The position numbers and the translations under genes were made by a program. Below, in pieces: positions 1 through 64,000 of a stretch of 64,000 nt of DNA. Positions within the stretch are counted from its first letter, which is position 1. Each line of letters opens with the position of its first letter. Source of the stretch: Dicyema japonicum (lineage: Eukaryota; Dicyemida; Rhombozoa; Dicyemidae); assembly GCA_011109175.1 (NCBI GenBank), contig RDEW01000037.1, positions 9,650 to 73,649 of the forward strand, written 5' to 3'. The notes beneath the pieces are model-generated. The model saw only the letters and a program-made list of their open reading frames with translations, ran no database searches and was not told the DNA's origin.

Positions 1-15
1 TTTTTTTGTTTTTTT

Positions 16-195
16 GAGGGAACAAGGGACCGATCCTTCGACCTCTTCTATTTTCGACCATTTGCACGCTTAATCGCTTTATTGACTCAAAATAAATTTC
101 CCTGTTTTTTTGAGTGAACAAGGGACCGATCCTTCGACCTCTTCTATTTTCGACCCTTTGCACGCTGAGTGAACAAGGGACAGATCTTTCGACGC
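16..195. repeat. Short tandem repeat at the window edge
   Basis: The motif GAACAAGGGACCGATCCTTC recurs starting near 20 and 116, and a degraded third copy starts near 171. The first two units are 96 bp apart and the third follows after 55 bp, so the array is irregular and the last unit is cut short. A poly-T run precedes the first two copies. No coding potential is seen. It may be the end of a satellite or the 3' tail of a retroelement that continues beyond the window. Confidence 0.7.
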
Positions 196-319
196 AAAAC
201 TTAGTGCTTGTTTATGTTTTCAAATGATAAATTTGTCTTATCAACCCGGACAGTATCAACAGTCCGGATGCTATCACATACGACAATTAATAAATAAAAT
301 CGGTTCTAAAAAAGGAAGA

Positions 320-660
320 GGAGACATTAGGGTGTTGTAGTAATTTTCGGCCAGTTAAGAATTTTTCCATCTATAACATGATGTTCGGATGTAAATTTGA
401 ATTAAAGATATTTTTTGTTAGGAATGTCCTCGAAATAGAGTCAAAGGCTTTCTGTATATCGATAGACACCAGAACCGTCCTTAAGTGCGTCTTCATGTTA
501 AAGCCGTCTGTGATGAACTGAGAGACAGATCCCAAATGCGTTATTGTAGAACGTCCTTTTCTGAAACCATGTTGAAAATCGGGAAATTGTATACCAGGAG
601 AGATTAACATTAATACAAGCTTCTCCAACACTTTTGACAAGGCGCAAATTACGGAGACAG
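320..660 (-). pseudogene. Reverse transcriptase fragment (LINE-E type)
   Basis: The minus strand encodes a stretch of non-LTR reverse transcriptase. It has the finger motif HGFRKGRSTITHL and then the first palm motif IDIQKAFDSISRTFL. The catalytic YADD region is missing because the fragment stops shortly after motif A. The HGFR..STTTHL wording matches the LINE-E copy near 54.6 kb, so it is assigned to that family. It is truncated on both sides and not functional. Confidence 0.75.
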
Positions 661-2480
661 GGTGGTAAGAGGAATGTTTTTTGATTTAGGCTTGAGAATT
701 TGTGCAGTCAGTAAATTCTTTTATATATTTGGTATTTTTTATTAAAAATGATAAGGACAAAACATTAGTTTGGTATTTTATGGGATTTTATACAATAGTT
801 GTATAGCCTCGATAACACGATATATGCCTGAGGTCATAGGTTTTTGAGGTGAATAGCACAGACACCGCAATAGGCTCGGATGGGTCGTATAAATTTGATA
901 GTTTTTTTCACATTATAGGGAGTAAAGAATGCAGTATATGGCTTCTGTTGTGGACCACATCGCTATATGCAGAGAGCGAGAGAAATTCTTGTGTCTGATC
1001 GACACATGATATTTCATAAGAGATTTTTAAAGTTTACGTGCAGGTTCCGAGGCAATTGGGGTAACGACTTCACTCCGCCGCCATCTTCCATATAAGACTG
1101 TTGATATTTCTGTCTTCAAGAATGTGGCACAAAAGTTTTTTATGGCATAGTCGACTAACAAAACAGCTCCACTTATGTCTGTGGTTAGCACGGACTAGTT
1201 GAGAAATAGAGTGCGTATGGTCTATGTATAGTCATTTGCTTGTAACTGAGTTTTCTTCAGGGCATCCCTTTTCTCGATAAGTGCCAAGACGTGGAAAATT
1301 CTTGTAAGATGATAAAGGGATGAGCATTTTGTCAGCTTTCAGAATAACTGAAGTTAATATCTAAGGTTCACAGAATGTTCACATAATCTTATTTGGTTTT
1401 CCCTTAAATGAATCACATAGTACATCACAATTCCCTATTTCCATTAGGTTATCTGTATGCACTATTCACCGGACAGGGGGTGATGGACGTTGAGAATACT
1501 TTGGAAAACTATAACATTGAATGTAGTCATTGTCTGTTAAATTTGATGATGGAGGAAATAAGTCAGGAATTAGAATAAGTTATATGAACTTTCTCGATGA
1601 CAACTGCACATTGACGGACTCAAATATTTCTATCAATGCAAATACCAGAAATGACATAGTCGTTATAAACGAATAAAAATCAAATGTGCAAAACTTTAAA
1701 CTTTTGTAACGTTACATTTGTACTGCCAAAACATGAGAACTCAAATTGATATGTCGATTGAAGCATGCCATGCTTGGGTCAAAATCTCTGAATACATGTT
1801 ATGAAAAGATTAAAAAGTTCTTTTTCACAAGCTGAGATGACACCACCGTTGGAGATTTAAACTCAAGAGAACAGCTTTATTAACTCAACCAATATGGATG
1901 TTTGTAAAAAAATTAATAATATAGGATATATAAAGTCATTACTTTTTGGGTTGTTTGAAATATCCAATTATTTTACAATATTGAGACGACCACTGAATAC
2001 TATGTGGAGATTGGTGATGTTTTCCCTGAGTTATTATATTCCTTTTCATTTGGTTTATATGATAGGAAAATAACTATAACAATATTAATTATTTGCATGT
2101 CAATAACCTTTTAAATAACTATTTGGAACGCTCTACCAGGGAAGTTTGCATTTCAGCAATGACAGTGATTACGTATTATATCAAATGGAAAATCACAGAG
2201 AAAATTATAAAAAATGATAGAGGAAAGAAACTTTCTGACCCGGAATCAGTTTTGAATGTTATCGTCTCAGAGAATTATCTAGATGCTGGATCGACTATAA
2301 AGTTTTCCCTCCCGATAAGATCCGACGGGAAGTTGACTGAAAGAAAGAATAGCATACTTTCGTATAAAAAGCTGTGACCTGCCTTAGTATGTCCAGACCA
2401 TTTCAATAGTCCCTTATCTTTAATAGATGTGCCATTGAGTTTCACGGTCGTCATGGCTTCTGAACGAGGCAATACGTCCG
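661..2480. other. No recognisable gene
   Basis: About 1.8 kb of AT-rich sequence with stops in all frames apart from short open stretches, the longest at 2093-2377 (+, 94 codons). That stretch has no recognisable motif, no intron-like continuation, and an overlapping opposite-strand frame of similar length. I see no RNA gene and no terminal repeats. The text near 1443 (CCATTAGGTTATCTG) resembles degenerate repeats near 19.7 kb. Confidence 0.5.
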
Positions 2481-2739
2481 AGTTTCTTGAGGAAGATCAT
2501 ATACTGCTTATCGCTCCGGTTGTCTTTACAGCAATCATCGGTGGAGGAGTCCTCTATACTTCTTTACTTTAGCTCTCTCTGCTTCTCTGTAGCGGAAAGT
2601 GCCGAAAGAGGGACAGAGTCAACACATGTTATATATCGAACTAACGGTTTCCCCTTTGAACGGAAATATATGAATTGTATTTTTTTGCAATTTATTTTTT
2701 ATTATCGAATCAGTAAATTTAAACAATAGAAGTCAGGTA

Positions 2740-3065
2740 GTTGCCGCCCTCACTGCGTGGCTGTTTCCTCTCAAAATTGCGAGCGAAATTCACGGAGATC
2801 ACTAGTGCATGAGGTGATCCGGTTTCCAAGACGTCCGAAAAACTCGAGTGTAGAGGGGGAGTAGGATCTGGAAGTCTCCATAGCAAGGGGAACAAATTTG
2901 ACATCATCGGGAAGGTCGACGTATTTAACGAGTTTGGCCTTCTCCGCCTTTACGGATGCTGAACAGGCCCTTGTAGCACTCTCGTGAAGATTTTTCAGGG
3001 CGAACGTGTCTGTACATGTCACATCCCAAACCAGTGGTTTCCCGGCCTCAAATGGAAATATGAAT
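2740..3065 (-). pseudogene. C-terminal domain of a LINE-F polyprotein
   Basis: Read on the minus strand, this encodes GKPLVWDVTCTDTFALKNL followed by KYVDLPDDVKFVPLAMETS. This is the C-terminal region of the RT family represented by the 52.2-53.4 kb copy (the WD(V/A)TC.DT block, then the FVPLA.ET block). It stops inside the final block. Similar short sequences flank the fragment near 2648 and 3046 (both containing GGAAATAT and ATGAATTGTATT), so it sits between two direct repeats. No RT domain is present in this copy. Confidence 0.7.
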
Positions 3066-3079
3066 TGTATTGAAGAATA

Positions 3080-3880
3080 ATATAGTTTGAGAAGATTAAA
3101 TTATTAAGCCAATAAATAAGAATTATCAGATTACTCTTTACAAGTTATTTACACCTTAAGATTTAAAGAAGACATTAAAATAATGAAAAAGGTTTTTCAA
3201 GCGTATTTGGAGACTATGTATGATGAAATAGTATCTGTAATAATATATATGAAGGATTAAGAAGATTATCTGCCTGGAAGCGAAAAGACCGGTAGTTAAA
3301 CTGAATAAGACAAATCTATGACTTAAATGAATGTCGAGTTATTAAAGAACAGATTGATGGATTCAGAAAGAAGCCAAATATCCATGAATCATAAGAATCT
3401 GAAATAATATTATGGAGAGAAAGTGCATGTGAAACATCTAAGGCATTAGTGTAGGACTCAGATAAAAATACTCCTTAGATATATCTCTTAAATTAAATTT
3501 CGATGTCGATCACCTTCCTCGTTATGTCCCACATAGCAACTAAATGATTCAAGATTCTTTTTCTACGGGATCTTCTCTTCAACGAGATCCTTGCAGTGTA
3601 TGGTTATATTGCTTCACTTATTCCATGCATTACAAGCGTAAATTATGACGTCTCTTATAATTATTTCTTTGCTTCAAATGAACCTTTTCTATTTTTGGTA
3701 AAAATGTGTATTTATTAAAATGTGATTTTAAATACCTTAGTACAGTCCGATCCCGTTTCGGGGCATTTTTCATTTGGAGTCTATTTTCCAGCATTAATTT
3801 CCAAATTTGGAAATTAAGAAAGTAGGAAAGTGTTGAACAGTTTCGAATTCATTCATGCTTTTTGGAATTGTCGACACTAA
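3080..3880. other. No recognisable gene
   Basis: AT-rich sequence with no open frame over about 60 codons and no motif I recognise. It separates a LINE-F scrap from a LINE-E scrap and may be further decayed repeat. Confidence 0.4.
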
Positions 3881-4650
3881 TTCTTCATTGTTGAAAGCCT
3901 TGAAACATTTTTTTATTTGTATTTTCAATAATAAATGAGTTTAAATTGGCAGTTCAGGTCATATTTGAGCATATCATAGTAAATATCTGTCTTGAATAGT
4001 TTTTGAATTCTTTTTGCAGACGCTCTTGCATAGAAGCGTTTTATAAATATTCTAGCCCAATCGCCATTATAAACATTTTCTTCATTTGAAAAGTTACCAG
4101 TCGATGAATCTCCATGGAGTTTTTACAATTTTAGTCCATTTCTTTTTAGATTTTCCACGGCTTGCTTTAATATTATATTCCCTTTTCTAGAATCTTTCAA
4201 TAGTGTCCAAAAGGGAGAATTTTTTTCAAATTTACGAGCATTCTCCTGGTAGGCAAGAATCTCCTTTCCGAGGGGGTTTCCAGAAGACCTCTCCATTTTA
4301 GGAAGTTGTGTTTTCTGTCTGCGAGTATGACATTTATTGTATTCCTAAAGGATGTGGTAGATGTAATTATCTTATTTTAAGTAGGATTCGCAGGCACTGG
4401 TAAGAGTGTAATCCACGCCACACATGCATATTCGATTGTTGGTAGGATATATTGTTTGTATAATAATCCAAGGTGAGGAGAGAGGATATTGGGATCTAGC
4501 AAAGGTCTTGAAATCTTCGTGAAACTAATGTCTTCATGTGATGTGTGAACGTCATCAGAGGTTCGAATGTGATTCCAAAGATTGAGGGGTTCTTAAATAA
4601 GATAAGTTCTTCATTCCAAGTTAATTTAGGATCTAGCGACGTATGTTTCG
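3880..4650 (-). pseudogene. Decayed 3' region of a LINE (LINE-E type)
   Basis: Minus-strand reading in shifting frames gives text typical of the region after the RT domain: a short stretch resembling YTLLLPTIEYACVAW, then LLETPSERRFLPTRRML, which matches the post-RT 'left-hander' part of several non-LTR families. It is broken by many stops. Assignment to LINE-E rests on resemblance to IYRQYILPVIEYAC near 53.85 kb and is tentative. Confidence 0.45.
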
Positions 4651-4961
4651 TGTAGGAAGAGATAAACGACTTGCTTTAAACTTATATAACACGATTGCAT
4701 AACGTTTTCGAGAACATTCTGTCTTGGATAAAATAACAATATTGTTAATCATTGCTAGGGCGAACTAAGTTTAAAAAGTTAAAATTTAATAATAGTAAAT
4801 AAATAATCATTAAAATGATTTTTAACTATATTTTATTATAAATAAATATATATTAAACAAAATTATTAGGTAAAAAAGTTAAATTTAAAATTTAAGTTAA
4901 AATTTAAGTTAAAATTATTTTAACCTTAAAGCAATAAATACTTTTACTCAACTTATTAAAC

Positions 4962-5398
4962 ATGCAACGTGCTTTCGATTCGGTGGCGTTAAACCTCTCT
5001 CGAGTTGTCAAAAATGTTGAAAGGAAAAAAGGAGAAGGGTCACTTGCGTTACCTGATGGTATGAATGTAATTCATGCCATATCCGAGAACGTTGTGACAG
5101 ATGATCCAAAAGAATGGGCGAGGCAGGTAGTCCTGCAGGTACGTAGCAGGCTATCTCGAATGCCCTGGAATGGTTGGCCATACTTGGCGGAGCTCTGCAG
5201 TGGCAGATTCAGTACTGCTATATCTGTGAGTGAACTCAAGAAGATGGCTGTAGGCAAAGAGGGTACTGGTCTAAAGGGGCGGGGACCAGGTGACCACAAC
5301 TGTCAAAGAGAGCACGAGCACCAGAGCTGTGATACGTTGCAGCTCAAGCATGTTTATGAGGTTTTCGCGCGGAATCTCGCTGCAGCGGCAGATGTCCG
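4962..5398 (+). pseudogene. 5' module of an R4-like retroelement inside the hAT
   Basis: An open frame of about 145 codons starts at 4962. Its middle reads EWARQVVLQVRSRLSRMPWN followed by GWPYLAELCSGRFS. This matches in spacing and key residues the N-terminal module of the R4-like copies at 28.9-29.2 kb (QWATSVIESTRSRLGRVPRG, then EWATLLEGFKSKFG) and 26.1-26.3 kb (RFGRIPRGGW). It ends at the junction with an oppositely oriented R4-like 3' end near 5398. The module is of unknown function; what is seen is its conservation between copies. Confidence 0.6.
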
Positions 5399-5815
5399 TA
5401 TTTGATCCAGATTGTTGGTAATCCCTCTTCTCTTAGAATAAGAGTGTGCCATAACCTCCCTGTTACTCCGCATCTTTACATCAGATTCAGTCAAAATATC
5501 TCCGTTAGAGTCCAGTGGGCTGTCCTCACGGCATGCCAGTTCCACAAGTTGTGAGGTAGTAAAGGCGTACTCTTCATCGTATACCTTCATCTCATGCTTA
5601 TGTTCAATGAGCATACTTTCGAGCGTTCTCTTCAGCACAACCGATTGGATGTAAGTCCTTGTTGATTCTTCAATAGATAATTTATCCATATGATTCTTGA
5701 AGCATCTTGAGACAACTCCATCCCATGTCAAAACCACTGGAATAATCTTCACTTGGCATTCATAGAGCAGCGAAAGTTCATTTGCTAGCAAGTCATATAA
5801 CAAAACATCAAAATT
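5398..5815 (-). pseudogene. 3' end of an R4-like retroelement (restriction-like endonuclease tail)
   Basis: The minus strand encodes the segment running from KYDLLANELSLLYECQVK through TWDGVVSRCFKNHM to HSYSKRRGITNNLD. It is nearly identical to 22998-23395 of the larger R4-like copy. Differences are a handful of substitutions, so this copy is relatively young. It lacks the PD...E catalytic part upstream. It joins hAT sequence near 5815 and a plus-strand R4-like 5' module near 5398. Confidence 0.8.
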
Positions 5816-5849
5816 CAATGAGTTTTGCGAAATAACGATTATTTCTTGT

Positions 5850-7111
5850 AGATTATCTGACCGAATCGCACCAAACACACATTGACCGATATTCCAAAAA
5901 TGATGATTGGGTTCTACAAGTAACCAGAGCATTCATAAAATCTGATATTCCACTAAACAAACTATCTATGCCGTGGCTTAGAGAATTGTTTTACGGAGGC
6001 ACTGTACGAGTTCCCTCACCATCAAAAGCTAGAAGCTGTGTGGATCAAATCATAATGGATCAATAATTGTTAATTCAACAAAAACTTGTGTATAAAAATT
6101 TACTTTATTTTGTAGCAATCAAAAAGTTTTTCCTATTACGGATGAAACAAAAATCCGGGGCCAAAGATACGTTACTGTGATGATTGGATCGTTAAATTCT
6201 CCTGAAACAACATATCTGATATCGTTTAAGGCGATAGAATCTGCTCCTAACAAGAACATCATTACTCAGTCGACGATGCACTTGGAAATAATTTGGTTCA
6301 AAGGGAAAATTTCCTTTTGTTATTTTCGGATGCTGCAAATTATATGAAATCAAGTAAAATTTTATGTTTTAGCTGGCAAAATACTTAAAAATCTTTACCC
6401 CAAGTTATTCCATGTCACATGTGCCTCTATTACACAATTGTTGTGAGAAAATAAGAGACTCTTATCTGGAAATTGATTTGATGATAGCTACTGTACAAGC
6501 AACAATTAACAAAAACAATAGAAGAAAACTAATATTCAAAAACAGAAACATCGCCATTCCACCTCGAGTGCACTTGACAAGATGGGGGACCTGGCTTAAG
6601 GCCGCTACACACTATTCAGAATATCTGATCGGAGTTCAAAATATTTTTGAATCATTCACGGATGATGGATATCTAGTTTGAACAGCTAAAGAAAATCTTA
6701 AAAACCACGTGTTAGTTAGCAGTCTATGTGATTTTATCCGAAGCTATTCAAACATTCCAGGTTTCCGAATAATGTAGCTATTGCAGATATTATTAAAAAA
6801 TTTGAAAGACACGCTTCACAACTGAACAAACATATGATAGTTTAGAATCGTTGGAATTTGGAAATGACAACAAATTTATTAAAGAATACAAAAATAAAAG
6901 GCTTCAAAACAATGATATTTCAGATATAATGAAAATGAATAATTCACATATATCTTCTGCCGACTATTCATTACTCCTGAATTGTCAGCCTACTTCGTGC
7001 TCGATTGAACAATGTTTCTCTGAGATTAAGAATTTTATAAAATCCAACAGACATTTTCTTCCAGGAAATTTAGAAAATTATGTAATTTGTATGTGTAACA
7101 AAAAATTTTAG
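5850..7111 (+). pseudogene. hAT-family transposase remnant
   Basis: Several frames together give a hAT transposase. Near 5890-5990 it reads DDWVLQVTRAFIKSDIPLNK. Near 6330-6430 comes the DAANYMKSS region and YPKLFHVTCASHLLHNCC-like text. At 6540-6660 it reads IPPRVHLTRWGTWLKAA. At 6990-7100 the C-terminal dimerisation segment reads CSIEQCFSEIKNFIKSNRHF. Stops and frameshifts interrupt it at least four times. It belongs to the animal hAT group with the LTRWGTWL signature. The frame ends about 120 bp inside the right terminal repeat. Confidence 0.75.
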
Positions 7112-7239
7112 TGTTTTTATTGTTTAGTTATAAAGTTAAATTTTTGGGTTAATTTTTTTAGTTTTTAGGTTAATAAAGTTAATTTTTTAGGTTAAAATAT
7201 TTATTTTTTAGGTTAAAAAAAATTCGCCCTAATCATTGC

Positions 7240-7770
7240 TCTTCAGCTTTCCATGTATTCAACAATTACTGTACATTTATTTTACAGGTGGGCTGTAGTT
7301 TGATGATCTGATTTATTCGGAAATGAATTTAAGTGCGGTTATTTCAGATAAGATAATTGGTTTTGAAAATATTACAAATTAATGGTTAAACTATTCTAAT
7401 ACAACCCTATAATCGTAGTTGACTATAAAGATGTTTATTGAACTTTAGATACCAATGATGTGAACTTTATATAAAACATAATGGTTTCCACTCATAAAAA
7501 ATAATCTCTTCAAAAAGTCAGAGGAACATTAGCTGCAACTAACATGCTTAATTAAATTTAATACCTTTTTATGTTTTTCGATTATTCGTTACAAAGCATT
7601 TGCAACTCGAAACAATAATCTTTCCACTTTTGTTTGCTCAGTATCAGAACACGAACCCAGTCAAGATCCTCACCATCTCTGAGGCATCCCTAAATCATTT
7701 GAATTTTTCATGGTTACATTGGCAAAACTCAACAAAAGTTGCCATCTCGTCTCTAATATTTCCCCAGGAA
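7240..7770. other. No recognisable gene
   Basis: AT-rich spacer between the hAT element and the LINE-A block. The only open stretch (7600-7788, +) grades into the degenerate 5' part of LINE-A and has no recognisable fold of its own. Confidence 0.4.
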
Positions 7771-8366
7771 CTGCGAAAAAGCCACTGAAAATCTGAGACA
7801 ACGCTGGTCATTATTTACAAAACCCAGATGATAAAGCAAACCATATTGCCAAACACTTCGAGGCACAATTTAATTCAGTTGGGGTGAGAATATACCTAAA
7901 TTTATTGGAAATCCAAGAGCTCTTGCAAAAGAAATTACAATAAAGGAACTAACAAATATATTCATGCACCTAAAAGGCAATCGTTCAGCTGGCTAAGATG
8001 GGATTCCGGGCGAGTTACTAAAACATGCTCCGGTTATTGTTGGGAATATAATCACGGATATATTAAACGAGTCGATGGAACTTCACTGTTCACTTCTATA
8101 GGACATGGAGTCTTAATTCCGATACACAAACTTGGGAAAAAAGAGGGATCGGTGGATGGATTAAGCCTATTATTCTACTGTCAACTATCAGGAAGACATT
8201 ATCGATCATAGTGCTTAACCGTATACGAGAGCCAGTGGAAAAATACCTTTCCCAAAGTCAAAGTGGGTTTAGAAGTGGAAGGTCTACCTCAGATATCGTG
8301 TGGAATCATCGATGGCTTACATCAATATGTCAAAACTACAGAAAGTCATCTACATCCTATGATTTA
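7770..8366 (+). pseudogene. LINE-A, 5' portion of the interrupted host copy
   Basis: Plus-strand translation across frames gives the endonuclease-RT linker and RT fingers: ITIKELTNIFMHLKGNRSA, GIPGELLKHAPVIVGNII, then GHGVLIPIHK and QSGFRSGRSTSDIVW-like text. It parallels the minus-strand copy at 9.5-9.8 kb. The copy stops at 8366 and resumes at 10963 on the other side of a nested LINE-A, with GATTTA present on both sides of the insertion. Confidence 0.75.
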
Positions 8367-10962
8367 GTTAGTTAGTTAAGAGCTCTTTCGCGTGGCCCTA
8401 AAAGGGGTTCGCTTGAGCCATGTTTTGCAGCCATCCTCCTCGCCATCCTCGCCCACGCCATCTTGTTCCTGGCCCTCATTCGAACATCATCCAGATCGTC
8501 CGCTGTCACCAATTTACGACTATTTTGTTCGTAGTCATCTTTTAAGCAGGTTGGAAGTGTGTCTCTTGGTCTGCCTCGAAATCCGCGACTTCCGGCGTAG
8601 TAGAAATATTCTTCCAATATTCTGTTACATGGCGTAGTCGGGTCCAGTCTGAGGATATGTCCAAATAGTCGCCATCTCGATAAAATAACATCGGTGCTGA
8701 GTGGTCTGGATTTACATTGTGAATATAGATTTTCATTAGAGATTTTTCTCGGCCAGAAAAATTCTAATCTACATGCGGAGTTGGTTCCTGTGAAAAGTAT
8801 CTAGCTTCTCTAAATCAATTTTAGAACATGCCCATGTTTCGGAATTGTATAGCAAAATTGGTTTAACAAACGTATAGTCTGATACGAAGTTTCAGTGATA
8901 CATGTTTTTTCCTTATCCAAATTTGGTACATTTTTTGAAGTATATGGTAGCCAGCATTTTCCTTCGACAAATATCCTCAGCATCACCTAGCAGTGAGCCG
9001 AGTTTTTTGGTATGTCTCCAGCACTCATCGTTCCTTGATTCTGCTCGTTCGACTCGTGTATAATCAGTTTTTTTAATGTTTATGCGTAAATCCCAATTCT
9101 TAAAAATACGTTCGGCTTGAAGTAAAATTTGGTCAAGTATTTCTTGGTCGGTAGACACAAAGTCTACATCATCCGCATAAATTAACTCTGTTATGTCCCG
9201 GTATTTAGGACCCATGACATTTCTCAATTCCTTGAGTGCAGCTTCGAGGTAAACAATAAATATAATTGGGGACAAGGAATCTCCTTGTGGAGTGCCCATG
9301 TTGGTACTGAAACTCTTCGAATGCTTTGTTCCTATTCTCACGGATAGGTCAGTTTCGGAAAGTAATAAACTTATTAGTCTCAGGCAGTCCTCGTCAAGCA
9401 GTTCCTTTAGAACAATCATGAGTTTTTCTCTATTGATGCTGTCAAAAGCCTTCGTTAGATCAATTCCTAAGATGTAGATTACTTTCGTGTATTTTTGACA
9501 TATTGATGTGAGCCATCGATGACTCCACACAATATCTGAGGTTGATCTTCCACTTCTAAACCCACTTTGACTTAGGGAAAGGTATTTTTCCACTGGCTAT
9601 CATATACGGTTAAGCACTATGATCGATAAGGTTTTCCTGATAACTGACAATAAAATAATAGGTCTTAGTCCGTCCAACGACCTTTCTTTTTTCCCAGGTT
9701 TATGTATTGGAATTAAGACTCCATGTCCCAAAGGAAGTGGACAGTGAAGTTCCATCGACTCATTTAAGATATTCGTGATTATACACATTTATTAGAATTT
9801 GAACTTCCCAGTTTCGAACGTATTTCTTTCTGCTGCTCAGACAATTCTCGAATTAAGGGGTCATGAATCATTCGTCTATTTTGGTCTTTTTCCTGGTATC
9901 TAACAGTCTCTATCGCCGACAGTTTTAGAATATCCAAAATCTTCCCGAGGTCAGTCGAGGGGGTGCCACTGGGTTCAACTCACGTAAACGTTTAGAGACA
10001 TTTTGTTGGTATCTCTTTTGCCAAGTGTCAAAAGTCAACATTTCCACAGCCAAACGTCTATTTAGAGGTGTGCTTTTCCTCTTGACTGCCTCAATTCCGT
10101 AGTATCGTTTGAGATTTAATCTGGCCACCGTTAGCTTATGGTCACTGTCAGTAGTGGTTCTTCCATAACTCCTAGAGTCAGACAGAAGTCTCTTCAAGGA
10201 GATAGACCAGATAATGTAGTCTATTTGGTTGAATATGCACGTGTGTTCGTCTTTGGATTTTCTTATGCCAACCCAGGTAGTTCTATGTTTTGCTGGGTGT
10301 TTAAAAGTGGTATTGCATAGATACAGATTTGATGAATTACAAAAATCCAAGAGTGAGTGTCCAGTAGAGATTACGATACCCTCTGCCATATTTTCCCATA
10401 CAGACTTCGTCGTTCCTTCTCATGCCAGCCTTGGCATCCTAGTCACCACAGATAAATATAAGTGCAGATCGATGAACTCGCATATATGTATTCGATAGGA
10501 TTTGATAAAACTCATCCAACTCATCCATATTTTTGGAAACTCTGCCCATGTGTGGGGCATATACATTGATAACAGTCAGCATAGTATTGTTTGTAGATGA
10601 TAACACAATTGCATAACGGCAACACGATCACTGACTGTCCATACTTTATGCAAGCAGTTCACTAGGTTCCAGTTAATTGCAAAACCAAGACCGTAATGTC
10701 GATTTTCTGATGGGAGTAGAAGAATCCGGTAGTTACCAATGGTTTCATCGGATCCTAGGGCGTTTTTTGTTTCCTGTATGCAGCAAATGTCGATTTTGTA
10801 ACGGGACAGATCTTCGGATAATAGTTCCCTCTTGATCAGAGATGAAAGGCCACGAACATTGTATGTGGCGATGGAAAACAAGGATTTTGCATTTAGACAT
10901 GATAAAGACATGAATTTTTCTAGAGAAGAAAAACAGAAGCACGTCACCACTTCAACCAAAAA
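8367..10962 (-). mobile_element. LINE-A, nearly full-length RTE-like element nested in another LINE-A
   Basis: Minus strand, 5' end near 10962 and 3' end at 8367. In order: an AP-endonuclease domain from 10958 (SIATYNVRGLSSLIK, then DICCIQETKN) through 9925 (SDHKLTVARLNLKR); RT fingers with GFRSGRSTSDIVWSHRW; palm IDLTKAFDSINREKL; MGTPQGDSLSPIIF; catalytic LIYADDVDFV near 9180; and a C-terminal tail ending ADDLDDVRMRARNKM. The 3' terminus is a short CTAA repeat instead of poly(A), as in RTE-type elements. Frames are interrupted at 9.6, 9.85 and 8.75-8.9 kb, so it is inactive. The 6-bp flanks GATTTA (8361-8366 and 10963-10968) mark the insertion. Confidence 0.85.
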
Positions 10963-12015
10963 GATTTAGAGAAGGTTTTTGACAGCATCAACAGAGAAAA
11001 CCTTATGGGTATTACAGCTTGACGAGGACTTCCTGAGACTAATAAGTCTATAACTTTCTGAAACTGATCAATCCGTGAGAATAAGAACTAAGCATTCAAA
11101 GAGTTTCAGTACCAACATGGGGACCCGACAAGGAGATTCCTTATCTCCAATTCTATTCATCACATACCTCGAAGCTGCCCTCAAGGAGCTGAGAAAAAAT
11201 GGGATCTAATTACGAAAATATAATTGAATTGTTATACGCAGATGATGGAGACTTTGTGTGTGGTGACCAGAAAAGCCCACGTGACCAAATTTTAGTCCAA
11301 GCCGAAATTATTTTAAATAAATGGGATCTGCGCATAAATATTACAAAAACGGACTACACACGAATCTAACGAGCCAACTCAAGAAATGACGAACTCTGGA
11401 GACATGCAAAAAAACTCAGCTCACTACTAGGTGACGCCGAGGATATTTGTCAAAGGAAAATGCTGGCCACCATATACTTCAAAAAAATGTACAACATCTG
11501 GATAAGAAATACTGAAATTTCGTGTCAGACTATTCGACACGTTTATCAAGCCAATACTGATATACAATTCCGGAACATGGAGAACCTCAAAAAACGATTT
11601 AGAGAGGCTAGATATTTTCCACAGAAGCCAACTGAGCTTATTGACTGTAATCTTCTGGTCGATAAAAATCTCAAACGAGAAACTATATGCTCTATGTAAA
11701 TCTACACCAATTAGCATGGACGCCATTCTATCAAGATGGCAACTATTTGGACATATTCTTAGACTGGACCTGACTACGCTGTGTAACGGAATAATGAAGA
11801 ATATTTCTACTACGCCGCAGACCAAGAAATACACTTCCAATTTGCTTAAATGATGATTACGAAACAAGCGGTCGTAAATTGGTGACAACAGACGACCTGG
11901 ATGATTTTCGAATGAGGGCCAGAAACAAGATGGCGAGGAGGATGGCTTTAAAGCATGGCTCAAATGAAACCCTTTTAGTGCTACGCGAAGAAGCTTTCAA
12001 CTAACTAACTATTTT
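10963..12015 (+). pseudogene. LINE-A, 3' portion of the interrupted host copy
   Basis: Picks up at the palm motif (VFDSINRENL-like) where the 5' portion broke off at 8366. It then gives MGTRQGDSLSPILFI, the catalytic region LLYADDGDFV near 11235, KWDLRINITKTDYTR, and the post-RT segment with RWQLFGHILRLDL near 11730. It ends in CAACTAACTAACTA near 12013, the same CTAA-repeat 3' end as the nested copy. Many frameshifts and stops. Confidence 0.8.
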
Positions 12016-12235
12016 CCCAAAAATTGTGGTGCTTACCGTCCATTCGTAAATCTTAACTGACGACATCCTACTGTGATTCCAGGGAGTATGGATTGTCAGA
12101 GCTGGTCTCTTTCAGTACTTGTCTTGTGCATGCTCAGGAACCAAGGTCGTATGATAATTCAATTCTTTATTCCAAGGTCACTTAAACCGAAAAAAACAAA
12201 GTAACTGAACCCGACAAATTTTATCCAGGCTCTCA

Positions 12236-12545
12236 GTTTGGCAGGGTGGTCCTCCCTCGAACTTACATAATTTATTATTAACCCCAAAGTTAACAGTAAA
12301 AACTAATTAAGTGTATCCAGTTCACATTGTTACAGAAACAGAGTCCATCGATGTCATACATCCAGAACCATTCCTTACAGTAGGGGAAAACCCTCCAGTG
12401 GAGGAAAACAAATGATCATTTTTTGCATTAACCTGGCATTGGAGGCCACCTGAGACAGGTGGATCACATGACGTCACTCTAGTAGGAAAGGGAAGAGGAG
12501 GAACAAACAAAAAACAGAACCGAACCTTTAACCAGAACCTTCTGT
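12236..12545 (-). repeat. SINE2 copy
   Basis: Minus-strand copy of the repeat also seen at 35316-35640 and 61568-61890. Shared blocks are the AACTAATTAAGTGTATCCAG segment, ACAGAAACAGAGTC, CCTCCAGTGGAG, and CACCTGAGACAGGTGGATCA near the head. Similarity is clear but divergent. There is no conserved open frame across copies, so it is treated as a non-autonomous interspersed repeat. Confidence 0.7.
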
Positions 12546-12645
12546 TGGATCTTCGAGGACCCCGAACCCCGAAAACCGGGATCACTTAGTTAGTAGTTAA
12601 CTTTTAACATTTTCTAATCCGGTGATCTTTGGGTAAAAAAACCTT
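12546..12645 (+). repeat. LINE-E 3' tail fragment
   Basis: Reads CTTCGAGGACCCCGAAC, then ACCGGGATCACTTAGTTAGT and TCTAATCCGGTGATCTT. This matches the 3' end of the LINE-E copy at 59285-59380 and, in reverse, 53510-53600. Only the untranslated tail is present. Confidence 0.65.
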
Positions 12646-13900
12646 CAACCAATTAGCCACATTCAACCAACGGCGAATTTGGTTAGCTTATCTTATTAAT
12701 TTTCTTAACGAAAAATTTATTTTTAAACATATTTTTTTGAAATTATAAAATTAAATTCGAGTTTTTTAATAAAATATAAATTGTAGTTTAAATAAGAAGG
12801 TATCATTGTTCAATTAAATTTAATTAATAAAGTCAAATTATAAATAATTAGGACGACAGAATGGCAAAGGCGTTGCCTCTGATAATCGCCATTTCGAGCC
12901 TCTGCCTCAACCAGAGTCCCTCCCGTGGTGTGAGCCGAGGTATTATTGTAGATAACCAACTATCCAATAAAATAAAAAATTTATATTATTTTAAAACCTA
13001 AAGAAAATAAGAAATTACCAATCCATGGCTATTAAAACCTTACAAAATCTTTTCAGACTTTGGAAAAATCACCTTAAGAATCCTTATTAAAAAACTGTCA
13101 CGCGGCGAGCAATGAGTAAAGATGAGTACCCTATTGTGAGGATTACCTAATGGGCTTTCTCTTAATAAATAGTGAAGGTCCTTAAATAATAACAAATCTA
13201 CAATTTTATATAAACTTTTTATTTAAGATTAAAAGATCGCCAAGAAAAATGTTGGAAACAATTAAGAATAATTCAGGGATTCTTCTTGCGTGGTCTTTCA
13301 GTGTGCAAACTACTTTTGTATTTTTTAGTTAAACATAAATTTATTAATATGACGAATTTATTGTAAAAATATTATTTTAAGGATATGTGTGGTTATACTG
13401 ACCTTGGATTGCTCATATTAATCAATCTTCATTTTATGTGGTTAAAAATAATATTAAAATAAAATCTTACTTTAGTCAGGACATATTCTCTTGTCTTATT
13501 AACATGCCAACAATTTACGTATTATGTAAATATTATTTTTTTTGTAGGTCATTAAAATCTGCTAATTAAAGACATTTATCAAATGATTAAGGGTTGTCAT
13601 TCAAAAAGAATATGACAGGCTGTGAACTGATAGGATTAAGATAATAAAAATGTAATACGATTAATATTTGAAAATTGTAAGACAGTATGCTAATAGAGAT
13701 TAAAATAATAAAATAATAAAATAAAATAATATTTTAATTGTCAATCCAATTGTTACTGATATTGCAATAACTGTGCTAATTGCCTTATTTGAAATTTGAT
13801 TCTGGTTGTGTCAGCGCTTTTATTTCATTTGTTATTAAAATCAGTTATTTTAATAACAACAAAGCATTAATAAATTATTATTACTTATTCCTAGTCACTT
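12646..13900. other. AT-rich intergenic region upstream of the PP2C gene
   Basis: About 1.25 kb with very low GC, many TAATAAAAT-type runs and no open frame of note. A GC-richer island at 12850-12950 has no tRNA cloverleaf I can fold. It presumably contains the promoter and 5' leader of the phosphatase gene; no specific element can be named. A TTCCTAG just before the PP2C start at 13901 could be a splice acceptor for a 5' leader, which is speculative. Confidence 0.4.
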
Positions 13901-15234
13901 ATGGGAGTTTTCCTATCAAAACCAAAAACGGATAAAACCTCCAGTTCTGGACATGGGAACGACTTGTCGTACGCTTTGAGCCACATGCAAGGGTGGAGAC
14001 AAGAAATGGAGGATGCTCATTCAGTCCATGTGTCACTTCCTGATCCTTTCAGTGAATGGTCATTCTTTGCAGTGTTTGATGGACATGCCGGATCTGTAGC
14101 TGCCAATTTATGTGCTGAGAAACTATTAGACACTCTACTTGGGGAGTCATCATTTCATTAAAGCAGCAGAGAATTACATAATTTGCATGAAAAATGAAAA
14201 GAACTATGAGACAGTCATAGATGAACTCAAGTATAGCATTGCCAGTGCTTATATTCGATTTGATGATGAAATGCGTGTTCAATTCTTTGATTCGTCAAAG
14301 ACTGACCCTGAGAAGAGTGGGACTACGGCTGTGGCTGTACTAATAACACCAAAACACTATGTTTTTATTAATGTGGGGGATTCTCGATGTGTCCTTTATG
14401 GTGATGAAATACGATTTTACTCAGTTGACCACAAACCAAGCAATGTTACAGAAAAATTGAGAATAGAGAATGCTGGTGGTACTGTTTCTCTACAGAGAGT
14501 TAATGGACAGTTGGCTGTTTCCAGGGCAATGGGAGATTTTGATTATAAGAATTCCCATGGATTACCGACTAGAGAACAGCAGGTGTCCCCAGAACCTGAT
14601 GTAACATTTGTTGAACGACAATGGTCTGACAAGTTCCTAGTAATCGCCTGTGATGGAATATTTGATGTAATCTCTAATGAGGATTTGTGTTCTTATACTA
14701 CTTATTTACTACAATGTACTCAATCACATGAGGATATTTGTAATGAAATAATAAACACGTGTTTTCACAAGGTAGTATATTATATTATTGTAGGGGAGTA
14801 GAGATAATATGAGTGTTATTCTGGTAACATTCCCTGCTTGCCCATCCATTGACAAAAATATACTTTCTCTTAATTCTACTTTGAATGAAAAGATTGAACA
14901 TTTAGTTAATGGTTGTTTTGCTGTATTATTTAGATATTGTCGAACAGGAGGGACCCAAGGTATATCTTGATAAAGTTTTTAAACGAGTAAGTGATCATGT
15001 GTTTGATTTCCTACCAGAGGGTGCAGGCATCCACAGCAAGTATTGTTAGTAACAATAATAGATTTGCCTTGGTTGAGAGAATATACGGGGAGAAAGTACC
15101 TGAACAGCCAGAGTCTAATTCTGAGACCAATCAAAGTAGTAGATATATATAATACAGGTCGTCGGTCATTTCAGGATATTATTAGTGGATTATTAATAAA
15201 TCAGAATCTTGAGGATACTGATGAATCTAAGTGA
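13901..15234 (+). CDS. PP2C-family Ser/Thr phosphatase (PPM1A/B type), five exons
   Basis: Metal-dependent protein phosphatase of about 411 residues. It starts MGVFLSKPKTDKTSSSG, so a glycine follows Met as in N-myristoylated PPM1A/B. Next come SHMQGWRQEMEDAHS (PP2C motif 1), FFAVFDGHAGS (metal-binding Asp-Gly near residue 58), SGTTAV, NVGDSR, VNGQLAVSRAMGDFDYK, LVIACDGIFDV (metal Asp) and GSRDNMSVIL (metal Asp), then a PPM1-type helical tail (NRFALVERIYG). Introns: 14772-14793 (22 nt), 14912-14933 (22), 14987-15017 (31), 15136-15157 (22), all GT-AG. One frame slip lies in the GGGG run at 14141-14144; no canonical intron there has the right length. All catalytic residues are present, so the gene is probably functional. 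Stop at 15232-15234. Confidence 0.9.
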
Positions 15235-15353
15235 TAGATTATTTGCCACTTTTATTACGTTTTGATTGTTTACTATTCTGGCTTTATTATATTAGCATTA
15301 TTAGGCCCACAACAACAAATTATTAAAACCAAAAACTCAATTCTTAACAAGAG

Positions 15354-16364
15354 TCAATATTCTATTGCATGAATCAATTTCATCCTAAAATAATGGTAAC
15401 CTCCAACCTCATAATGGTTACTATTCAAAAATCTACACAAAACACTCTCAACAGTCCTTCTTATTCTCTCACGTAGAGAAGACTCCATTACACTCTCGAC
15501 ATATCTTTCCAGAGGAAAAACTAAATTTCCAGAAACAGGTAACATTCCATTCTCAATTATATCCAAAACAACTGATATAAGAGTCTTATTTGACTCAAAA
15601 ATAGATTCTAACTCATCAAAAATAATTCAAACTCAATACATCGGCATTCTCATAGGATATTCCAGTAAGGAAGAAGGCAGCTTTCGCTACCAACTTGGGA
15701 GATACCTTAGAATTCAATGATCTAATGATGACCTCAACTCCCCAATGCTCATAAAATGATCCATAGAATCTTTATTGTTCCTGGCATAACCTATAATGAT
15801 CATAAATTAAAACAAGAGAGAGCATATAATGTTTTAACTTTTGAGTCAATGTCCACATCTGACTTGTTGACATTAACTAGTTCCAATGGAATTGAAGTCT
15901 CCTTTAGAGCATTTTGTACAAATGGGTTATTTTGCGCCAAAGAACCGATAAATTCACAAATAATAGTGTATGCCTCTGGCAATTGAAAATTACTGAAAAA
16001 TTTGGAAATGGCTTCGAGTCCTCCCAATTGAACGAAATCTTATATTTAGGTGATATTCCTACTAATAGAATAGTCAATTTTCTCGATTATGTCTTTAATA
16101 GCTTCAATTGCTGTTCGGAGAGCTGTAATGTCACTCACTCCATTGTTAAAGTCGTTAATTTTTTCAATTGACGACTTGATCATTCCATGAATATCGACTC
16201 TGTTGGCCTTAATTGCTTCTGTGAGAAAATTAGCTTTCTAAATTATTAAAATTAATTATTTCCTCTTCACTCATAGGCTCGACTGGTGTGGTTGATTTTC
16301 CTGAAGTTTTCAAGCAAAATTTAAGGAGATCGTTCATATTCATAATTTCATCAGATTCCGACAT
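15354..16364 (-). CDS. HSPBP1: HSPBP1-like Hsp70 nucleotide-exchange co-chaperone
   Basis: Armadillo-repeat protein of about 320 residues. It begins MSESDEIMNMNDLLKFCLKT and then PVEPMSEEE, matching the HSPBP1 N-terminus (LL.F....PMSEE). The core reads NFVQLGGLEAISKFF, FIGSLAQNNPFVQNAL and VKTLYALSCYARNN, then WGVEVIIRSLNSKV, the armadillo order of human HSPBP1. HSPBP1/Fes1 proteins release ADP from cytosolic Hsp70. Introns: 16039-16062 (24 nt) and 15791-15813 (23 nt). Three one-base slips lie at short A or T runs: near 16235 (extra A), 15750 (missing T) and 15625 (extra T); their net effect leaves a whole number of codons. A 33-nt GT-AG stretch at 16238-16270 is an alternative to the first slip but would delete MSEEE. 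It is convergent with the PP2C gene, 119 bp between stops. Confidence 0.85.
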
Positions 16365-16439
16365 GACAACACGTGAATAATTTAAATATAAATAATTTAA
16401 TTAAATAACCAAAATAAAATTTTTATTAAATACCAATTT

Positions 16440-17150
16440 GACTAAGTTTGATGACCATTGCTTCTACTATTATTTTACTTACGGAGTCATGGAAAAAGAA
16501 TACAAATTAACCTGGACATCTTAATGGCTGGATAATAGAAAACTGGCTCGTGGTGAATGCAGAGAAGTCGTCTACGTCACTATTTACCAGTGGCAAAAGA
16601 TTGGGAAGGAATACAGTCTCCTTGAAGTCAAACAAGGTTGGCATCTCTTTCTACAGACGTCAAAGGATCTTGGGTGTGACAATTGATGTGTATTCTGTTT
16701 GACACCACACGTAGAAAACATTCTATTGAAATGCGAGAAGAAACTGAACGTATTGAAAAGTTCATCGGGAATATGGAAGAGTGGTACTACCAAGTCTTGA
16801 TGAACGTGTACAAATAGTACATCGAGCCATGTTTCTCATATGCATGCGCCTCGTGGGGACTGTCCATATCTTGGACAAATATGAGGAATATTGAGGAAAT
16901 GTAAAAGAGGGCTTACAGAGTAACGGAGCGTTGGATTTGTGAAGATCAGCGAACCGGACCTACCCCTCTGGAGGCCCTTATGAGACTAGACTCCAGATCA
17001 CGGAAGGTGCCCCTGAAAATTCAGGTAGCCGTTATGTACATTCATGCGGGGGCACTAAGGAACAACACTGGGCTAAGATGAGGTCTCTGTTAGAATGCAT
17101 CGGGATCACGTGATAATTAGTTTGGCTATACCGTGGTCTTGGGCTGTTAA
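16440..17150 (+). pseudogene. LINE-D 3' half with tail
   Basis: Degenerate copy of the R1/Jockey-like family whose better copies lie at 36.3 and 59.7 kb. Visible pieces are WLVVNAEKSSTSLFTSGKR (post-YADD), QRILGVTID, then the C-terminal CMR..GTV region. The untranslated tail has GGGATCACGTGATAATTAGT, then TACCGTGGTCTTGGGCTGTT and AAATAAAA near 17105-17158. No intact RT. Confidence 0.7.
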
Positions 17151-17381
17151 ATAAAAAATGGAAAGGGTTGAGGCCTTATTATACTAATATGAACCATATA
17201 CTAGCCAGCAATATTTTGGATTACATCCCAAAGACGACAGACTGGATCAACTAACTTTAAGAATCTGTCTACCCTCTCTAGATTGACAGCTGTCAATATG
17301 TACATACTCCCTCCACTATCATGCATAATGCTTGGACTCCACACCTGGCTGCTCCTGAATCAGAAAGTCATTCTCCTATAT

Positions 17382-19560
17382 TATTAAGGCATTTTCACGA
17401 AAGCCATAATGCATGTGCAACACCCAAAACAATATTTAGCGTTAATCTTTCCCATTTTTCCCTGTCGAATGCAAGCGATTATAATTCGTCTAGGTTGTCA
17501 GCCCGTTTTGAGTTTTTAATTCACCTGGTTTAGATTTTTGTTCTAGACAATCGGCAGTGTAACTGTCAAAGTAATTTTCTATCGCTTTGTTAGTGGGTGC
17601 GTCCGGGTTCAGTCTTAACACATGTCCAAATAGCCTCCACCTGGCATCTATCACATCCTTGCTGATGTACAAACACATAGACTTGTTGTAAATACCACTG
17701 GTTGATATTCTACGTGGCCAATCCATTCCAAGTAAGCTTTTTAGTTGCCCTCTGTGGAACGAATTTAGTTTCGTTAGTTCTTTGAAGGAACTTCCCCCCA
17801 AAAAAGCGTTGTAAAGCCTATATCTGATGTCAATTCCAAGTCCTTTGGCTCTTAGCCATCCATTCCTCAGTTTATCCATTGCTGCATTTGCCAGTGTTTT
17901 CCTTCTTAGTACATCTTCAGTGTTTCCTAGTAGAGTTGAGCTTATTAGTGCATCTCCATCTTTCATGATTAATATCGTCTCCTCTTTTGATTTCAGTAAT
18001 TTCGGTTTTGTTTACATTTACGCTGAGAAACCATTTCTCAAGCTCTGCAGGTGCATTTTCGAGTAGGTGTTGAAGTGCGGGCGTGTCCCGTGATACAAAG
18101 TCCACATAATCCGCATAAGTTGCTATGGCTGGCAGCACCTTGCGTATCGAGTTCAGAAGTAGGGAAAAGATTTTCTAATAATCCTTTTACTTTATTCTGT
18201 TTTTGTATGAGTATTAATAATCCATTTCCGAGTCCTAGATTGGTGTTAGTTTCAAAAATGTCATTTAGGACTTTTGCAATTGTTTCACTAAGTTTTTTTG
18301 GCCCATATTTTAAAAGCTCAGTGATTATGTTGTCTGGCTCAGCACTCTTGTTATTCTTCAGTTTTTTTAGAGCTGATTCAACTTCTTCCACTGTGATAGC
18401 ATTCATTAATGCCTTCGGTTCTCCCTGGAAAGGGGAAATTCCTTATTGTCTGTATTCAGCAACATTTTAAAGTGACATGGAATTAATTCGGCTTTTTTTC
18501 TGGGTTACCCACGAATTTTCCTTATTTGTCTTTGATTTGGAAAACGTTTTGTCCTTTCTTTGTCTGCAGCAGCCGTAAAGCCGCAAACATTTTTGAATTG
18601 TCTTTTATTCATTCCACATCTTTTAATAAGAATGTAATGATTTCCCGTAAATGTTGTTTGTTTATCTTCTTTATTTTCCATTTTAGTTTCTTTTGTTGGA
18701 ATTTTTTTTCTTTTTTATACTCTCGTCTGACGTGTTTGCCGCGTTAAGCCTTAGCTCTCTACAATGCTCTGCCATATCTGGCACGTTCGGGTGGTGATCC
18801 AATTTTAGGACGTGATGGTTTCGAACTCCAAGGCATATATCAGCAGACTTAGAGATTATCTGCTTTGTTTGATCCCAAAGAGTTCGTACTGATGATTCCG
18901 TTACGGTTTTCTCTATGAAAATCTCGATCTTTGTCAGTGCCATGTCGTCTTGTGGCGAGCTGAGTGCTTAAGGCGTGTTGCACAGGAATAGGCTATTTGC
19001 CTCGCAGAAGTTCACCAGAGAGGCTTCCGATGCCTATCTCCTTCTGCGCCCGTGTCTTTCAATTAAGGATTCTTCGAGTCCCATTTGCATTCCGGTCTTT
19101 TCATTCATATCTCCCGCAACGAAGACGCATTATTAGAATATTTTTTTGATAGTTCTAAGTAGGATTCCTCAAGCTCACCAGGGTCCTTGATTACTCGCTT
19201 GCAGTGTGGTGCATAGACATTTATCATAGTTAATAGATTTTTGGATGGGCATAAATCATTTAGTTTGACTTGTAGGAAATATATTCGGTCGTTAACTCTC
19301 CAATAGCGATGTAGTTTTTTGAGGTAATCCACGTGAAGGCAAATCCTATCTCGCTTACATTCACTCGGGAAGATAATTAGTCGGTAGTTGTTCTATGTTT
19401 AATCGTGTCCATTTTCAATTTTCGTCACTTGTAATATTTTGTATTTCTCGAGATCGTCATAAAGTACTTTCCTTGCCCAGTCTTTTGATATTCCACTACG
19501 TTAAATGTCATGAGCCTCAGAAGTTCTCGATTGTATCGTAATGAGTGTTTTTTACATATG
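17382..19560 (-). pseudogene. LINE-B (RTE-like) with an internal RT deletion
   Basis: Minus strand from about 19560 down. The endonuclease domain gives NDRIYFLQVKLNDL and LTMINVYAPHCKR at 19.1-19.3 kb. The linker with VEEVESALKKLKNNKSAEPD and IITELLKYGPKKL lies at 18.25-18.4 kb. At about 18170-18180 the text jumps straight to YADYVDFVSRDTP, so the RT palm between fingers and catalytic loop is deleted. Next come KWFLSVNVNKTEI, RWRLFGHVLRLNPDAPTNKA (near 17600), and a tail at 17382-17420 that reads in reverse GCTTTCGTGAAAATGCCTTA, the LINE-B/SINE1 type tail. Not functional. Confidence 0.75.
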
Positions 19561-20093
19561 TTTAACAGAGCCACGTCACCAGGTAATTGAGCCTCTGTCC
19601 TTAAAATTACATAAATTGTGTCAGTAATTATGCGCCATTAAATACTCACCATCAGTGTTCCGCTACTAATAAGAATGACATGCCCATTAGGTGATCCACT
19701 GTCAATAAAAATGATCCACTTTTCAATAAGGAAATACACGACCATTAGGTGGTACACAAGTCAAATGGAAGACACGGGCATTAGGTTATCTGGGTTTCTC
19801 CCAATAGTGTTTGCCTTGTTTATTTTTCAAAATCATTCTTAAAAGTTAATAGGTCACGTATAAAAAGCAGTCCGACTATTATTAAGAGATACTAAAGTGA
19901 CTAGAGGAGTTCTGGAATACGTCAATTGTAATTACTACCGTAATTAGGAGTCATAATTGTGAACAAAATTAAAAAAAATCAATGAACTTGAATTGCAAAT
20001 GGTATTTGTGACGAAAAACGATCGGGAATATACATTTCTTAGAACTGATTAGAATTTGCTTAAATAATTTTTTATCGTCACTCATAATTATAC
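19561..20093. other. Intergenic region upstream of the sugar transporter
   Basis: AT-rich. From 19680 to 19790 it carries irregular repeats of CCATTAGGTGATCCAC-like text. No coding frame. It should hold the transporter promoter, but I can identify no element. Confidence 0.4.
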
Positions 20094-21701
20094 ATGGAAA
20101 TAGAAGCGTTAAGATCAGATGTATCTTTGAAATATTATGGTGCAATATTCATTGCCGTACTTGGTTGCTCATTAATATATGGACATGGAAATGGGGTATT
20201 GGAAGGCATAGAAGAAGTAGTTTATGACTTATCCATAGCAAGCTAAAGAATTAATGTCAACTATCTTAAGTTCTAGATATGGTCATATTGTTACCAGAAT
20301 AGAATTAGATAACATTTTTTCTCTTATTTGGACTGGAATTGCCAGCATATATTTAATTGGAGCAATTATTGGGACTTTCATGGCACCATTTATCGCTGAT
20401 AGAGTTGGAAGGAAAATGGCACTTATTTATAATAGCGCTTTGTCATCATTGGGTCACTTTTTGGGGGATTAAGTAAACCATTAAATTTTCGAGTTTTTGT
20501 TTCCTTCTCGCTTTTTTTCGGGTTTGAGTGTGGGTAAGGAAGTATTGCTTAGTTTGTAGGAATTCTGGTGCCCATTGTAAAATGTACATGATCGAAATAA
20601 CGCCAATGGGATTCCATGAGGGAGTAATTGCAATCCATCATTTCGCCATTACATTGGGGATATTATTAGCTCAAATATTGAATATTTTTCCAATTTTTAG
20701 TATTTTTCATTTACATTTAAGGAAATGAACCTTATTGGAGTATTTCATTAACAATCCGGGAATGATTTCAGTGTATTCATATCATTTTTTATCTTCTGTC
20801 CCGACAGTCCTCGATATATTTTGTTCATAAAAAATGATGAAACCGAAGCTATGAATGGTAATGAAATTTTCACTTTAGCAATGAATCAGTTGAGGAAATC
20901 TGAAGAAATTAGTAAGCAAGAGATTTCAGAAATGAAAGAAGAAATAAAAAACACATCAACAACTGAAATTTCGTGGAAAGAACTGTTCACTCGTAAATCA
21001 CTTAGCAAACCTCTCACAATTGTCTCCGTTTCTCAAATTTTGGTCCAATTCACGGGAATTAATGCTGTAAATACTACAATTAATTAAGATTTTATCATTT
21101 ACCGGAACCATTTATGACCAAGCTGGGGTTAAAAAATGGGCAATACCTTATGTAGTAATCGGCACTGGGGCGATAAATTGTATTGCCACAATTTTCGCCG
21201 TAATTAATAATGTTACATTAAGATTCCATTAATTAAAAATGTGGGAGAAGGTTTCTACTATTATGGCCAACCCTAATAATTATCACAAGTTTAATTACGG
21301 AAGTTATATCTCTGGTGTATAATATAACAAGCTTGTCCATTATATCAATATACATCTTCATTATAGCATTTGCTGTTTCATATGGAATTGTCCCTCAGGC
21401 TATTATGGTTGAGTACTTTACGCAAGATTCCAGGGGTAAGGTTGCCTCTGGTGGGGTTCTCGTTGGAAATTTTGCAAACTTTGTTGTTTTTTGGATATTC
21501 AGACCAGCCCTTAGCAATGTATATGCTCTATAATTTCTGCAGGCTTCCGTTAAGAATTATATTTTGCTCGTTTTCGTCGCAGTATGCACTGGGGGATTCA
21601 TATTTCTCTTCATCTTTATGCCAGAAACTAAAGATAAGACTTATAATGAAATTTCTACTTCTTTGAGTAATTGGAATACAGTCTTTCAACACAAAAGCTA
21701 A
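20094..21701 (+). CDS. GLUT/SLC2A-family facilitative sugar transporter, six exons
   Basis: Major-facilitator sugar transporter of about 496 residues, the usual GLUT length. It starts MEIEALRSDVSLKYYGA with TM1 FIAVLGCSLIYGHGNGVLEG. Loop 2 has the sugar-porter motif FIADRVGRKMALIYNSALSS. TM5 region is ITLGILLAQIL; the cytoplasmic motif is FCPDSPRYILFIK (PESPR type). TM7 reads VQFTGINAILSFTG (QLSGINA type), and the end is FIFMPETKDKTYNEI (PETKG type). Introns (all GT-AG): 20534-20559 (26), 20700-20721 (22), 21067-21088 (22), 21200-21222 (23), 21519-21542 (24). Four one-base slips, near 20230, 20461 (G run), 20758 (G run) and 21270 (C run), cancel to a whole number of codons. Signature residues are conserved, so the gene is probably live. 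Substrate cannot be read from the sequence; hexose is the family default. Confidence 0.88.
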
Positions 21702-21959
21702 CGTCTAACAATTAACGATAATTACTAATAAAATATATACTCCTCATAGAACATATGAACTACCACGCATCCGACAGATGATCATTCAGTTTTCTTTCAA
21801 TTTTTAGTGCATTAACACTGTTCAAAACCGTAGTTTCAGATGTCAATGAATCCGTAACCTATTCCATATTCACTAGAAGACATGGCTCTTATCAATCATG
21901 AAGCAAAGTTGAATTGAGAATTAGTTAAGGTCAATTTCTGGAATGTTTAAGGTGAATTA

Positions 21960-22040
21960 GACCAGTGGTTCCCAAAGTGTGCCTTGAGGCGCCCTAGGGT
22001 GCCTCATTTTGGATCCGGGGTGCCTCAAAAAAATTATGAT
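21960..22040 (+). repeat. Possible hAT-type terminal sequence
   Basis: CAGTGGTTCCCAAAGTGTGC at 21963 resembles the terminal repeat typical of hAT elements (CAGTGGTTC(C/T)CAAA). I did not find the matching inverted end within the next few kilobases, nor a target duplication, so only one terminus is supported. Confidence 0.4.
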
Positions 22041-22149
22041 ATTTAAAAAAATTTAATTTAAATTAATATATTGTTATAATATGTCACAGTCTGATAAATC
22101 GTCACTTACAAAATACAACTAAATTGTCTAAATTTAAAAATCTACACAT

Positions 22150-22440
22150 TAATAAATGTGACCGGTTGACAACGATTTCAGGTTGAGAACGATCCGTCAA
22201 AATCGATATTGCCGTTAATACACCGTTGCGACGTAAAACCGCAAAAATATATTAGTTATTAAGTAAGAAATTAAAATTTCTCAATTATTTACAGCATTCA
22301 TTGTCATCGGGTGAGAACGACTCCAGGTTGAGTACGATCCGTAAAATCGATATTGCCGTTAAAATCGTTTAACCGTATGACCGATAGTAACGATTACCGG
22401 TTGAGACGGTTAAATACGACCCATTAAGTATCGGAACTTA
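22150..22440 (+). repeat. Degenerate direct repeats
   Basis: CAGGTTGAGAACGATCCGTC near 22179 and CAGGTTGAGTACGATCCGTA near 22322 begin two related stretches that share AAAATCGATATTGCCGTTAA. A third weaker piece (CCGGTTGAGACGG) follows near 22397. Non-coding. Unit length is about 143 bp between the first two. Confidence 0.55.
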
Positions 22441-22508
22441 ACAAACCATTATATTACTGCCACTCGACAGTAAAACAAGCGAGGCGATTAGTCTGATCCA
22501 ATCTTAAT

Positions 22509-22862
22509 AATAATAATAATAATAAGCCTTTTCACGAGAGCCATAGTATTTTATAGCTCCGCATAGGCAGGACACACACTTTATTTAAGTAAAGAACAGT
22601 TAATTTTAACTAATCGTAGAACCAAGGAATGATCTTCACTTCTTTTTTTTTCTTTTCTTGTGTGAGTGTCCTTTCTAGACAAATCCAGTTCCGCAGTGAG
22701 TATTCACTGATGACGGCGTCACTCGTCAAACCATTTCTGCATCGTAGATGCGTGGAACCTTCCACCAGGTGAACAGCAGCGAGATTCGAAGATTCGAACC
22801 CGTAGATTCGAACCCGTAGCCTAAGCCACTTAAGCCCGACACCTAACCACTACGCCACCCGG
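22509..22862 (-). mobile_element. SINE1 copy with target duplication
   Basis: tRNA-derived SINE. Read on the minus strand it begins GGGTGGCGTAGTGGTTAGGT (box A region) and continues to GGGTTCGAATCT (box B), here with a short duplication around the box B sequence. A unique body follows (GTTCACCTGGTGGAAGGTTC), then the 3' tail ATGGCTCTCGTGAAAAGGC and TTA repeats. The flanks CCAATCTTAA at 22499-22508 and 22863-22872 are a perfect 10-bp target duplication. The tail matches LINE-B, the probable mobilising partner. Confidence 0.85.
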
Positions 22863-22984
22863 CCAATCTTAAATAATGAAAAAAGTAAAATGAATATATC
22901 ACTTAGAGTTACTTTAAAAAGACAAATAATAAGTGATAAATTATTTTTTATTTTTTAAGACAATAACGAGTAAATCAACTAATT

Positions 22985-25900
22985 AAGCGTATTTTAATCC
23001 AGATTGTTGGTAATCCCTCTTCTTCTCTTAGAATAAGAATGTGCCATAACCTCTCTGTTACTCCGCATCTCCACATCAGATTCAGTCAAAATATCTCCGT
23101 TAGAGTCCAGTGGGCTGTCCTCACGGCATGCCAGTTCCACAAGTTGGGAGGTAGCAGAGGCGTACTCTTCATCGTATACCTTCATCCCATGCTTATGTTC
23201 AATGAGCATACTTTCGAGCGTTCTCTTCAGCACAACCGATTGGATGTAAGTCCTCGTTGATTCTTCAATAGATAATTTATCCATATGATTCTTGAAGCAT
23301 CTTGAGACAACTCCATCCCATGTCAAAACCACTGGAATAATCTTCACTTGGCATTCATAGAGCAGCGAAAGTTCATTTGCTAGCAAGTCATATTTGTGAA
23401 GTTTCTCAACTTCAACTTGCTTTAGTCGGTCTTGTGAGGTAATCCCCACTTCAATTAAGGTTATTTCCTTCTTTGTTTTGTCATACACAAAAATATCAGG
23501 TTTATTGTATTGGACTTTTGTTTCTGTCATAATCGACGTGTCAACTCTAATTTCGACATTTTGATTCGTCAATATTGACTGAACCGAATGTCCTTTCAAT
23601 TTCCTGCTTCTTTTGATTCCATAAATTCGACAAAGATAAAGATAGATGCACTTTACCACTTCATTATGTCTTCGGAGATAATCACTTTTTAGCATTTTTT
23701 CACACTGAGTGGCCAAATGATCAACAGTTTTCTTGCTTTTTTTACAATGGTTGCATAATGACCCCGTGTGTGCAAAAAACAAATTTCTATCTTGCAGAAG
23801 ACAAGTACAATGCTTCGCTCCATGGGCCGTTATTTTTCTTGGATAACCATTCTGAGTAAGTAGATAGGTCGACATTTGCTTCATCCATACATTTGAACAT
23901 AATAGAGTGTAATGTTTTGCAATAAATTTTATTTAATAAATATTTTCTGAGTGTCCTTGAGGGTCTTAATATCCATGCTTTTCCTGTCGGCAATAACATA
24001 TTTAAAGGTAAAAAATCCTGCGATTGTAGCCAAGTGCCATTTTTTTGTTTTTATTACTCGCAGAATCCCCGACCTTCGCAAACACACAGTCGACTGTTTT
24101 TCCAAACTTTTAAGAAACTGGAAAAGTATTAATTCGCTCTTTAATGAAATCGAGGAAAGTCCTCTTCCAAAAGTCTTCCTGTCCAAATACAGCCTCTCTT
24201 TTTTGCAGGTTTGAGGTGCAACTTGAGTGACGTAAGCAGTTGCCGTATTTGTTGGTCAATATTATCGAATTCGTAAGGTTCAATATTAATTAATCCTATA
24301 TAATAGTTAGGGACATTGCGTATTCATTTATTGCGCGAAATAAGTTCACAGAATTTAACTTTGTTTTTGAAAGCATGGTTATTCTCTTCTTAACATTTTC
24401 AAGTATGGACTCCATAACTTTGCTTTTAAGAACATTACTTCACTCATCTTCAAAAACACCCAAATATCGATATCCACTGACTCCTTCCAGAGTCTCACAA
24501 CATGATAACGATTAAACATTAGAAAGTGACTTTTCCGAATTCATCTCCAAGCCGGCAACATAAAAGAAATCGCGAACAACTTTATCATTCTAATAACAGT
24601 ATTTTCTTTTAGCCCAAATATATTTAGGTCATCAATGAATAAGTCAGTGTATTAGGATCCTCCTGATTAATTTGGAGTCTTGGGAACATAAAGTTAAGGG
24701 TCCTGCTCAAGGGTTCCATTACCATAACAAATAGTTGAGGGGATAATGAATCTCCTTGCAGAATTCCACGTCCCAGTTTTACAGAACCAATTCTTCTTCC
24801 ATCTAAGTGGAGATTTACAGTCCACTTCTTGACTATGGTCTTTACAAAGTTACAATCCAACGGGGTATTCTTGAACAATCCAAAACATGAAATAAAAATT
24901 CATGGTTAACAGAATCAAAGGTCTTTTTCACATCCACCCAAGCAGAATAAAGGGCGTTTCCATACTCATTATTTAAGCATTGATTAATAAGGGCCTGTTC
25001 CTTAGCGCCCTGACAATGTTTCCTCGTTCCCAGCTGATTGTCAGATAATAGACCAAACGAATCCACAAAATCTGAGAGTTTGGAATTAACACATTTGGTA
25101 ATAAGTTTATATAAAGTTGGCATACACGTTATAGGACGTAAGTCTTTAGGAGTCTCACAATCATCCTTTTTAGGAATTAAATAGGTTATTCCAGTATAAA
25201 ACCAACTTTCAGGCATATATTCCCCATTAATAATTCGGTTAATCTCAGTACATAAAAAGCCATGTAAAGATTCCATTTTCTTAATAAAGAAGTTATATGA
25301 GCCATCGCATCCACACGCCTTCCAATCGGGAAGCCATTTAATAACATCCAGGATAAACTCATTCGTGAACTCTGGCAACATGCCTTTGATACCAGTATTT
25401 ACTTTACCAACACTCTCATATGACACGTACATCTCTTTTCTCTTAGACCACACTCATTCTCTGAACGACATACAGTCCTCATCATCGAAACCATATAACG
25501 TTACTTCAGTGCTTGCTGATAGGTTCCGATAAAATCTTCTTCGATGTAATTCAAAACAACAGTTGTCCTTGCCAAAGTCCTTCCTCGAATGATGTACAGC
25601 TATTTACTTTCTTAATTCTGACAAGGTCACATAGTAGAGCCTCAATCCTGGCAACCTCCCCTTTTTTGGCCCTTTTGTATCCATAGGCACAAAGAACATC
25701 CATAACCTTTTGTTTTTCATACACAGGGAGAGCTTGTCTGGAAAAGCGATTGACAAGTTCTAGTTCTGCCATCAGCTTTGAGATTTTCTTTTCAGTGTTC
25801 TCCAACCACGTACTTTGCGGTTTAACCTTCGCAGTTAAAGTCATATAAGCACACTGTGCAGCATATAGAATATCAGTAATTTGATATCTTGAGGCGGATT

Positions 25901-26563
25901 ATCTTTCGTAAATAATATATTGCAGAATTTAGTCCCGACAAAACATTAACTCTGACATACTTTCTCTGAATTTTGGGTGTTGGTTTTCGAGTATCCCTCG
26001 GAATTGACTTAATTTTCTCAATTTGTACTTTTAGTTCCTCAAGGCAATTTCTGAAGGTGGAAATTTCCACATTAGTATTATTTTGCACTTTGAAACATTC
26101 GCCTCCTTTTACATTGTTATTCCGATTTTCAGGTTTCACATCTTTTTTAGCTGACATAGACTGGAACTCTTGGAGTACTTTTCATTGAACTTTTTAAGTA
26201 CGAGGTTCCAACCACCTCTAGGTATCCTTCCAAATCTTTGTTTCGTAGCAAGAAAAATCTGAGATACCCACTCAGCTTCAGAGACACAGTGGACCTCTTC
26301 AATAATGGCAGATAGTGAATGCAAGTTGGTTTGGCACCAATATTCCCAACGATGTTGATATTAGTTCTTGTGACATTATCCAGCCCCACAGACGACGGTC
26401 CTGCTTCTACTATACTATCTTCTTTATTTGATTTTGCAGGATGGCCCATAGGATCCGATTTCTCGGTATGATTAGAAACGGACAAGTAAACACCACAACA
26501 ACTAAATAATCCTATAAGTGATATAAACAAAATATAATTTTTTATTATTTTTTTAATTAACAA
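22985..26563 (-). mobile_element. R4/Dong-like non-LTR retroelement, copy A
   Basis: The longest retroelement here, minus strand. N-terminal part at 26.1-26.56 kb contains a Cys/His-containing segment and the module RFGRIPRGGWNLVLKKF. RT domain at 24.6-25.45 kb: ACGCDGSYNFFIKKME, then YLIPKKDDCETPKDLRPITC, AWVDVKKTFDSVNHEF (motif A) and GRGILQGDSLSPQLF. The post-RT LNYYIG region near 24.2-24.4 kb is degraded. A zinc-knuckle-like C..C.......H....C lies near 23.73 kb (CNHCKKSKKTVDHLATQCEK). The restriction-like endonuclease region gives NKPDIFVYDKTKKEITLIEV, then VVLTWDGVV. It ends HSYSKRRRGITNNLD at 22994. Multiple stops and frameshifts. The RLE downstream of the RT places it with R2/R4/Dong-type elements. 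Confidence 0.85.
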
Positions 26564-26616
26564 ATATTATTTTAATATCTTAAAAGGTTAATTATAATTA
26601 AAATTTTACTATCCAA

Positions 26617-29161
26617 TTTTTTTCCTCTTCGAGCAACTATGGGAGTAAACATAATTGTCACAGTCCTTTTCCTTTTCTTCAATATATATTGACATCACTT
26701 CGCTCACACTCTTCTCTTGAATTTCTTCATTATCAGACCGAGAATAAATATCCTTATCCCTTCGTTAAGTTTATCATAACGCCGCGAAACGTCGACTTCC
26801 TATATGATACAATCATACTCTCCAAAGTCTTATTGATTACCAGTGATTGACCATACGCATACTTTCTTTCACTTATATTCAAAGATCTGGCATACTTCAC
26901 GAATGTGAAGTCACTAGGCCATCCCAAGTGAGTACAATCGTGACAATTTTGACCTCTGCGTGGTGTATCAACTTCAACTCTTTGGAAAGAAGGTCATACT
27001 TCCTCAGCTTTTCGCATTCCACCTGCTGTAGATTTTGGAAAGATGTTATTCCCACTTCGACCAAAATAATTTTGTTTCTCCTTTTATCAAAAACGAACAA
27101 GTCTGGCTTGTTATGCTCAATAATTATGTCCGTTTTGATAAAAGTGTCAACTCTGATTTCAACTGAGTCATTCATTACAATGGATTGCACTGAATGAGTA
27201 TTCAGTTTCTTTCGTTTTTGAAACCAAACTCTCTGCAAAAGTGGAAATATAGACACCTCACGACTTCGTTATGTCTTTTTACATAATCCCCATGCAACAT
27301 CTTTTCACACCTTTTGGAACAATGATCCACGGTTTTCTTCCATTTTTTACAATGGATGCACATTGCATTTTGTTCTCCAAAGAACAGATTCCTATCTTGA
27401 ATAAGGCTTCCGAACTTGGGGAGTTATTCCCTTTAGAAGCCAATGAGAGGAATGCTCTATATTCACATAATCCTCCAACAAATTCTTATAAATAACGGAA
27501 TGAAATCTCTTCAATCTTATTTGATTCATTAAACCTTCTTTTTGCATGTTCGATATCAACTTTGTATCCAACTCAGAAGTGTCGCAAACAGAATACTTGT
27601 GCCTTAGAAATTCTTCAATTAATGCCAAATGCGTTTTCTCTGAAATTTTGGCTTGAAGAATTGCGGCATTTCTACTGCTAACAGTACTTCTGATTTTCAA
27701 ATCATGAAAAAATCCATATAACATCTTCTCACTTAGAAAAGAAATTGAGCGTAGCCCTCTCCCAAGGTAATTCCTCCTTAAATAAAGCCTCTGCTTGAAT
27801 GCAGGTTTGAGATGGACTCGATGTTTAATCAATATGGTGCTGATAGCTGAGTTAATCAAATCGTATTCACAGAGTTCCACATTAATGAGTCCAATATAAT
27901 TGTTATATAAAGACAGAGCGTGCTCGTTAATAGCCTTAAACAAATTCACTGCGTTTAGTTTGGTATTCACCAATTTCTTAATTTTCTGGTTTACTTGCGA
28001 AGAAATTATTTTTAACATTTCGGCTTTTGAAGTGTCCGGAAGGACCTTCCAATACACCGAGGTATTTATATTCATTCCCTCTAACAACTTGAATTCATCT
28101 GATAATAATAATATAAATTTTAAAGACATAATATTTTATGATCAAATTCTAAAGATAATTTATTACCTTGGGAGAGGGCTACGCTCAATTCATTCTTTTT
28201 CCGATATTAAAACTTTCCGAATTTAGATTCCTCCTTTTCCAAATTCTTCCCAAAAATCTGCGCATTTTTCCTTATCACTTGAGATATTAATATTATTTTG
28301 TCGTGAATTCAAGTTCCTGTAGAAGGATTTTCTATTCAATTCGAACATTTGGTTGTCCATACGAAATTTCCTTTTCGATTCAAATGTCGATATTTTTTTC
28401 TCCATGACTTTAATCCTATCTTGGATAAGAGACGTAATTCTGGTCCTTTCTTGGGATTGTTTTTTCCTGTAACCAACTATCGACAAATCATGGCACCCCA
28501 TAGACTTCTCGTCAGCAGAAAAAGTCTTCGTAAAAAACTTTTCAATAAAAACAGAATGTGATCTCCATTGTTCAATTTTCTTAGTCATATCCTCCATCCA
28601 TTTTGAGGCTCAAATTTTTTTGTAGAGTTTGATAGGCAGTTTGCCCAGCATCAATAATAGAAGAAATTTAATCAATTGACGTTGGGTGATTGACTTTAAT
28701 CCAAGCATAACACGGTTCAGGCATTCGACAACATCCACTTTTACATAAGGAATTTTCTTAGTACGGGGTTTTGAAGAATGGTCAATTGATTGATTAGTCC
28801 GTAACTCCTCAATAAAAGTGCGTTCACAACGAGCATACAACTTAGCCTCAATAAATGTCAAAGGGGCTTAGAATCTGAGGTCCCCTTCGAATCATGTCCA
28901 TTGCTTAATAATTGTTGACGCATTTTGGGCGTATATCAGTCTTTCGAACTCAGGCATTGTTATTTCCTCCCCAAACTTAGACTTGAACCCTTCCAAGAGA
29001 GTAGCCCACTCACCTCTGGGGACACGACCGAGTCTAGAGCGCGTGCTTTCAATAACTGAGGTAGCCCATTGTTCTCGACAATCAGCTGTTGAGGAAGACA
29101 TTATTGCTCGTAAAACCGGAAATTTCGTGTTGTTTTGGTGAGGACGAATCCTAGAAGACAT
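26617..29161 (-). mobile_element. R4/Dong-like retroelement, copy B, RT deleted
   Basis: Directly upstream of copy A in the same orientation. N-terminal module at 28.9-29.16 kb (SRLGRVPRGEWATLLEGFKS). A basic linker at 28.2-28.6 kb has KVMEKKISTFESKRKFR. From 28129 to 27392 comes the post-RT region LFKAINEHALSLYNNYIG and RRNYLGRGLRSISFLS. The RLE at 26.9-27.25 kb reads HNKPDLFVFDKRRNKIILVE and TWDGLV, with the end near 26620. The whole RT domain, expected between 28220 and 28130, is absent. The break carries a 29-bp inverted copy of the LGRGLRSI coding sequence (28162-28190 versus 27743-27771). Confidence 0.8.
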
Positions 29162-29319
29162 TCAATTTACTAAATCAATAATGTAATTAAATTAGCACTA
29201 CCAACCATCCAAAGTGGACCCCGCCGACATTATCGACGTTGCGTTCCTCTCACGATTGCAACAGAAATAAAATAGTTATTATTTTTCTTAGAATTCTTGT
29301 TGCATATTTTAGAACTTTA

Positions 29320-29400
29320 TAGATCAGGCATGTCAAACTATAATCATTTTTTCCGCATTTTTCAGACGTTTAAGAGCCACGTCAACCAAAAAGTGCTTTT
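29320..29400 (+). repeat. Possible hAT-type terminus
   Basis: CAGGCATGTCAAACT at 29326 resembles the CAGGGGTGTCAAACT ends common in animal hAT elements, with CCGCATT and AAGAGCCACGTC following as in such elements. No matching end or duplication was found. Confidence 0.35.
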
Positions 29401-29405
29401 TTATA

Positions 29406-30310
29406 ATGATTAATTTCTCACAAATTTTCATTGTCTTAACGGCTTACATCAGAGAGAATAGTAATAGATTTTTGCTCACGCTTGTGTTTTGTTATGAAGG
29501 TTGTCTATTTTACTCTGCTACAAAAACAAGAAATAGTAACTTATCTAAAATATCAAATTTTGCCATCCAATTTGCTGAAGGAGAAACGAAATTTCATAAG
29601 AACGGCGTCATTATTCAGACTAAAAGACTCATTGCCGGCTCAACTATTTTTTTCAAAACAAGTGGAATTTTATTGCGCAACACCTATCAGAGCATATACA
29701 GTAAGAGAAAAGTACTAGTTATCTATTCTAATATCAGGTATATTTTTAATTTAGTTGATCTACGACACTATTCAAATTTCAATAAAAATTTTTGCTGGCT
29801 TTTGGTTGGATTCCTTTTCCAAATTTTACTGGACCTCTAAAGAGTAAATCGGCTACGGAGGTGTCAAGTGCAATAAAGAGCACAATTTTAATGTTTAGAA
29901 TACCAACCATTTTGGACACGGACAATGGCAAGGAATTTTTAAATGAAAAAATGTTCGAGTTATGCTCAACATATGGTATAAAACAAGTAAGGGGACGTCC
30001 TTGGGTGCAGAGACAAGTCGAGCGTCTGAATCAGACATTGAAATTTATTATTTCTTCAACCTGCTTTTCAAAGAATTTGAATTTCAAATGGATAGACATC
30101 ATTGAAGAAATTACAAGTTCCTATAATTTTGTCCAGCATTTGGTGATCGAGTTGTTAGAAGGGTCTATTTTGATAATAATAAAAAACACGAAAAAGTGGC
30201 TAAAACGAACACATTGATACATTCATATATCATGTTAAAGAAGTATCTACCACAGGAATGATTGATCTAGAAGATGGTAGTGTGATTCAGAAAAATAGCA
30301 GAGACTTAGC
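29406..30310 (+). pseudogene. Integrase (rve) of an LTR-like or DDE element
   Basis: Fragments at 29.45-29.75 kb precede a core integrase. Near 29800 it reads FSKFYWT-like text, then PLKSKSATEVSSAIKSTI, then ILDTDNGKEFLNEKMFEL (the second catalytic Asp in DNGKEF) near 29.91-29.97 kb. GIKQVRGRPWVQRQVERLNQ carries the final Glu (VER.NQ) near 30.02 kb. The order D(35)E fits an rve-type integrase. The RGRP...QGQVERFNQ wording is shared with domesticated integrases and their parent elements in animals. No LTRs or reverse transcriptase are adjacent, and frames are broken. Confidence 0.7.
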
Positions 30311-30650
30311 GAAACTAGAATAATTTTACAATATAAATTTCTTAATTTTTTCTAATAAAAACAGTTATTATTATTTTAGGGTAAATCTGATCATCAATAA
30401 CGTTGAGATCATTTATAATATCATTAGAGTTATACCTTCACGAAGTTTCTATGGGAAGATAGCGTCCCGAAAATCATCAGGAAAAGTCAATTAGTAACGT
30501 TCTTCTGTTTAATCGAAATTTTAATTAAATGTATATTATCAAAAATATGTAAATTATATTTTGTTAATGTTGTGGATAATTTTACTAGTTTAAAGCAAAC
30601 TTTGTTCAGATATAAAACTTCATTTTTTCAAAAATTTAAGGTTCAATCAT
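30311..30650. other. No recognisable gene
   Basis: AT-rich spacer of about 340 bp between the integrase scrap and LINE-C; no feature seen. Confidence 0.4.
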
Positions 30651-32170
30651 TAATACGGAACGATTGAACTTACGTGGTCGGCTGAGAACGGGTGGTTACG
30701 GCCAAGTATAATAGGAAGGGATCAGCTCCAAAAAATTTAGGGTGTAGATCCGTGGAGTTTGATCCCTGATGACAAAAAGAAGGTGTCTGCCGATATATTT
30801 AAACACTCCGACGAGGAACTACCTATTGCTGATAGCACTGTCAGCATCTTTGAAGTGATGACGGCTATCAGGGAATGCAAGGTCAATGCTTCAGGATGTG
30901 ACCACATATCAATGAAACTTATCAAAGAGGGTCCGGATATTTTGTTTGACTATCTGCGATGTCTTTATGATAGGTGTTTACGACTTGGCCACTTCCTTTA
31001 ATATGGAAGAAAGCTGTTGTGAGGATGATTCCAAAACCAAAGATGCCAAAGAGAGATCCGGCAAGCTACCAATTAGTTTAATATGTTCTTTCGCAAAAGT
31101 GATCGAACGTATCATTTTCAAAAAGCTATGAAGACATATAGAAGAGAATGACTTTCTGATTCCGGATCAGTGGAGTTTTCGTCCCGAAAGTAGCTGTGCA
31201 AACCTTTTCTTTCTATTGGATTCTGAAATCATGAAAGAAGGGATTCAAAAAGGCAAATAAACTTATTATGACTTGATATCTCGAAAGCATTCGACAGTGT
31301 ATGAAGCGTTGTTAAAGCAGCTTGTATCAGCATGTGTTCCAAGATACCTATTTGTTTGGCTAAGAAATTATCTTCAGGAAAGACAATCTTTTGTGAAGGT
31401 GTGTGGATATATATCCGATGCAGTATCATTCAAAAGGGGAGTACCACAAAGTTCAGTATTGAGCCCTATTTTGTTTAATATATTCATTGCGAGTTTTCCA
31501 CGTCAGAGGAATATTAATAGTAGTCTTCTTATTTATGCGAATGACGTAATCGTGGTGGACACATCTCTAAAATCTTCTATATCTGAAGGAAGAATCCGGG
31601 AGTATGTCGACCAGATTGAGCATTGGTGCAACTTGAGAGGGCTAAAGCTCTCTGCTGAAAAATCTTGCGCACTCCGAATAAGCAGTTTGAAAAAGCACCT
31701 GAAACAAGAATACACACTGGGAGTAAACAATTCACACAGTCTGCGCTACCTGGGGGTCGACTATGGACACGCAGGAGATTACATGGACGACATAAAGGGG
31801 AGGAGAAAGAGAGCCTTTCAGTCGCTCCTATGTACACGGAAGTTACACGTTAGCCGTGACACTTACCTGTTTATCTTCAAGGGAGTTATTCTCCCTAGCC
31901 TACTTTATGGGTGCGAGGGGTGGTTCTTCTCTCCGAAGAGGGACAAGATCTTATCCCTCCTAGAGAAGACTAGAAGAGCTGCAATTAAGCTCTCCTTAAA
32001 CAAGAAACTGAAAGACTGTCTAAACGAGGACGAAAACAAGCTCCTGGAACCGATTAGCAAGATTGTGGAGGATCGGATCAATGGTTTCAGGAGGAGATCA
32101 AAGGTCCAGGACACATATATAAAGGTGGGAGAATAAAGATTAAAAAGCTGGGAGAAACGTTCCGAAAAAG
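30650..32170 (+). pseudogene. LINE-C (Jockey/CR1-like), RT region
   Basis: Plus strand. The linker reads SIFEVMTAIRECKVNASGCD and HISMKLIKEGPDILFDYL at 30.85-30.95 kb. Fingers PASYQLVYVLS-like and DQWSFRPESSC lie near 31.05-31.2 kb. From 31273 a 287-codon open stretch covers most of the palm: FKRGVPQSSVLSPILFNIFI, SSLLIYANDVIVVD, HWCNLRGLKLSAEKS and FIFKGVILPSLLYGCEGWFF, then the basic tail. The catalytic loop reads YAND where YADD is expected. The upstream endonuclease is missing. Confidence 0.8.
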
Positions 32171-32279
32171 ATTAATAATAAAAAAAGAGGAAGGGTCCAG
32201 GTGTGGAGTCCAAGCCTTATGGTAGGACTCAGATGTAATACCCTCCAGAAATCTCCTTAACTCTTTTGTCAATAAATCC

Positions 32280-33245
32280 TTGTTGTTGTTGGAACGATTG
32301 AAAAAAACGTGGTTGTTGTGTGGTGGCACCTACTATTCTGAAGAAGAAATACCTCTAGTTTTTAAGACACAGCTCAAAAAGATATTTTATGTGGACGATG
32401 ATGTCATTTCGGAGAAGACTTGTTACGAACTATTGTCAGAGAAAACAGCCTTTATAGAGATCTCTCTATAAGAGCTGAAGATAACAATGAGAGCTGTCAA
32501 GAATCAAAGCTAGGATGTTCAAAGAAGCCCCAGAAATTTTATTCAAAGTTCTCAAAGATATGTTCAACGCATGCATAACAATTGGTCATGTTCCACAGGA
32601 ATGGAAGAAAACTATTGTACGGATGGTAGCGAAGACAGGAAGACCGAAAAATGATCCTGATAGCTACCGTCCGAATCGGTCAATCTCAAAAATCATGAAA
32701 AAATTGTCTTCCGGAGGCTTACAAATCAGCTGGAAAAAGAAGATTACTTCAGAAATGATCAATTTGGTTTTCGCCCAGGACGGTCATGCGGTGATTGCTT
32801 ATTTCATCTCAACTCGAGTTATGCAAAGCCAGAGAATCCAGATGTCTCCTGAATGTCATGTCTCGACATATAAAAAGCAGTGTTAACCACAGATCCATAA
32901 TCGATCAGTTATCTCGGACGGAGAGTCCAAAGGAACTAGTGAATTGGGTGAAAGTATACCTAAAAGGAAGAAAATCCTATGTTAGATGCGAACGCTATTT
33001 TTCGAATATGATATTATGATATTATCAGGATTGCCCTACACAAAAGGCTCGACGAGAAGCTAGATGAAGATGAAAATTTGCTAGTAATGTCGATAAGAGA
33101 TGCAGCAGAAAAAGAATGGAAAATTACCTGAAAAAAGATGCCATCATTGATTCGTATGTTGCAGCACAGAATAAACGATAAGAGGGGTCTGAGAGCGCAG
33201 AGAAGAGTCCAAGCGTTTGCAGGACTTGCGGCATGAGGTCAACTA
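32280..33245 (+). pseudogene. LINE-C second copy with internal deletion
   Basis: Plus strand. EEEIPLVFKTQLKKIF lies near 32.35 kb, then APEILFKVLKDMFNACIT, VPQEWKKTIVRMVAKTGRP and NDPDSYRP near 32.52-32.68 kb, and SPKELVNWVKVYLKGRKSYV near 32.93 kb. Just after 33010 the text jumps to IALHKRLDEKLDEDENL, the C-terminal tail, so the catalytic palm is lost. It parallels the minus-strand copy at 37.5-38.5 kb closely. Confidence 0.75.
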
Positions 33246-33426
33246 ACTCCCTGTTTAATTATTCCTTCCTAATAAAGTTGTTAAAGTTAAAAGGGACGAT
33301 TGCCATTTTGTTTGATTGGTTTTTTAAATCAATACATTGAATATCGATTTTTGAACGGCTCGTATTCAACCGTATCTCATTCTGAACCGGTCACAATAAA
33401 TTAAATTTAATAAATTTTATACGAAT

Positions 33427-33712
33427 ATTTTTAAATCGGTTCAGACACCTGGAGCAGCTGCTTCGACTGCGGAGAACCTAAAAATCAAGAAATATTCTTG
33501 CTTCGGGGATCGCTACCGATTTACTCCTGTTGCGACCGAATCATCGGGAGCCGTTGGTCCAATGACGGCTGAGTTCTTGCGAGAACTCGGAGGATTGCTT
33601 GCCAGAAAGAATAAGGATACACGAGAAGGGTTATGGCTAAGACAAAAAATTGGAACAGGCATACTCCGAGGGAACTCGTTCGCAATCCACGCAGCAGGCT
33701 TCCTCAACTGAC
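33427..33712 (+). pseudogene. C-terminal tail of a LINE-F polyprotein
   Basis: Plus-strand open stretch ending at 33710. It reads LKIKKYSCFGDRYRFTPVAT, then ESSGAVGPMTAEFLRELGG, LARKNKDTREGLWLRQKIG and TGILRGNSFAIHAAG. This is the terminal block (F.PVA.ET.G..GP....L.E.G...) that follows the RPDG/WDVT domain in LINE-F elements. The copy at 52.2-53.4 kb ends just before this block, so the two fragments are complementary. Confidence 0.65.
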
Positions 33713-33839
33713 ATTTGTTTAATTGTTAAAAAAATTATTCTTTAAAAAAAATTAATAAAGTTAATGATACACGTTCAAAAAAATTTTTTATTAATGGAAA
33801 TAATTTTTTTTTAAACAATAACAATTTATTGAAGAATGA

Positions 33840-34110
33840 AACCAAATAGTTAAAGGCTACTGGCTGCTCTCAGCATTGAGAGCGCATTTCCCCTTACGAT
33901 CTGTAAGGGGATGCCCTCATCAAACAAAACTCCGGCATGCGGGAAGGTGGCCCTGCAAATACAGTCAGCCGCCCTGTACGAGTTTTTGTGGGTACGAGGG
34001 AGGAGCACCGGGAAAGAATGAGGATTTTGGCGGAGCGCATCGGGATCACGTGATAGTTAATTTTGGTTTTACCGTGGTCTTGGGTGTTAAATAAATAAAT
34101 CTTCGCATTC
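33840..34110 (+). pseudogene. LINE-D 3' end
   Basis: C-terminal scrap followed by the untranslated tail GGGATCACGTGATAGTTAAT, then TACCGTGGTCTTGGGTGTTA and AAATAAATAAA. The tail matches that near 17.1 kb almost base for base. Confidence 0.7.
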
Positions 34111-34249
34111 ACTTATTATGTCGCGAGCCACAGACGTTACCTTTGACAAATGAAATCAATGTCAACCATTGTCAAAAAATAAAATAATCAATTATTTCAA
34201 AGAAAACATTAACTAATTATTGATAACTATCTTTTTAAGGCGTTTAGAA

Positions 34250-34700
34250 TGCACCTTCCTCACAATTCTCTCACTATCTTTAACGTTGACAAAATTGTTA
34301 GAAAATTTTTCAACAATAGTGGCAGCATCTCCGTATGGATGCTCAAACCTTTGCAGACGTAGTGAAGGATTAGTTCCATAGTCCTTCTGAATACGAACCT
34401 TTTAAGTAATTTGAATACACCATCTCCAATGTTAAATTCATATTTCGATCGATGCACTCCCATCTTTTTATTCATTCTTTTATAATAAAGAGAATTCAGG
34501 TCTACCCGAGGAAAATCAAATTTGTAATCACCTTTTGATAATTATAGACAAAAAACCTTTACCGTCTGGCTCTGTTGATTCAGCAATATTATGCACACTT
34601 TAAAGGTTTTCTTCACCGTCTGTCTCCGTTACAGTATTTTTCTCAATGGTGTTGTAGCCCGGAATCCCTCGATATCTCTGAAACGGACTAACACCTACAA
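34250..34700 (-). other. Unassigned degraded coding stretch
   Basis: Minus-strand open stretch at 34475-34260: NKKMGVHRSKYEFNIGDGVF followed by KLLKRFVFRRTMEL. KYEFNIGDGVF resembles the basic-then-FxVGD segment that follows integrase domains in some retroelements. The similarity is short and I cannot assign it with confidence. Stops bound it on both sides. Confidence 0.3.
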
Positions 34701-34739
34701 AAAAATAAAAGCACAAATTTACCTGTATGAGTGAGGCGT

Positions 34740-35270
34740 TTGATTGTATAAAAAACACAGACCCCTCTTATCGTTTATTTTGTGCTGCAACATACGAGTC
34801 AATGATGGCATCTCTTTTTTGGAAGTTTGTCATCATTTTTTCTGCTGCATCACTGATCGATTTTCATCTTCATCTAGCTTCTCGTCGAGCCTTTTGTGTA
34901 AGGCAATCTTGATCCCTGCTCTCCTCGATTTTTCAAGAAGCAAGATAAAATGCTCTCTGTATGCAGTATAATACCATCCTTCCAGTCCATAAAGGAGTGA
35001 TGGAATGATCGTACGTGAAAAAATAAATAAAAACATATCCGTTTCGAGTCTCAATTTCCTCATACAAAATATCGCATGGTGGGCTTTCTTCCTTTTTAGT
35101 TAAAAATCGCACAATGTGGTCCCAGATTCTCTAAAGATGTTCCGAAATACTTAAGGGAGCTCACAATGTTGATTCCGCATACGGAGTTATTCTGATTTCT
35201 TTTACCATTCCGACCGAAAAACCTTATTGCACTAGATTTTTCTGTACTTTTGCAATACATACTTCACGAA
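34740..35270 (-). pseudogene. LINE-C 3' end
   Basis: Minus strand: FLFIFSRTIIPSLLYGLEGW near 34.98-35.03 kb and SRRAGIKIALHKRLDEKLDE near 34.88 kb, matching the C-terminal tail of the copy at 31.9-32.1 kb. No RT palm. Confidence 0.75.
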
Positions 35271-35315
35271 ATAAGGCTCTAAATAAATAAAAACGATACC
35301 GACAAGTGATTATAT

Positions 35316-35640
35316 AGCCGCGTGGCGCTGCGTGGTTAATTAATTGAAGTTTTCTGCTTGCTTGTCTGTTCCTCTTCTCTCTCCTATTAGAGTGACGACA
35401 TGTGATCCACCTGTCTAGGTGACGCCCAGTGCCAGGGCGGCACGAAAAGGGATCATTTGTTCTTCACTCCACTGGAGGGGCTTCCACAACTGCATGTAAT
35501 AAACGTCTTACTTTTTATGCTGATTCCGGATAGACTCTGTTTCTGTAGAAGTGGAAACTGGATACACTTAATTAGTTGTTTACTTTAACTTCTTTCTTGG
35601 TGTATCCGGGGTTAATAAATAAAATTAAAAAAAATTAAAA
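35316..35640 (+). repeat. SINE2 copy
   Basis: Begins TAGCCGCGTGGCGCTGCGTG. It continues through GTTCCTCTTCTCTCTCCTAT, CATGTGATCCACCTGTCTAG, GACGCCCAGTGCCAGG and CCACTGGAGGGGCTTCCA, and ends GGTGTATCCGGGGTTAATAA followed by A-rich DNA. It is the closest relative of 61568-61890. Box A/B promoter motifs are not convincing. The 5' segment (GCGTGGCG..ATGTGGT) resembles the start of LINE-D at 62.38 kb, so it may be a non-autonomous LINE derivative. Confidence 0.75.
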
Positions 35641-36049
35641 TTAAAACGATACCGACAAAGTCAAAGCTGAGCTATTAACGACCCCTACCTAAGAGCTTCA
35701 TATAGATGCTTATAATCATTCCCTTAGCGAAAAAAGATGCTTATAATCATTCCAAGATTACTCTCTTATTACACCGTTTCTGACGAACTATAAGTTAGAC
35801 ACCCGTTTTTATCGCTCACTCATGTTGTATTCTCCCGCTGATGGAGAAAGGTCATCAAATGTCTTTTAAGGCAATTCTTTTCTGTCGGGAAGATTCCATG
35901 AATCCATTTCAGAATGTAGTAGTTCGTAGTCTTTCAGTTTTGAATATTTTCGCATAACAACCATATCACTCATCCCCACAATCCGGTAAAAAAATCAAAA
36001 TTTTATTTAAAAAAATTTATAATAATATTTACAAATTGGCATTGTTCAT

Positions 36050-36240
36050 TTTTTTATTTTTAGACCTAATATTGAAAGAATAACTCTTCCGGAAGTCCTT
36101 AATGGTGACCTGAGATCAGTAACCAGACTACTAAAGGACGGTGAAGACCTTAGTAGTCTGCGGCACTTGGCATCGGACAGGAGGGGATGGGAAAGGCTAA
36201 TTAAGAGGATTGTTCAGACGCGGCACGAATAGAATTATAG
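36050..36240 (+). pseudogene. C-terminal scrap of an RTE-like element
   Basis: Open stretch ending at 36231: RITLPEVLNGDLRSVTRLLK, then DGEDLSSLRHLASDRRGWER. The DL.SL..LA.DR..W pattern matches the end of RTE-like polyproteins (compare ADDLDDVRMRARNKM and DLDSLRDLAKNRK elsewhere in the window). Confidence 0.6.
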
Positions 36241-36312
36241 TTTATATGATTCTATGTAGTTGCTTATAATAATAATAATATTGAAAAAAAATTCATTAAT
36301 TCATTTAGAGCC

Positions 36313-37440
36313 TTATTTCGTGAAGTTAGCAAATTTCGTAAGTGGACGCCGAGGGAAAGTGTCCGTCGGAAGCAAGAGTTCCAGATCGGGATTATTACCC
36401 AATGGTGTACCCCAAGGATCTCCTCTGTCACCAATCCTTTTTAATTTGTTTTTGAGTATCTCCCCGTACCTATGAATAATAATGGCATGTTACTTTCTTA
36501 TGCCGATGACATAGTTGTCGCATCTAGAGACGTAAATGTCGAACATGCTAAAGAAAGACTAAAGGAATACTAAATAACATATTTGGATGGTTGTGCGAAA
36601 ATCGATTAAATGCATGTTCCGAAAAGTCAGCAGTCACTCTATTTACTAAGAATAGAAAGATGGGAACGCAAACAATTGATGTCACGTTAAATGGAGTACC
36701 TATACCACAAAAGAAATCGCAGAAGATACTGGGAGTAACTTTTGATACTTTCCTCTGCTTCTCAGCCCATGTGGAATCCATCATATCAACCTGTGCAAAG
36801 AAGATAAATTTTGTAAAGGCCTTCTTTTGGAACTGTGGAGGAATTTATCCTCCAGGTATCTGGACCCTCTACAAGCAGTATGTCGAGCCAACAATAGGCT
36901 ATGCATGTGCTGCATGGGGATCTAACCTGTCGGCAACGAACCTAACAAAAATTCAAGAGATCCAGTCAAGAGCAAAAAAATTACTGGAAAAGTATACAGA
37001 TAAAGAAATTGCCCCCAGAGCACTCGAGTCTATCATAGAAACAACTGGAGGAAATTTCAGAAGAGAAAAGGAAAAAGACCCCTGTCCGTATAGAAAATGA
37101 GTGGGATCACGGTCGGAGCATCGAGAAAAAGTGGCCCGATTATTGAGAGATGCCGGGATCACATGAATGTTAGTTATTGGTTAAGATGGTGTTTCTTTGG
37201 GTTAAATAATAATAAATAATTGTCCGTGTCATAAGATTTCCTTCAGTTTGAACGTTAAACTATCAGTTTTTCCCCTATTGACTTTACGTCCTCTCAACGG
37301 ATTTCCAAAATTCAATTATTTATCATTACTGGAGATTTGAACGTGAAGCATTATTGAGAGATGCCGAGATCACCTGAATATTAGTTATTGGTTAAGACGG
37401 TGTTCCTTTGGCTTAAATAATAATAAAAAAATGTATTGAA
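36313..37440 (+). mobile_element. LINE-D 3' part, duplicate copy 1
   Basis: Plus strand: LLPNGVPQGSPLSPILFNLF (motif B-C side), the YADD loop near 36.50 kb (SYADDIVVASRDV), then SEKSAVTLFTKNRKMGTQTI, SQKILGVTFDTFLCFSAHVE and YVEPTIGYACAAWGSNLSAT. The untranslated tail GGGATCACATGAATGTTAGT runs into TAATAATAAATAA near 37.2 kb. A short piece of endonuclease sequence (ITGDLNVK) follows, and then a second copy of the 3' tail (37356-37440). It is nearly identical over about 1.03 kb to 59720-60755. The RT N-terminal half is missing. Confidence 0.85.
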
Positions 37441-37499
37441 AAAGAACCGATTTTTCTTCTGACGGTTTTAACCCATGAAGACCGCATCAGTCTTTTATA

Positions 37500-39600
37500 T
37501 TTTCCATGTGCATATTGAGTCTCCTCTCTGAGATCATGCTCGATCTCTACATATCAGACAGTAGCACGTCGTCTGCGTATATCAGAGATCTCGTACTCGG
37601 TGAGACGGAGACGGGAAACCGGCCATTAGAATATTAAACAATAGAGGGCTCAAAATTGATCCTTGTGGGACTCCTCTCTTCAATAATATCATATTTGAAA
37701 AATAGCGTCCGCATCTAACATAGGATTTTCTTCCTTCTAGGTACACTTTCACCCAATTCACTAGTTCCTTTGGGCTTCCCATCCGAGATATCTGACCGAT
37801 TATGACTTTGTGGTTAACACTGTCAAATGCTTTTGATATGTCGAGACATCTGACATTCAGGAAACATATGGATTCTCTGTTTTACATAACTTGGAGTTGA
37901 GATAAAATAAGCAATCATGCATGACCGTCCTGGGCGAAAACCAAATTGATCATTTCTGAAGTAGTCTTCTTTTTTCAGCTGATTTGTAAGCCTCCAGAAG
38001 ACAATTTTTTCAATAATTTTTGAAATTGACCGAATCAGGCAGATCGGGCGGTAGTTAGCAGGATCATTCTTCAGTCTCCCTGTCTTCGATATCATCAGTA
38101 CAATAGTCTTATTCCATTCTGTGGAACATGACTAATTTTTATGCTTGCGTTGAAATATCTTTGAGAACTTCGAATAAAATTTTGGGCCTTCTTCGAACAT
38201 CGTAGCTTTGGTAAAATCACTGCCCGGAGCTTTATTCTTGACAGCTTTATTGCTATCTACAGCTCTTCTAGAGAGATTTCTATAAATGCTGTTTTCTCTG
38301 ACAATGGTTCGTAACAAGTCTTTCCGATGACATCATCGTCCACTCAAATATCTTTTTAGTTGTGTTTCAAAAACTAGAGGTATTTCTTCTTCAGCATTGT
38401 AAGTGCCATCTGGTTTCTTGAGCATAATCTTGTTTGCGATTGACTCTGGGTTTCTCACTCTTCGGTATACCATCCAGAAAGAGGGATTATGTGTGTGTTT
38501 AGCTTTCGTAGTTGAGAGTTCCACTTATTCTCATTCCAACTTTTGAATTTTTCCGACAACTGCTTTGTAGTTCGCTGATTTTATGAGACAAGGCTAAGCG
38601 GTCCTGTAGGTCTACGTATCTCCTCAGTTTAGTTCTTAGATTATTTATTTTCAATACATCTTGATGTGCCATGGAATAGGGACAACATTATCGTTTCTTT
38701 AGTATATTTTTCTAGAAAAGTAATCCAGATAGTATAAGATTAGATCCGTTACTCGTTTACTTGTTTTATCAATTTCCAGACGAGTCTTGAGCTCGGTATG
38801 CCCTAACATAAATTCCTTTGCAATGAACATCCTATAGTGATTCCAGTTTAGATTCTTGGTATCGTAACCGACAAAGACTCCAGGTTCATTAATCATTTTC
38901 ATATTAACGGATATTAGCAATGGAATGTGGTCACTGCCAATATTCGGAAGAGTAATTGGTACGTCGGCGTATTCTGAAATAGCAGGGGAAATCAAGAAGA
39001 CGCCAAGCTTGTCACCTCCGTAGGGAGAGAAATAGTTATCTCTTTCGATGTAAGGACTTTTACTCCTAGGCCTGTAGATAGTTTCATCATGAGCTTGCCA
39101 TCCCTGTTACTCTTCTTGCAGCCAAAGGATGTGTCTTGAAGTTGAGATCACCTCCCAGTATAGCCATCGGGTTTTCACTTAAGAACTTTATTTGACAGAC
39201 GATATGATATTTCTTATATACTCGGACAGTGAGGTCGCCAGGTGGAATTTCCCACTAAGCTGTGGACCGTAGAGTATCAATTCCTACTTTTAGTGATCTC
39301 ATCCATATAACGTGCGATCAGTTTGTTTGAAATTAGCAAGTCAAAAGCAATCTCGTCCGTTGCCTTTTGTTTTGATCCCTTCAACAGAATGGAGATACTG
39401 TCGTGGAAGCCGGAGAAATAAAAACAAGGGGAGGAGACGGGGATGTTCTTATCTTTAATAAGGAAATTATGTAGACCGACAAGCCATGACTATTCTCCAA
39501 CGATCAGGCGTGGATACTTTCAGGACCAATCCCTATATTCGATCTTGAGTCAATCAAATTAATAAATTTCTTTCCTTTCGTTTTTTTGAGGAGATAAAAT
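37500..39600 (-). pseudogene. LINE-C third copy: endonuclease plus partial RT
   Basis: Minus strand. Endonuclease remnants at 38.7-39.5 kb include LPNIGSDHIPLLISVNMKM (the SDH catalytic motif). The linker has TKAKHTHNPSFWMVYRRVRN near 38.5 kb. RT fingers give KNDPANYRPICLIRSISKII, EKIVFWRLTNQLKKEDYFRN and FGFRPGRSC near 37.9-38.07 kb. Then SPKELVNWVKVYLEGRKSYV and LLKRGVPQGSILSPLLFNIL end at 37.62 kb. The catalytic YADD region and the 3' end are not present. Many stops. Confidence 0.75.
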
Positions 39601-40374
39601 GACATCATTATTTCTTCCCACTCATTCCCTTGACTTGCTCGCAAATTTACTAATTAATCAACATTAAACTTAGTTTGTAGTCATCCGTAAAGATCCCACT
39701 CCACTCAGTCTCCTTTTAGATATGACAGTTGACTGATGGCTTTTCTGGATATCTCGAGCTTGCTATCCAGTTCTTTTATTAAATTTCTCTGAGCGACAAT
39801 CTCAAGCTGTAAGTCAGCCACAGAAGCTGCCTTTTCCTTCAATAGCTTACAGAGATCACTGATGTCTCCCACAGAGTTGTTAGATTTAGTCTATAACATC
39901 CAATCATCACGTGAAAGGCGCTTTTTGAATTATTTCATTGAAGCTAGGTTTTCTTTGGAAGATCTTGGTTTAAATATCCGTTTGAATGAATTTCTTATCT
40001 AAAATTATTATTGTGGGTACTAAAGTCTTATGTTTTCGTGATTCCCCTTCAGATATATTTTCATGAATATCAATTGACTGGAGATGTTGTTCATTGATTG
40101 AACTCCGCGAACTGAGTTTACATAAATTCTCACACATTTTTGGATTTTTTTGATATCAGAAAGGTTGAGAAAGACAGATATCTACTTCATATGCCGATCC
40201 TATATAAATTGACTTATAACCTTTTTAGTGATCTCTCTAGTAGCAGTGTCCAGTTTATCTGTCAAAAATGACAACATTTCTGCCAAAGACTTTGAGATTT
40301 TCTTATTTTACATTAACTAGATTACAGTTTCTTCCAATTCCCTTGCAATTTGAAATTTGTAGTTTTTGTCTCTT
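39601..40374 (-). other. Possible ORF1-like coiled-coil remnant
   Basis: Minus-strand reading near 39.7-39.9 kb gives LQLEIVAQRNLIKELDSKLE followed by ISRKAISQLSYL, which looks like a coiled coil of the kind found in retroelement ORF1 proteins. It lies just 5' of the LINE-C endonuclease in the right orientation. Frames are broken and no zinc knuckle is visible, so the call is tentative. Confidence 0.35.
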
Positions 40375-40505
40375 CCAGATCTGGACACACTGAGTGACCT
40401 AGCTAAGAAAAGAAGAGCTAGGAGCAAGCTAACTAATTCTCTTATATTTTTTTGCTACACATGTGGGGTCTCGTGAAAGTGCTAATAATAAATTAACAAT
40501 GTAGG
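40375..40505 (+). repeat. LINE-B 3' terminal fragment
   Basis: Encodes DLDTLSDLAKKRRARSKLTN and then the tail GGGGTCTCGTGAAAGTGCTA and TAATAAATTAA. This matches 58455-58560 read in reverse. Only about 130 bp remain. Confidence 0.7.
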
Positions 40506-40702
40506 TAATTTAACCAAAAGTTTACAATTAAATGAGTACAGTGTGTGTCATAAGTGACCCTCCAGTGGATTAGGTCGTTTCCTGAGAATGGCGGATTAAT
40601 GACGCCTCTTAATAAGAAAGCACAGAACATAAAGGAAACCATTACCCTAATAAATTGATGATTGAATAAATAAGTGATAATTATTAAATTATAAACTAAT
40701 AA

Positions 40703-41830
40703 TTATTGTCGATTCCTCGAATCATCCCCAATGTATGGGTTAGTTCTTCTCTGTTCCATTTTAAAAGGATTTGTGACAATCTCATACGAAGGGGGTTTAT
40801 GGAAGTTTATTGATTGATTATTGAGTATTGAATGAGTATTTGCGATACATGTTGACTGGTCATTGAGTAGTGGAGGTGTATTTGCAGGAAATAATGACTG
40901 GTCATTGAGTAGTGGAGGTGTATTTGCAGGAAATAATGACTGGTCATTGAATAGTGGAGGTGTATTCACAGGAAATAATGATTGGTGATTGAGTAGTGGA
41001 GGTGTATTTGCAGGAAATAATAACTGGTTATTGAATAGTGGAGGTGTATTTACAGGAAATAATGATTGGTCAGGTGTATTTGAGTGGTCATTCCATAATG
41101 GTTGATCATTCCAAAGAGGATCAGTTTGTTCATTAACTATAACAGCATCTGATAAATCAATGAGTGTTGATGTCTTTTCATACTCAGATTTAGAAATAGC
41201 AATAGCTTTGTCCAACATTTTATTTTCCTCATCCAAAGCAGCCTCATATTGTTTGGCCTCATTAATACTAATCTCCATAACCATTTGTATTTGTTTTTCC
41301 TCCTCTTCCACCGATGAAGGAACTGATAACTTTGATACATTCATCTTGGAAATACGAGAGTTATTACTAGCAACAGTCTTTCTTGTATTTATGGCATTTG
41401 AACGTACGTCCATCAATTTATCAGTGTTCTTTAGTAGGGAACAAAGGTAGTACACTTTGGACTTGATATCAAATCCTTTCTCACTTGCAGTCTCCAAATT
41501 CCACGGAGAAACCAAATCCTCTATTTGACTAAGGTTCTCGATACATCGACTTGCCACAAACTGAGACCCTGTAAGAACAATATATGTTAACAAATTCAGA
41601 GTTTTGTTGATTCTATGCCAATTCTTGTTATCATCTGTTATTATTTTCCATACTTTTGACATTATTACATCCAATAAGGCAGAGTCATCTGTCATATCGG
41701 CAATTTCTGACATTAGTGAACTAGAGGCCATCCACGGATCTTTAGAAGTTGCCTCTCTCATCTTTACCTTCGCATTGTTTACCTTTGAATTTCCTGACAA
41801 TAATGATGTTTTGCGAAGAAGGCTACTCAT
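40703..41830 (-). CDS. Epsin (ENTH-domain endocytic adaptor), single exon
   Basis: About 375 residues with no intron and no frame break. Start chosen at 41830 (MSSLLRKTSLLSGNSKVNNA), as in epsins; an in-frame ATG 27 bp upstream is also possible. ENTH domain (residues about 15-140): KVKMREATSKDPWMASSSLM, SEIADMT, then KVWKIITDDNKNWHRINKTL and VLTGSQFVASRCIENL. Two ubiquitin-interacting-like helices follow (EEKQIQMVMEISINEAKQ and LDKAIAISKSEYE). LIDLSD resembles a clathrin box. A 14-residue repeat tract is built on TPPLFNDQSLFPAN, and an NPF motif near the C-terminus (VTNPFKME) would bind EH domains. Role by family: PIP2 binding and cargo-clathrin coupling at the plasma membrane. Confidence 0.93.
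   Translation of the reverse strand: MSSLLRKTSLLSGNSKVNNAKVKMREATSKDPWMASSSLMSEIADMTDDSALLDVIMSKVWKIITDDNKNWHRINKTLNLLTYIVLTGSQFVASRCIENLSQIEDLVSPWNLETASEKGFDIKSKVYYLCSLLKNTDKLMDVRSNAINTRKTVASNNSRISKMNVSKLSVPSSVEEEEKQIQMVMEISINEAKQYEAALDEENKMLDKAIAISKSEYEKTSTLIDLSDAVIVNEQTDPLWNDQPLWNDHSNTPDQSLFPVNTPPLFNNQLLFPANTPPLLNHQSLFPVNTPPLFNDQSLFPANTPPLLNDQSLFPANTPPLLNDQSTCIANTHSILNNQSINFHKPPSYEIVTNPFKMEQRRTNPYIGDDSRNRQ
40850..41075 (-). repeat. 42-bp coding minisatellite in the epsin gene
   Basis: About five tandem copies of a 42-bp unit; on the plus strand each contains AGTGGAGGTGTATTTGCAGG. Translated on the minus strand each unit is 14 residues of the form TPPL(F/L)N(D/H/N)QSLFPAN. Units differ by a few bases but all keep the frame. 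Confidence 0.85.
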
Positions 41831-41932
41831 AGTTAACAAACAAAACAAGTATTTCAATCAATATTTAAATTATTATTTAAATACAGAATATCAATTATTA
41901 GAATATTTTATATAAAATTATATTTTATAGCC

Positions 41933-41962
41933 CGGTGGTATAGTGGTTAGGTGTCGAGAGTC
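41933..41962 (+). repeat. SINE1 tRNA head fused to a LINE-B copy
   Basis: CCCGGTGGTATAGTGGTTAG followed by GTGTCGA matches the first ~28 bases (box A side) of SINE1. It then passes directly into the endonuclease region of a LINE-B element with no box B. It looks like a template-switch chimera. Confidence 0.6.
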
Positions 41963-43380
41963 TGCCGTTATTATAATATGAATGATAGAGTCGGGGTGTT
42001 GCATCTGAAACTGGATGACCTCAACTCGTCGAAGAAATACCTAACAATAATAAACGTTTACACCCCTCACAGTGGATGGCTTAATAAAAACCCTGAGGAG
42101 ATTGATGACTTTACACCAGTCCTTCTGCCGTCTTCTCCAAGTATGCTTTCTCAACATTAGTAATGATCGCAAGAGACCTAAATTCGAAAGCTGGAACCCA
42201 GGTTACGACCGATGAGATATTTATGGGAAGGCATGGTAGGGGGAAAAGAAATCTCCCGGGAACCCTACTAGCTAACTTCTGTCAAACGAACAACCTATTT
42301 TTATGTAATACAGCCTTCATGCATCCAGCCAGACATAAATCTACGTGGTCGGGACACAGAAGGGCGAGTGATAAATATGTACAACCAGATCGACTATATC
42401 ATATGCAGGCAAAAAGATCGAGGGATTATACTTGATGCACGAGCTTATGGTGGATCGATTATCGACAGCGACCACAAAATGGTTATTGCTAGATTTTCTC
42501 CTAAGAGATTTATGGTACTACAAAGAACGAAATGGAAGAACATTGAAACCACAGAACCCAACTCTAGACGTTAAAACTTGGAATCTTAATTGGACAATCA
42601 GAAGGGGCCATAGCATTCAAAGAATATTTGGATGCAGAACTAGAAAACATGCCTACAGATTTGCCGCACGGAAAATCCTGGGATTTTGTAAAGCAGTCAA
42701 TACAAAAAGGAGTAAATCTGCATCTATTGAAAGAAAATGAGAAAATCGCACAATGACATGTACACGGTGAAGGACCTTGCCAATAAACAGAAGACCATAT
42801 GGATGCTATATCAAAATACTGACGATTCGAACGTAAAATCAAATTTGCGGCTAGAAAGAAAAACTATCAATGCAAAAATAAGAAAAACTATACGGCAGAA
42901 TAACAGAAATAGAGCACTGGACCAGATTAAGAAGATATAATCTCTCAAGGACAACGCTAAATTCTACGAGGATGTTAAACATATAAAAGGAAAGAGACCC
43001 CATCAACCGATAATGATAAGAGATGACAAAGGAACGCAGGTTGTGGACCAAAGGGAAGTGGCGGAAATTATCGCTGCCCATTTTGGAAAACTTTTCAATC
43101 CAAGAACGACACTATCATCCTAGAACGAGAAAAATTGGATGAAGAAATCTCACAATATGAAATTGAACTCACGAGTTCCAAGTTGAAAAACAACAGGACT
43201 CCTGGCCCTGACGGTCTCGGTGGCGAATTCTTCAAATATGGAACCCAAAAGCTGTATGAATGCATCGCTAGGATTCTGAATGAATAGGAGGAAGTGGATG
43301 AAACTACCAGTGATTTGCTAACTCGTGTTGCACATGCTTTGTCAAGTCCTATGACATAACGGTAAGTGCTAATAATAATA
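41963..43380 (+). pseudogene. LINE-B (RTE-like) copy, endonuclease and linker
   Basis: Plus strand. Endonuclease: NMNDRVGVLHLKLDDLNSSK and YLTIINVYTPHSG near 42.0 kb, ARDLNSKAGTQVTTDEI and GRHGRGKRNLPGTLLANFCQ near 42.2 kb, STWSGHRR, and DSDHKMVIARFSPK near 42.47 kb. Linker: KLKNNRTPGPDGLGGEFFKY near 43.2 kb. It then skips to a 3' tail near 43.32-43.38 kb containing GTAAGTGCTAATAATAATAA, so the RT domain is deleted. Several frameshifts. Confidence 0.75.
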
Positions 43381-44380
43381 AAAGACCAGGCCTTCTGGCT
43401 GAACGTAACATCTGAAGGTAGTGGGGTCGAATCTGAAAAATGAAGTTTTCAACGAAGGTCAATTCTTGTAAACAGATTACACCCATGAGGCAACAAGTCC
43501 TCCTGGCACGACAAAGTAGTTGAAAGGGATCCTACTACCATCTCCCAACCAAATTCTCCGGACAAGATAATGAAATACTTCAGCAACATTTTTATATGGC
43601 ATATAAAACATGTGTGTTCCTCGCTCTTTTCCCATTAACCCAAAGTAAGTTGTTTTCATGGAGAACCAGTGACATCCTCCAACAAGGATTCACACTTTAT
43701 CATAATTTATTTCTGATGGACTCAAAAATCCCAAGTAAACATAAAGAATGTTGCTTTTAAAGTTTATCCAGACAGTTGTTCGACAAGATCTGTTCGACCG
43801 ATTAATCAGTTGGTTGGAGTTAATCGATTGACTGAATGTACTGAAAGTCACTCAGTACGTTATTAAATTGACGAATTCTACATCTTCCTTGACAAGAAAT
43901 AAATTATTGTGCCCAACCAATGAGAAGTCGTAAGGATAAGCCAAGCAAGTCATTTTTCTTTGGCTTAACCCCACCGAATCCAGTTGAGTTATCGCTGTGA
44001 ACGTCCTTTTCAGGCTATTACTTTCCTTTTAGTGGCTGGACATAACTCAAATCTTTAATTATCAATAAACTAAGACAATACTTTGCCGCAATGAAGCATT
44101 GTAACTTGTGTCCTGATTAAACAGAATTGAGTTTAATGACTGTGGTTAATGAAACTAATTTTAATTAACCTTTTTCAACAAAAAAGTTTATTACTGAATA
44201 AAACATATATTTGAACACTTAAAACTCATGTTAACTCAACACAATCAGGATAAACTTTACTGAAGTATCGTAACTTATTTCTCTCATTTGAGTGATTCCT
44301 AAGGTGTAACGTGAATGATCACACAGAATTCCCAAATTTGTATATCAGAAAAGTTAAATATAAAAAATATATCCTTAATA
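43381..44380. other. Spacer with one unassigned small ORF
   Basis: Contains a minus-strand open stretch at 43659-43477 (60 codons) reading MKTTYFGLMGKERGTHMFYM, then NVAEVFHYLVRRIWLGDG and IPFNYFVVPGGL. The composition looks protein-like, but I do not recognise it and could not extend it through a plausible small intron on either side. Just left of it (43384-43435), text with GGGTCGAATCTG resembles a tRNA-type box B. The rest is AT-rich with no feature seen. Confidence 0.3.
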
Positions 44381-45406
44381 TTAAGAAAAATTATTAAAAC
44401 ATTTATCAGACCCAAGAAAACGGAGGACACGTGCAACAACTTGTGTTGGTAAAAGACTAATAGTGATAAAAAGCATACTAAAACAAAGGAATTATCAATT
44501 TGAAAATATTTGGAATAATAATTTCACTTTTCTGAGTGATAATGCCATCATAAATAGTAATAGCAGTTTCTTCTACCTTCAATGGAGGTGGAAATGGTGG
44601 ATGTCTATATATTATTATTATTGTCACTTTGCTGAGTCAAACATCCCCGTTCTAATCAAATAGGGACAAACTAATGTAAGGGAAATGACATTCTCCAATT
44701 CTTGACAGACTAATTCTGCTTTAAGAGAGTTGTGTAGTCCGATAAGAGATGATTTGCTTGCAGAGTATGCAGATAAGTGACACATCCCACTATACCCAAG
44801 CAGACTACCCATAGTGACCACGTGACCAGATCCACGATTTATCATAAAAGGTAGGAATTCCCCAATTATCTAAAATGCCAGAAATGACCTACTAAGAAGT
44901 GTGCCATTACATTGACATCAAAAATATGTTTAACTAGACCAAAACACGTGTCATCAACATAATGAGGATATACTACAGCCGCGTTGTTTATTACAATATC
45001 AGGAACACCCAGAGTTTCTATAATCTTATATAAATCAATTACAAACATTTTTGCATGTAATTTCTAACTTGGTGTGGTCGGCCAAGTCCACGTGGTAAAG
45101 AAAGACGGAAGACTCATAATAATCAATTCCTTTGCAATCAGTGATTAGTTTTACGGTGTTTTGTAGTCCTTTAAAGTCAATATCCAACAGAATAAGAAGA
45201 GATCCATTTTTTGCAAATAACAAAGAAAGTTCTCGTCCTAAACCATTTGCTATGGATTTTATTTTTATATTACCAGCCCCTGTTAGTAGTACAAGTTTGT
45301 TTGTCACGTGCTTTCTCGTGAGAAAATAATCATTTGTGAGAAAATTGAAAATTGATGAAGCAACAAGCTTCAAGACATCACAAATGAGGGAGATTACCTC
45401 AAACAT
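44381..45406 (-). CDS. Short-chain dehydrogenase/reductase, SDR16C (HSD17B11/RDH10-like) type
   Basis: NAD(P)-dependent oxidoreductase of about 311-318 residues. The hydrophobic N-terminus (SLICDVLKLVASSIFNFLTN) suggests an ER or lipid-droplet anchor. Cofactor site: KLVLLTGAGN through NGLGRELSLLFAKNG, with LLILLDID. Then PDIVINNAAVV (NNAG motif), VNVMAHF, and the catalytic region GHVVTMGSLLGYSGMCHLSA with YSASK (Tyr and Lys). LVCPYLIRTGMF and a C-terminal membrane-like segment follow. Introns: 44870-44892 (23 nt), 44605-44627 (23), 44457-44478 (22), all GT-AG on the minus strand. Near 45050 the frame also breaks: either one extra A in a five-A run, or a 22-nt GT...AT non-canonical intron (45047-45068), which gives better family length. 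Family substrates are retinoids or steroids; not resolvable here. Divergent from TMEM67 with 69 bp between starts. Confidence 0.87.
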
Positions 45407-45475
45407 ATAATAATATTTAATTTTAAATAATTTTAAAATATTAAAAAATTATATCTCCAAGTAAATTAACAAATT
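45407..45475. promoter_or_regulatory. 69-bp divergent intergenic region
   Basis: The starts of the SDR gene (minus, 45406) and TMEM67 (plus, 45476) face away from each other across 69 bp of almost pure A/T. Both promoters, or a shared bidirectional one, must lie here or inside the 5' ends of the genes. No specific motif beyond TATA-like runs can be named. Confidence 0.5.
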
Positions 45476-47053
45476 ATGATTTCGTTTAACATTCCAGACA
45501 GGTATAAATGATATTCAAATAAAAGTAACTTTACGAATGACCTCGACGCTATTTTTTACTGTGTGATAATTCTGAGTGTTTTTGCGGGGACTTTTTCAAA
45601 CTGGAAATATCAGAAACGCTGTGGCAAAAGTGTTTTCGACACTACTACTATAATAAGATGGATTATATACGTGTCTAGTGCCCTTGGAAATTTTATGTTT
45701 TTAATGTTACTATCATTGTTAATACATGTGCTAACAAACAAGGTAGTTACTGTGCCTATATTAGTACGATCCCTCATATTTAGAGGATAATATCAAAACC
45801 ATCCTCTATATTTCATTTGGAGGGAATGTTATCGCAATGTTGAACATTTTATATGAACAGACTGAAGTAAGGAACATTCTTCATCGATTGGGAGAAACCC
45901 TACAAAAATCTACCCGTTTCTGTTTGGAGAAAGAACTTTCTGGTAAACGAATGGAACGAACTTATTAGTAAAAGGAGGACAAGTCTAATTGTGAGAATTA
46001 TGGGAGTAATTATATTTATTATATTCTAGACATTAATAATATTCCAATATATCTGCTTTACTCCTAATACTGTCAACTTCAAGACAAACTACAATATGAC
46101 TCTGAGTTGTGTCAACATGGTTGAAAAGAATCCCAGTTTCATTATGGGAATTACCATTCTGGCTTTTATTTTCATTCTCATTGGTTGGTTCTGCTTTTAT
46201 CCCAGGAATGGTTCAGTTAATCCTTAACTTTTTCATTATTGAGCGATTCTTCACTCACCCAATTCTTTCGTATATCGATCTTTGTTCTGTCTCAAACATT
46301 AGTGTCCTTATTATGAAAAACAGTTTATACGGATATTACATTCACGGAAAATCTATTCACGGAAGCTCTGATACGAATATGCAAGGGCTTGCTCAACAGT
46401 TTGAGAACGAACAGGTCCCTTTGTTGATTTACTTTCAGAAAGATCTTGTCTCACAAAGGGGACTTGTGGGTAGTAGTGATCTCCAAACATTTGAAGTCAT
46501 TCTAAATGAAAAGGCATACCAGCAAATCATCACAGTTTATGAGAAACAGGTGGAGGACATGTTATTATAGAATCTATCAAACTCTACTGACAGGTCCAGA
46601 GTTTATGAAATAGGAGATGAACTTAATTATTTGTTAACTCAGTTTTTCAGTCATGTTTTGATTTTGAGATATTAATTAGAGTTTGCGGGGGGCTGACTTT
46701 ATAATACAAAATAAGACTTTGCCAGAAATTTTGTTAAACTATGAAGTAACTGAGAATTTAAACATTTCCACGTTATATCAAGGTTAGTTTAGGTTTTTGA
46801 ATCATAGATCCTCGACAAACGTTTACAAAGTCAATTCTTTATGGAAAGTCCATTCAAATTTTAGTCTTTGAAACAATAACAATTTCGTTTTTGGTGTATC
46901 TTGGGACTGGTTTCGAGTTTTCTTTGATTTGTACGTACATAATTTCCCAAGTCTCTGTTTTTTGTAGTTTAGGTGTTTGTCAAAGTCTTTGGGGCCATCA
47001 GCAGCCAAAATCTTGTCAGAAAAACCTTCGTGGACAAACGATTTTTGATTTAA
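45476..47053 (+). CDS. TMEM67: Meckelin (TMEM67) C-terminal half, nine exons; extracellular domain absent
   Basis: About 462 residues, collinear with the last ~470 of the ~995-residue animal meckelin. Exon 1 is MISFNIPD. Next: a first TM region with FSNWKYQKRCGKS, then SALGNFMFLMLLSLLIHVLT; FIDWEKPYKNLPVSVWRKNF and LVNEWNEL; YIDLCSVSNISVLIMKNSLY and GYYIHGKSIHGSSDTNMQG, the most diagnostic meckelin block; SQRGLVGSSDLQTFEVILNE; SILYGKSIQILVFE; and the C-terminus NLVRKTFVDKRFLI. Introns: 45502-45525 (24), 45764-45785 (22), 46006-46029 (24), 46415-46438 (24, in frame), 46550-46570 (21), 46655-46679 (25), 46783-46807 (25), 46951-46972 (22). Two one-base slips, near 45877 and in 46030-46110. Meckelin acts in the ciliary transition zone (MKS complex). 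The Cys-rich extracellular half has no room upstream, so it is truly missing, encoded elsewhere, or lost by misassembly. Confidence 0.88.
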
Positions 47054-47139
47054 TTTATTTAAATTTGATTTTATGGTGGCTTTAGTCTATACAATTATAA
47101 AATTTGTTTAGATAGCCTTTTAAAAAATATAATTTAATA

Positions 47140-48500
47140 TTAATATGTAGAGAGTTAGTAAGAGTCCTAGAGGACACAAAGGATATAAGTATCTGGGTGT
47201 TACCAAAACTCAAAGTCCCTTATAAAACCAGAGATAAACAACAAATCACTGAAGGCATTCGTTGAAGACCAACGTTATTATGTAAGACATCTCTAAATGC
47301 AAGGAATTTGTTCCTGACATTAAATGAGTATGCTGTCTCGCTGTTAAACTACTACATAGGTGTTGTGGAGTTTGAGCCCAAAGAGTATGATGAGATGGAT
47401 GTTATGATCCGTGGAGTACTCAGAAATAACCATGTCCATGTGCTGGCATCCAATAAGGAGAGACTATATTTTAAATTCGTCCATGGACTGAGTTGAGTAG
47501 TCCAACTATGCACGATACATTGATAGGTAGGTCAAGTGTGTCTTATAGGAAGAACGCCATAATAATGACCGAGAAAACATGAAAAACTCACTTTTTTGTC
47601 TACTAAGTATGGTGTTGATGATGGTGGGCTAGTAAATGTAAAGGCGTTGATCTAATTACTAATTATTATTAAAAAGCACTTTCACATAACCAAAGATCGT
47701 TATATTAACTAAGGTCCCGTTAGTGTCACACGTTTCACAATCTGCTTCACTAGGCGTCTCCATCGCCCTCTGCTTTGCGCATCTGTCTTTAGATCTTCTA
47801 GGTCTTTTGCAGATTTAAGATTTCATTTAATCTTATTAAGATCCTTGATTTCATTTAATCTTATTAAGATCCAGATCCACGGGTAGAGTGACTCTGGGTC
47901 TTCTTCTGAATGATAATTTGTTCTCATTGTTAAAGTAATTGTCAGGAGTCTTCATCTTCTACTATGCAATAAATATGGTATTCGCCTAAGGTGCAATCTG
48001 TAATAGAGAACACCAGAGTATAAAATCAAGGTAGAGAGTGTGATCCGAACCTCGGTGCTTGTCAAGCACAATAAACTGGACATTGTGGTACACGATAAGG
48101 AGTCTGACCAAGTCCTCATCATAGAAGTTGGTATTACGTCTCAAGACTGTCTGCAGACCGTGGAGAAGGAGAAAAAAGGAAGTATGACTTGCTTGCAAAC
48201 GAGATGGGGCAGATGCTTGGTTGCAAAGTCCTTGTTGTTAAAATAGTAATGATGTGAGAAGGAATTGCAACAAAGTACCACAAGGGTTTTCTAGAATAGA
48301 TAGTGGTAGATAGGAAGCTCCAAGCCTATCTACAGTCAGCTGTATTAAAGCAGACCCTAGAGAGCCTGACACTGGTGTGTATGAGGCAGAGCCTGGAGAT
48401 ACCATATGGGAAGAGGTTCAATCAGACAAGACGATCTCGCAGTTGTTTCAGCAACCAGAATCGATCCTGCCTGTCAACAAGCAGACGATAAATGTTGTTG
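47140..48500 (+). pseudogene. R4/Dong-like retroelement, copy C (3' half)
   Basis: Plus strand. The post-RT region gives GYKYLGVTKTQS and FLTLNEYAVSLLNYYIGVVE near 47.2-47.4 kb, with NNHVHVLASNKERLYF. About 500 bp without coding signal follow (47520-48030). The restriction-like endonuclease then appears at 48.04-48.25 kb: VKHNKLDIVVHDKESDQVLI with IEVGITSQDCLQTVEKEK. Note LD where the other copies have PD, so the catalytic Pro-Asp is altered. The end is LQAYLQSAVLKQTLESL. The RT domain is absent. Confidence 0.7.
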
Positions 48501-49748
48501 ACTATTATATATTAACTTTTTTGTTGTTGGTTAAATAAAGTGAAAAATTTTATAAGTTTAAATTCTTAAGTTGATATTGCGGTTCAACTATCAGCTTCAT
48601 GTGCTCCACCATCGTTGGTGGTGCCAGATATAATCCTAAATTATATCTAAAAATGACCATTAGTCAACAACCATAAAGATGAGTTCCCCATGGACGCCAT
48701 CAGCTGAATTTTTTTCATTCTGGCTAATAGATTTAAATTTAATAAGTTGTGTTTTCGTCCTGATACCGTTAAATACTCGGATATTATGTTGAGTTCTTAT
48801 AACAGGGGTTTAGACAACAGAAACTTAACTTCTCCAAGAGAAGGATAGTTAGCCCAATCGGTCACTATGGAGACTCCTTCACGCACTCGTTCAAATACTC
48901 AGAAATTAAAAAACGGCGCAAACAATAAGATATCCCATCGAGCAGTGATGGAAACAACAAAGTCCTGTATGTATCGCGAAAAGTCCACATGTTTGCAAAT
49001 CTTCATAAAGGATGTAGAATGCATCGTCTTCGAAATGGATTCCAACACCTTCGATCAAGGAAGCATTGATCCACGCTTGATCTCCTAGCAACCGGACAGT
49101 TACTCCGGTTTTAATTTGAGTTCTTGAGTAATCCCACAAATTTAATTTCACACAGTAAAGATCTCTGTTTCGATCGTCTAACTTGATGATGCTCTGTATT
49201 TTTAGTCTCTAATCGTTCTTAAGCGTGTCTGACTGCGTGTCTATTCGCTCTCACGATGGCGAGTGAGATTAGCTCAAATAACCAGCAAGCTCACAGGAAT
49301 CTCCTGATTGTGTATAAATCCGACTACCTAGACGACTATATTAAAATATATAGTAAATTATCGTCAACATATAAATTAATTTCTCATTGATTTAACAATT
49401 GATAAAAGTGCACGACCTGTTTTTTCATAAAATAAATTTATATTCCCACATTATTATAGAATTTGGGGAGACTAAGCGATTATTCGTAGTAAAACTTGGA
49501 TATGATAATCAAAGTATTAAATCAATACCATACATCTGTCATAACACATTTTTAAGTTTAAAACAAAAATAGTAAAATTCGCTGTTAGAATTTATAATTT
49601 GTAATTTTACCATGGAGATGAGATATATTGTTGGTTGTTAAAATATTTATGTAATTTCAGTTTATGAAATATAAATAGTAAATTACTTTGTTTCGTAATA
49701 AAATCATGTATAAAGTTGGTTACGATAATAATTATTTGCGGTTCATTT
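48501..49748. other. Intergenic region with no assigned gene
   Basis: Short open stretches exist on both strands at 48.87-49.15 kb (minus-strand text NLWDYSRTQIKTGVTVRLLG and GVGIHFEDDAFYILYEDL) and a 44-codon frame starts at 49256 (MASEISSNNQQAHRNLLIVY). None matches a family I know, and none can be extended through small introns with confidence. 49400-49700 is AT-rich. Confidence 0.35.
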
Positions 49749-51144
49749 ATGTCCTTCCTATTTTACATTATAATTAACATAAATTCATTAAAATTCATTA
49801 ATTTGCCAAATTTTTTAACAATCTCAGCAAGACACATGGAAATTAACTGTAAAACTGATGATAATTCGGCAAAGTTGAATTTAGTAGTTAAATGTAGAAT
49901 TAAATGGAAAGTCAATGGAACAATCATCAGAAAACCAATCTTAAACTTCAACGAAGCCCCAGTTGGGGATTTTCAGTGCATTGCCTCTATCAAAAACGAT
50001 GTGATATATTCCCCCACTATAAAAGTAATAAAGCCAAGTATTTTAATTAAATATTAAGAATCGGTGGAAAAGCCTGAAATTTTATTCCGGCAAATTGCTG
50101 AAGGACTTATCTTTAAATATTCCCAACTACCTCACATTTACGGAGACCAAGTTGAGTGCACAAATAATGCAAAAATAATGGATGATAGTAAATAATTATA
50201 ATTTATTACAGAATATGCATATATTATTGGAGATACTAATGTAATTAAATGTTATCTTAAATCCCTTAACATTGTCACTGCCTGGTACACCGTTTACACT
50301 CTAATTGTATCGGGTATTGGAAATCAAATGATCTCTTAGGGAGAAAGATGATTTATCCCCCAAAAATGCCTTAATTAAGTCAACCAATGTAAATTCAGAG
50401 ATTTGTGTGTCGACTAACTGGTTGAGGATGTATTAATGTATAGTAATGCGAATGAATATTTTTATAAGAAAAATGGAGTAATAGTTAACATTGGTGACAT
50501 TATAAATGGAAGTATTAAAGACATTTATACTTGCATTGATTGTAATGGGGAAATACGGCATTTTAGAGTTTATTCTCCAGGTTTAATCAATACTATTACA
50601 CAGAACCTCTGAAAATACTAAGTGACTTTAATAAAACCGTAAGAATCAATAAATATCAACAAATTGTACAAGTAGAATGCGCACATAGTGGAGAATCTGT
50701 TCAAATCAGATGGTATTTTGACAAAGAACGAAATGGTGGGATTTATAATAAGTTTAGAAATTATAAATTCTAGTCAAAAAACATTACTAGTATTGAAATA
50801 CAACGAAATATTTCCTATAGGCAGTAACCAAAGGCTGATATCATGTTTTGTGATGAACCGTGATTCTATGGATTATAAAGAGACAGTGTTTGAGAAAAGT
50901 AATGAATATTATTATTAATAGGCCAAGTTAAATACCACAGAGAAATATTAAACCTATCAAACACAATGAAATCATTAGACAACCTTCGTACTGCATTCAT
51001 ATCCCTGACACTGGTTTTGTCAATAATTATATTAATTCTTATCACTTTCAGTAATCATTATTATTTATTTTAGTTTACACAAAAAATATAAAACATAAAA
51101 AATTTGTTAAAGAAGCTAATTTTTCCTCAATATTTAATGAATAA
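49749..51144 (+). CDS. Putative type I membrane protein with Ig-like segments
   Basis: About 400 residues by my model. Start chosen at 49749 (MSFLFYIIININSL, signal-like); an upstream TTG-led extension in the same frame lacks an ATG. Ig-like Cys...Trp...Cys spacing recurs: EINCKTDD..CRIKWKVN..DFQCIAS; QVECTNN; NVIKCYL..TAWYTV; and VQVECAHSGESVQIRWYF..RLISCFVMN. A TM helix near the end (FISLTLVLSIIILILITF) is followed by a basic tail (YTKNIKHKKFVKEANF). Introns: 50038-50058 (21), 50188-50211 (24), 50421-50443 (23), 50581-50603 (23), 50736-50757 (22), 50899-50921 (23), 51051-51073 (23). One junction at 50300-50345 is unresolved (a 33-nt candidate plus one slip). I recognise no specific orthologue. 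It could be an adhesion or recognition receptor; that is inference from architecture only. Confidence 0.65.
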
Positions 51145-51269
51145 GTTTATTTTAATTATTAAAATTTTCTTTAATTTTCACTTATACAATAAGTACAAAA
51201 CCAATTAGTAAAGTCAACAATGTTAAGAGTTAAAGTGATGTCGACGTTAGCATGGTACTATGCGAATGC

Positions 51270-51745
51270 TTGATTGAACATTTCTGGTTGTTTTTTCTGT
51301 TCCTCCTCTTTCATTTTTAATATAGTGGTGTCATGTGATCCCAGGTGGTACAATGGTTTGGTGTCGGCCTAAGTGGCTTAGATCACGGGTTCAATTCTCG
51401 CTGCTGTTCACCTGGTGGAAGGTTCCACGCATCTACGATGCTAAAAAAACTTGACGAGTGACGCCGTCATCAGTGGAGATTCACTGCAGAACTGGATACT
51501 CTAAAGAGACATACACACAAGAAAAAGAAAACAAAAAATGAAGAGCATTCCTTGGTTCTCCCTCTACGATTAGTTATAATAACTGTTCTTTACTTAAAAT
51601 AAAGTGTGTGTTTTGCCTATGGGGAGCGATAACTGATATGGCTCCTCGGAAAGTGCGAACATGTGATCCCAATGCAGGATGGCGCGCAAAATTATTATTT
51701 GCTCTTCCCCACCCATTGGAGAGGATTTTTTTCAGATACTCTTTT
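51270..51745 (+). repeat. SINE2 copy interrupted by SINE1
   Basis: SINE2 head (CTGTTCCTCCTCTTTCATTT up to CATGTGATCCC at 51332-51342), then the inserted SINE1. SINE2 resumes at CATGTGATCCC (51660-51670) with GCAGGATGGCGCG and TTTGCTCTTCCCCACCCATT. The duplicated 11 bp frame the insertion. Confidence 0.7.
51343..51659 (+). mobile_element. SINE1 copy, plus strand, with 11-bp target duplication
   Basis: Starts AGGTGGTACAATGGTTTGGT (box A region), with ACGGGTTCAATTCTCG as box B. The body has GTTCACCTGGTGGAAGGTTC and GACGAGTGACGCCGTCATCA. The 3' end GATATGGCTCCTCGGAAAGT corresponds to the LINE-B-type tail, here without TAA repeats. Flanked by CATGTGATCCC on both sides. Confidence 0.85.
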
Positions 51746-51787
51746 TGGCTGCCATTAAACTCTTTCAAGTCACTTGTTAGTGAATCA

Positions 51788-52193
51788 CTAATAATAATGC
51801 ACATTCGCAAAATAAAAGTTATATCCTTCCCGTCGCTTGTTCAGCAAGTTAGTGACGTGTCTCGTAAAGTTCATGTGTGTATCGAAAGTCAGACCCAATA
51901 TTTTTTGCCATTTGCTGAACGGCGATGCTCTTCCCTCCGCAGTTACTTCGATTGTCCTGTTCGACAATCTTTTGTCCGAGGTATAGAGAGTTGTAACATA
52001 TTTTTTCGGTATTGATTGACATCCGATTTTCATTAAACCACTCGAGTAGTCGATCTATGTGGTGTTGTATTCTTTCCGTCGCTGTTTGGGTGTTCTAATC
52101 CGGTGAGGCTAAGACGATATCGTCTGCATAAGCCAGAAGCAGGTCGTCTTCTCTATTTGGCGTCGGAATGTCAGCTGTAAATAGGTTGAATAG
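51788..52193 (-). pseudogene. LINE-E RT palm fragment
   Basis: Minus strand: LLLAYADDIVLAS near 52.12 kb, IDRLLEWFNENRMSI near 52.05 kb, then the segment with WQKILGLTFDTHMNFTRHVT near 51.87 kb. This is the region around and after the catalytic YADD. Truncated at both ends, abutting the plus-strand LINE-F copy at 52.19 kb. Confidence 0.7.
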
Positions 52194-53450
52194 GAATGAT
52201 GATAGCGGCGAACCCTGGGGTACTCCATTTGGGGTCCAACAAGGAGATCCGCTCGGACCTCTCTTATTTGCCCTGACAATTGATGATGTTGTGAGATCAA
52301 TTGATGCTCAGCTAAATCTCTGGTACCTTGACGATGCCACAATTGAAAGATCATTAAAAAAAACATACGCGTTACCCAGTTTAAAACACATGGGATTGGA
52401 CATCAATATTAACAAATCAGAGCTAATTAATATCTCAAACCCATACACCGTCTTTCTTTTTATCAAGAAGTCTTTTAACGAACTGCTTACTGGGATCCCG
52501 ACTGTGTCAGTTGATAAATTATATTTCCTAGGATGCCCACTCAGCGAAGAACTCAAGAACCATCTACTTTCTAAAAATGAAGAATTAACACGCCTTGCGA
52601 AAAGATTGTCATGTCTCGACTCTCATACATCCTTCTTCCTGATGGAAAACAACATCAGACTACCCAAGCTTTTATATCTACTCCGATGTTCACCCTGCTA
52701 CAAACAAAACGACAGTCTACTTTCGATAAACAAATCTCTCAAACAAACTGTAACGTCCGCTTCGACGAACTTGGTTGGAAGCAATGTAAGCTTCCCTCTG
52801 GAATTGGGGGTGTCGGTCTAAGATCGGCACTGGAGGTTGCGTACCCGGCATATCTATCGTCTCTCTCAAGCTGCAGCCATTTGACACAGCAAGTCCTTCA
52901 TAACACTATTGGACTTCGCTGGAATGAGTCATTTGACGAAGCTTGTCGGAAATGGAACGGGTCCGGACTCAAAATCCCCAAAGACACAACGAAGCAAAGT
53001 AATTGGGATGACATTGTCTGCTCCAAAATTTTGAAAGACCTTAAAAAAGAAGCAAATCAACATCGTCTGGCTTGTTTGGTGTCAGCTTCAAGTGGAGGGA
53101 ATGGAGCATGACTTGGTGCAATACCTAGCCCAAACCTCGGGACCTTTTTGGAGGATAATTCTTTGAGGATTGGAATCGGACAAAGGCTAGGATTAGACGT
53201 TTGCCAGGAGCACCGACGCCGATGCGGGAAAACAGTCAATGCGAAGGATTGCACACGCTGTCCTGCAGAAGAAGCGCCGGAAGGGGACCACGTCATGTTG
53301 CTCTGAACGATGTGATCGTCAGAGCTCTGAAGGCTACAGGCTTCCCAGCATAGCTTGAACCAGTGGGTCTTGATCGAGAAGATGGAAAAAGACCTGACGG
53401 GATGACCCTTTTCCTTCACGTCTGGTAGATCTTTGGTCTGGGACGATTTA
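52194..53450 (+). pseudogene. LINE-F reverse transcriptase with YLDD and C-terminal domain
   Basis: Plus strand. GVQQGDPLGPLLFALTIDDV lies near 52.23 kb and LNLWYLDDATIERSLKK near 52.32 kb, so the catalytic loop is YLDD. GLDININKSELI, a thumb region ENNIRLPKLLYLLRCSPC, and ELGWKQCKLPSGIGGVGLRS follow. After a frame change come [16 protein letters not shown] and LDREDGKRPDGMTLF near 53.30-53.41 kb. The order RT then an (E)P...DGKRPDG domain matches a family common in invertebrate genomes. The last block is missing here but occurs at 33.43-33.71 kb. Several slips and stops. Confidence 0.75.
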
Positions 53451-53499
53451 AAAAATTAAAAAAAATTCAATTAATTCAAGTCTGGAAATTTTATTTTAT

Positions 53500-56010
53500 C
53501 CCAAGATCACCGGATTATAAAAAGTTAAAACTTAACTAATAACTAAGTGATCTTGGTTTTCGAGTTCTGCTCTCGTTCGGGTCCTCGAAGATCAACAGAA
53601 TTGGTAAAACGGGGACGGTCTCATTCTCCATAGATTCCCCGAATTTTCTAGATAGTCAGATATAGAGATGAAAGCGGACATCCGGTTTTCATTGCCCACT
53701 GTAGAAATGACTTCACTTTCACCTTATGTCTTTAACATTCAATACGTTATCCACAGTTTTCTTATTTATTATTTTAAAGGCAGCAAGTTGTGAGGCTTCT
53801 AATTTTTGAGACGACGATTCAGAAATCATCGAGCTCCAGGAAGCATGCGTATTCGATTACTGGCAGTATGTATTGTCTGTAAATTTTCTGTAGTAAGAAG
53901 GTTTTGTGCCCGATTAATAATCGGGACAAAATTTTCAATATGTTGGTCCTCCTGACCTTGGTAATAACTTCATTGAGGTGTTGGCCGAATGTCAGGAGAG
54001 TATCCAATTTTAATCCTAGTATTGTTGGAGACTTATTCATAGGAATTTCATATCCAAACAATTTGATTTTGGGAGAATATAATGATCTTCTATATGTAGA
54101 GAAAATTGTTATAAATGACTTTCCTATAGAAACTTCCAGTCGATTTGATATGGGCCAATGTTCCAACATACAAATTTAATTTTGAAGTTTCATCTGCCTT
54201 CTCATAGTAAGAGTCTCGCGTCGCAAGAACAATGTCATCTGCGTATGAGAGTATCAATGTATCGGGATCATCATTGGTCAGAAGGTCATTGGTGTAAAAG
54301 TTGAAGAGCAGGGGAGAGAGAGGGAACCTTGGGGACATCATTCGGCAATAAACGGGATTTAGATTTTCTATTGTCCGACATCACTTGTCCTCTTCTTCTA
54401 TTTAGAATATTCGGCAGCCATCTTTTAATGTTTGGATTTATAAGCGTGTCAGAAATTTTCTCTATAAGTAGGGTCGAAAACACGGGGTCGAATGCTTTCT
54501 TCAAGTCTCTTAAAGCCATAATGGTTCTTTTATGTTGTTTTGGAAAGAGAATCCATCAGATATATTGAGTTAATTTTGTCAAGTGAGTCGTAGTAGAATG
54601 ATTTTCACGGAATCCATGCTGGACTACTCGATTTGGTACAATATCTTTGATTCGTGTTAAGATTAATTTTTCATAATCGGGACAACGCACATAATATTGC
54701 AATTGGACGATAAGAAGAGGGATCGTTTGCAGGTTGTTTGACTTCCGAATTGGCAAAATAATGGATTTCTTCCATATAGAAGGTATCATATTATTGTTCA
54801 CATATAGAGTATAAACGTATGATAGGAATTCGGTTGCCTTTTCACCAAGGTGTTTCAGTTCCATCATCGAGACATTATCAGCACCTCGGGAACATGAGTT
54901 TTTGGCATCCATGATTGCATTTTGAACTTCTTGCGGAGTAAAGACAATTAAGTCATACGATGGATACAACTTCTTGTTGACTCTGTGTTCCCTCGAGAAA
55001 TTTTTATGACTGATTGCGACATAGTGTTTCATTAAAATATTTGAGTCGATGTTGCTACATCCATGTCCGTGGAAGACTTTCTCAGAGCCTTCATTGCAAC
55101 GTCTCAAATATTTAATTTTCCTCTATATCAGCGTCTCGGATGTATTTGGGGATAGAGAATCAATAAGTGATGTCCATCGCTTCTTGATTCTAGATTGGGT
55201 AACTTGTTTAATTTGTATATTTAAGGTTTTTATTTTTTGGAAATCGTCATTTGATAAATCCTTTTACCTCTTTAATTTATTTCTTATCTAAGTGTTTTTG
55301 CATGCATATTGTAGGTAATCCTTGTTTGATGGCATTAGAATAAATAGTTTTGTTGCTTGGAGTATAATGTCCGTGAAAGTTTTGATCATGTGGTCAATTG
55401 ATGAGAATACCAATGTGTAAAATACTTCCATATTAAAGTCAATGTAATTAGAGAAGCTGGACCAATCCGCGCTATCAAAATTTTAAAAAGTGGAATTCTG
55501 TCTGATAAATTTATTTTCAGTGTTGATTTTCATCATAATAGGGTTGTGATCACTTCTTAGTTCACATTTTACAGTCCAGTTGATAAGGGAAAACATTGAT
55601 GGGGAACATAAAGAGAGGTCAGGGGATGTAGGTTTGTCTCCTGTTCGAGTAGGTATTCTTGTGTTGCTTTTGGTGTTATTCAGTATACATAATTGTCCCA
55701 AATTTCTGGCCAGTAGGGTTCCTCTACTGTTTGGTTTCTGGTCTTCATACCATAATTGATATTTGGCATTGATGTCACCGCATAGTAGTACGTTTTTGAA
55801 GTTTGAGAAGTGTAAGTTAAGGTAATACCCATTTGGACAGGAGCTATTAGGTGGAATATATACATTGACAATATAGTTTTCCTAGGAATTCTAATATTTA
55901 TGCCAACTAGTTCCAAAAGGTCTTCTGGATAGATTTTTCGGATTTTGTTTGAAATATCTTCAAATTGAATTCCATTTCTTATTAGTGTCACTAGTCCTCC
56001 ACCAAGCTTA
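53500..56010 (-). pseudogene. LINE-E, most complete copy
   Basis: Minus strand, 5' near 56.0 kb. Endonuclease pieces: YPEDLLELVGINIRIPRKTI and IVNVYIPPNS-like text near 55.85 kb, then SDHNPIMMKINTENKF near 55.5 kb (SDH motif). Linker and fingers: FTPQEVQNAIMDAKNSCSRG and ADNVSMMELKHLG near 54.85-54.95 kb, VQHGFRENHSTTTHLTKLTQ near 54.6 kb. Palm: ALRDLKKAFDPVF near 54.5 kb, SYADDIVLATRDS near 54.25 kb. Post-RT: SPTILGLKLDTLLTFGQHL near 54.0 kb and YRQYILPVIEYAC near 53.85 kb. The 3' tail at 53510-53600 shares GATCACCGGATTA with other LINE-E ends. Frame breaks throughout. Confidence 0.78.
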
Positions 56011-56089
56011 ATCTTTCTGTCTTTACGGATAACGGAGTATCCGGAAAAGGTTGGGTTCGTATGTTTGCTTGTAGCTTTGTCTCTTGGAC

Positions 56090-56975
56090 TAGAGCAAAAA
56101 CGACGATTATAAACTTGGACGTCGCCAAATGGAATATCTGAGAACCAGAATGATTATATTTTATGCGCCAAATGTTGGAAAAGTTCTATAACAGCCGTCA
56201 AAACATATCCAGGGGCAGACTGTGGAACAGACCATCAGCTACTAGTTGCAAAAATTAAAACGAAATTTAGCAACACTTGGAATACCCCCGAGTAAAGAAA
56301 TTCGATGTCTCAAACATACCACCAGAATACGCAATGGAAGTGAAGCACAATATTGGATTACTGGATTTGAACGGAAGGATGCCTGATGAATTATGGAATG
56401 ATATGCAGTTGGTTATCAGGAACGCTGCAATAAAATATGTCAAATACAAAACGCAGGCCAAGTGCTCTGAGTGGCTCTCTGTCAACACCCTAAACATTGC
56501 TGAGGCTCGTAAAGCTGCTAAAGTCTCTGGGAATATAGATGAGACAAGAAAACTTAACTCTGAATTCAAAAAGGCAGCCAGGAAAGATAAAGAAGACTAC
56601 TGGAGGTTACCTTGGAAGATGACTATAAGAGAGGTCACACTAGGATTGCGTATTAACAACTAAAAAGATTACGAGTCCCCTTTACGAAAATGATGAGTAA
56701 AATCAAGGACAAGGATGGTGTAAAATTGCTAAGCCAACAGAACATCCGAAACCGTTGGAGATACTAAATTCAGAAACTGTGTGCCCATCCATATATGTTG
56801 ATGAAGCAACGTTGGGTGAGGGGCATAAAATCCTTGAGGCTACACGGCAATTAACAAAGAACACGGCACCGGGGATTGACAACATCTCAAGTGAATTGTT
56901 GAAGGCTAAACCGGTGACAGCTATCAACAATCTATGTCAAAAAATTTGGGAAACTGGTATTTGGCCATGCTAGTG
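56090..56975 (+). pseudogene. RTE-like element, endonuclease end and RT linker
   Basis: Plus strand: ADCGTDHQLLVAKIKTKF near 56.2-56.27 kb (the GTDH/SDH endonuclease motif), YPRVKKFDVSNIPPEYAMEV, DELWNDMQLVIRNAAIKYVK, then the conserved linker APGIDNISSELLKAKPVT near 56.87 kb. It stops at about 56975 where a minus-strand LINE-D endonuclease begins. The RT itself is not present; 57490-58110 may be the other end of the same element. Confidence 0.7.
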
Positions 56976-56984
56976 GAAAAGATC

Positions 56985-57480
56985 TGGCCTATAGACGTTC
57001 ACAAAGGTAATTTTTCCATTTGTTGTTTCAAGTGTGACTGCATTAAATTCAGTAACATCGTCGTCTCCCAAGATACCACTGAAGTGATGTCCACACATTT
57101 AAGGTCTTTCCGATATAAAATGAGGATGCCGCTATCCTGCTTCCTCTTTTGGTCAGTCCGTTCTGACTCGTATCCAGGGAACATCGGGGTAGGACTGTTC
57201 GCAGGCAGTTTCGTCTCTTGTATTAAAGCCATGTCGATCTTCAACTCCTCCAGGAGGGAGCGCAGCTCCAATATCTTGCCTCTTACTCCATTGATATTCA
57301 GTTGAAGAACCGTGGTCCGTTTCTTACGGTGGGCTAGGGGTTCTTTCCGGGTAGATGAGGATAATAGAGCGTGCCGCCGGGGAGACAGTTTCCTCGGAGG
57401 TGGATGTCTAATGGTTCTCTTTGGAGGAGCCCTAGTAGTAAACCCAGACAAAACGGAAAGAACTAGCACGACGAGAAACG
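56985..57480 (-). pseudogene. LINE-D endonuclease, 5' part
   Basis: Minus strand from 57480: a basic, proline-rich start (RAPPKRTIRHPPPRKLSPRR), then the AP-endonuclease domain LQLNINGVRGKILELRSLLE, then IDMALIQETKLPANSPTP (catalytic QET) and GYESERTDQKRKQDSGILIL. Same family and order as 62.5-62.8 kb (LNINGIKGKVRELRSILANQ). Truncated after about 155 codons. Confidence 0.78.
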
Positions 57481-57489
57481 AAGAAAAGT

Positions 57490-58120
57490 GAAGAACATGA
57501 AAGAAAATTGGATCTCTCCTCGGCGTCTCGGAGGACTTTATTCACAGAAAAGTTCTGGCGGTTGCTTCTTTCAAAAAATTGTGGGCGATCTGGATGCGGC
57601 GAAAGTACAGGCACTCGCCTTCGAATTCGGTTGTACAACTCCTTTATCAAATCAATTCAACTTTATAACACGGGGAGCTGGCTGACCAAGACGGATAACC
57701 AACGACGAGCTATATAGAATTACTCAAACAACAAAGATTGGGAATAAAGTTACTTCTGCAAAATGGCCGCTCTTTAGATATATCCTAAGAGCTTTGGAAA
57801 TGGTACCAGCCAATCAGGCCATGGAATAATACTTTTCTTTATTAAACAAAACAACGTATCGAGGTGACAAAGAACAACGTTGCCGTCGACCCTCGACTAA
57901 GAACTCACTTGCATAGGAAGAAAGCTTAAAACAGGTGAGGATCTGGATGATCTGAGGGCGGATGCGAAAAACAGGGGAGGATAGAAACGGCTCATATTCC
58001 GTATCCAGAAATGCATGGCAAAAGTGGAATCTCAAATTAGTTAACTTTTCTGGTTCCGCGGACATTTCTAATAATAATAGGTTACTATGTGATGGCTTTT
58101 GAGTGTGGCCGGATGCCATA
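57490..58120 (+). pseudogene. RTE-like element, C-terminal region
   Basis: Plus strand: RLRIRLYNSFIKSIQLYNTG and SWLTKTDNQRRA near 57.63-57.72 kb (the RL.LY..FI...LLYN...W.L family block), then GEDLDDLRADAKNRGG near 57.95 kb. Frame changes within. It probably belongs with the 56.1-57.0 kb fragment, the two being separated by a LINE-D piece. Confidence 0.6.
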
Positions 58121-58454
58121 GCCAGTTGAGGAAATAAATCGATTTCCTGCTTATTCGTTCAGTTGCCTCAACCACGACAGCCGGAATGCGAACCGGTCTA
58201 AAAATCATTCTTATTTCTTATCCTTAGCCTTCCCAGCATTTTTTATGGCGCAGATCGTGTCTACTGCACTTCACGTTTGTTGCAAATTTTCCCAACTGCA
58301 TCAAAAAAACGATTCAACTTCCGCCAACATCATTTCCATTGAGTGACTTTAGCGGAAAACAACTTTAAATTGTCCAAAATTAGAAGATGATTAGTTGTAT
58401 ATGTTAGTTTCTCATTTCAGTTGTAACAATTTTCTCTACATATAGAAGATCATT

Positions 58455-58810
58455 ATTATTATTATTAGCACTTTCACGAGTGCCATAATATTTTTAGCCC
58501 CGCATGTGCAGCAAAAAATATAAGAGAATTAGTTAGGTTGCTACAAATTTTCTGTTCTTTGCTAGGTCCCTCAGTGAGTCCAGATCGGCTTTCAGATCGT
58601 TTTGTAGAACGACCGGGAGGGTAGTTCTCGGTCTTCCACGAAAGCGTTTTACATTGGAGGAGTAGTAATCTTCCATTGCGATATTCGGAGGGGATATCGG
58701 GTCCAACCTCAGGACGTGTCCAAAAAGTCTCCAACGAGAGCTAATGATCTCGTGGCTTAATGGTATACAGTCAAATTTATTGTACAGTCCATTCCGCGAG
58801 AAGATCATTT
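58455..58810 (-). pseudogene. LINE-B 3' end with tail
   Basis: Minus strand: SRWRLFGHVLRLDPISPPNI, then RFRGRPRTTLPVVLQNDLKA and DLDSLRDLAKNRK, then the untranslated tail TATTATGGCACTCGTGAAAG and TGCTAATAATAATAATAAT at 58458-58495. This is the best copy of the tail shared with SINE1. Confidence 0.78.
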
Positions 58811-59395
58811 ACTCTCCGAAAATCAAATTATTTGGATATGTTTTTCCTATGAATAAATCTCCAACGATAGTAGGATTAAAGTTGGATATCTCCTGACATT
58901 TGGCGAACACGTAAATGACGTTATTACCTAGGTCAGGAGGAAGATAAACATATTGAAAATTTTTTCCCGATCACCAATCGGGCACAACACCTTCTTACTA
59001 CAGAAAATTTACAGACAATACATACTGCAGTAATCGAATACGCATGCCCTTCCTGGAGCTCGATGATTTCTGAATCGTCGTCTCAAAAATTAGAAGCCGC
59101 ACAACTTGCTGCCTTTAAAATAATTAGTAAAAAACCGTGAATAACGTATTGAATGTTGAAGAACACCTAAGGTGGAGAATGAAGATATTTCTACAGTGGG
59201 CAATGAAAACCGGCTGTCCGCTTTCACTCTCTATATCTGAGTATCTAGAAAATGCGGGGAATCTATGGAGAATGAGACCGTTGATCTTCGAGGACCCCGA
59301 ACGAAAGCCAGAACCCGGAAACCGTGATCATTCAATTAGTAGTTAACTTTTTCTAATCCGGTGATCTTAAGGTAAATAAATAGACTCTATCACAA
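58811..59395 (+). pseudogene. LINE-E 3' end with tail
   Basis: Plus strand: IKLFGYVFPMNKSPTIVGLK-like text near 58.83 kb, YCSNRIRMPFLEL region near 59.03 kb, and QLAAFKIISKKP near 59.11 kb. The 3' tail with GATCTTCGAGGACCCCGAAC and TTCTAATCCGGTGATCTTAA ends at AAATAAATAG near 59.38 kb. It matches 53.5-54.1 kb in reverse. Confidence 0.72.
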
Positions 59396-59424
59396 CCATA
59401 TACCTTCCAATTCGGATGTATCAT

Positions 59425-59500
59425 GATAGTCTCGGTGATTTCGTCCTCTGTGAAATTAGCAAAAGAGTTCTCTGATCCAGTCACTCTTGCAAAAAGTGGT
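59425..59500 (+). repeat. Short LINE-D internal fragment
   Basis: ATGATAGTCTCGGTGATTTC to TGATCCAGTCACTC matches 63729-63795 (TTGATAGTCTCGGTGATTTC..) with few differences. About 75 bp only. Confidence 0.55.
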
Positions 59501-59689
59501 TAAGAGATTAGCGTTTTATTGATTTTTTTAGTTTAATTTCATTTGTGGGTTTAATGTTGTCTTAGCTTACCGATGAACTATCCTTGTAACCATGGATATC
59601 AGCAAATAATTTAATTTATGAAATTCATACTCAAACACAAAATTGAAATTTGCTTACTAATCCCTCACCCTCCCACAACCTAGCAAATT

Positions 59690-60780
59690 TCGTAAATTTC
59701 GTAAGTGGACCGTAAGTGGACGCCGAGGGAAAGCAAATTTCGTAAGTGGACGCCGAGGGAAAGTATCCGTCGGAAACAAGAGTTCCAGATCGGGATTATT
59801 ACCCAATGGTGTACCCCAAGGATCTCCTCTGTCACCAATCCTTTTTAATTTGTTTTTGAGTATCTCCCCGTACCTATGAATAATAATGGCATGTTACTTT
59901 CTTATGCCGATGACATAGTTGTCGCATCTAGAGACGTAAATGTCGAACATGCTAAAGAAAGACTAAAGGAATACTAAATAACATATTTGGATGGTTGTGC
60001 GAAAATTCGATTAAATGCATGTTCCGAAAAGTCAGCAGTCACTCTATTTACTAAGAATAGAAAGATGGGAACGCAAACAATTGATGTCACGTTAAATGGA
60101 GTACCTATACCACAAAAGAAATCGCAGAAGATACTGGGAGTAACTTTTGATACTTTCCTCTGCTTCTCAGCCCATGTGGAATCCATCATATCAACCTGTG
60201 CAAAGAAGATAAATTTTGTAAAGGCCTTCTTTTGGAACTGTGGAGGAATTTATCCTCCAGGTATCTGGACCCTCTACAAGCAGTATGTCGAGCCAACAAT
60301 AGGCTATGCATGTGCTGCATGGGGATCTAACCTGTCGGCAACGAACCTAACAAAAATTCAAGAGATCCAGTCAAGAGCAAAAAAATTACTGGAAAAGTAT
60401 ACAGATAAAGAAATTGCCCCAGAGCACTCGAGTCTATCATAGAGGCAACTGGAGGAAATTTCAGAAGAGAAAAGGAAAAAGACCCCTGTCCGTATAGAAA
60501 ATGAGTGGGATCACGGTCGGAGCATCGAGAAAAAGTGGCCCGATTATTGAGAGATGCCGGGATCACATGAATGTTAGTTATTGGTTAAGATGGTGTTTCT
60601 TTGGGTTAAATAATAATAAATAATTGTCCGTGTCATAAGATTTCCTTCAGTTTGAACGTTAAACTATCAGTTTTTCCCCTATTGACTTTACGTCCTCTCA
60701 ACGGATTTCCAAAATTCAATTATTTATCATTACTGGAGATTTGAACGTGAAGCACCCTCTCTGGTTCAAGAATCAATGAC
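59690..60780 (+). mobile_element. LINE-D 3' part, duplicate copy 2
   Basis: Nearly identical to 36313-37355: same LLPNGVPQGSPLSPILFNLF, YADD loop, GTQTIDVTLNGVPIPQKKS block, GYACAAWG block, tail and following ITGDLNVKHPLW endonuclease scrap, which here runs slightly further. The left edge has a stuttered repeat of AAATTTCGTAAGTGGACG. Small indels (for example one extra T near 60006, a missing A near 60420) change the frames relative to copy 1. Confidence 0.85.
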
Positions 60781-61061
60781 AGATATGAGGAAAAATTCTT
60801 AAATGCTCACTGGACGATCTAGTAATTTTAAACTCCACATTAATGAACACAAGAACACACATAGTATTTCCCGACAAAGCACTTGCTTTCCCTAACATCG
60901 TCCTCATCTCCAGTTGGCTCAGAAGTATCGACTTTAGTAACAATCACAACTCTACCGACATCTCGATTAAAGGAAGTATCATCACGAGAAGAAATTGTCT
61001 TTTATCAGAAACCACAAGTAACCTGTTAAAAATTCCTGACTGTTAAAGACTTATATGTAGT

Positions 61062-61389
61062 TTAATAATAATAAAGCCTTTTCACGAGAGCCATAGTATT
61101 TATAGCTCCGCATAAGCAGGACACACACTTTATTTAAGTAAAGAACAGTTAATTTTAACTAATCGTAGAACCAAGGAATGATCTTCACTTCTTTTTTTTC
61201 TTTTTCTTGCGTGAGTGTCCTTTCTAGACAATCCAGTTCCGCAGTGAGTATCCACTGATGACGGCGTCACTCGTCAAACCCTTTCTATCGTAGAGATGCG
61301 TGGAATTTTCCACCAGGTGAACAGCAGCGAGATTCGAAACCGTAGTTTAATCCACTTAAGCCCAACACCTAACCACTATGCCACCCGGC
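61062..61389 (-). mobile_element. SINE1 copy with target duplication
   Basis: Same structure as 22509-22862, read on the minus strand: GCCGGGTGGCATAGTGGTTA head, box B GGTTTCGAATCTCG, body GTTCACCTGGTGGAAAATTC, tail ATGGCTCTCGTGAAAAGGC and TTA repeats. Flanks TATGTAGT at 61054-61061 and 61390-61397. Confidence 0.83.
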
Positions 61390-61567
61390 TATGTAGTCTA
61401 TTAGCGAGAATGTAAGGGTACAAAAGAAGGCAATCGGGTCCTCACGACAATATTCTAAATACACAATTAAAAATATAGTTTTAAGAGAATATATAAATTA
61501 ATAATAGTCTATTTAATTTTGTAAAAAGTCCTTTACATCATTTTCGTAAATAAGGACACTTTCACGG

Positions 61568-61895
61568 ATAACAATAGCCGCGTGGCGTCATGTGGTGCTT
61601 CGTGGCTTATTAGTTGAAGTTTCTGTTTGTTCGTCTGTTCCTCCTCTCTCTTTCTATTAGAGCCCAGTACCACCTGTCTAAGTGGCGCCCAGTACCAGGC
61701 CGGCACGAAAAAGGATCATTTGCTCTCCCCCAATCCACTGAGGGGTTTCCACACTACAACTATGGACGTCTTTTACCCTTATATTGATTCCGGATGGACT
61801 CTTTCTGTGAAAGTGGAAACTGGATGCACTTAATTAGTTGTTTACTTTAACTTCTTTCTCGGTGTATCCGGGGTTAATAAAAAATATATAAGAAA
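61568..61895 (+). repeat. SINE2 copy
   Basis: Begins ATAGCCGCGTGGCGTCATGT. Shared blocks: GTCTGTTCCTCCTCTCTC, CACCTGTCTAAGTGGCGCCC, GAAAGTGGAAACTGGATGCA, and end GGTGTATCCGGGGTTAATAA. About 80 percent similar by eye to 35316-35640. Confidence 0.75.
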
Positions 61896-61914
61896 ATATT
61901 ACGGCCACATATCT

Positions 61915-62380
61915 GGGAATATGTTAGCGTGGGGTCATGTGGTTCACCTTTTATGGTGGCGCTCAGTATCGAATTTCACCAAAAAGAACCATTTTTTTCT
62001 CCACATCCAGACTCCTCGTAAACCAACTTTGTGGATCGATTTATTTACGCATGTCGAGGTCACACAGGGTATAAGATCGATGAAGAGATCTTATACGTGT
62101 GGTCCTCACGATATCCGAGAATTTTGTTAAAACACCTTGGTAATGTTGCAATCAATTCGATTACGTCAATTTTTAATTTGTCTTCTAACAAGAACGTCAT
62201 CTATGCAAATTGAAGAACTCACTTATAATACCCCTCTTAAAACCGAAAACCTTACCTTCTTCCAACCGTCCAATTTCATTAACGAAGAAACTCGTACTCC
62301 GGAAAATTAAACCCCATTTGCCCGACTGCCACAAAAATAATTCTTTTATATGCCCGTCTATCTTTACAGGAAAGTAGCGT
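61915..62380 (+). other. Repeat-derived spacer with a partial SINE2/LINE-D head
   Basis: TTAGCGTGGGGTCATGTGGT at 61924 resembles the SINE2 start and the LINE-D start at 62377. The remainder has no open frame with recognisable content. Confidence 0.4.
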
Positions 62381-63795
62381 GGCGTTATGTGGTCCACCAA
62401 GTCAAAAAATTCAAAGGGATTTGGCATCGCCCAGAGGGTTTCTAATGCCCTCCCGAAATGGACCATTAGACCCTTTCCTCTCGGGGTCATTATCGACCCC
62501 CTGCCGATATGCTTCAAAAAAGTCCAAACATTCCCGGAGAAAACCCTCAGCCTACTGTGGAGAAATGAAATTTACTGCTCTCAATTGAACATCAACGGAA
62601 TTAAAGGCAAAGTCAGGGAACTCCGATCAATCCTGGCAAATCAGAAGATCGACGTGACCATGATCCAAGAAACTAAAATCTGCATGAATGATCCCACTCC
62701 TTCATTCATTGGATACGAGGCTATCAGGATGGACCGTAAAAAAAGAGGGGGCGGACTACTTACTCTATTCAAAAATAACCTGAAATGCTGAGACATTACT
62801 TCGGAAGTGAGGAACCTTGTTGGAAACGACGAGGTTACTGAGGCAATTGGAATCTCGTTTGGGACAACAGAAAGAAGTCTGTGCCTCGTGAATATCTACT
62901 TGCCTCTTCCCAGCTCCTGCCCAAAGGACTATGTTATTCCAACCTATCAAGATTAGCTATAGATCATCATATGTGGAGATTTAAACGCAAAGCACCCATT
63001 ATGGTTATCAACCCAACACGCCTACACGAGAGGGAAGCTATTGTTATGGAAAACGGACTCCCTAACGATACTGAATTACCCAGCGAAAAATACAAGGACC
63101 CCACTCAGAGATACGGATCAGCCTACTTCTCCCGACGTAACACTTTGCTCCACATCACTTTCATCAAAAATTACCTGATCAGTTTTCTACGAGACAAGAA
63201 GCGATCATAACCCGATTGTGATGAAGATCAAGAGAGAAGCCAAAGTGAAGAGAACACCTACTAGTTATAATTACAATGCTGCTAATTGGGAATTGTATCA
63301 GGCAATCTCTGATGATAGACTAAAGAATTGTTACTTGGATAGCTTCAAATAGCTAGAAAATGCGATCAAATACATTACTTGCACAATCCTAGAAGCAAGA
63401 TCATTGGCTATTCCCAAGCATCGTCTAAATTCCTTTAATGGTCGAGAGAAGTCGGCATTGGTAAAAGAAAGAAATCACCTCAAAAAATCTAATTGGATCA
63501 CATCAGAAACGAAACTCAGGATCAGAGCTCTGAAGAACAAAATAAAGGCCAGAGAGTTCAAGGCCCAGAAATTGAAGTGGAATCGGATTCTTACAAAGGT
63601 AAATCGCAACCGTAGTACAGGAAAAGTGTGGAAAGCCATCCGAAATGTTTCAAAAGGCAAAGAAACTTCTCCCGACGATGACTATAGTCAACGAGACGTT
63701 AACAGTTTGATAAAATTTAATTGGAAACATCTTGATAGTCTCGGTGATTTCGTCCTTAGTGGAATCAGCAAAAGAGTCCTCTGATCCAGTCAATC
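62377..63795 (+). pseudogene. LINE-D 5' half: endonuclease and RT linker
   Basis: Starts at GTAGCGTGGCGTTATGTGGT. Endonuclease: LNINGIKGKVRELRSILANQ and KIDVTMIQETKICMNDPTPS near 62.59-62.70 kb, KKRGGGLLTLFKNNLKC, NIYLPLPSSCPKD near 62.9 kb, CGDLNAKHPLW-like text near 62.98 kb, and SDHNPIVMKIK near 63.2 kb. Linker: RSLAIPKHRLNSFNGREKSA, then NRILTKVNRNRSTGKVWKAI to 63.66 kb. It breaks into an R4-like fragment after 63795. Frames change near 62.79, 62.95 and 63.2 kb. Confidence 0.78.
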
Positions 63796-63799
63796 TTTT

Positions 63800-64000
63800 G
63801 CTAATAAAGAAATTGCTCTTCATTCGCTCTTCCTTATTCCAAATACTAGTCCAAAATGGAAGACATTCCTACTCATTGAACTTGATGACCGCTTTATTAT
63901 CTCCATTTATATTTCTATAAAATCGCCTTTTATTCAACTCGAAACACTCGTTGGCACTTCTAAATTTCTTTTTCGATTCGTAAATTCGCAACTTTTTGAT
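63800..64000 (-). pseudogene. R4/Dong-like retroelement, copy D (linker), runs off the window
   Basis: Minus strand from the window edge: KKLRIYESKKKFRSANECFE, then LNKRRFYRNINGDNKAVIKF. It is clearly homologous to copy B at 28.3-28.4 kb (KKISTFESKRKFRMDNQMFE then LNRKSFYRNLNSRQNN). The RT would follow towards lower coordinates but is replaced by LINE-D. Confidence 0.65.

What the first reader, a model, noticed from the sequence alone, without database searches (positions are those of the whole stretch)
13901..51144. Uniformly minute introns (21-26 nt, mode 22) in six unrelated genes
Seen: splicing out GT-AG stretches joins protein frames that align with known families in PP2C, HSPBP1, GLUT, SDR16C and TMEM67, and does the same in the Ig-like gene. 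I could place 29 introns: nine of 22 nt, eight of 23, six of 24, two each of 21 and 25, one of 26 and one of 31. Many end in a T-rich stretch plus TAG, AAG or CAG, with little room for a separate branch point. Known: dicyemid mesozoans have exceptionally short introns. Inference: this is dicyemid or similarly reduced animal DNA, with a spliceosome adapted to intron definition at about 22 nt. Standard gene finders with a 30-50 nt minimum would miss every one of these genes.
Basis: partly seen in the sequence, partly recalled or inferred. Interest (0 to 1): 0.88.

Follow-up and report, generated by a model that had tools for sequence, protein, structure and literature searches.

The report
Dicyemid genes with 22-nucleotide introns
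This DNA comes from a dicyemid, a tiny animal parasite of octopus kidneys, whose genes are cut by introns of only about 23 letters; such tiny dicyemid introns were already known, but here enough of them were aligned to show a branch-site-like signal that an earlier small survey did not find.

Summary
In the window I place 22 GT-AG introns of 21-26 nt in PP2C, HSPBP1-like, GLUT, SDR16C-like and TMEM67 genes (21 spanned by a homology alignment), and 7 more by frame in the Ig-like gene, which has no Pfam match. In Prp8, GT-AG was best of 64 dinucleotide pairs tested. Pax6 has Dicyema acuticephalum Pax6 as best hit, with the published intron phases: the organism is a dicyemid. Minute dicyemid introns are already published (mean 26.2; median 27), so the core is known. 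New here: a branch-site-like UNAY 7-9 nt from the 3' end (79 of 151; shuffles 40 +/- 5), where a 2008 survey reported no branch-point signature. The A sits about 16 nt from the 5' end, with little 5' consensus beyond GT and hardly room for a pyrimidine tract, although U1, U2, U6, Prp8, SF1 and a U2AF65-like gene are recognisable. No RNA evidence was available.

The parts
13901..15234 (+). PP2C (PPM1A/B-like) gene
   Evidence: Pfam PP2C 4.9e-64 and PP2C_C; 1a6q E 8.7e-100; frame change near 14143
14772..14793 (+). intron, 22 nt
   Evidence: spliced alignment to PPM1A
14912..14933 (+). intron, 22 nt
15040..15061 (+). intron, 22 nt
   Evidence: frame joining; the PPM1A alignment runs across the junction
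15354..16364 (-). HSPBP1-like gene
   Evidence: 8x87 HSPBP1 2.6e-8; Fes1 below cut-off
16039..16062 (-). intron, 24 nt
   Evidence: gain only 0.6
15791..15813 (-). intron, 23 nt
   Evidence: HSPBP1 alignment runs across it; chose other introns here
15608..15632 (-). intron, 25 nt
   Evidence: frame only
20094..21701 (+). GLUT (SLC2)-like transporter gene
   Evidence: Sugar_tr 1.3e-60; GLUT1 3.9e-44; three frame changes
20217..20238 (+). intron, 22 nt
20534..20559 (+). intron, 26 nt
20700..20721 (+). intron, 22 nt
21067..21088 (+). intron, 22 nt
21200..21222 (+). intron, 23 nt
21519..21542 (+). intron, 24 nt
   Evidence: one search used the same donor with a later acceptor (36 nt)
44502..45406 (-). 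SDR16C-like (17-beta-HSD 11/13-like) gene, 3' end not fixed
   Evidence: adh_short 8.2e-30; 17-beta-HSD13 4.7e-33
45250..45273 (-). intron, 24 nt, open in frame
45025..45046 (-). intron, 22 nt
44870..44892 (-). intron, 23 nt
44605..44627 (-). intron, 23 nt
45476..46960 (+). TMEM67/meckelin-like gene (C-terminal membrane half only); ends approximate
   Evidence: Meckelin 2.1e-74, profile 342-800 of 825; 7fh1 3.1e-39
46006..46029 (+). intron, 24 nt
46184..46205 (+). intron, 22 nt
46415..46438 (+). intron, 24 nt, open in frame
46550..46570 (+). intron, 21 nt
   Evidence: meckelin alignment runs across it
46655..46679 (+). intron, 25 nt
   Evidence: meckelin alignment runs across it
46783..46807 (+). 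intron, 25 nt
   Evidence: meckelin alignment runs across it
49668..51144 (+). 'Ig-like' gene: coding by frame statistics, family not confirmed
   Evidence: GT-AG score 92.1; shuffles max 25.3; five other dinucleotide pairs at most 66.0; no Pfam
50038..50058 (+). intron, 21 nt
   Evidence: frame only
50188..50211 (+). intron, 24 nt
   Evidence: frame only
50421..50443 (+). intron, 23 nt
   Evidence: frame only
50581..50603 (+). intron, 23 nt
   Evidence: frame only
50752..50773 (+). intron, 22 nt
   Evidence: frame only
50899..50921 (+). intron, 23 nt
   Evidence: frame only
51051..51073 (+). intron, 23 nt
   Evidence: frame only

Best explanation
These are spliceosomal GT-AG introns of a dicyemid, removed by an ordinary major (U2-type) spliceosome. 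Shown here: near-uniform length (mean 23.6 nt) across unrelated genes; GT-AG boundaries; a weak AG|GT exon context; TAG (or AAG, CAG) 3' ends; a UNAY branch-site-like signal with its A 7-9 nt from the 3' end, about 16 nt from the 5' end; recognisable genes for U1, U2 and U6 snRNA, Prp8, SF1 and a U2AF65-like protein. Inferred: the intron is recognised as one short unit, helped by its length and AT-richness. U1 finds a poor 5' site; SF1 then U2 find the UNAY; an AG just downstream is used. U2AF65 cannot bind a normal pyrimidine tract between branch A and AG, because only 4-6 nt lie there.
For: 10 actin and 30 kinase loci agree; 151 of 161 non-identical introns at 19-30 nt. UNAY with A at -7 to -9 in 79 of 151, shuffles 40.4 +/- 5.3, maximum 55 in 500; kinase set alone 36 of 73 against 15.4 +/- 3.2; z 8.0, highest of the 3-nt windows scanned. 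5' site carries 5.3 bits, 4.0 of them GT itself. AT content separates real introns from 193 exonic GT-AG decoys in Prp8 with AUC 0.996, less well in kinases (0.80 against 516 decoys). U2 with GUAGUA in 6 of 6 copies read, U1 with ACUUACCU in 5 of 6, U6 with ACAGAGA in 2 of 2. SF1: SF1-HH 2.8e-29 and a BBP-type KH domain 1.8e-19; U2AF65-like: TIGR01642 exons in order at one locus, three RRM stretches. Pax6 best hit in Dicyema, intron phases as published.
Against: No RNA data, so no junction is seen spliced. Homology-free joining does not favour GT-AG in PP2C or HSPBP1. All 11 U1 matches lie below Rfam's gathering score (best 69.0 of 69.5). No U2AF_lg match reaches its 310-bit cut-off, exons being scored singly (best 82.6). 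An unsupervised motif search found no sharply placed motif. The A peak differs between sets: -7 in Prp8, kinases and window genes, -9 in actins. A weaker UNAY excess also lies at -13 to -11 (z 3.8). 10 of 161 introns fall outside 19-30 nt. The kinase profile was built from 8 stop-free kinase stretches of this same genome.
Confidence: 0.87

Rival explanations
1. The apparent introns are indels, assembly errors or pseudogene decay that happen to be flanked by GT and AG.
For: The assembly does carry one-base frame changes (GLUT three; Prp8 two residual breaks; Pax6 two breaks, not inspected further; PP2C near 14143 by my reading).
Against: 35 exact 20-26 nt GT-AG removals in one essential gene leave only two residual breaks; other dinucleotide pairs do worse; intron-bearing actins and kinases; positional branch-like signal.
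Confidence: 0.02
2. The DNA is from another reduced animal, such as an orthonectid, rather than a dicyemid.
For: Prp8 and actin searches showed no dicyemid name among the 120 hits listed each; Intoshia linei Prp8 appears at 79% identity, below Lingula at 83%.
Against: Pax6 best hit is Dicyema acuticephalum by 80 bits with the published phases 0/1/0; orthonectid introns have a published median of 57 nt; genome size and GC resemble D. japonicum (67.5 Mb, 36.7%) against 64.7 Mb and 33-41% GC per 4-kb step of the window.
Confidence: 0.04
3. The segments are cut out of DNA during somatic development, like ciliate internal eliminated sequences, rather than from RNA. Dicyemids are reported to undergo chromatin elimination (cited in the Zverkov 2019 passage).
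For: Very uniform short lengths; chromatin elimination reported in the phylum.
Against: GT-AG borders with AG|GT context, UNAY near the 3' end, spliceosomal genes present; genomic/cDNA comparison by others called such segments introns in D. acuticephalum (passages).
Confidence: 0.03
4. Same introns, different mechanism: U2AF is dispensed with at the 3' end and another UHM protein (SPF45/RBM17) or U2AF35 alone helps U2, as shown for some human short introns with truncated pyrimidine tracts.
For: Hardly any space for a pyrimidine tract between branch A and AG; precedent PMC8363638 (passages).
Against: SF1 and a U2AF65-like gene are both present. A G-patch protein that looks SPF45-like to me by recall (L075) ends after the G-patch, and by eye I saw no RRM in about 1.25 kb of downstream frames; PDB searches did not name it SPF45. 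U2AF35 was not searched.
Confidence: 0.3

Closest known systems
Dicyema acuticephalum introns (Aruga 2007, PMC2222250; passages read)
   Same: Short, uniform introns; Pax6 with one intron in the paired domain and two in the homeodomain, phases 0/1/0.
   Different: Mean 26.2 +/- 1.9 nt, n=16, against 23.6 +/- 1.7, n=151 here; part of the gap may be gene sample, since the Pax6 introns here average 24.7 nt. The paper counts 7 Pax6 introns, I found 6; exact positions could not be compared because figures are not held.
Dicyema sp. (Zverkov 2019, PMC6543705) and D. japonicum (Lu 2019, PMC6736024); passages read
   Same: Miniaturised introns across predicted genes; similar genome size and GC in D. 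japonicum.
   Different: Median 27 nt and mean 38.2 nt; those are whole-annotation figures, mine come from selected conserved genes. Introns per gene were not measured here.
Survey of intron structures (Irimia and Roy 2008, PMC2483917; passages read)
   Same: Weakest known 5' intron boundary signal in dicyemids (0.5 bits).
   Different: Reported no branch-point signature, on what I read as 41 Dicyema introns and with a motif-frequency test; here a positional test on 151 introns shows UNAY at 7-9 nt from the 3' end.
Stentor coeruleus 15-16 nt introns (PMC9505925; passages read)
   Same: Branch A at a near-fixed place close to the 3' end (10th of 15, sixth from the end), no strong branch consensus, conserved snRNAs, U2AF2 and U2AF1 homologues listed.
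   Different: 5' end to branch A is 10 nt there, about 16 here; Stentor length is nearly invariant; unrelated lineage.

Membership tests
Spliceosomal (U2-type) introns | GT-AG borders that restore a conserved protein frame | tested here: met
   Prp8, actin, kinases, window genes
Spliceosomal (U2-type) introns | Branch-site sequence at a constrained distance from the 3' end | tested here: met
   UNAY, A at -7 to -9, 79 of 151 against 40.4 +/- 5.3; chemistry not tested
Spliceosomal (U2-type) introns | Host encodes U1, U2, U6 and core proteins | tested here: met
   U1 matches and single U2AF65 exons are below their curated cut-offs; U4, U5, U2AF35, SF3B1 not searched
Spliceosomal (U2-type) introns | Removed from RNA | not testable with these tools
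   no RNA reads held
Dicyemid genome | Closest known relative is a dicyemid gene | tested here: met
   Pax6 to D. acuticephalum 5.6e-101, 51% identity over 89%; Prp8 and actin lists named no dicyemid
Dicyemid genome | Pax6 introns per domain and their phases as in D. acuticephalum | tested here: met
   one in the paired domain, two in the homeodomain, phases 0/1/0, domains and phases by hand coordinates; exact positions not compared; 6 introns found against 7 published
Dicyemid genome | 18S rRNA phylogeny | not tested
   no rRNA search run
   both halves without Pfam match at 0.1

The most novel reading that the evidence does not exclude
In dicyemids the spliceosome uses a ruler: branch A at about 16 nt from the 5' end and 7-9 nt from the 3' end, with length and AT-richness replacing 5' splice-site and pyrimidine-tract information, and U2AF65 kept but relieved of tract binding. 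Stentor reached nearly the same branch-to-AG spacing independently, which would make that 6-9 nt spacing a physical floor for tiny introns, with further shortening taken from the 5' arm (16 to 10 nt).
Probability: 0.35. Interest if true: 0.72.

Novelty: new member of a known kind. Interest (0 to 1): 0.42.

Why it matters
Minute dicyemid introns are known to specialists, but how an animal spliceosome handles about 23 nt is not. This genome supplies a branch-site geometry, decoy counts and a recognisable set of splicing factors, so the question of which signals suffice becomes testable by lariat sequencing and reporter assays.

Tried and rejected
A codon-only gene finder with strict penalties found almost nothing (Prp8 score 0) and was replaced by a finder with a per-codon bonus and a spliced profile aligner. 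COX1 gave no match in the genome, so mitochondrial genes gave no clue to the organism. Prp8 and actin searches did not name a dicyemid. An unsupervised motif search on the 116 non-Prp8 introns gave a weak, unpositioned motif (log-likelihood 29.8 against 12.4-17.7 in four shuffled sets run with fewer starts). Left out: an in-frame 21-nt intron at 20858-20878 in GLUT; a 26-nt one at 50314-50339 in the Ig-like gene (the frame fails); one search's 52-nt PP2C and 36-nt GLUT choices, replaced by a frame change near 14143 and by 21519-21542. A possible 33-nt intron at the HSPBP1 N-terminus is unresolved against a homopolymer frame change (read by eye). One search chose different introns in parts of PP2C, HSPBP1 and GLUT. 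SPF45 identity of L075 rests on recall and is not claimed. The 2007-2022 papers were seen as passages only; Ogino 2010 only as a citation.

Rows dropped before counts: identical introns were counted once (161 kept; identical actin copies L056/L057 and L060/L061); 10 of 161 outside 19-30 nt were left out of the mean and the signal statistics; kinase loci are the 30 best-scoring of 142 matches. Pax6 introns (24, 23, 25, 21, 24, 31 nt) and the 7 Ig-like ones are not in the 161.


Full report
What was checked. The window lies in contig C123 of a 64.67-Mb, 191-contig genome. I spliced the six genes, confirmed families by Pfam and PDB sequence search, then aligned window DNA to single PDB relatives with a spliced profile aligner that allows any GT-AG intron of 10-200 nt at a fixed cost. 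Five families are confirmed: PPM1-type PP2C, SLC2-type transporter, SDR16C-like (17-beta-HSD13), meckelin, and, weakly, HSPBP1. The Ig-like gene has no Pfam match in either half; its coding nature rests on frame statistics (score 92.1; 100 dinucleotide shuffles at most 25.3; five other dinucleotide pairs at most 66.0). That frame control is mixed over the six genes: GT-AG is best of six pairs in 4 of 6, not in PP2C or HSPBP1, and in 5 of 6 the score without introns already beats the shuffles.

Lengths. 22 window introns in the five identified genes run 21-26 nt, mode 22; 21 of them are spanned by a homology alignment, one (15608-15632) is by frame only. 7 more in the Ig-like gene run 21-24 nt. 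Beyond the window I located Prp8, fetched its locus, and aligned it to a profile of 20 Prp8 homologues: 35 introns, all 20-26 nt, with two residual breaks, one of which is probably a further intron where the homologues differ. Scores: 3189.8 with GT-AG introns, 2566.9 without. Of 64 dinucleotide pairs tested (256 possible), GT-AG gained most (622.9; next TA-TA 436.5, probably because it shifts the same borders). Ten actin loci and the 30 best of 142 kinase matches gave the same picture; the kinase profile was made from 8 stop-free stretches of this genome. Pooled: 161 non-identical introns, 151 at 19-30 nt, mean 23.57, s.d. 1.74, median 23. One actin paralogue carries a 78-nt intron where its relatives have 22-27 nt, so longer introns exist but are rare in this sample.

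Organism. The Pax6 protein of this genome hits Dicyema acuticephalum Pax6 at 5.6e-101 (51% identity over 89% of the query), 80 bits above the next protein. Aligned to it, the genomic locus shows introns of 24, 23, 25, 21, 24 and 31 nt and two breaks; the one in the paired domain and the two in the homeodomain have phases 0, 1 and 0, as published (worked out by hand; the published positions are in a figure that is not held, and the paper counts 7 introns). The 51% identity says dicyemid, not which species. D. japonicum (67.5 Mb, 36.7% GC) is similar in size and composition. Prp8 and actin searches named no dicyemid in their lists.

Splicing signals. 5' side: GT, then mostly A or T; G at +5 in only 16%; -1 G 54%; 5.3 bits in all, 4.0 from GT. 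3' side: TAG 102, AAG 26, CAG 21, GAG 2 of 151. A is enriched at -7 (77 of 151, z 5.0), and at least one A lies in -7 to -9 in 137 of 151 (shuffles 103 +/- 5.3, maximum 121 in 1000). With context UNAY, 79 of 151 (shuffles 40.4 +/- 5.3, maximum 55 in 500); kinase introns alone 36 of 73 (15.4 +/- 3.2). Among the 11 windows scanned, -9 to -7 scores highest (z 8.0; the overlapping -8 to -6 gives 7.0, and -13 to -11 gives 3.8). By length class the A peak is at -7 (up to 22 nt), -8 (23), -7 (24) and -9 (25-30); for the 79 UNAY introns the A lies 16.4 +/- 1.3 nt from the 5' end. Actin introns alone peak at -9 and not at -7; Prp8 alone is only z 2.1 at -7. So both arms look constrained, and little lies between branch A and AG.

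Against published statements. A 2008 survey reported no branch-point signature in the three short-intron lineages, dicyemids included (PMC2483917, passages; I read its table as 41 Dicyema introns). The present larger set shows one, weak in sequence but sharp in position. In Stentor the branch A is the 10th of 15 nt (PMC9505925, passages): nearly the same spacing to the 3' end, a shorter 5' arm. Searches for dicyemid intron and splicing papers (listings) showed no title on dicyemid branch-site geometry; subscription papers, such as Ogino 2010, were not available.

Machinery. U2: 22 of 25 matches above Rfam's cut-off, GUAGUA in the 6 copies read; U6: 9 of 10 above, ACAGAGA intact in the 2 read; U1: 11 matches, all below the cut-off (45.7-69.0 against 69.5 bits), ACUUACCU in 5 of 6 copies read. 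SF1 has its helix-hairpin and KH domains. A U2AF65-like gene shows TIGR01642 exons in order at one locus, none over the 310-bit cut-off on its own (best 82.6), and three RRM stretches in the joined pieces. The machinery thus looks conventional where tested, while the introns are not. In Prp8, 193 exonic GT-AG pairs of 19-30 nt are not introns; AT content alone separates real ones with AUC 0.996, the 3' matrix 0.957, length 0.836, the 5' matrix 0.823. In kinases AT content gives only 0.80 against 516 decoys, so AT-richness is not the whole answer.

Conclusion. What this adds is a quantified sample with introns 1-3 nt shorter than the published 26.2-nt mean (partly a gene-sample effect), and a branch-site geometry that makes the mechanism testable. 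No RNA was seen, so splicing itself is inferred here from homology and from published genomic/cDNA work on a relative.

Noticed in passing
window 40706-41857 (-): 384-aa open frame with an ENTH domain (1.4e-23), an epsin-like gene without introns in that frame; not mentioned in the finding.
   Followed up: partly
window 8916-9596 (-), 31261-32133 (+), 52132-52818 (+): Reverse-transcriptase fragments (RVT_1; the third below Pfam's cut-off); 3 of 10 window frames scanned in that call had such a match.
   Followed up: partly
window near 14143, 20448, 20764, 21237: One-base frame changes, by my reading in homopolymer runs, in PP2C and GLUT; a similar one sits in Prp8 (L054), so uncorrected sequencing errors are likely in this assembly.
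   Followed up: partly
window 45476-46960 (+): The meckelin gene covers only profile positions 342-800 of 825 and starts head-to-head with the SDR gene; the N-terminal extracellular half was not found beside it and was not searched elsewhere.
   Followed up: no
L075 (C130:234775-234894, minus): G-patch protein that resembles SPF45 to me by recall but ends right after the G-patch, with no RRM seen by eye in about 1.25 kb of downstream frames.
   Followed up: partly
L058 (C39 actin paralogue): A divergent actin has a 78-nt intron at the site where the other actins have 22-27 nt introns.
   Followed up: no
G000 U2 and U1 matches: 22 U2 loci over the cut-off on many contigs, six of the matches on C115; U1 matches are divergent, all 11 below Rfam's cut-off.
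   Followed up: no
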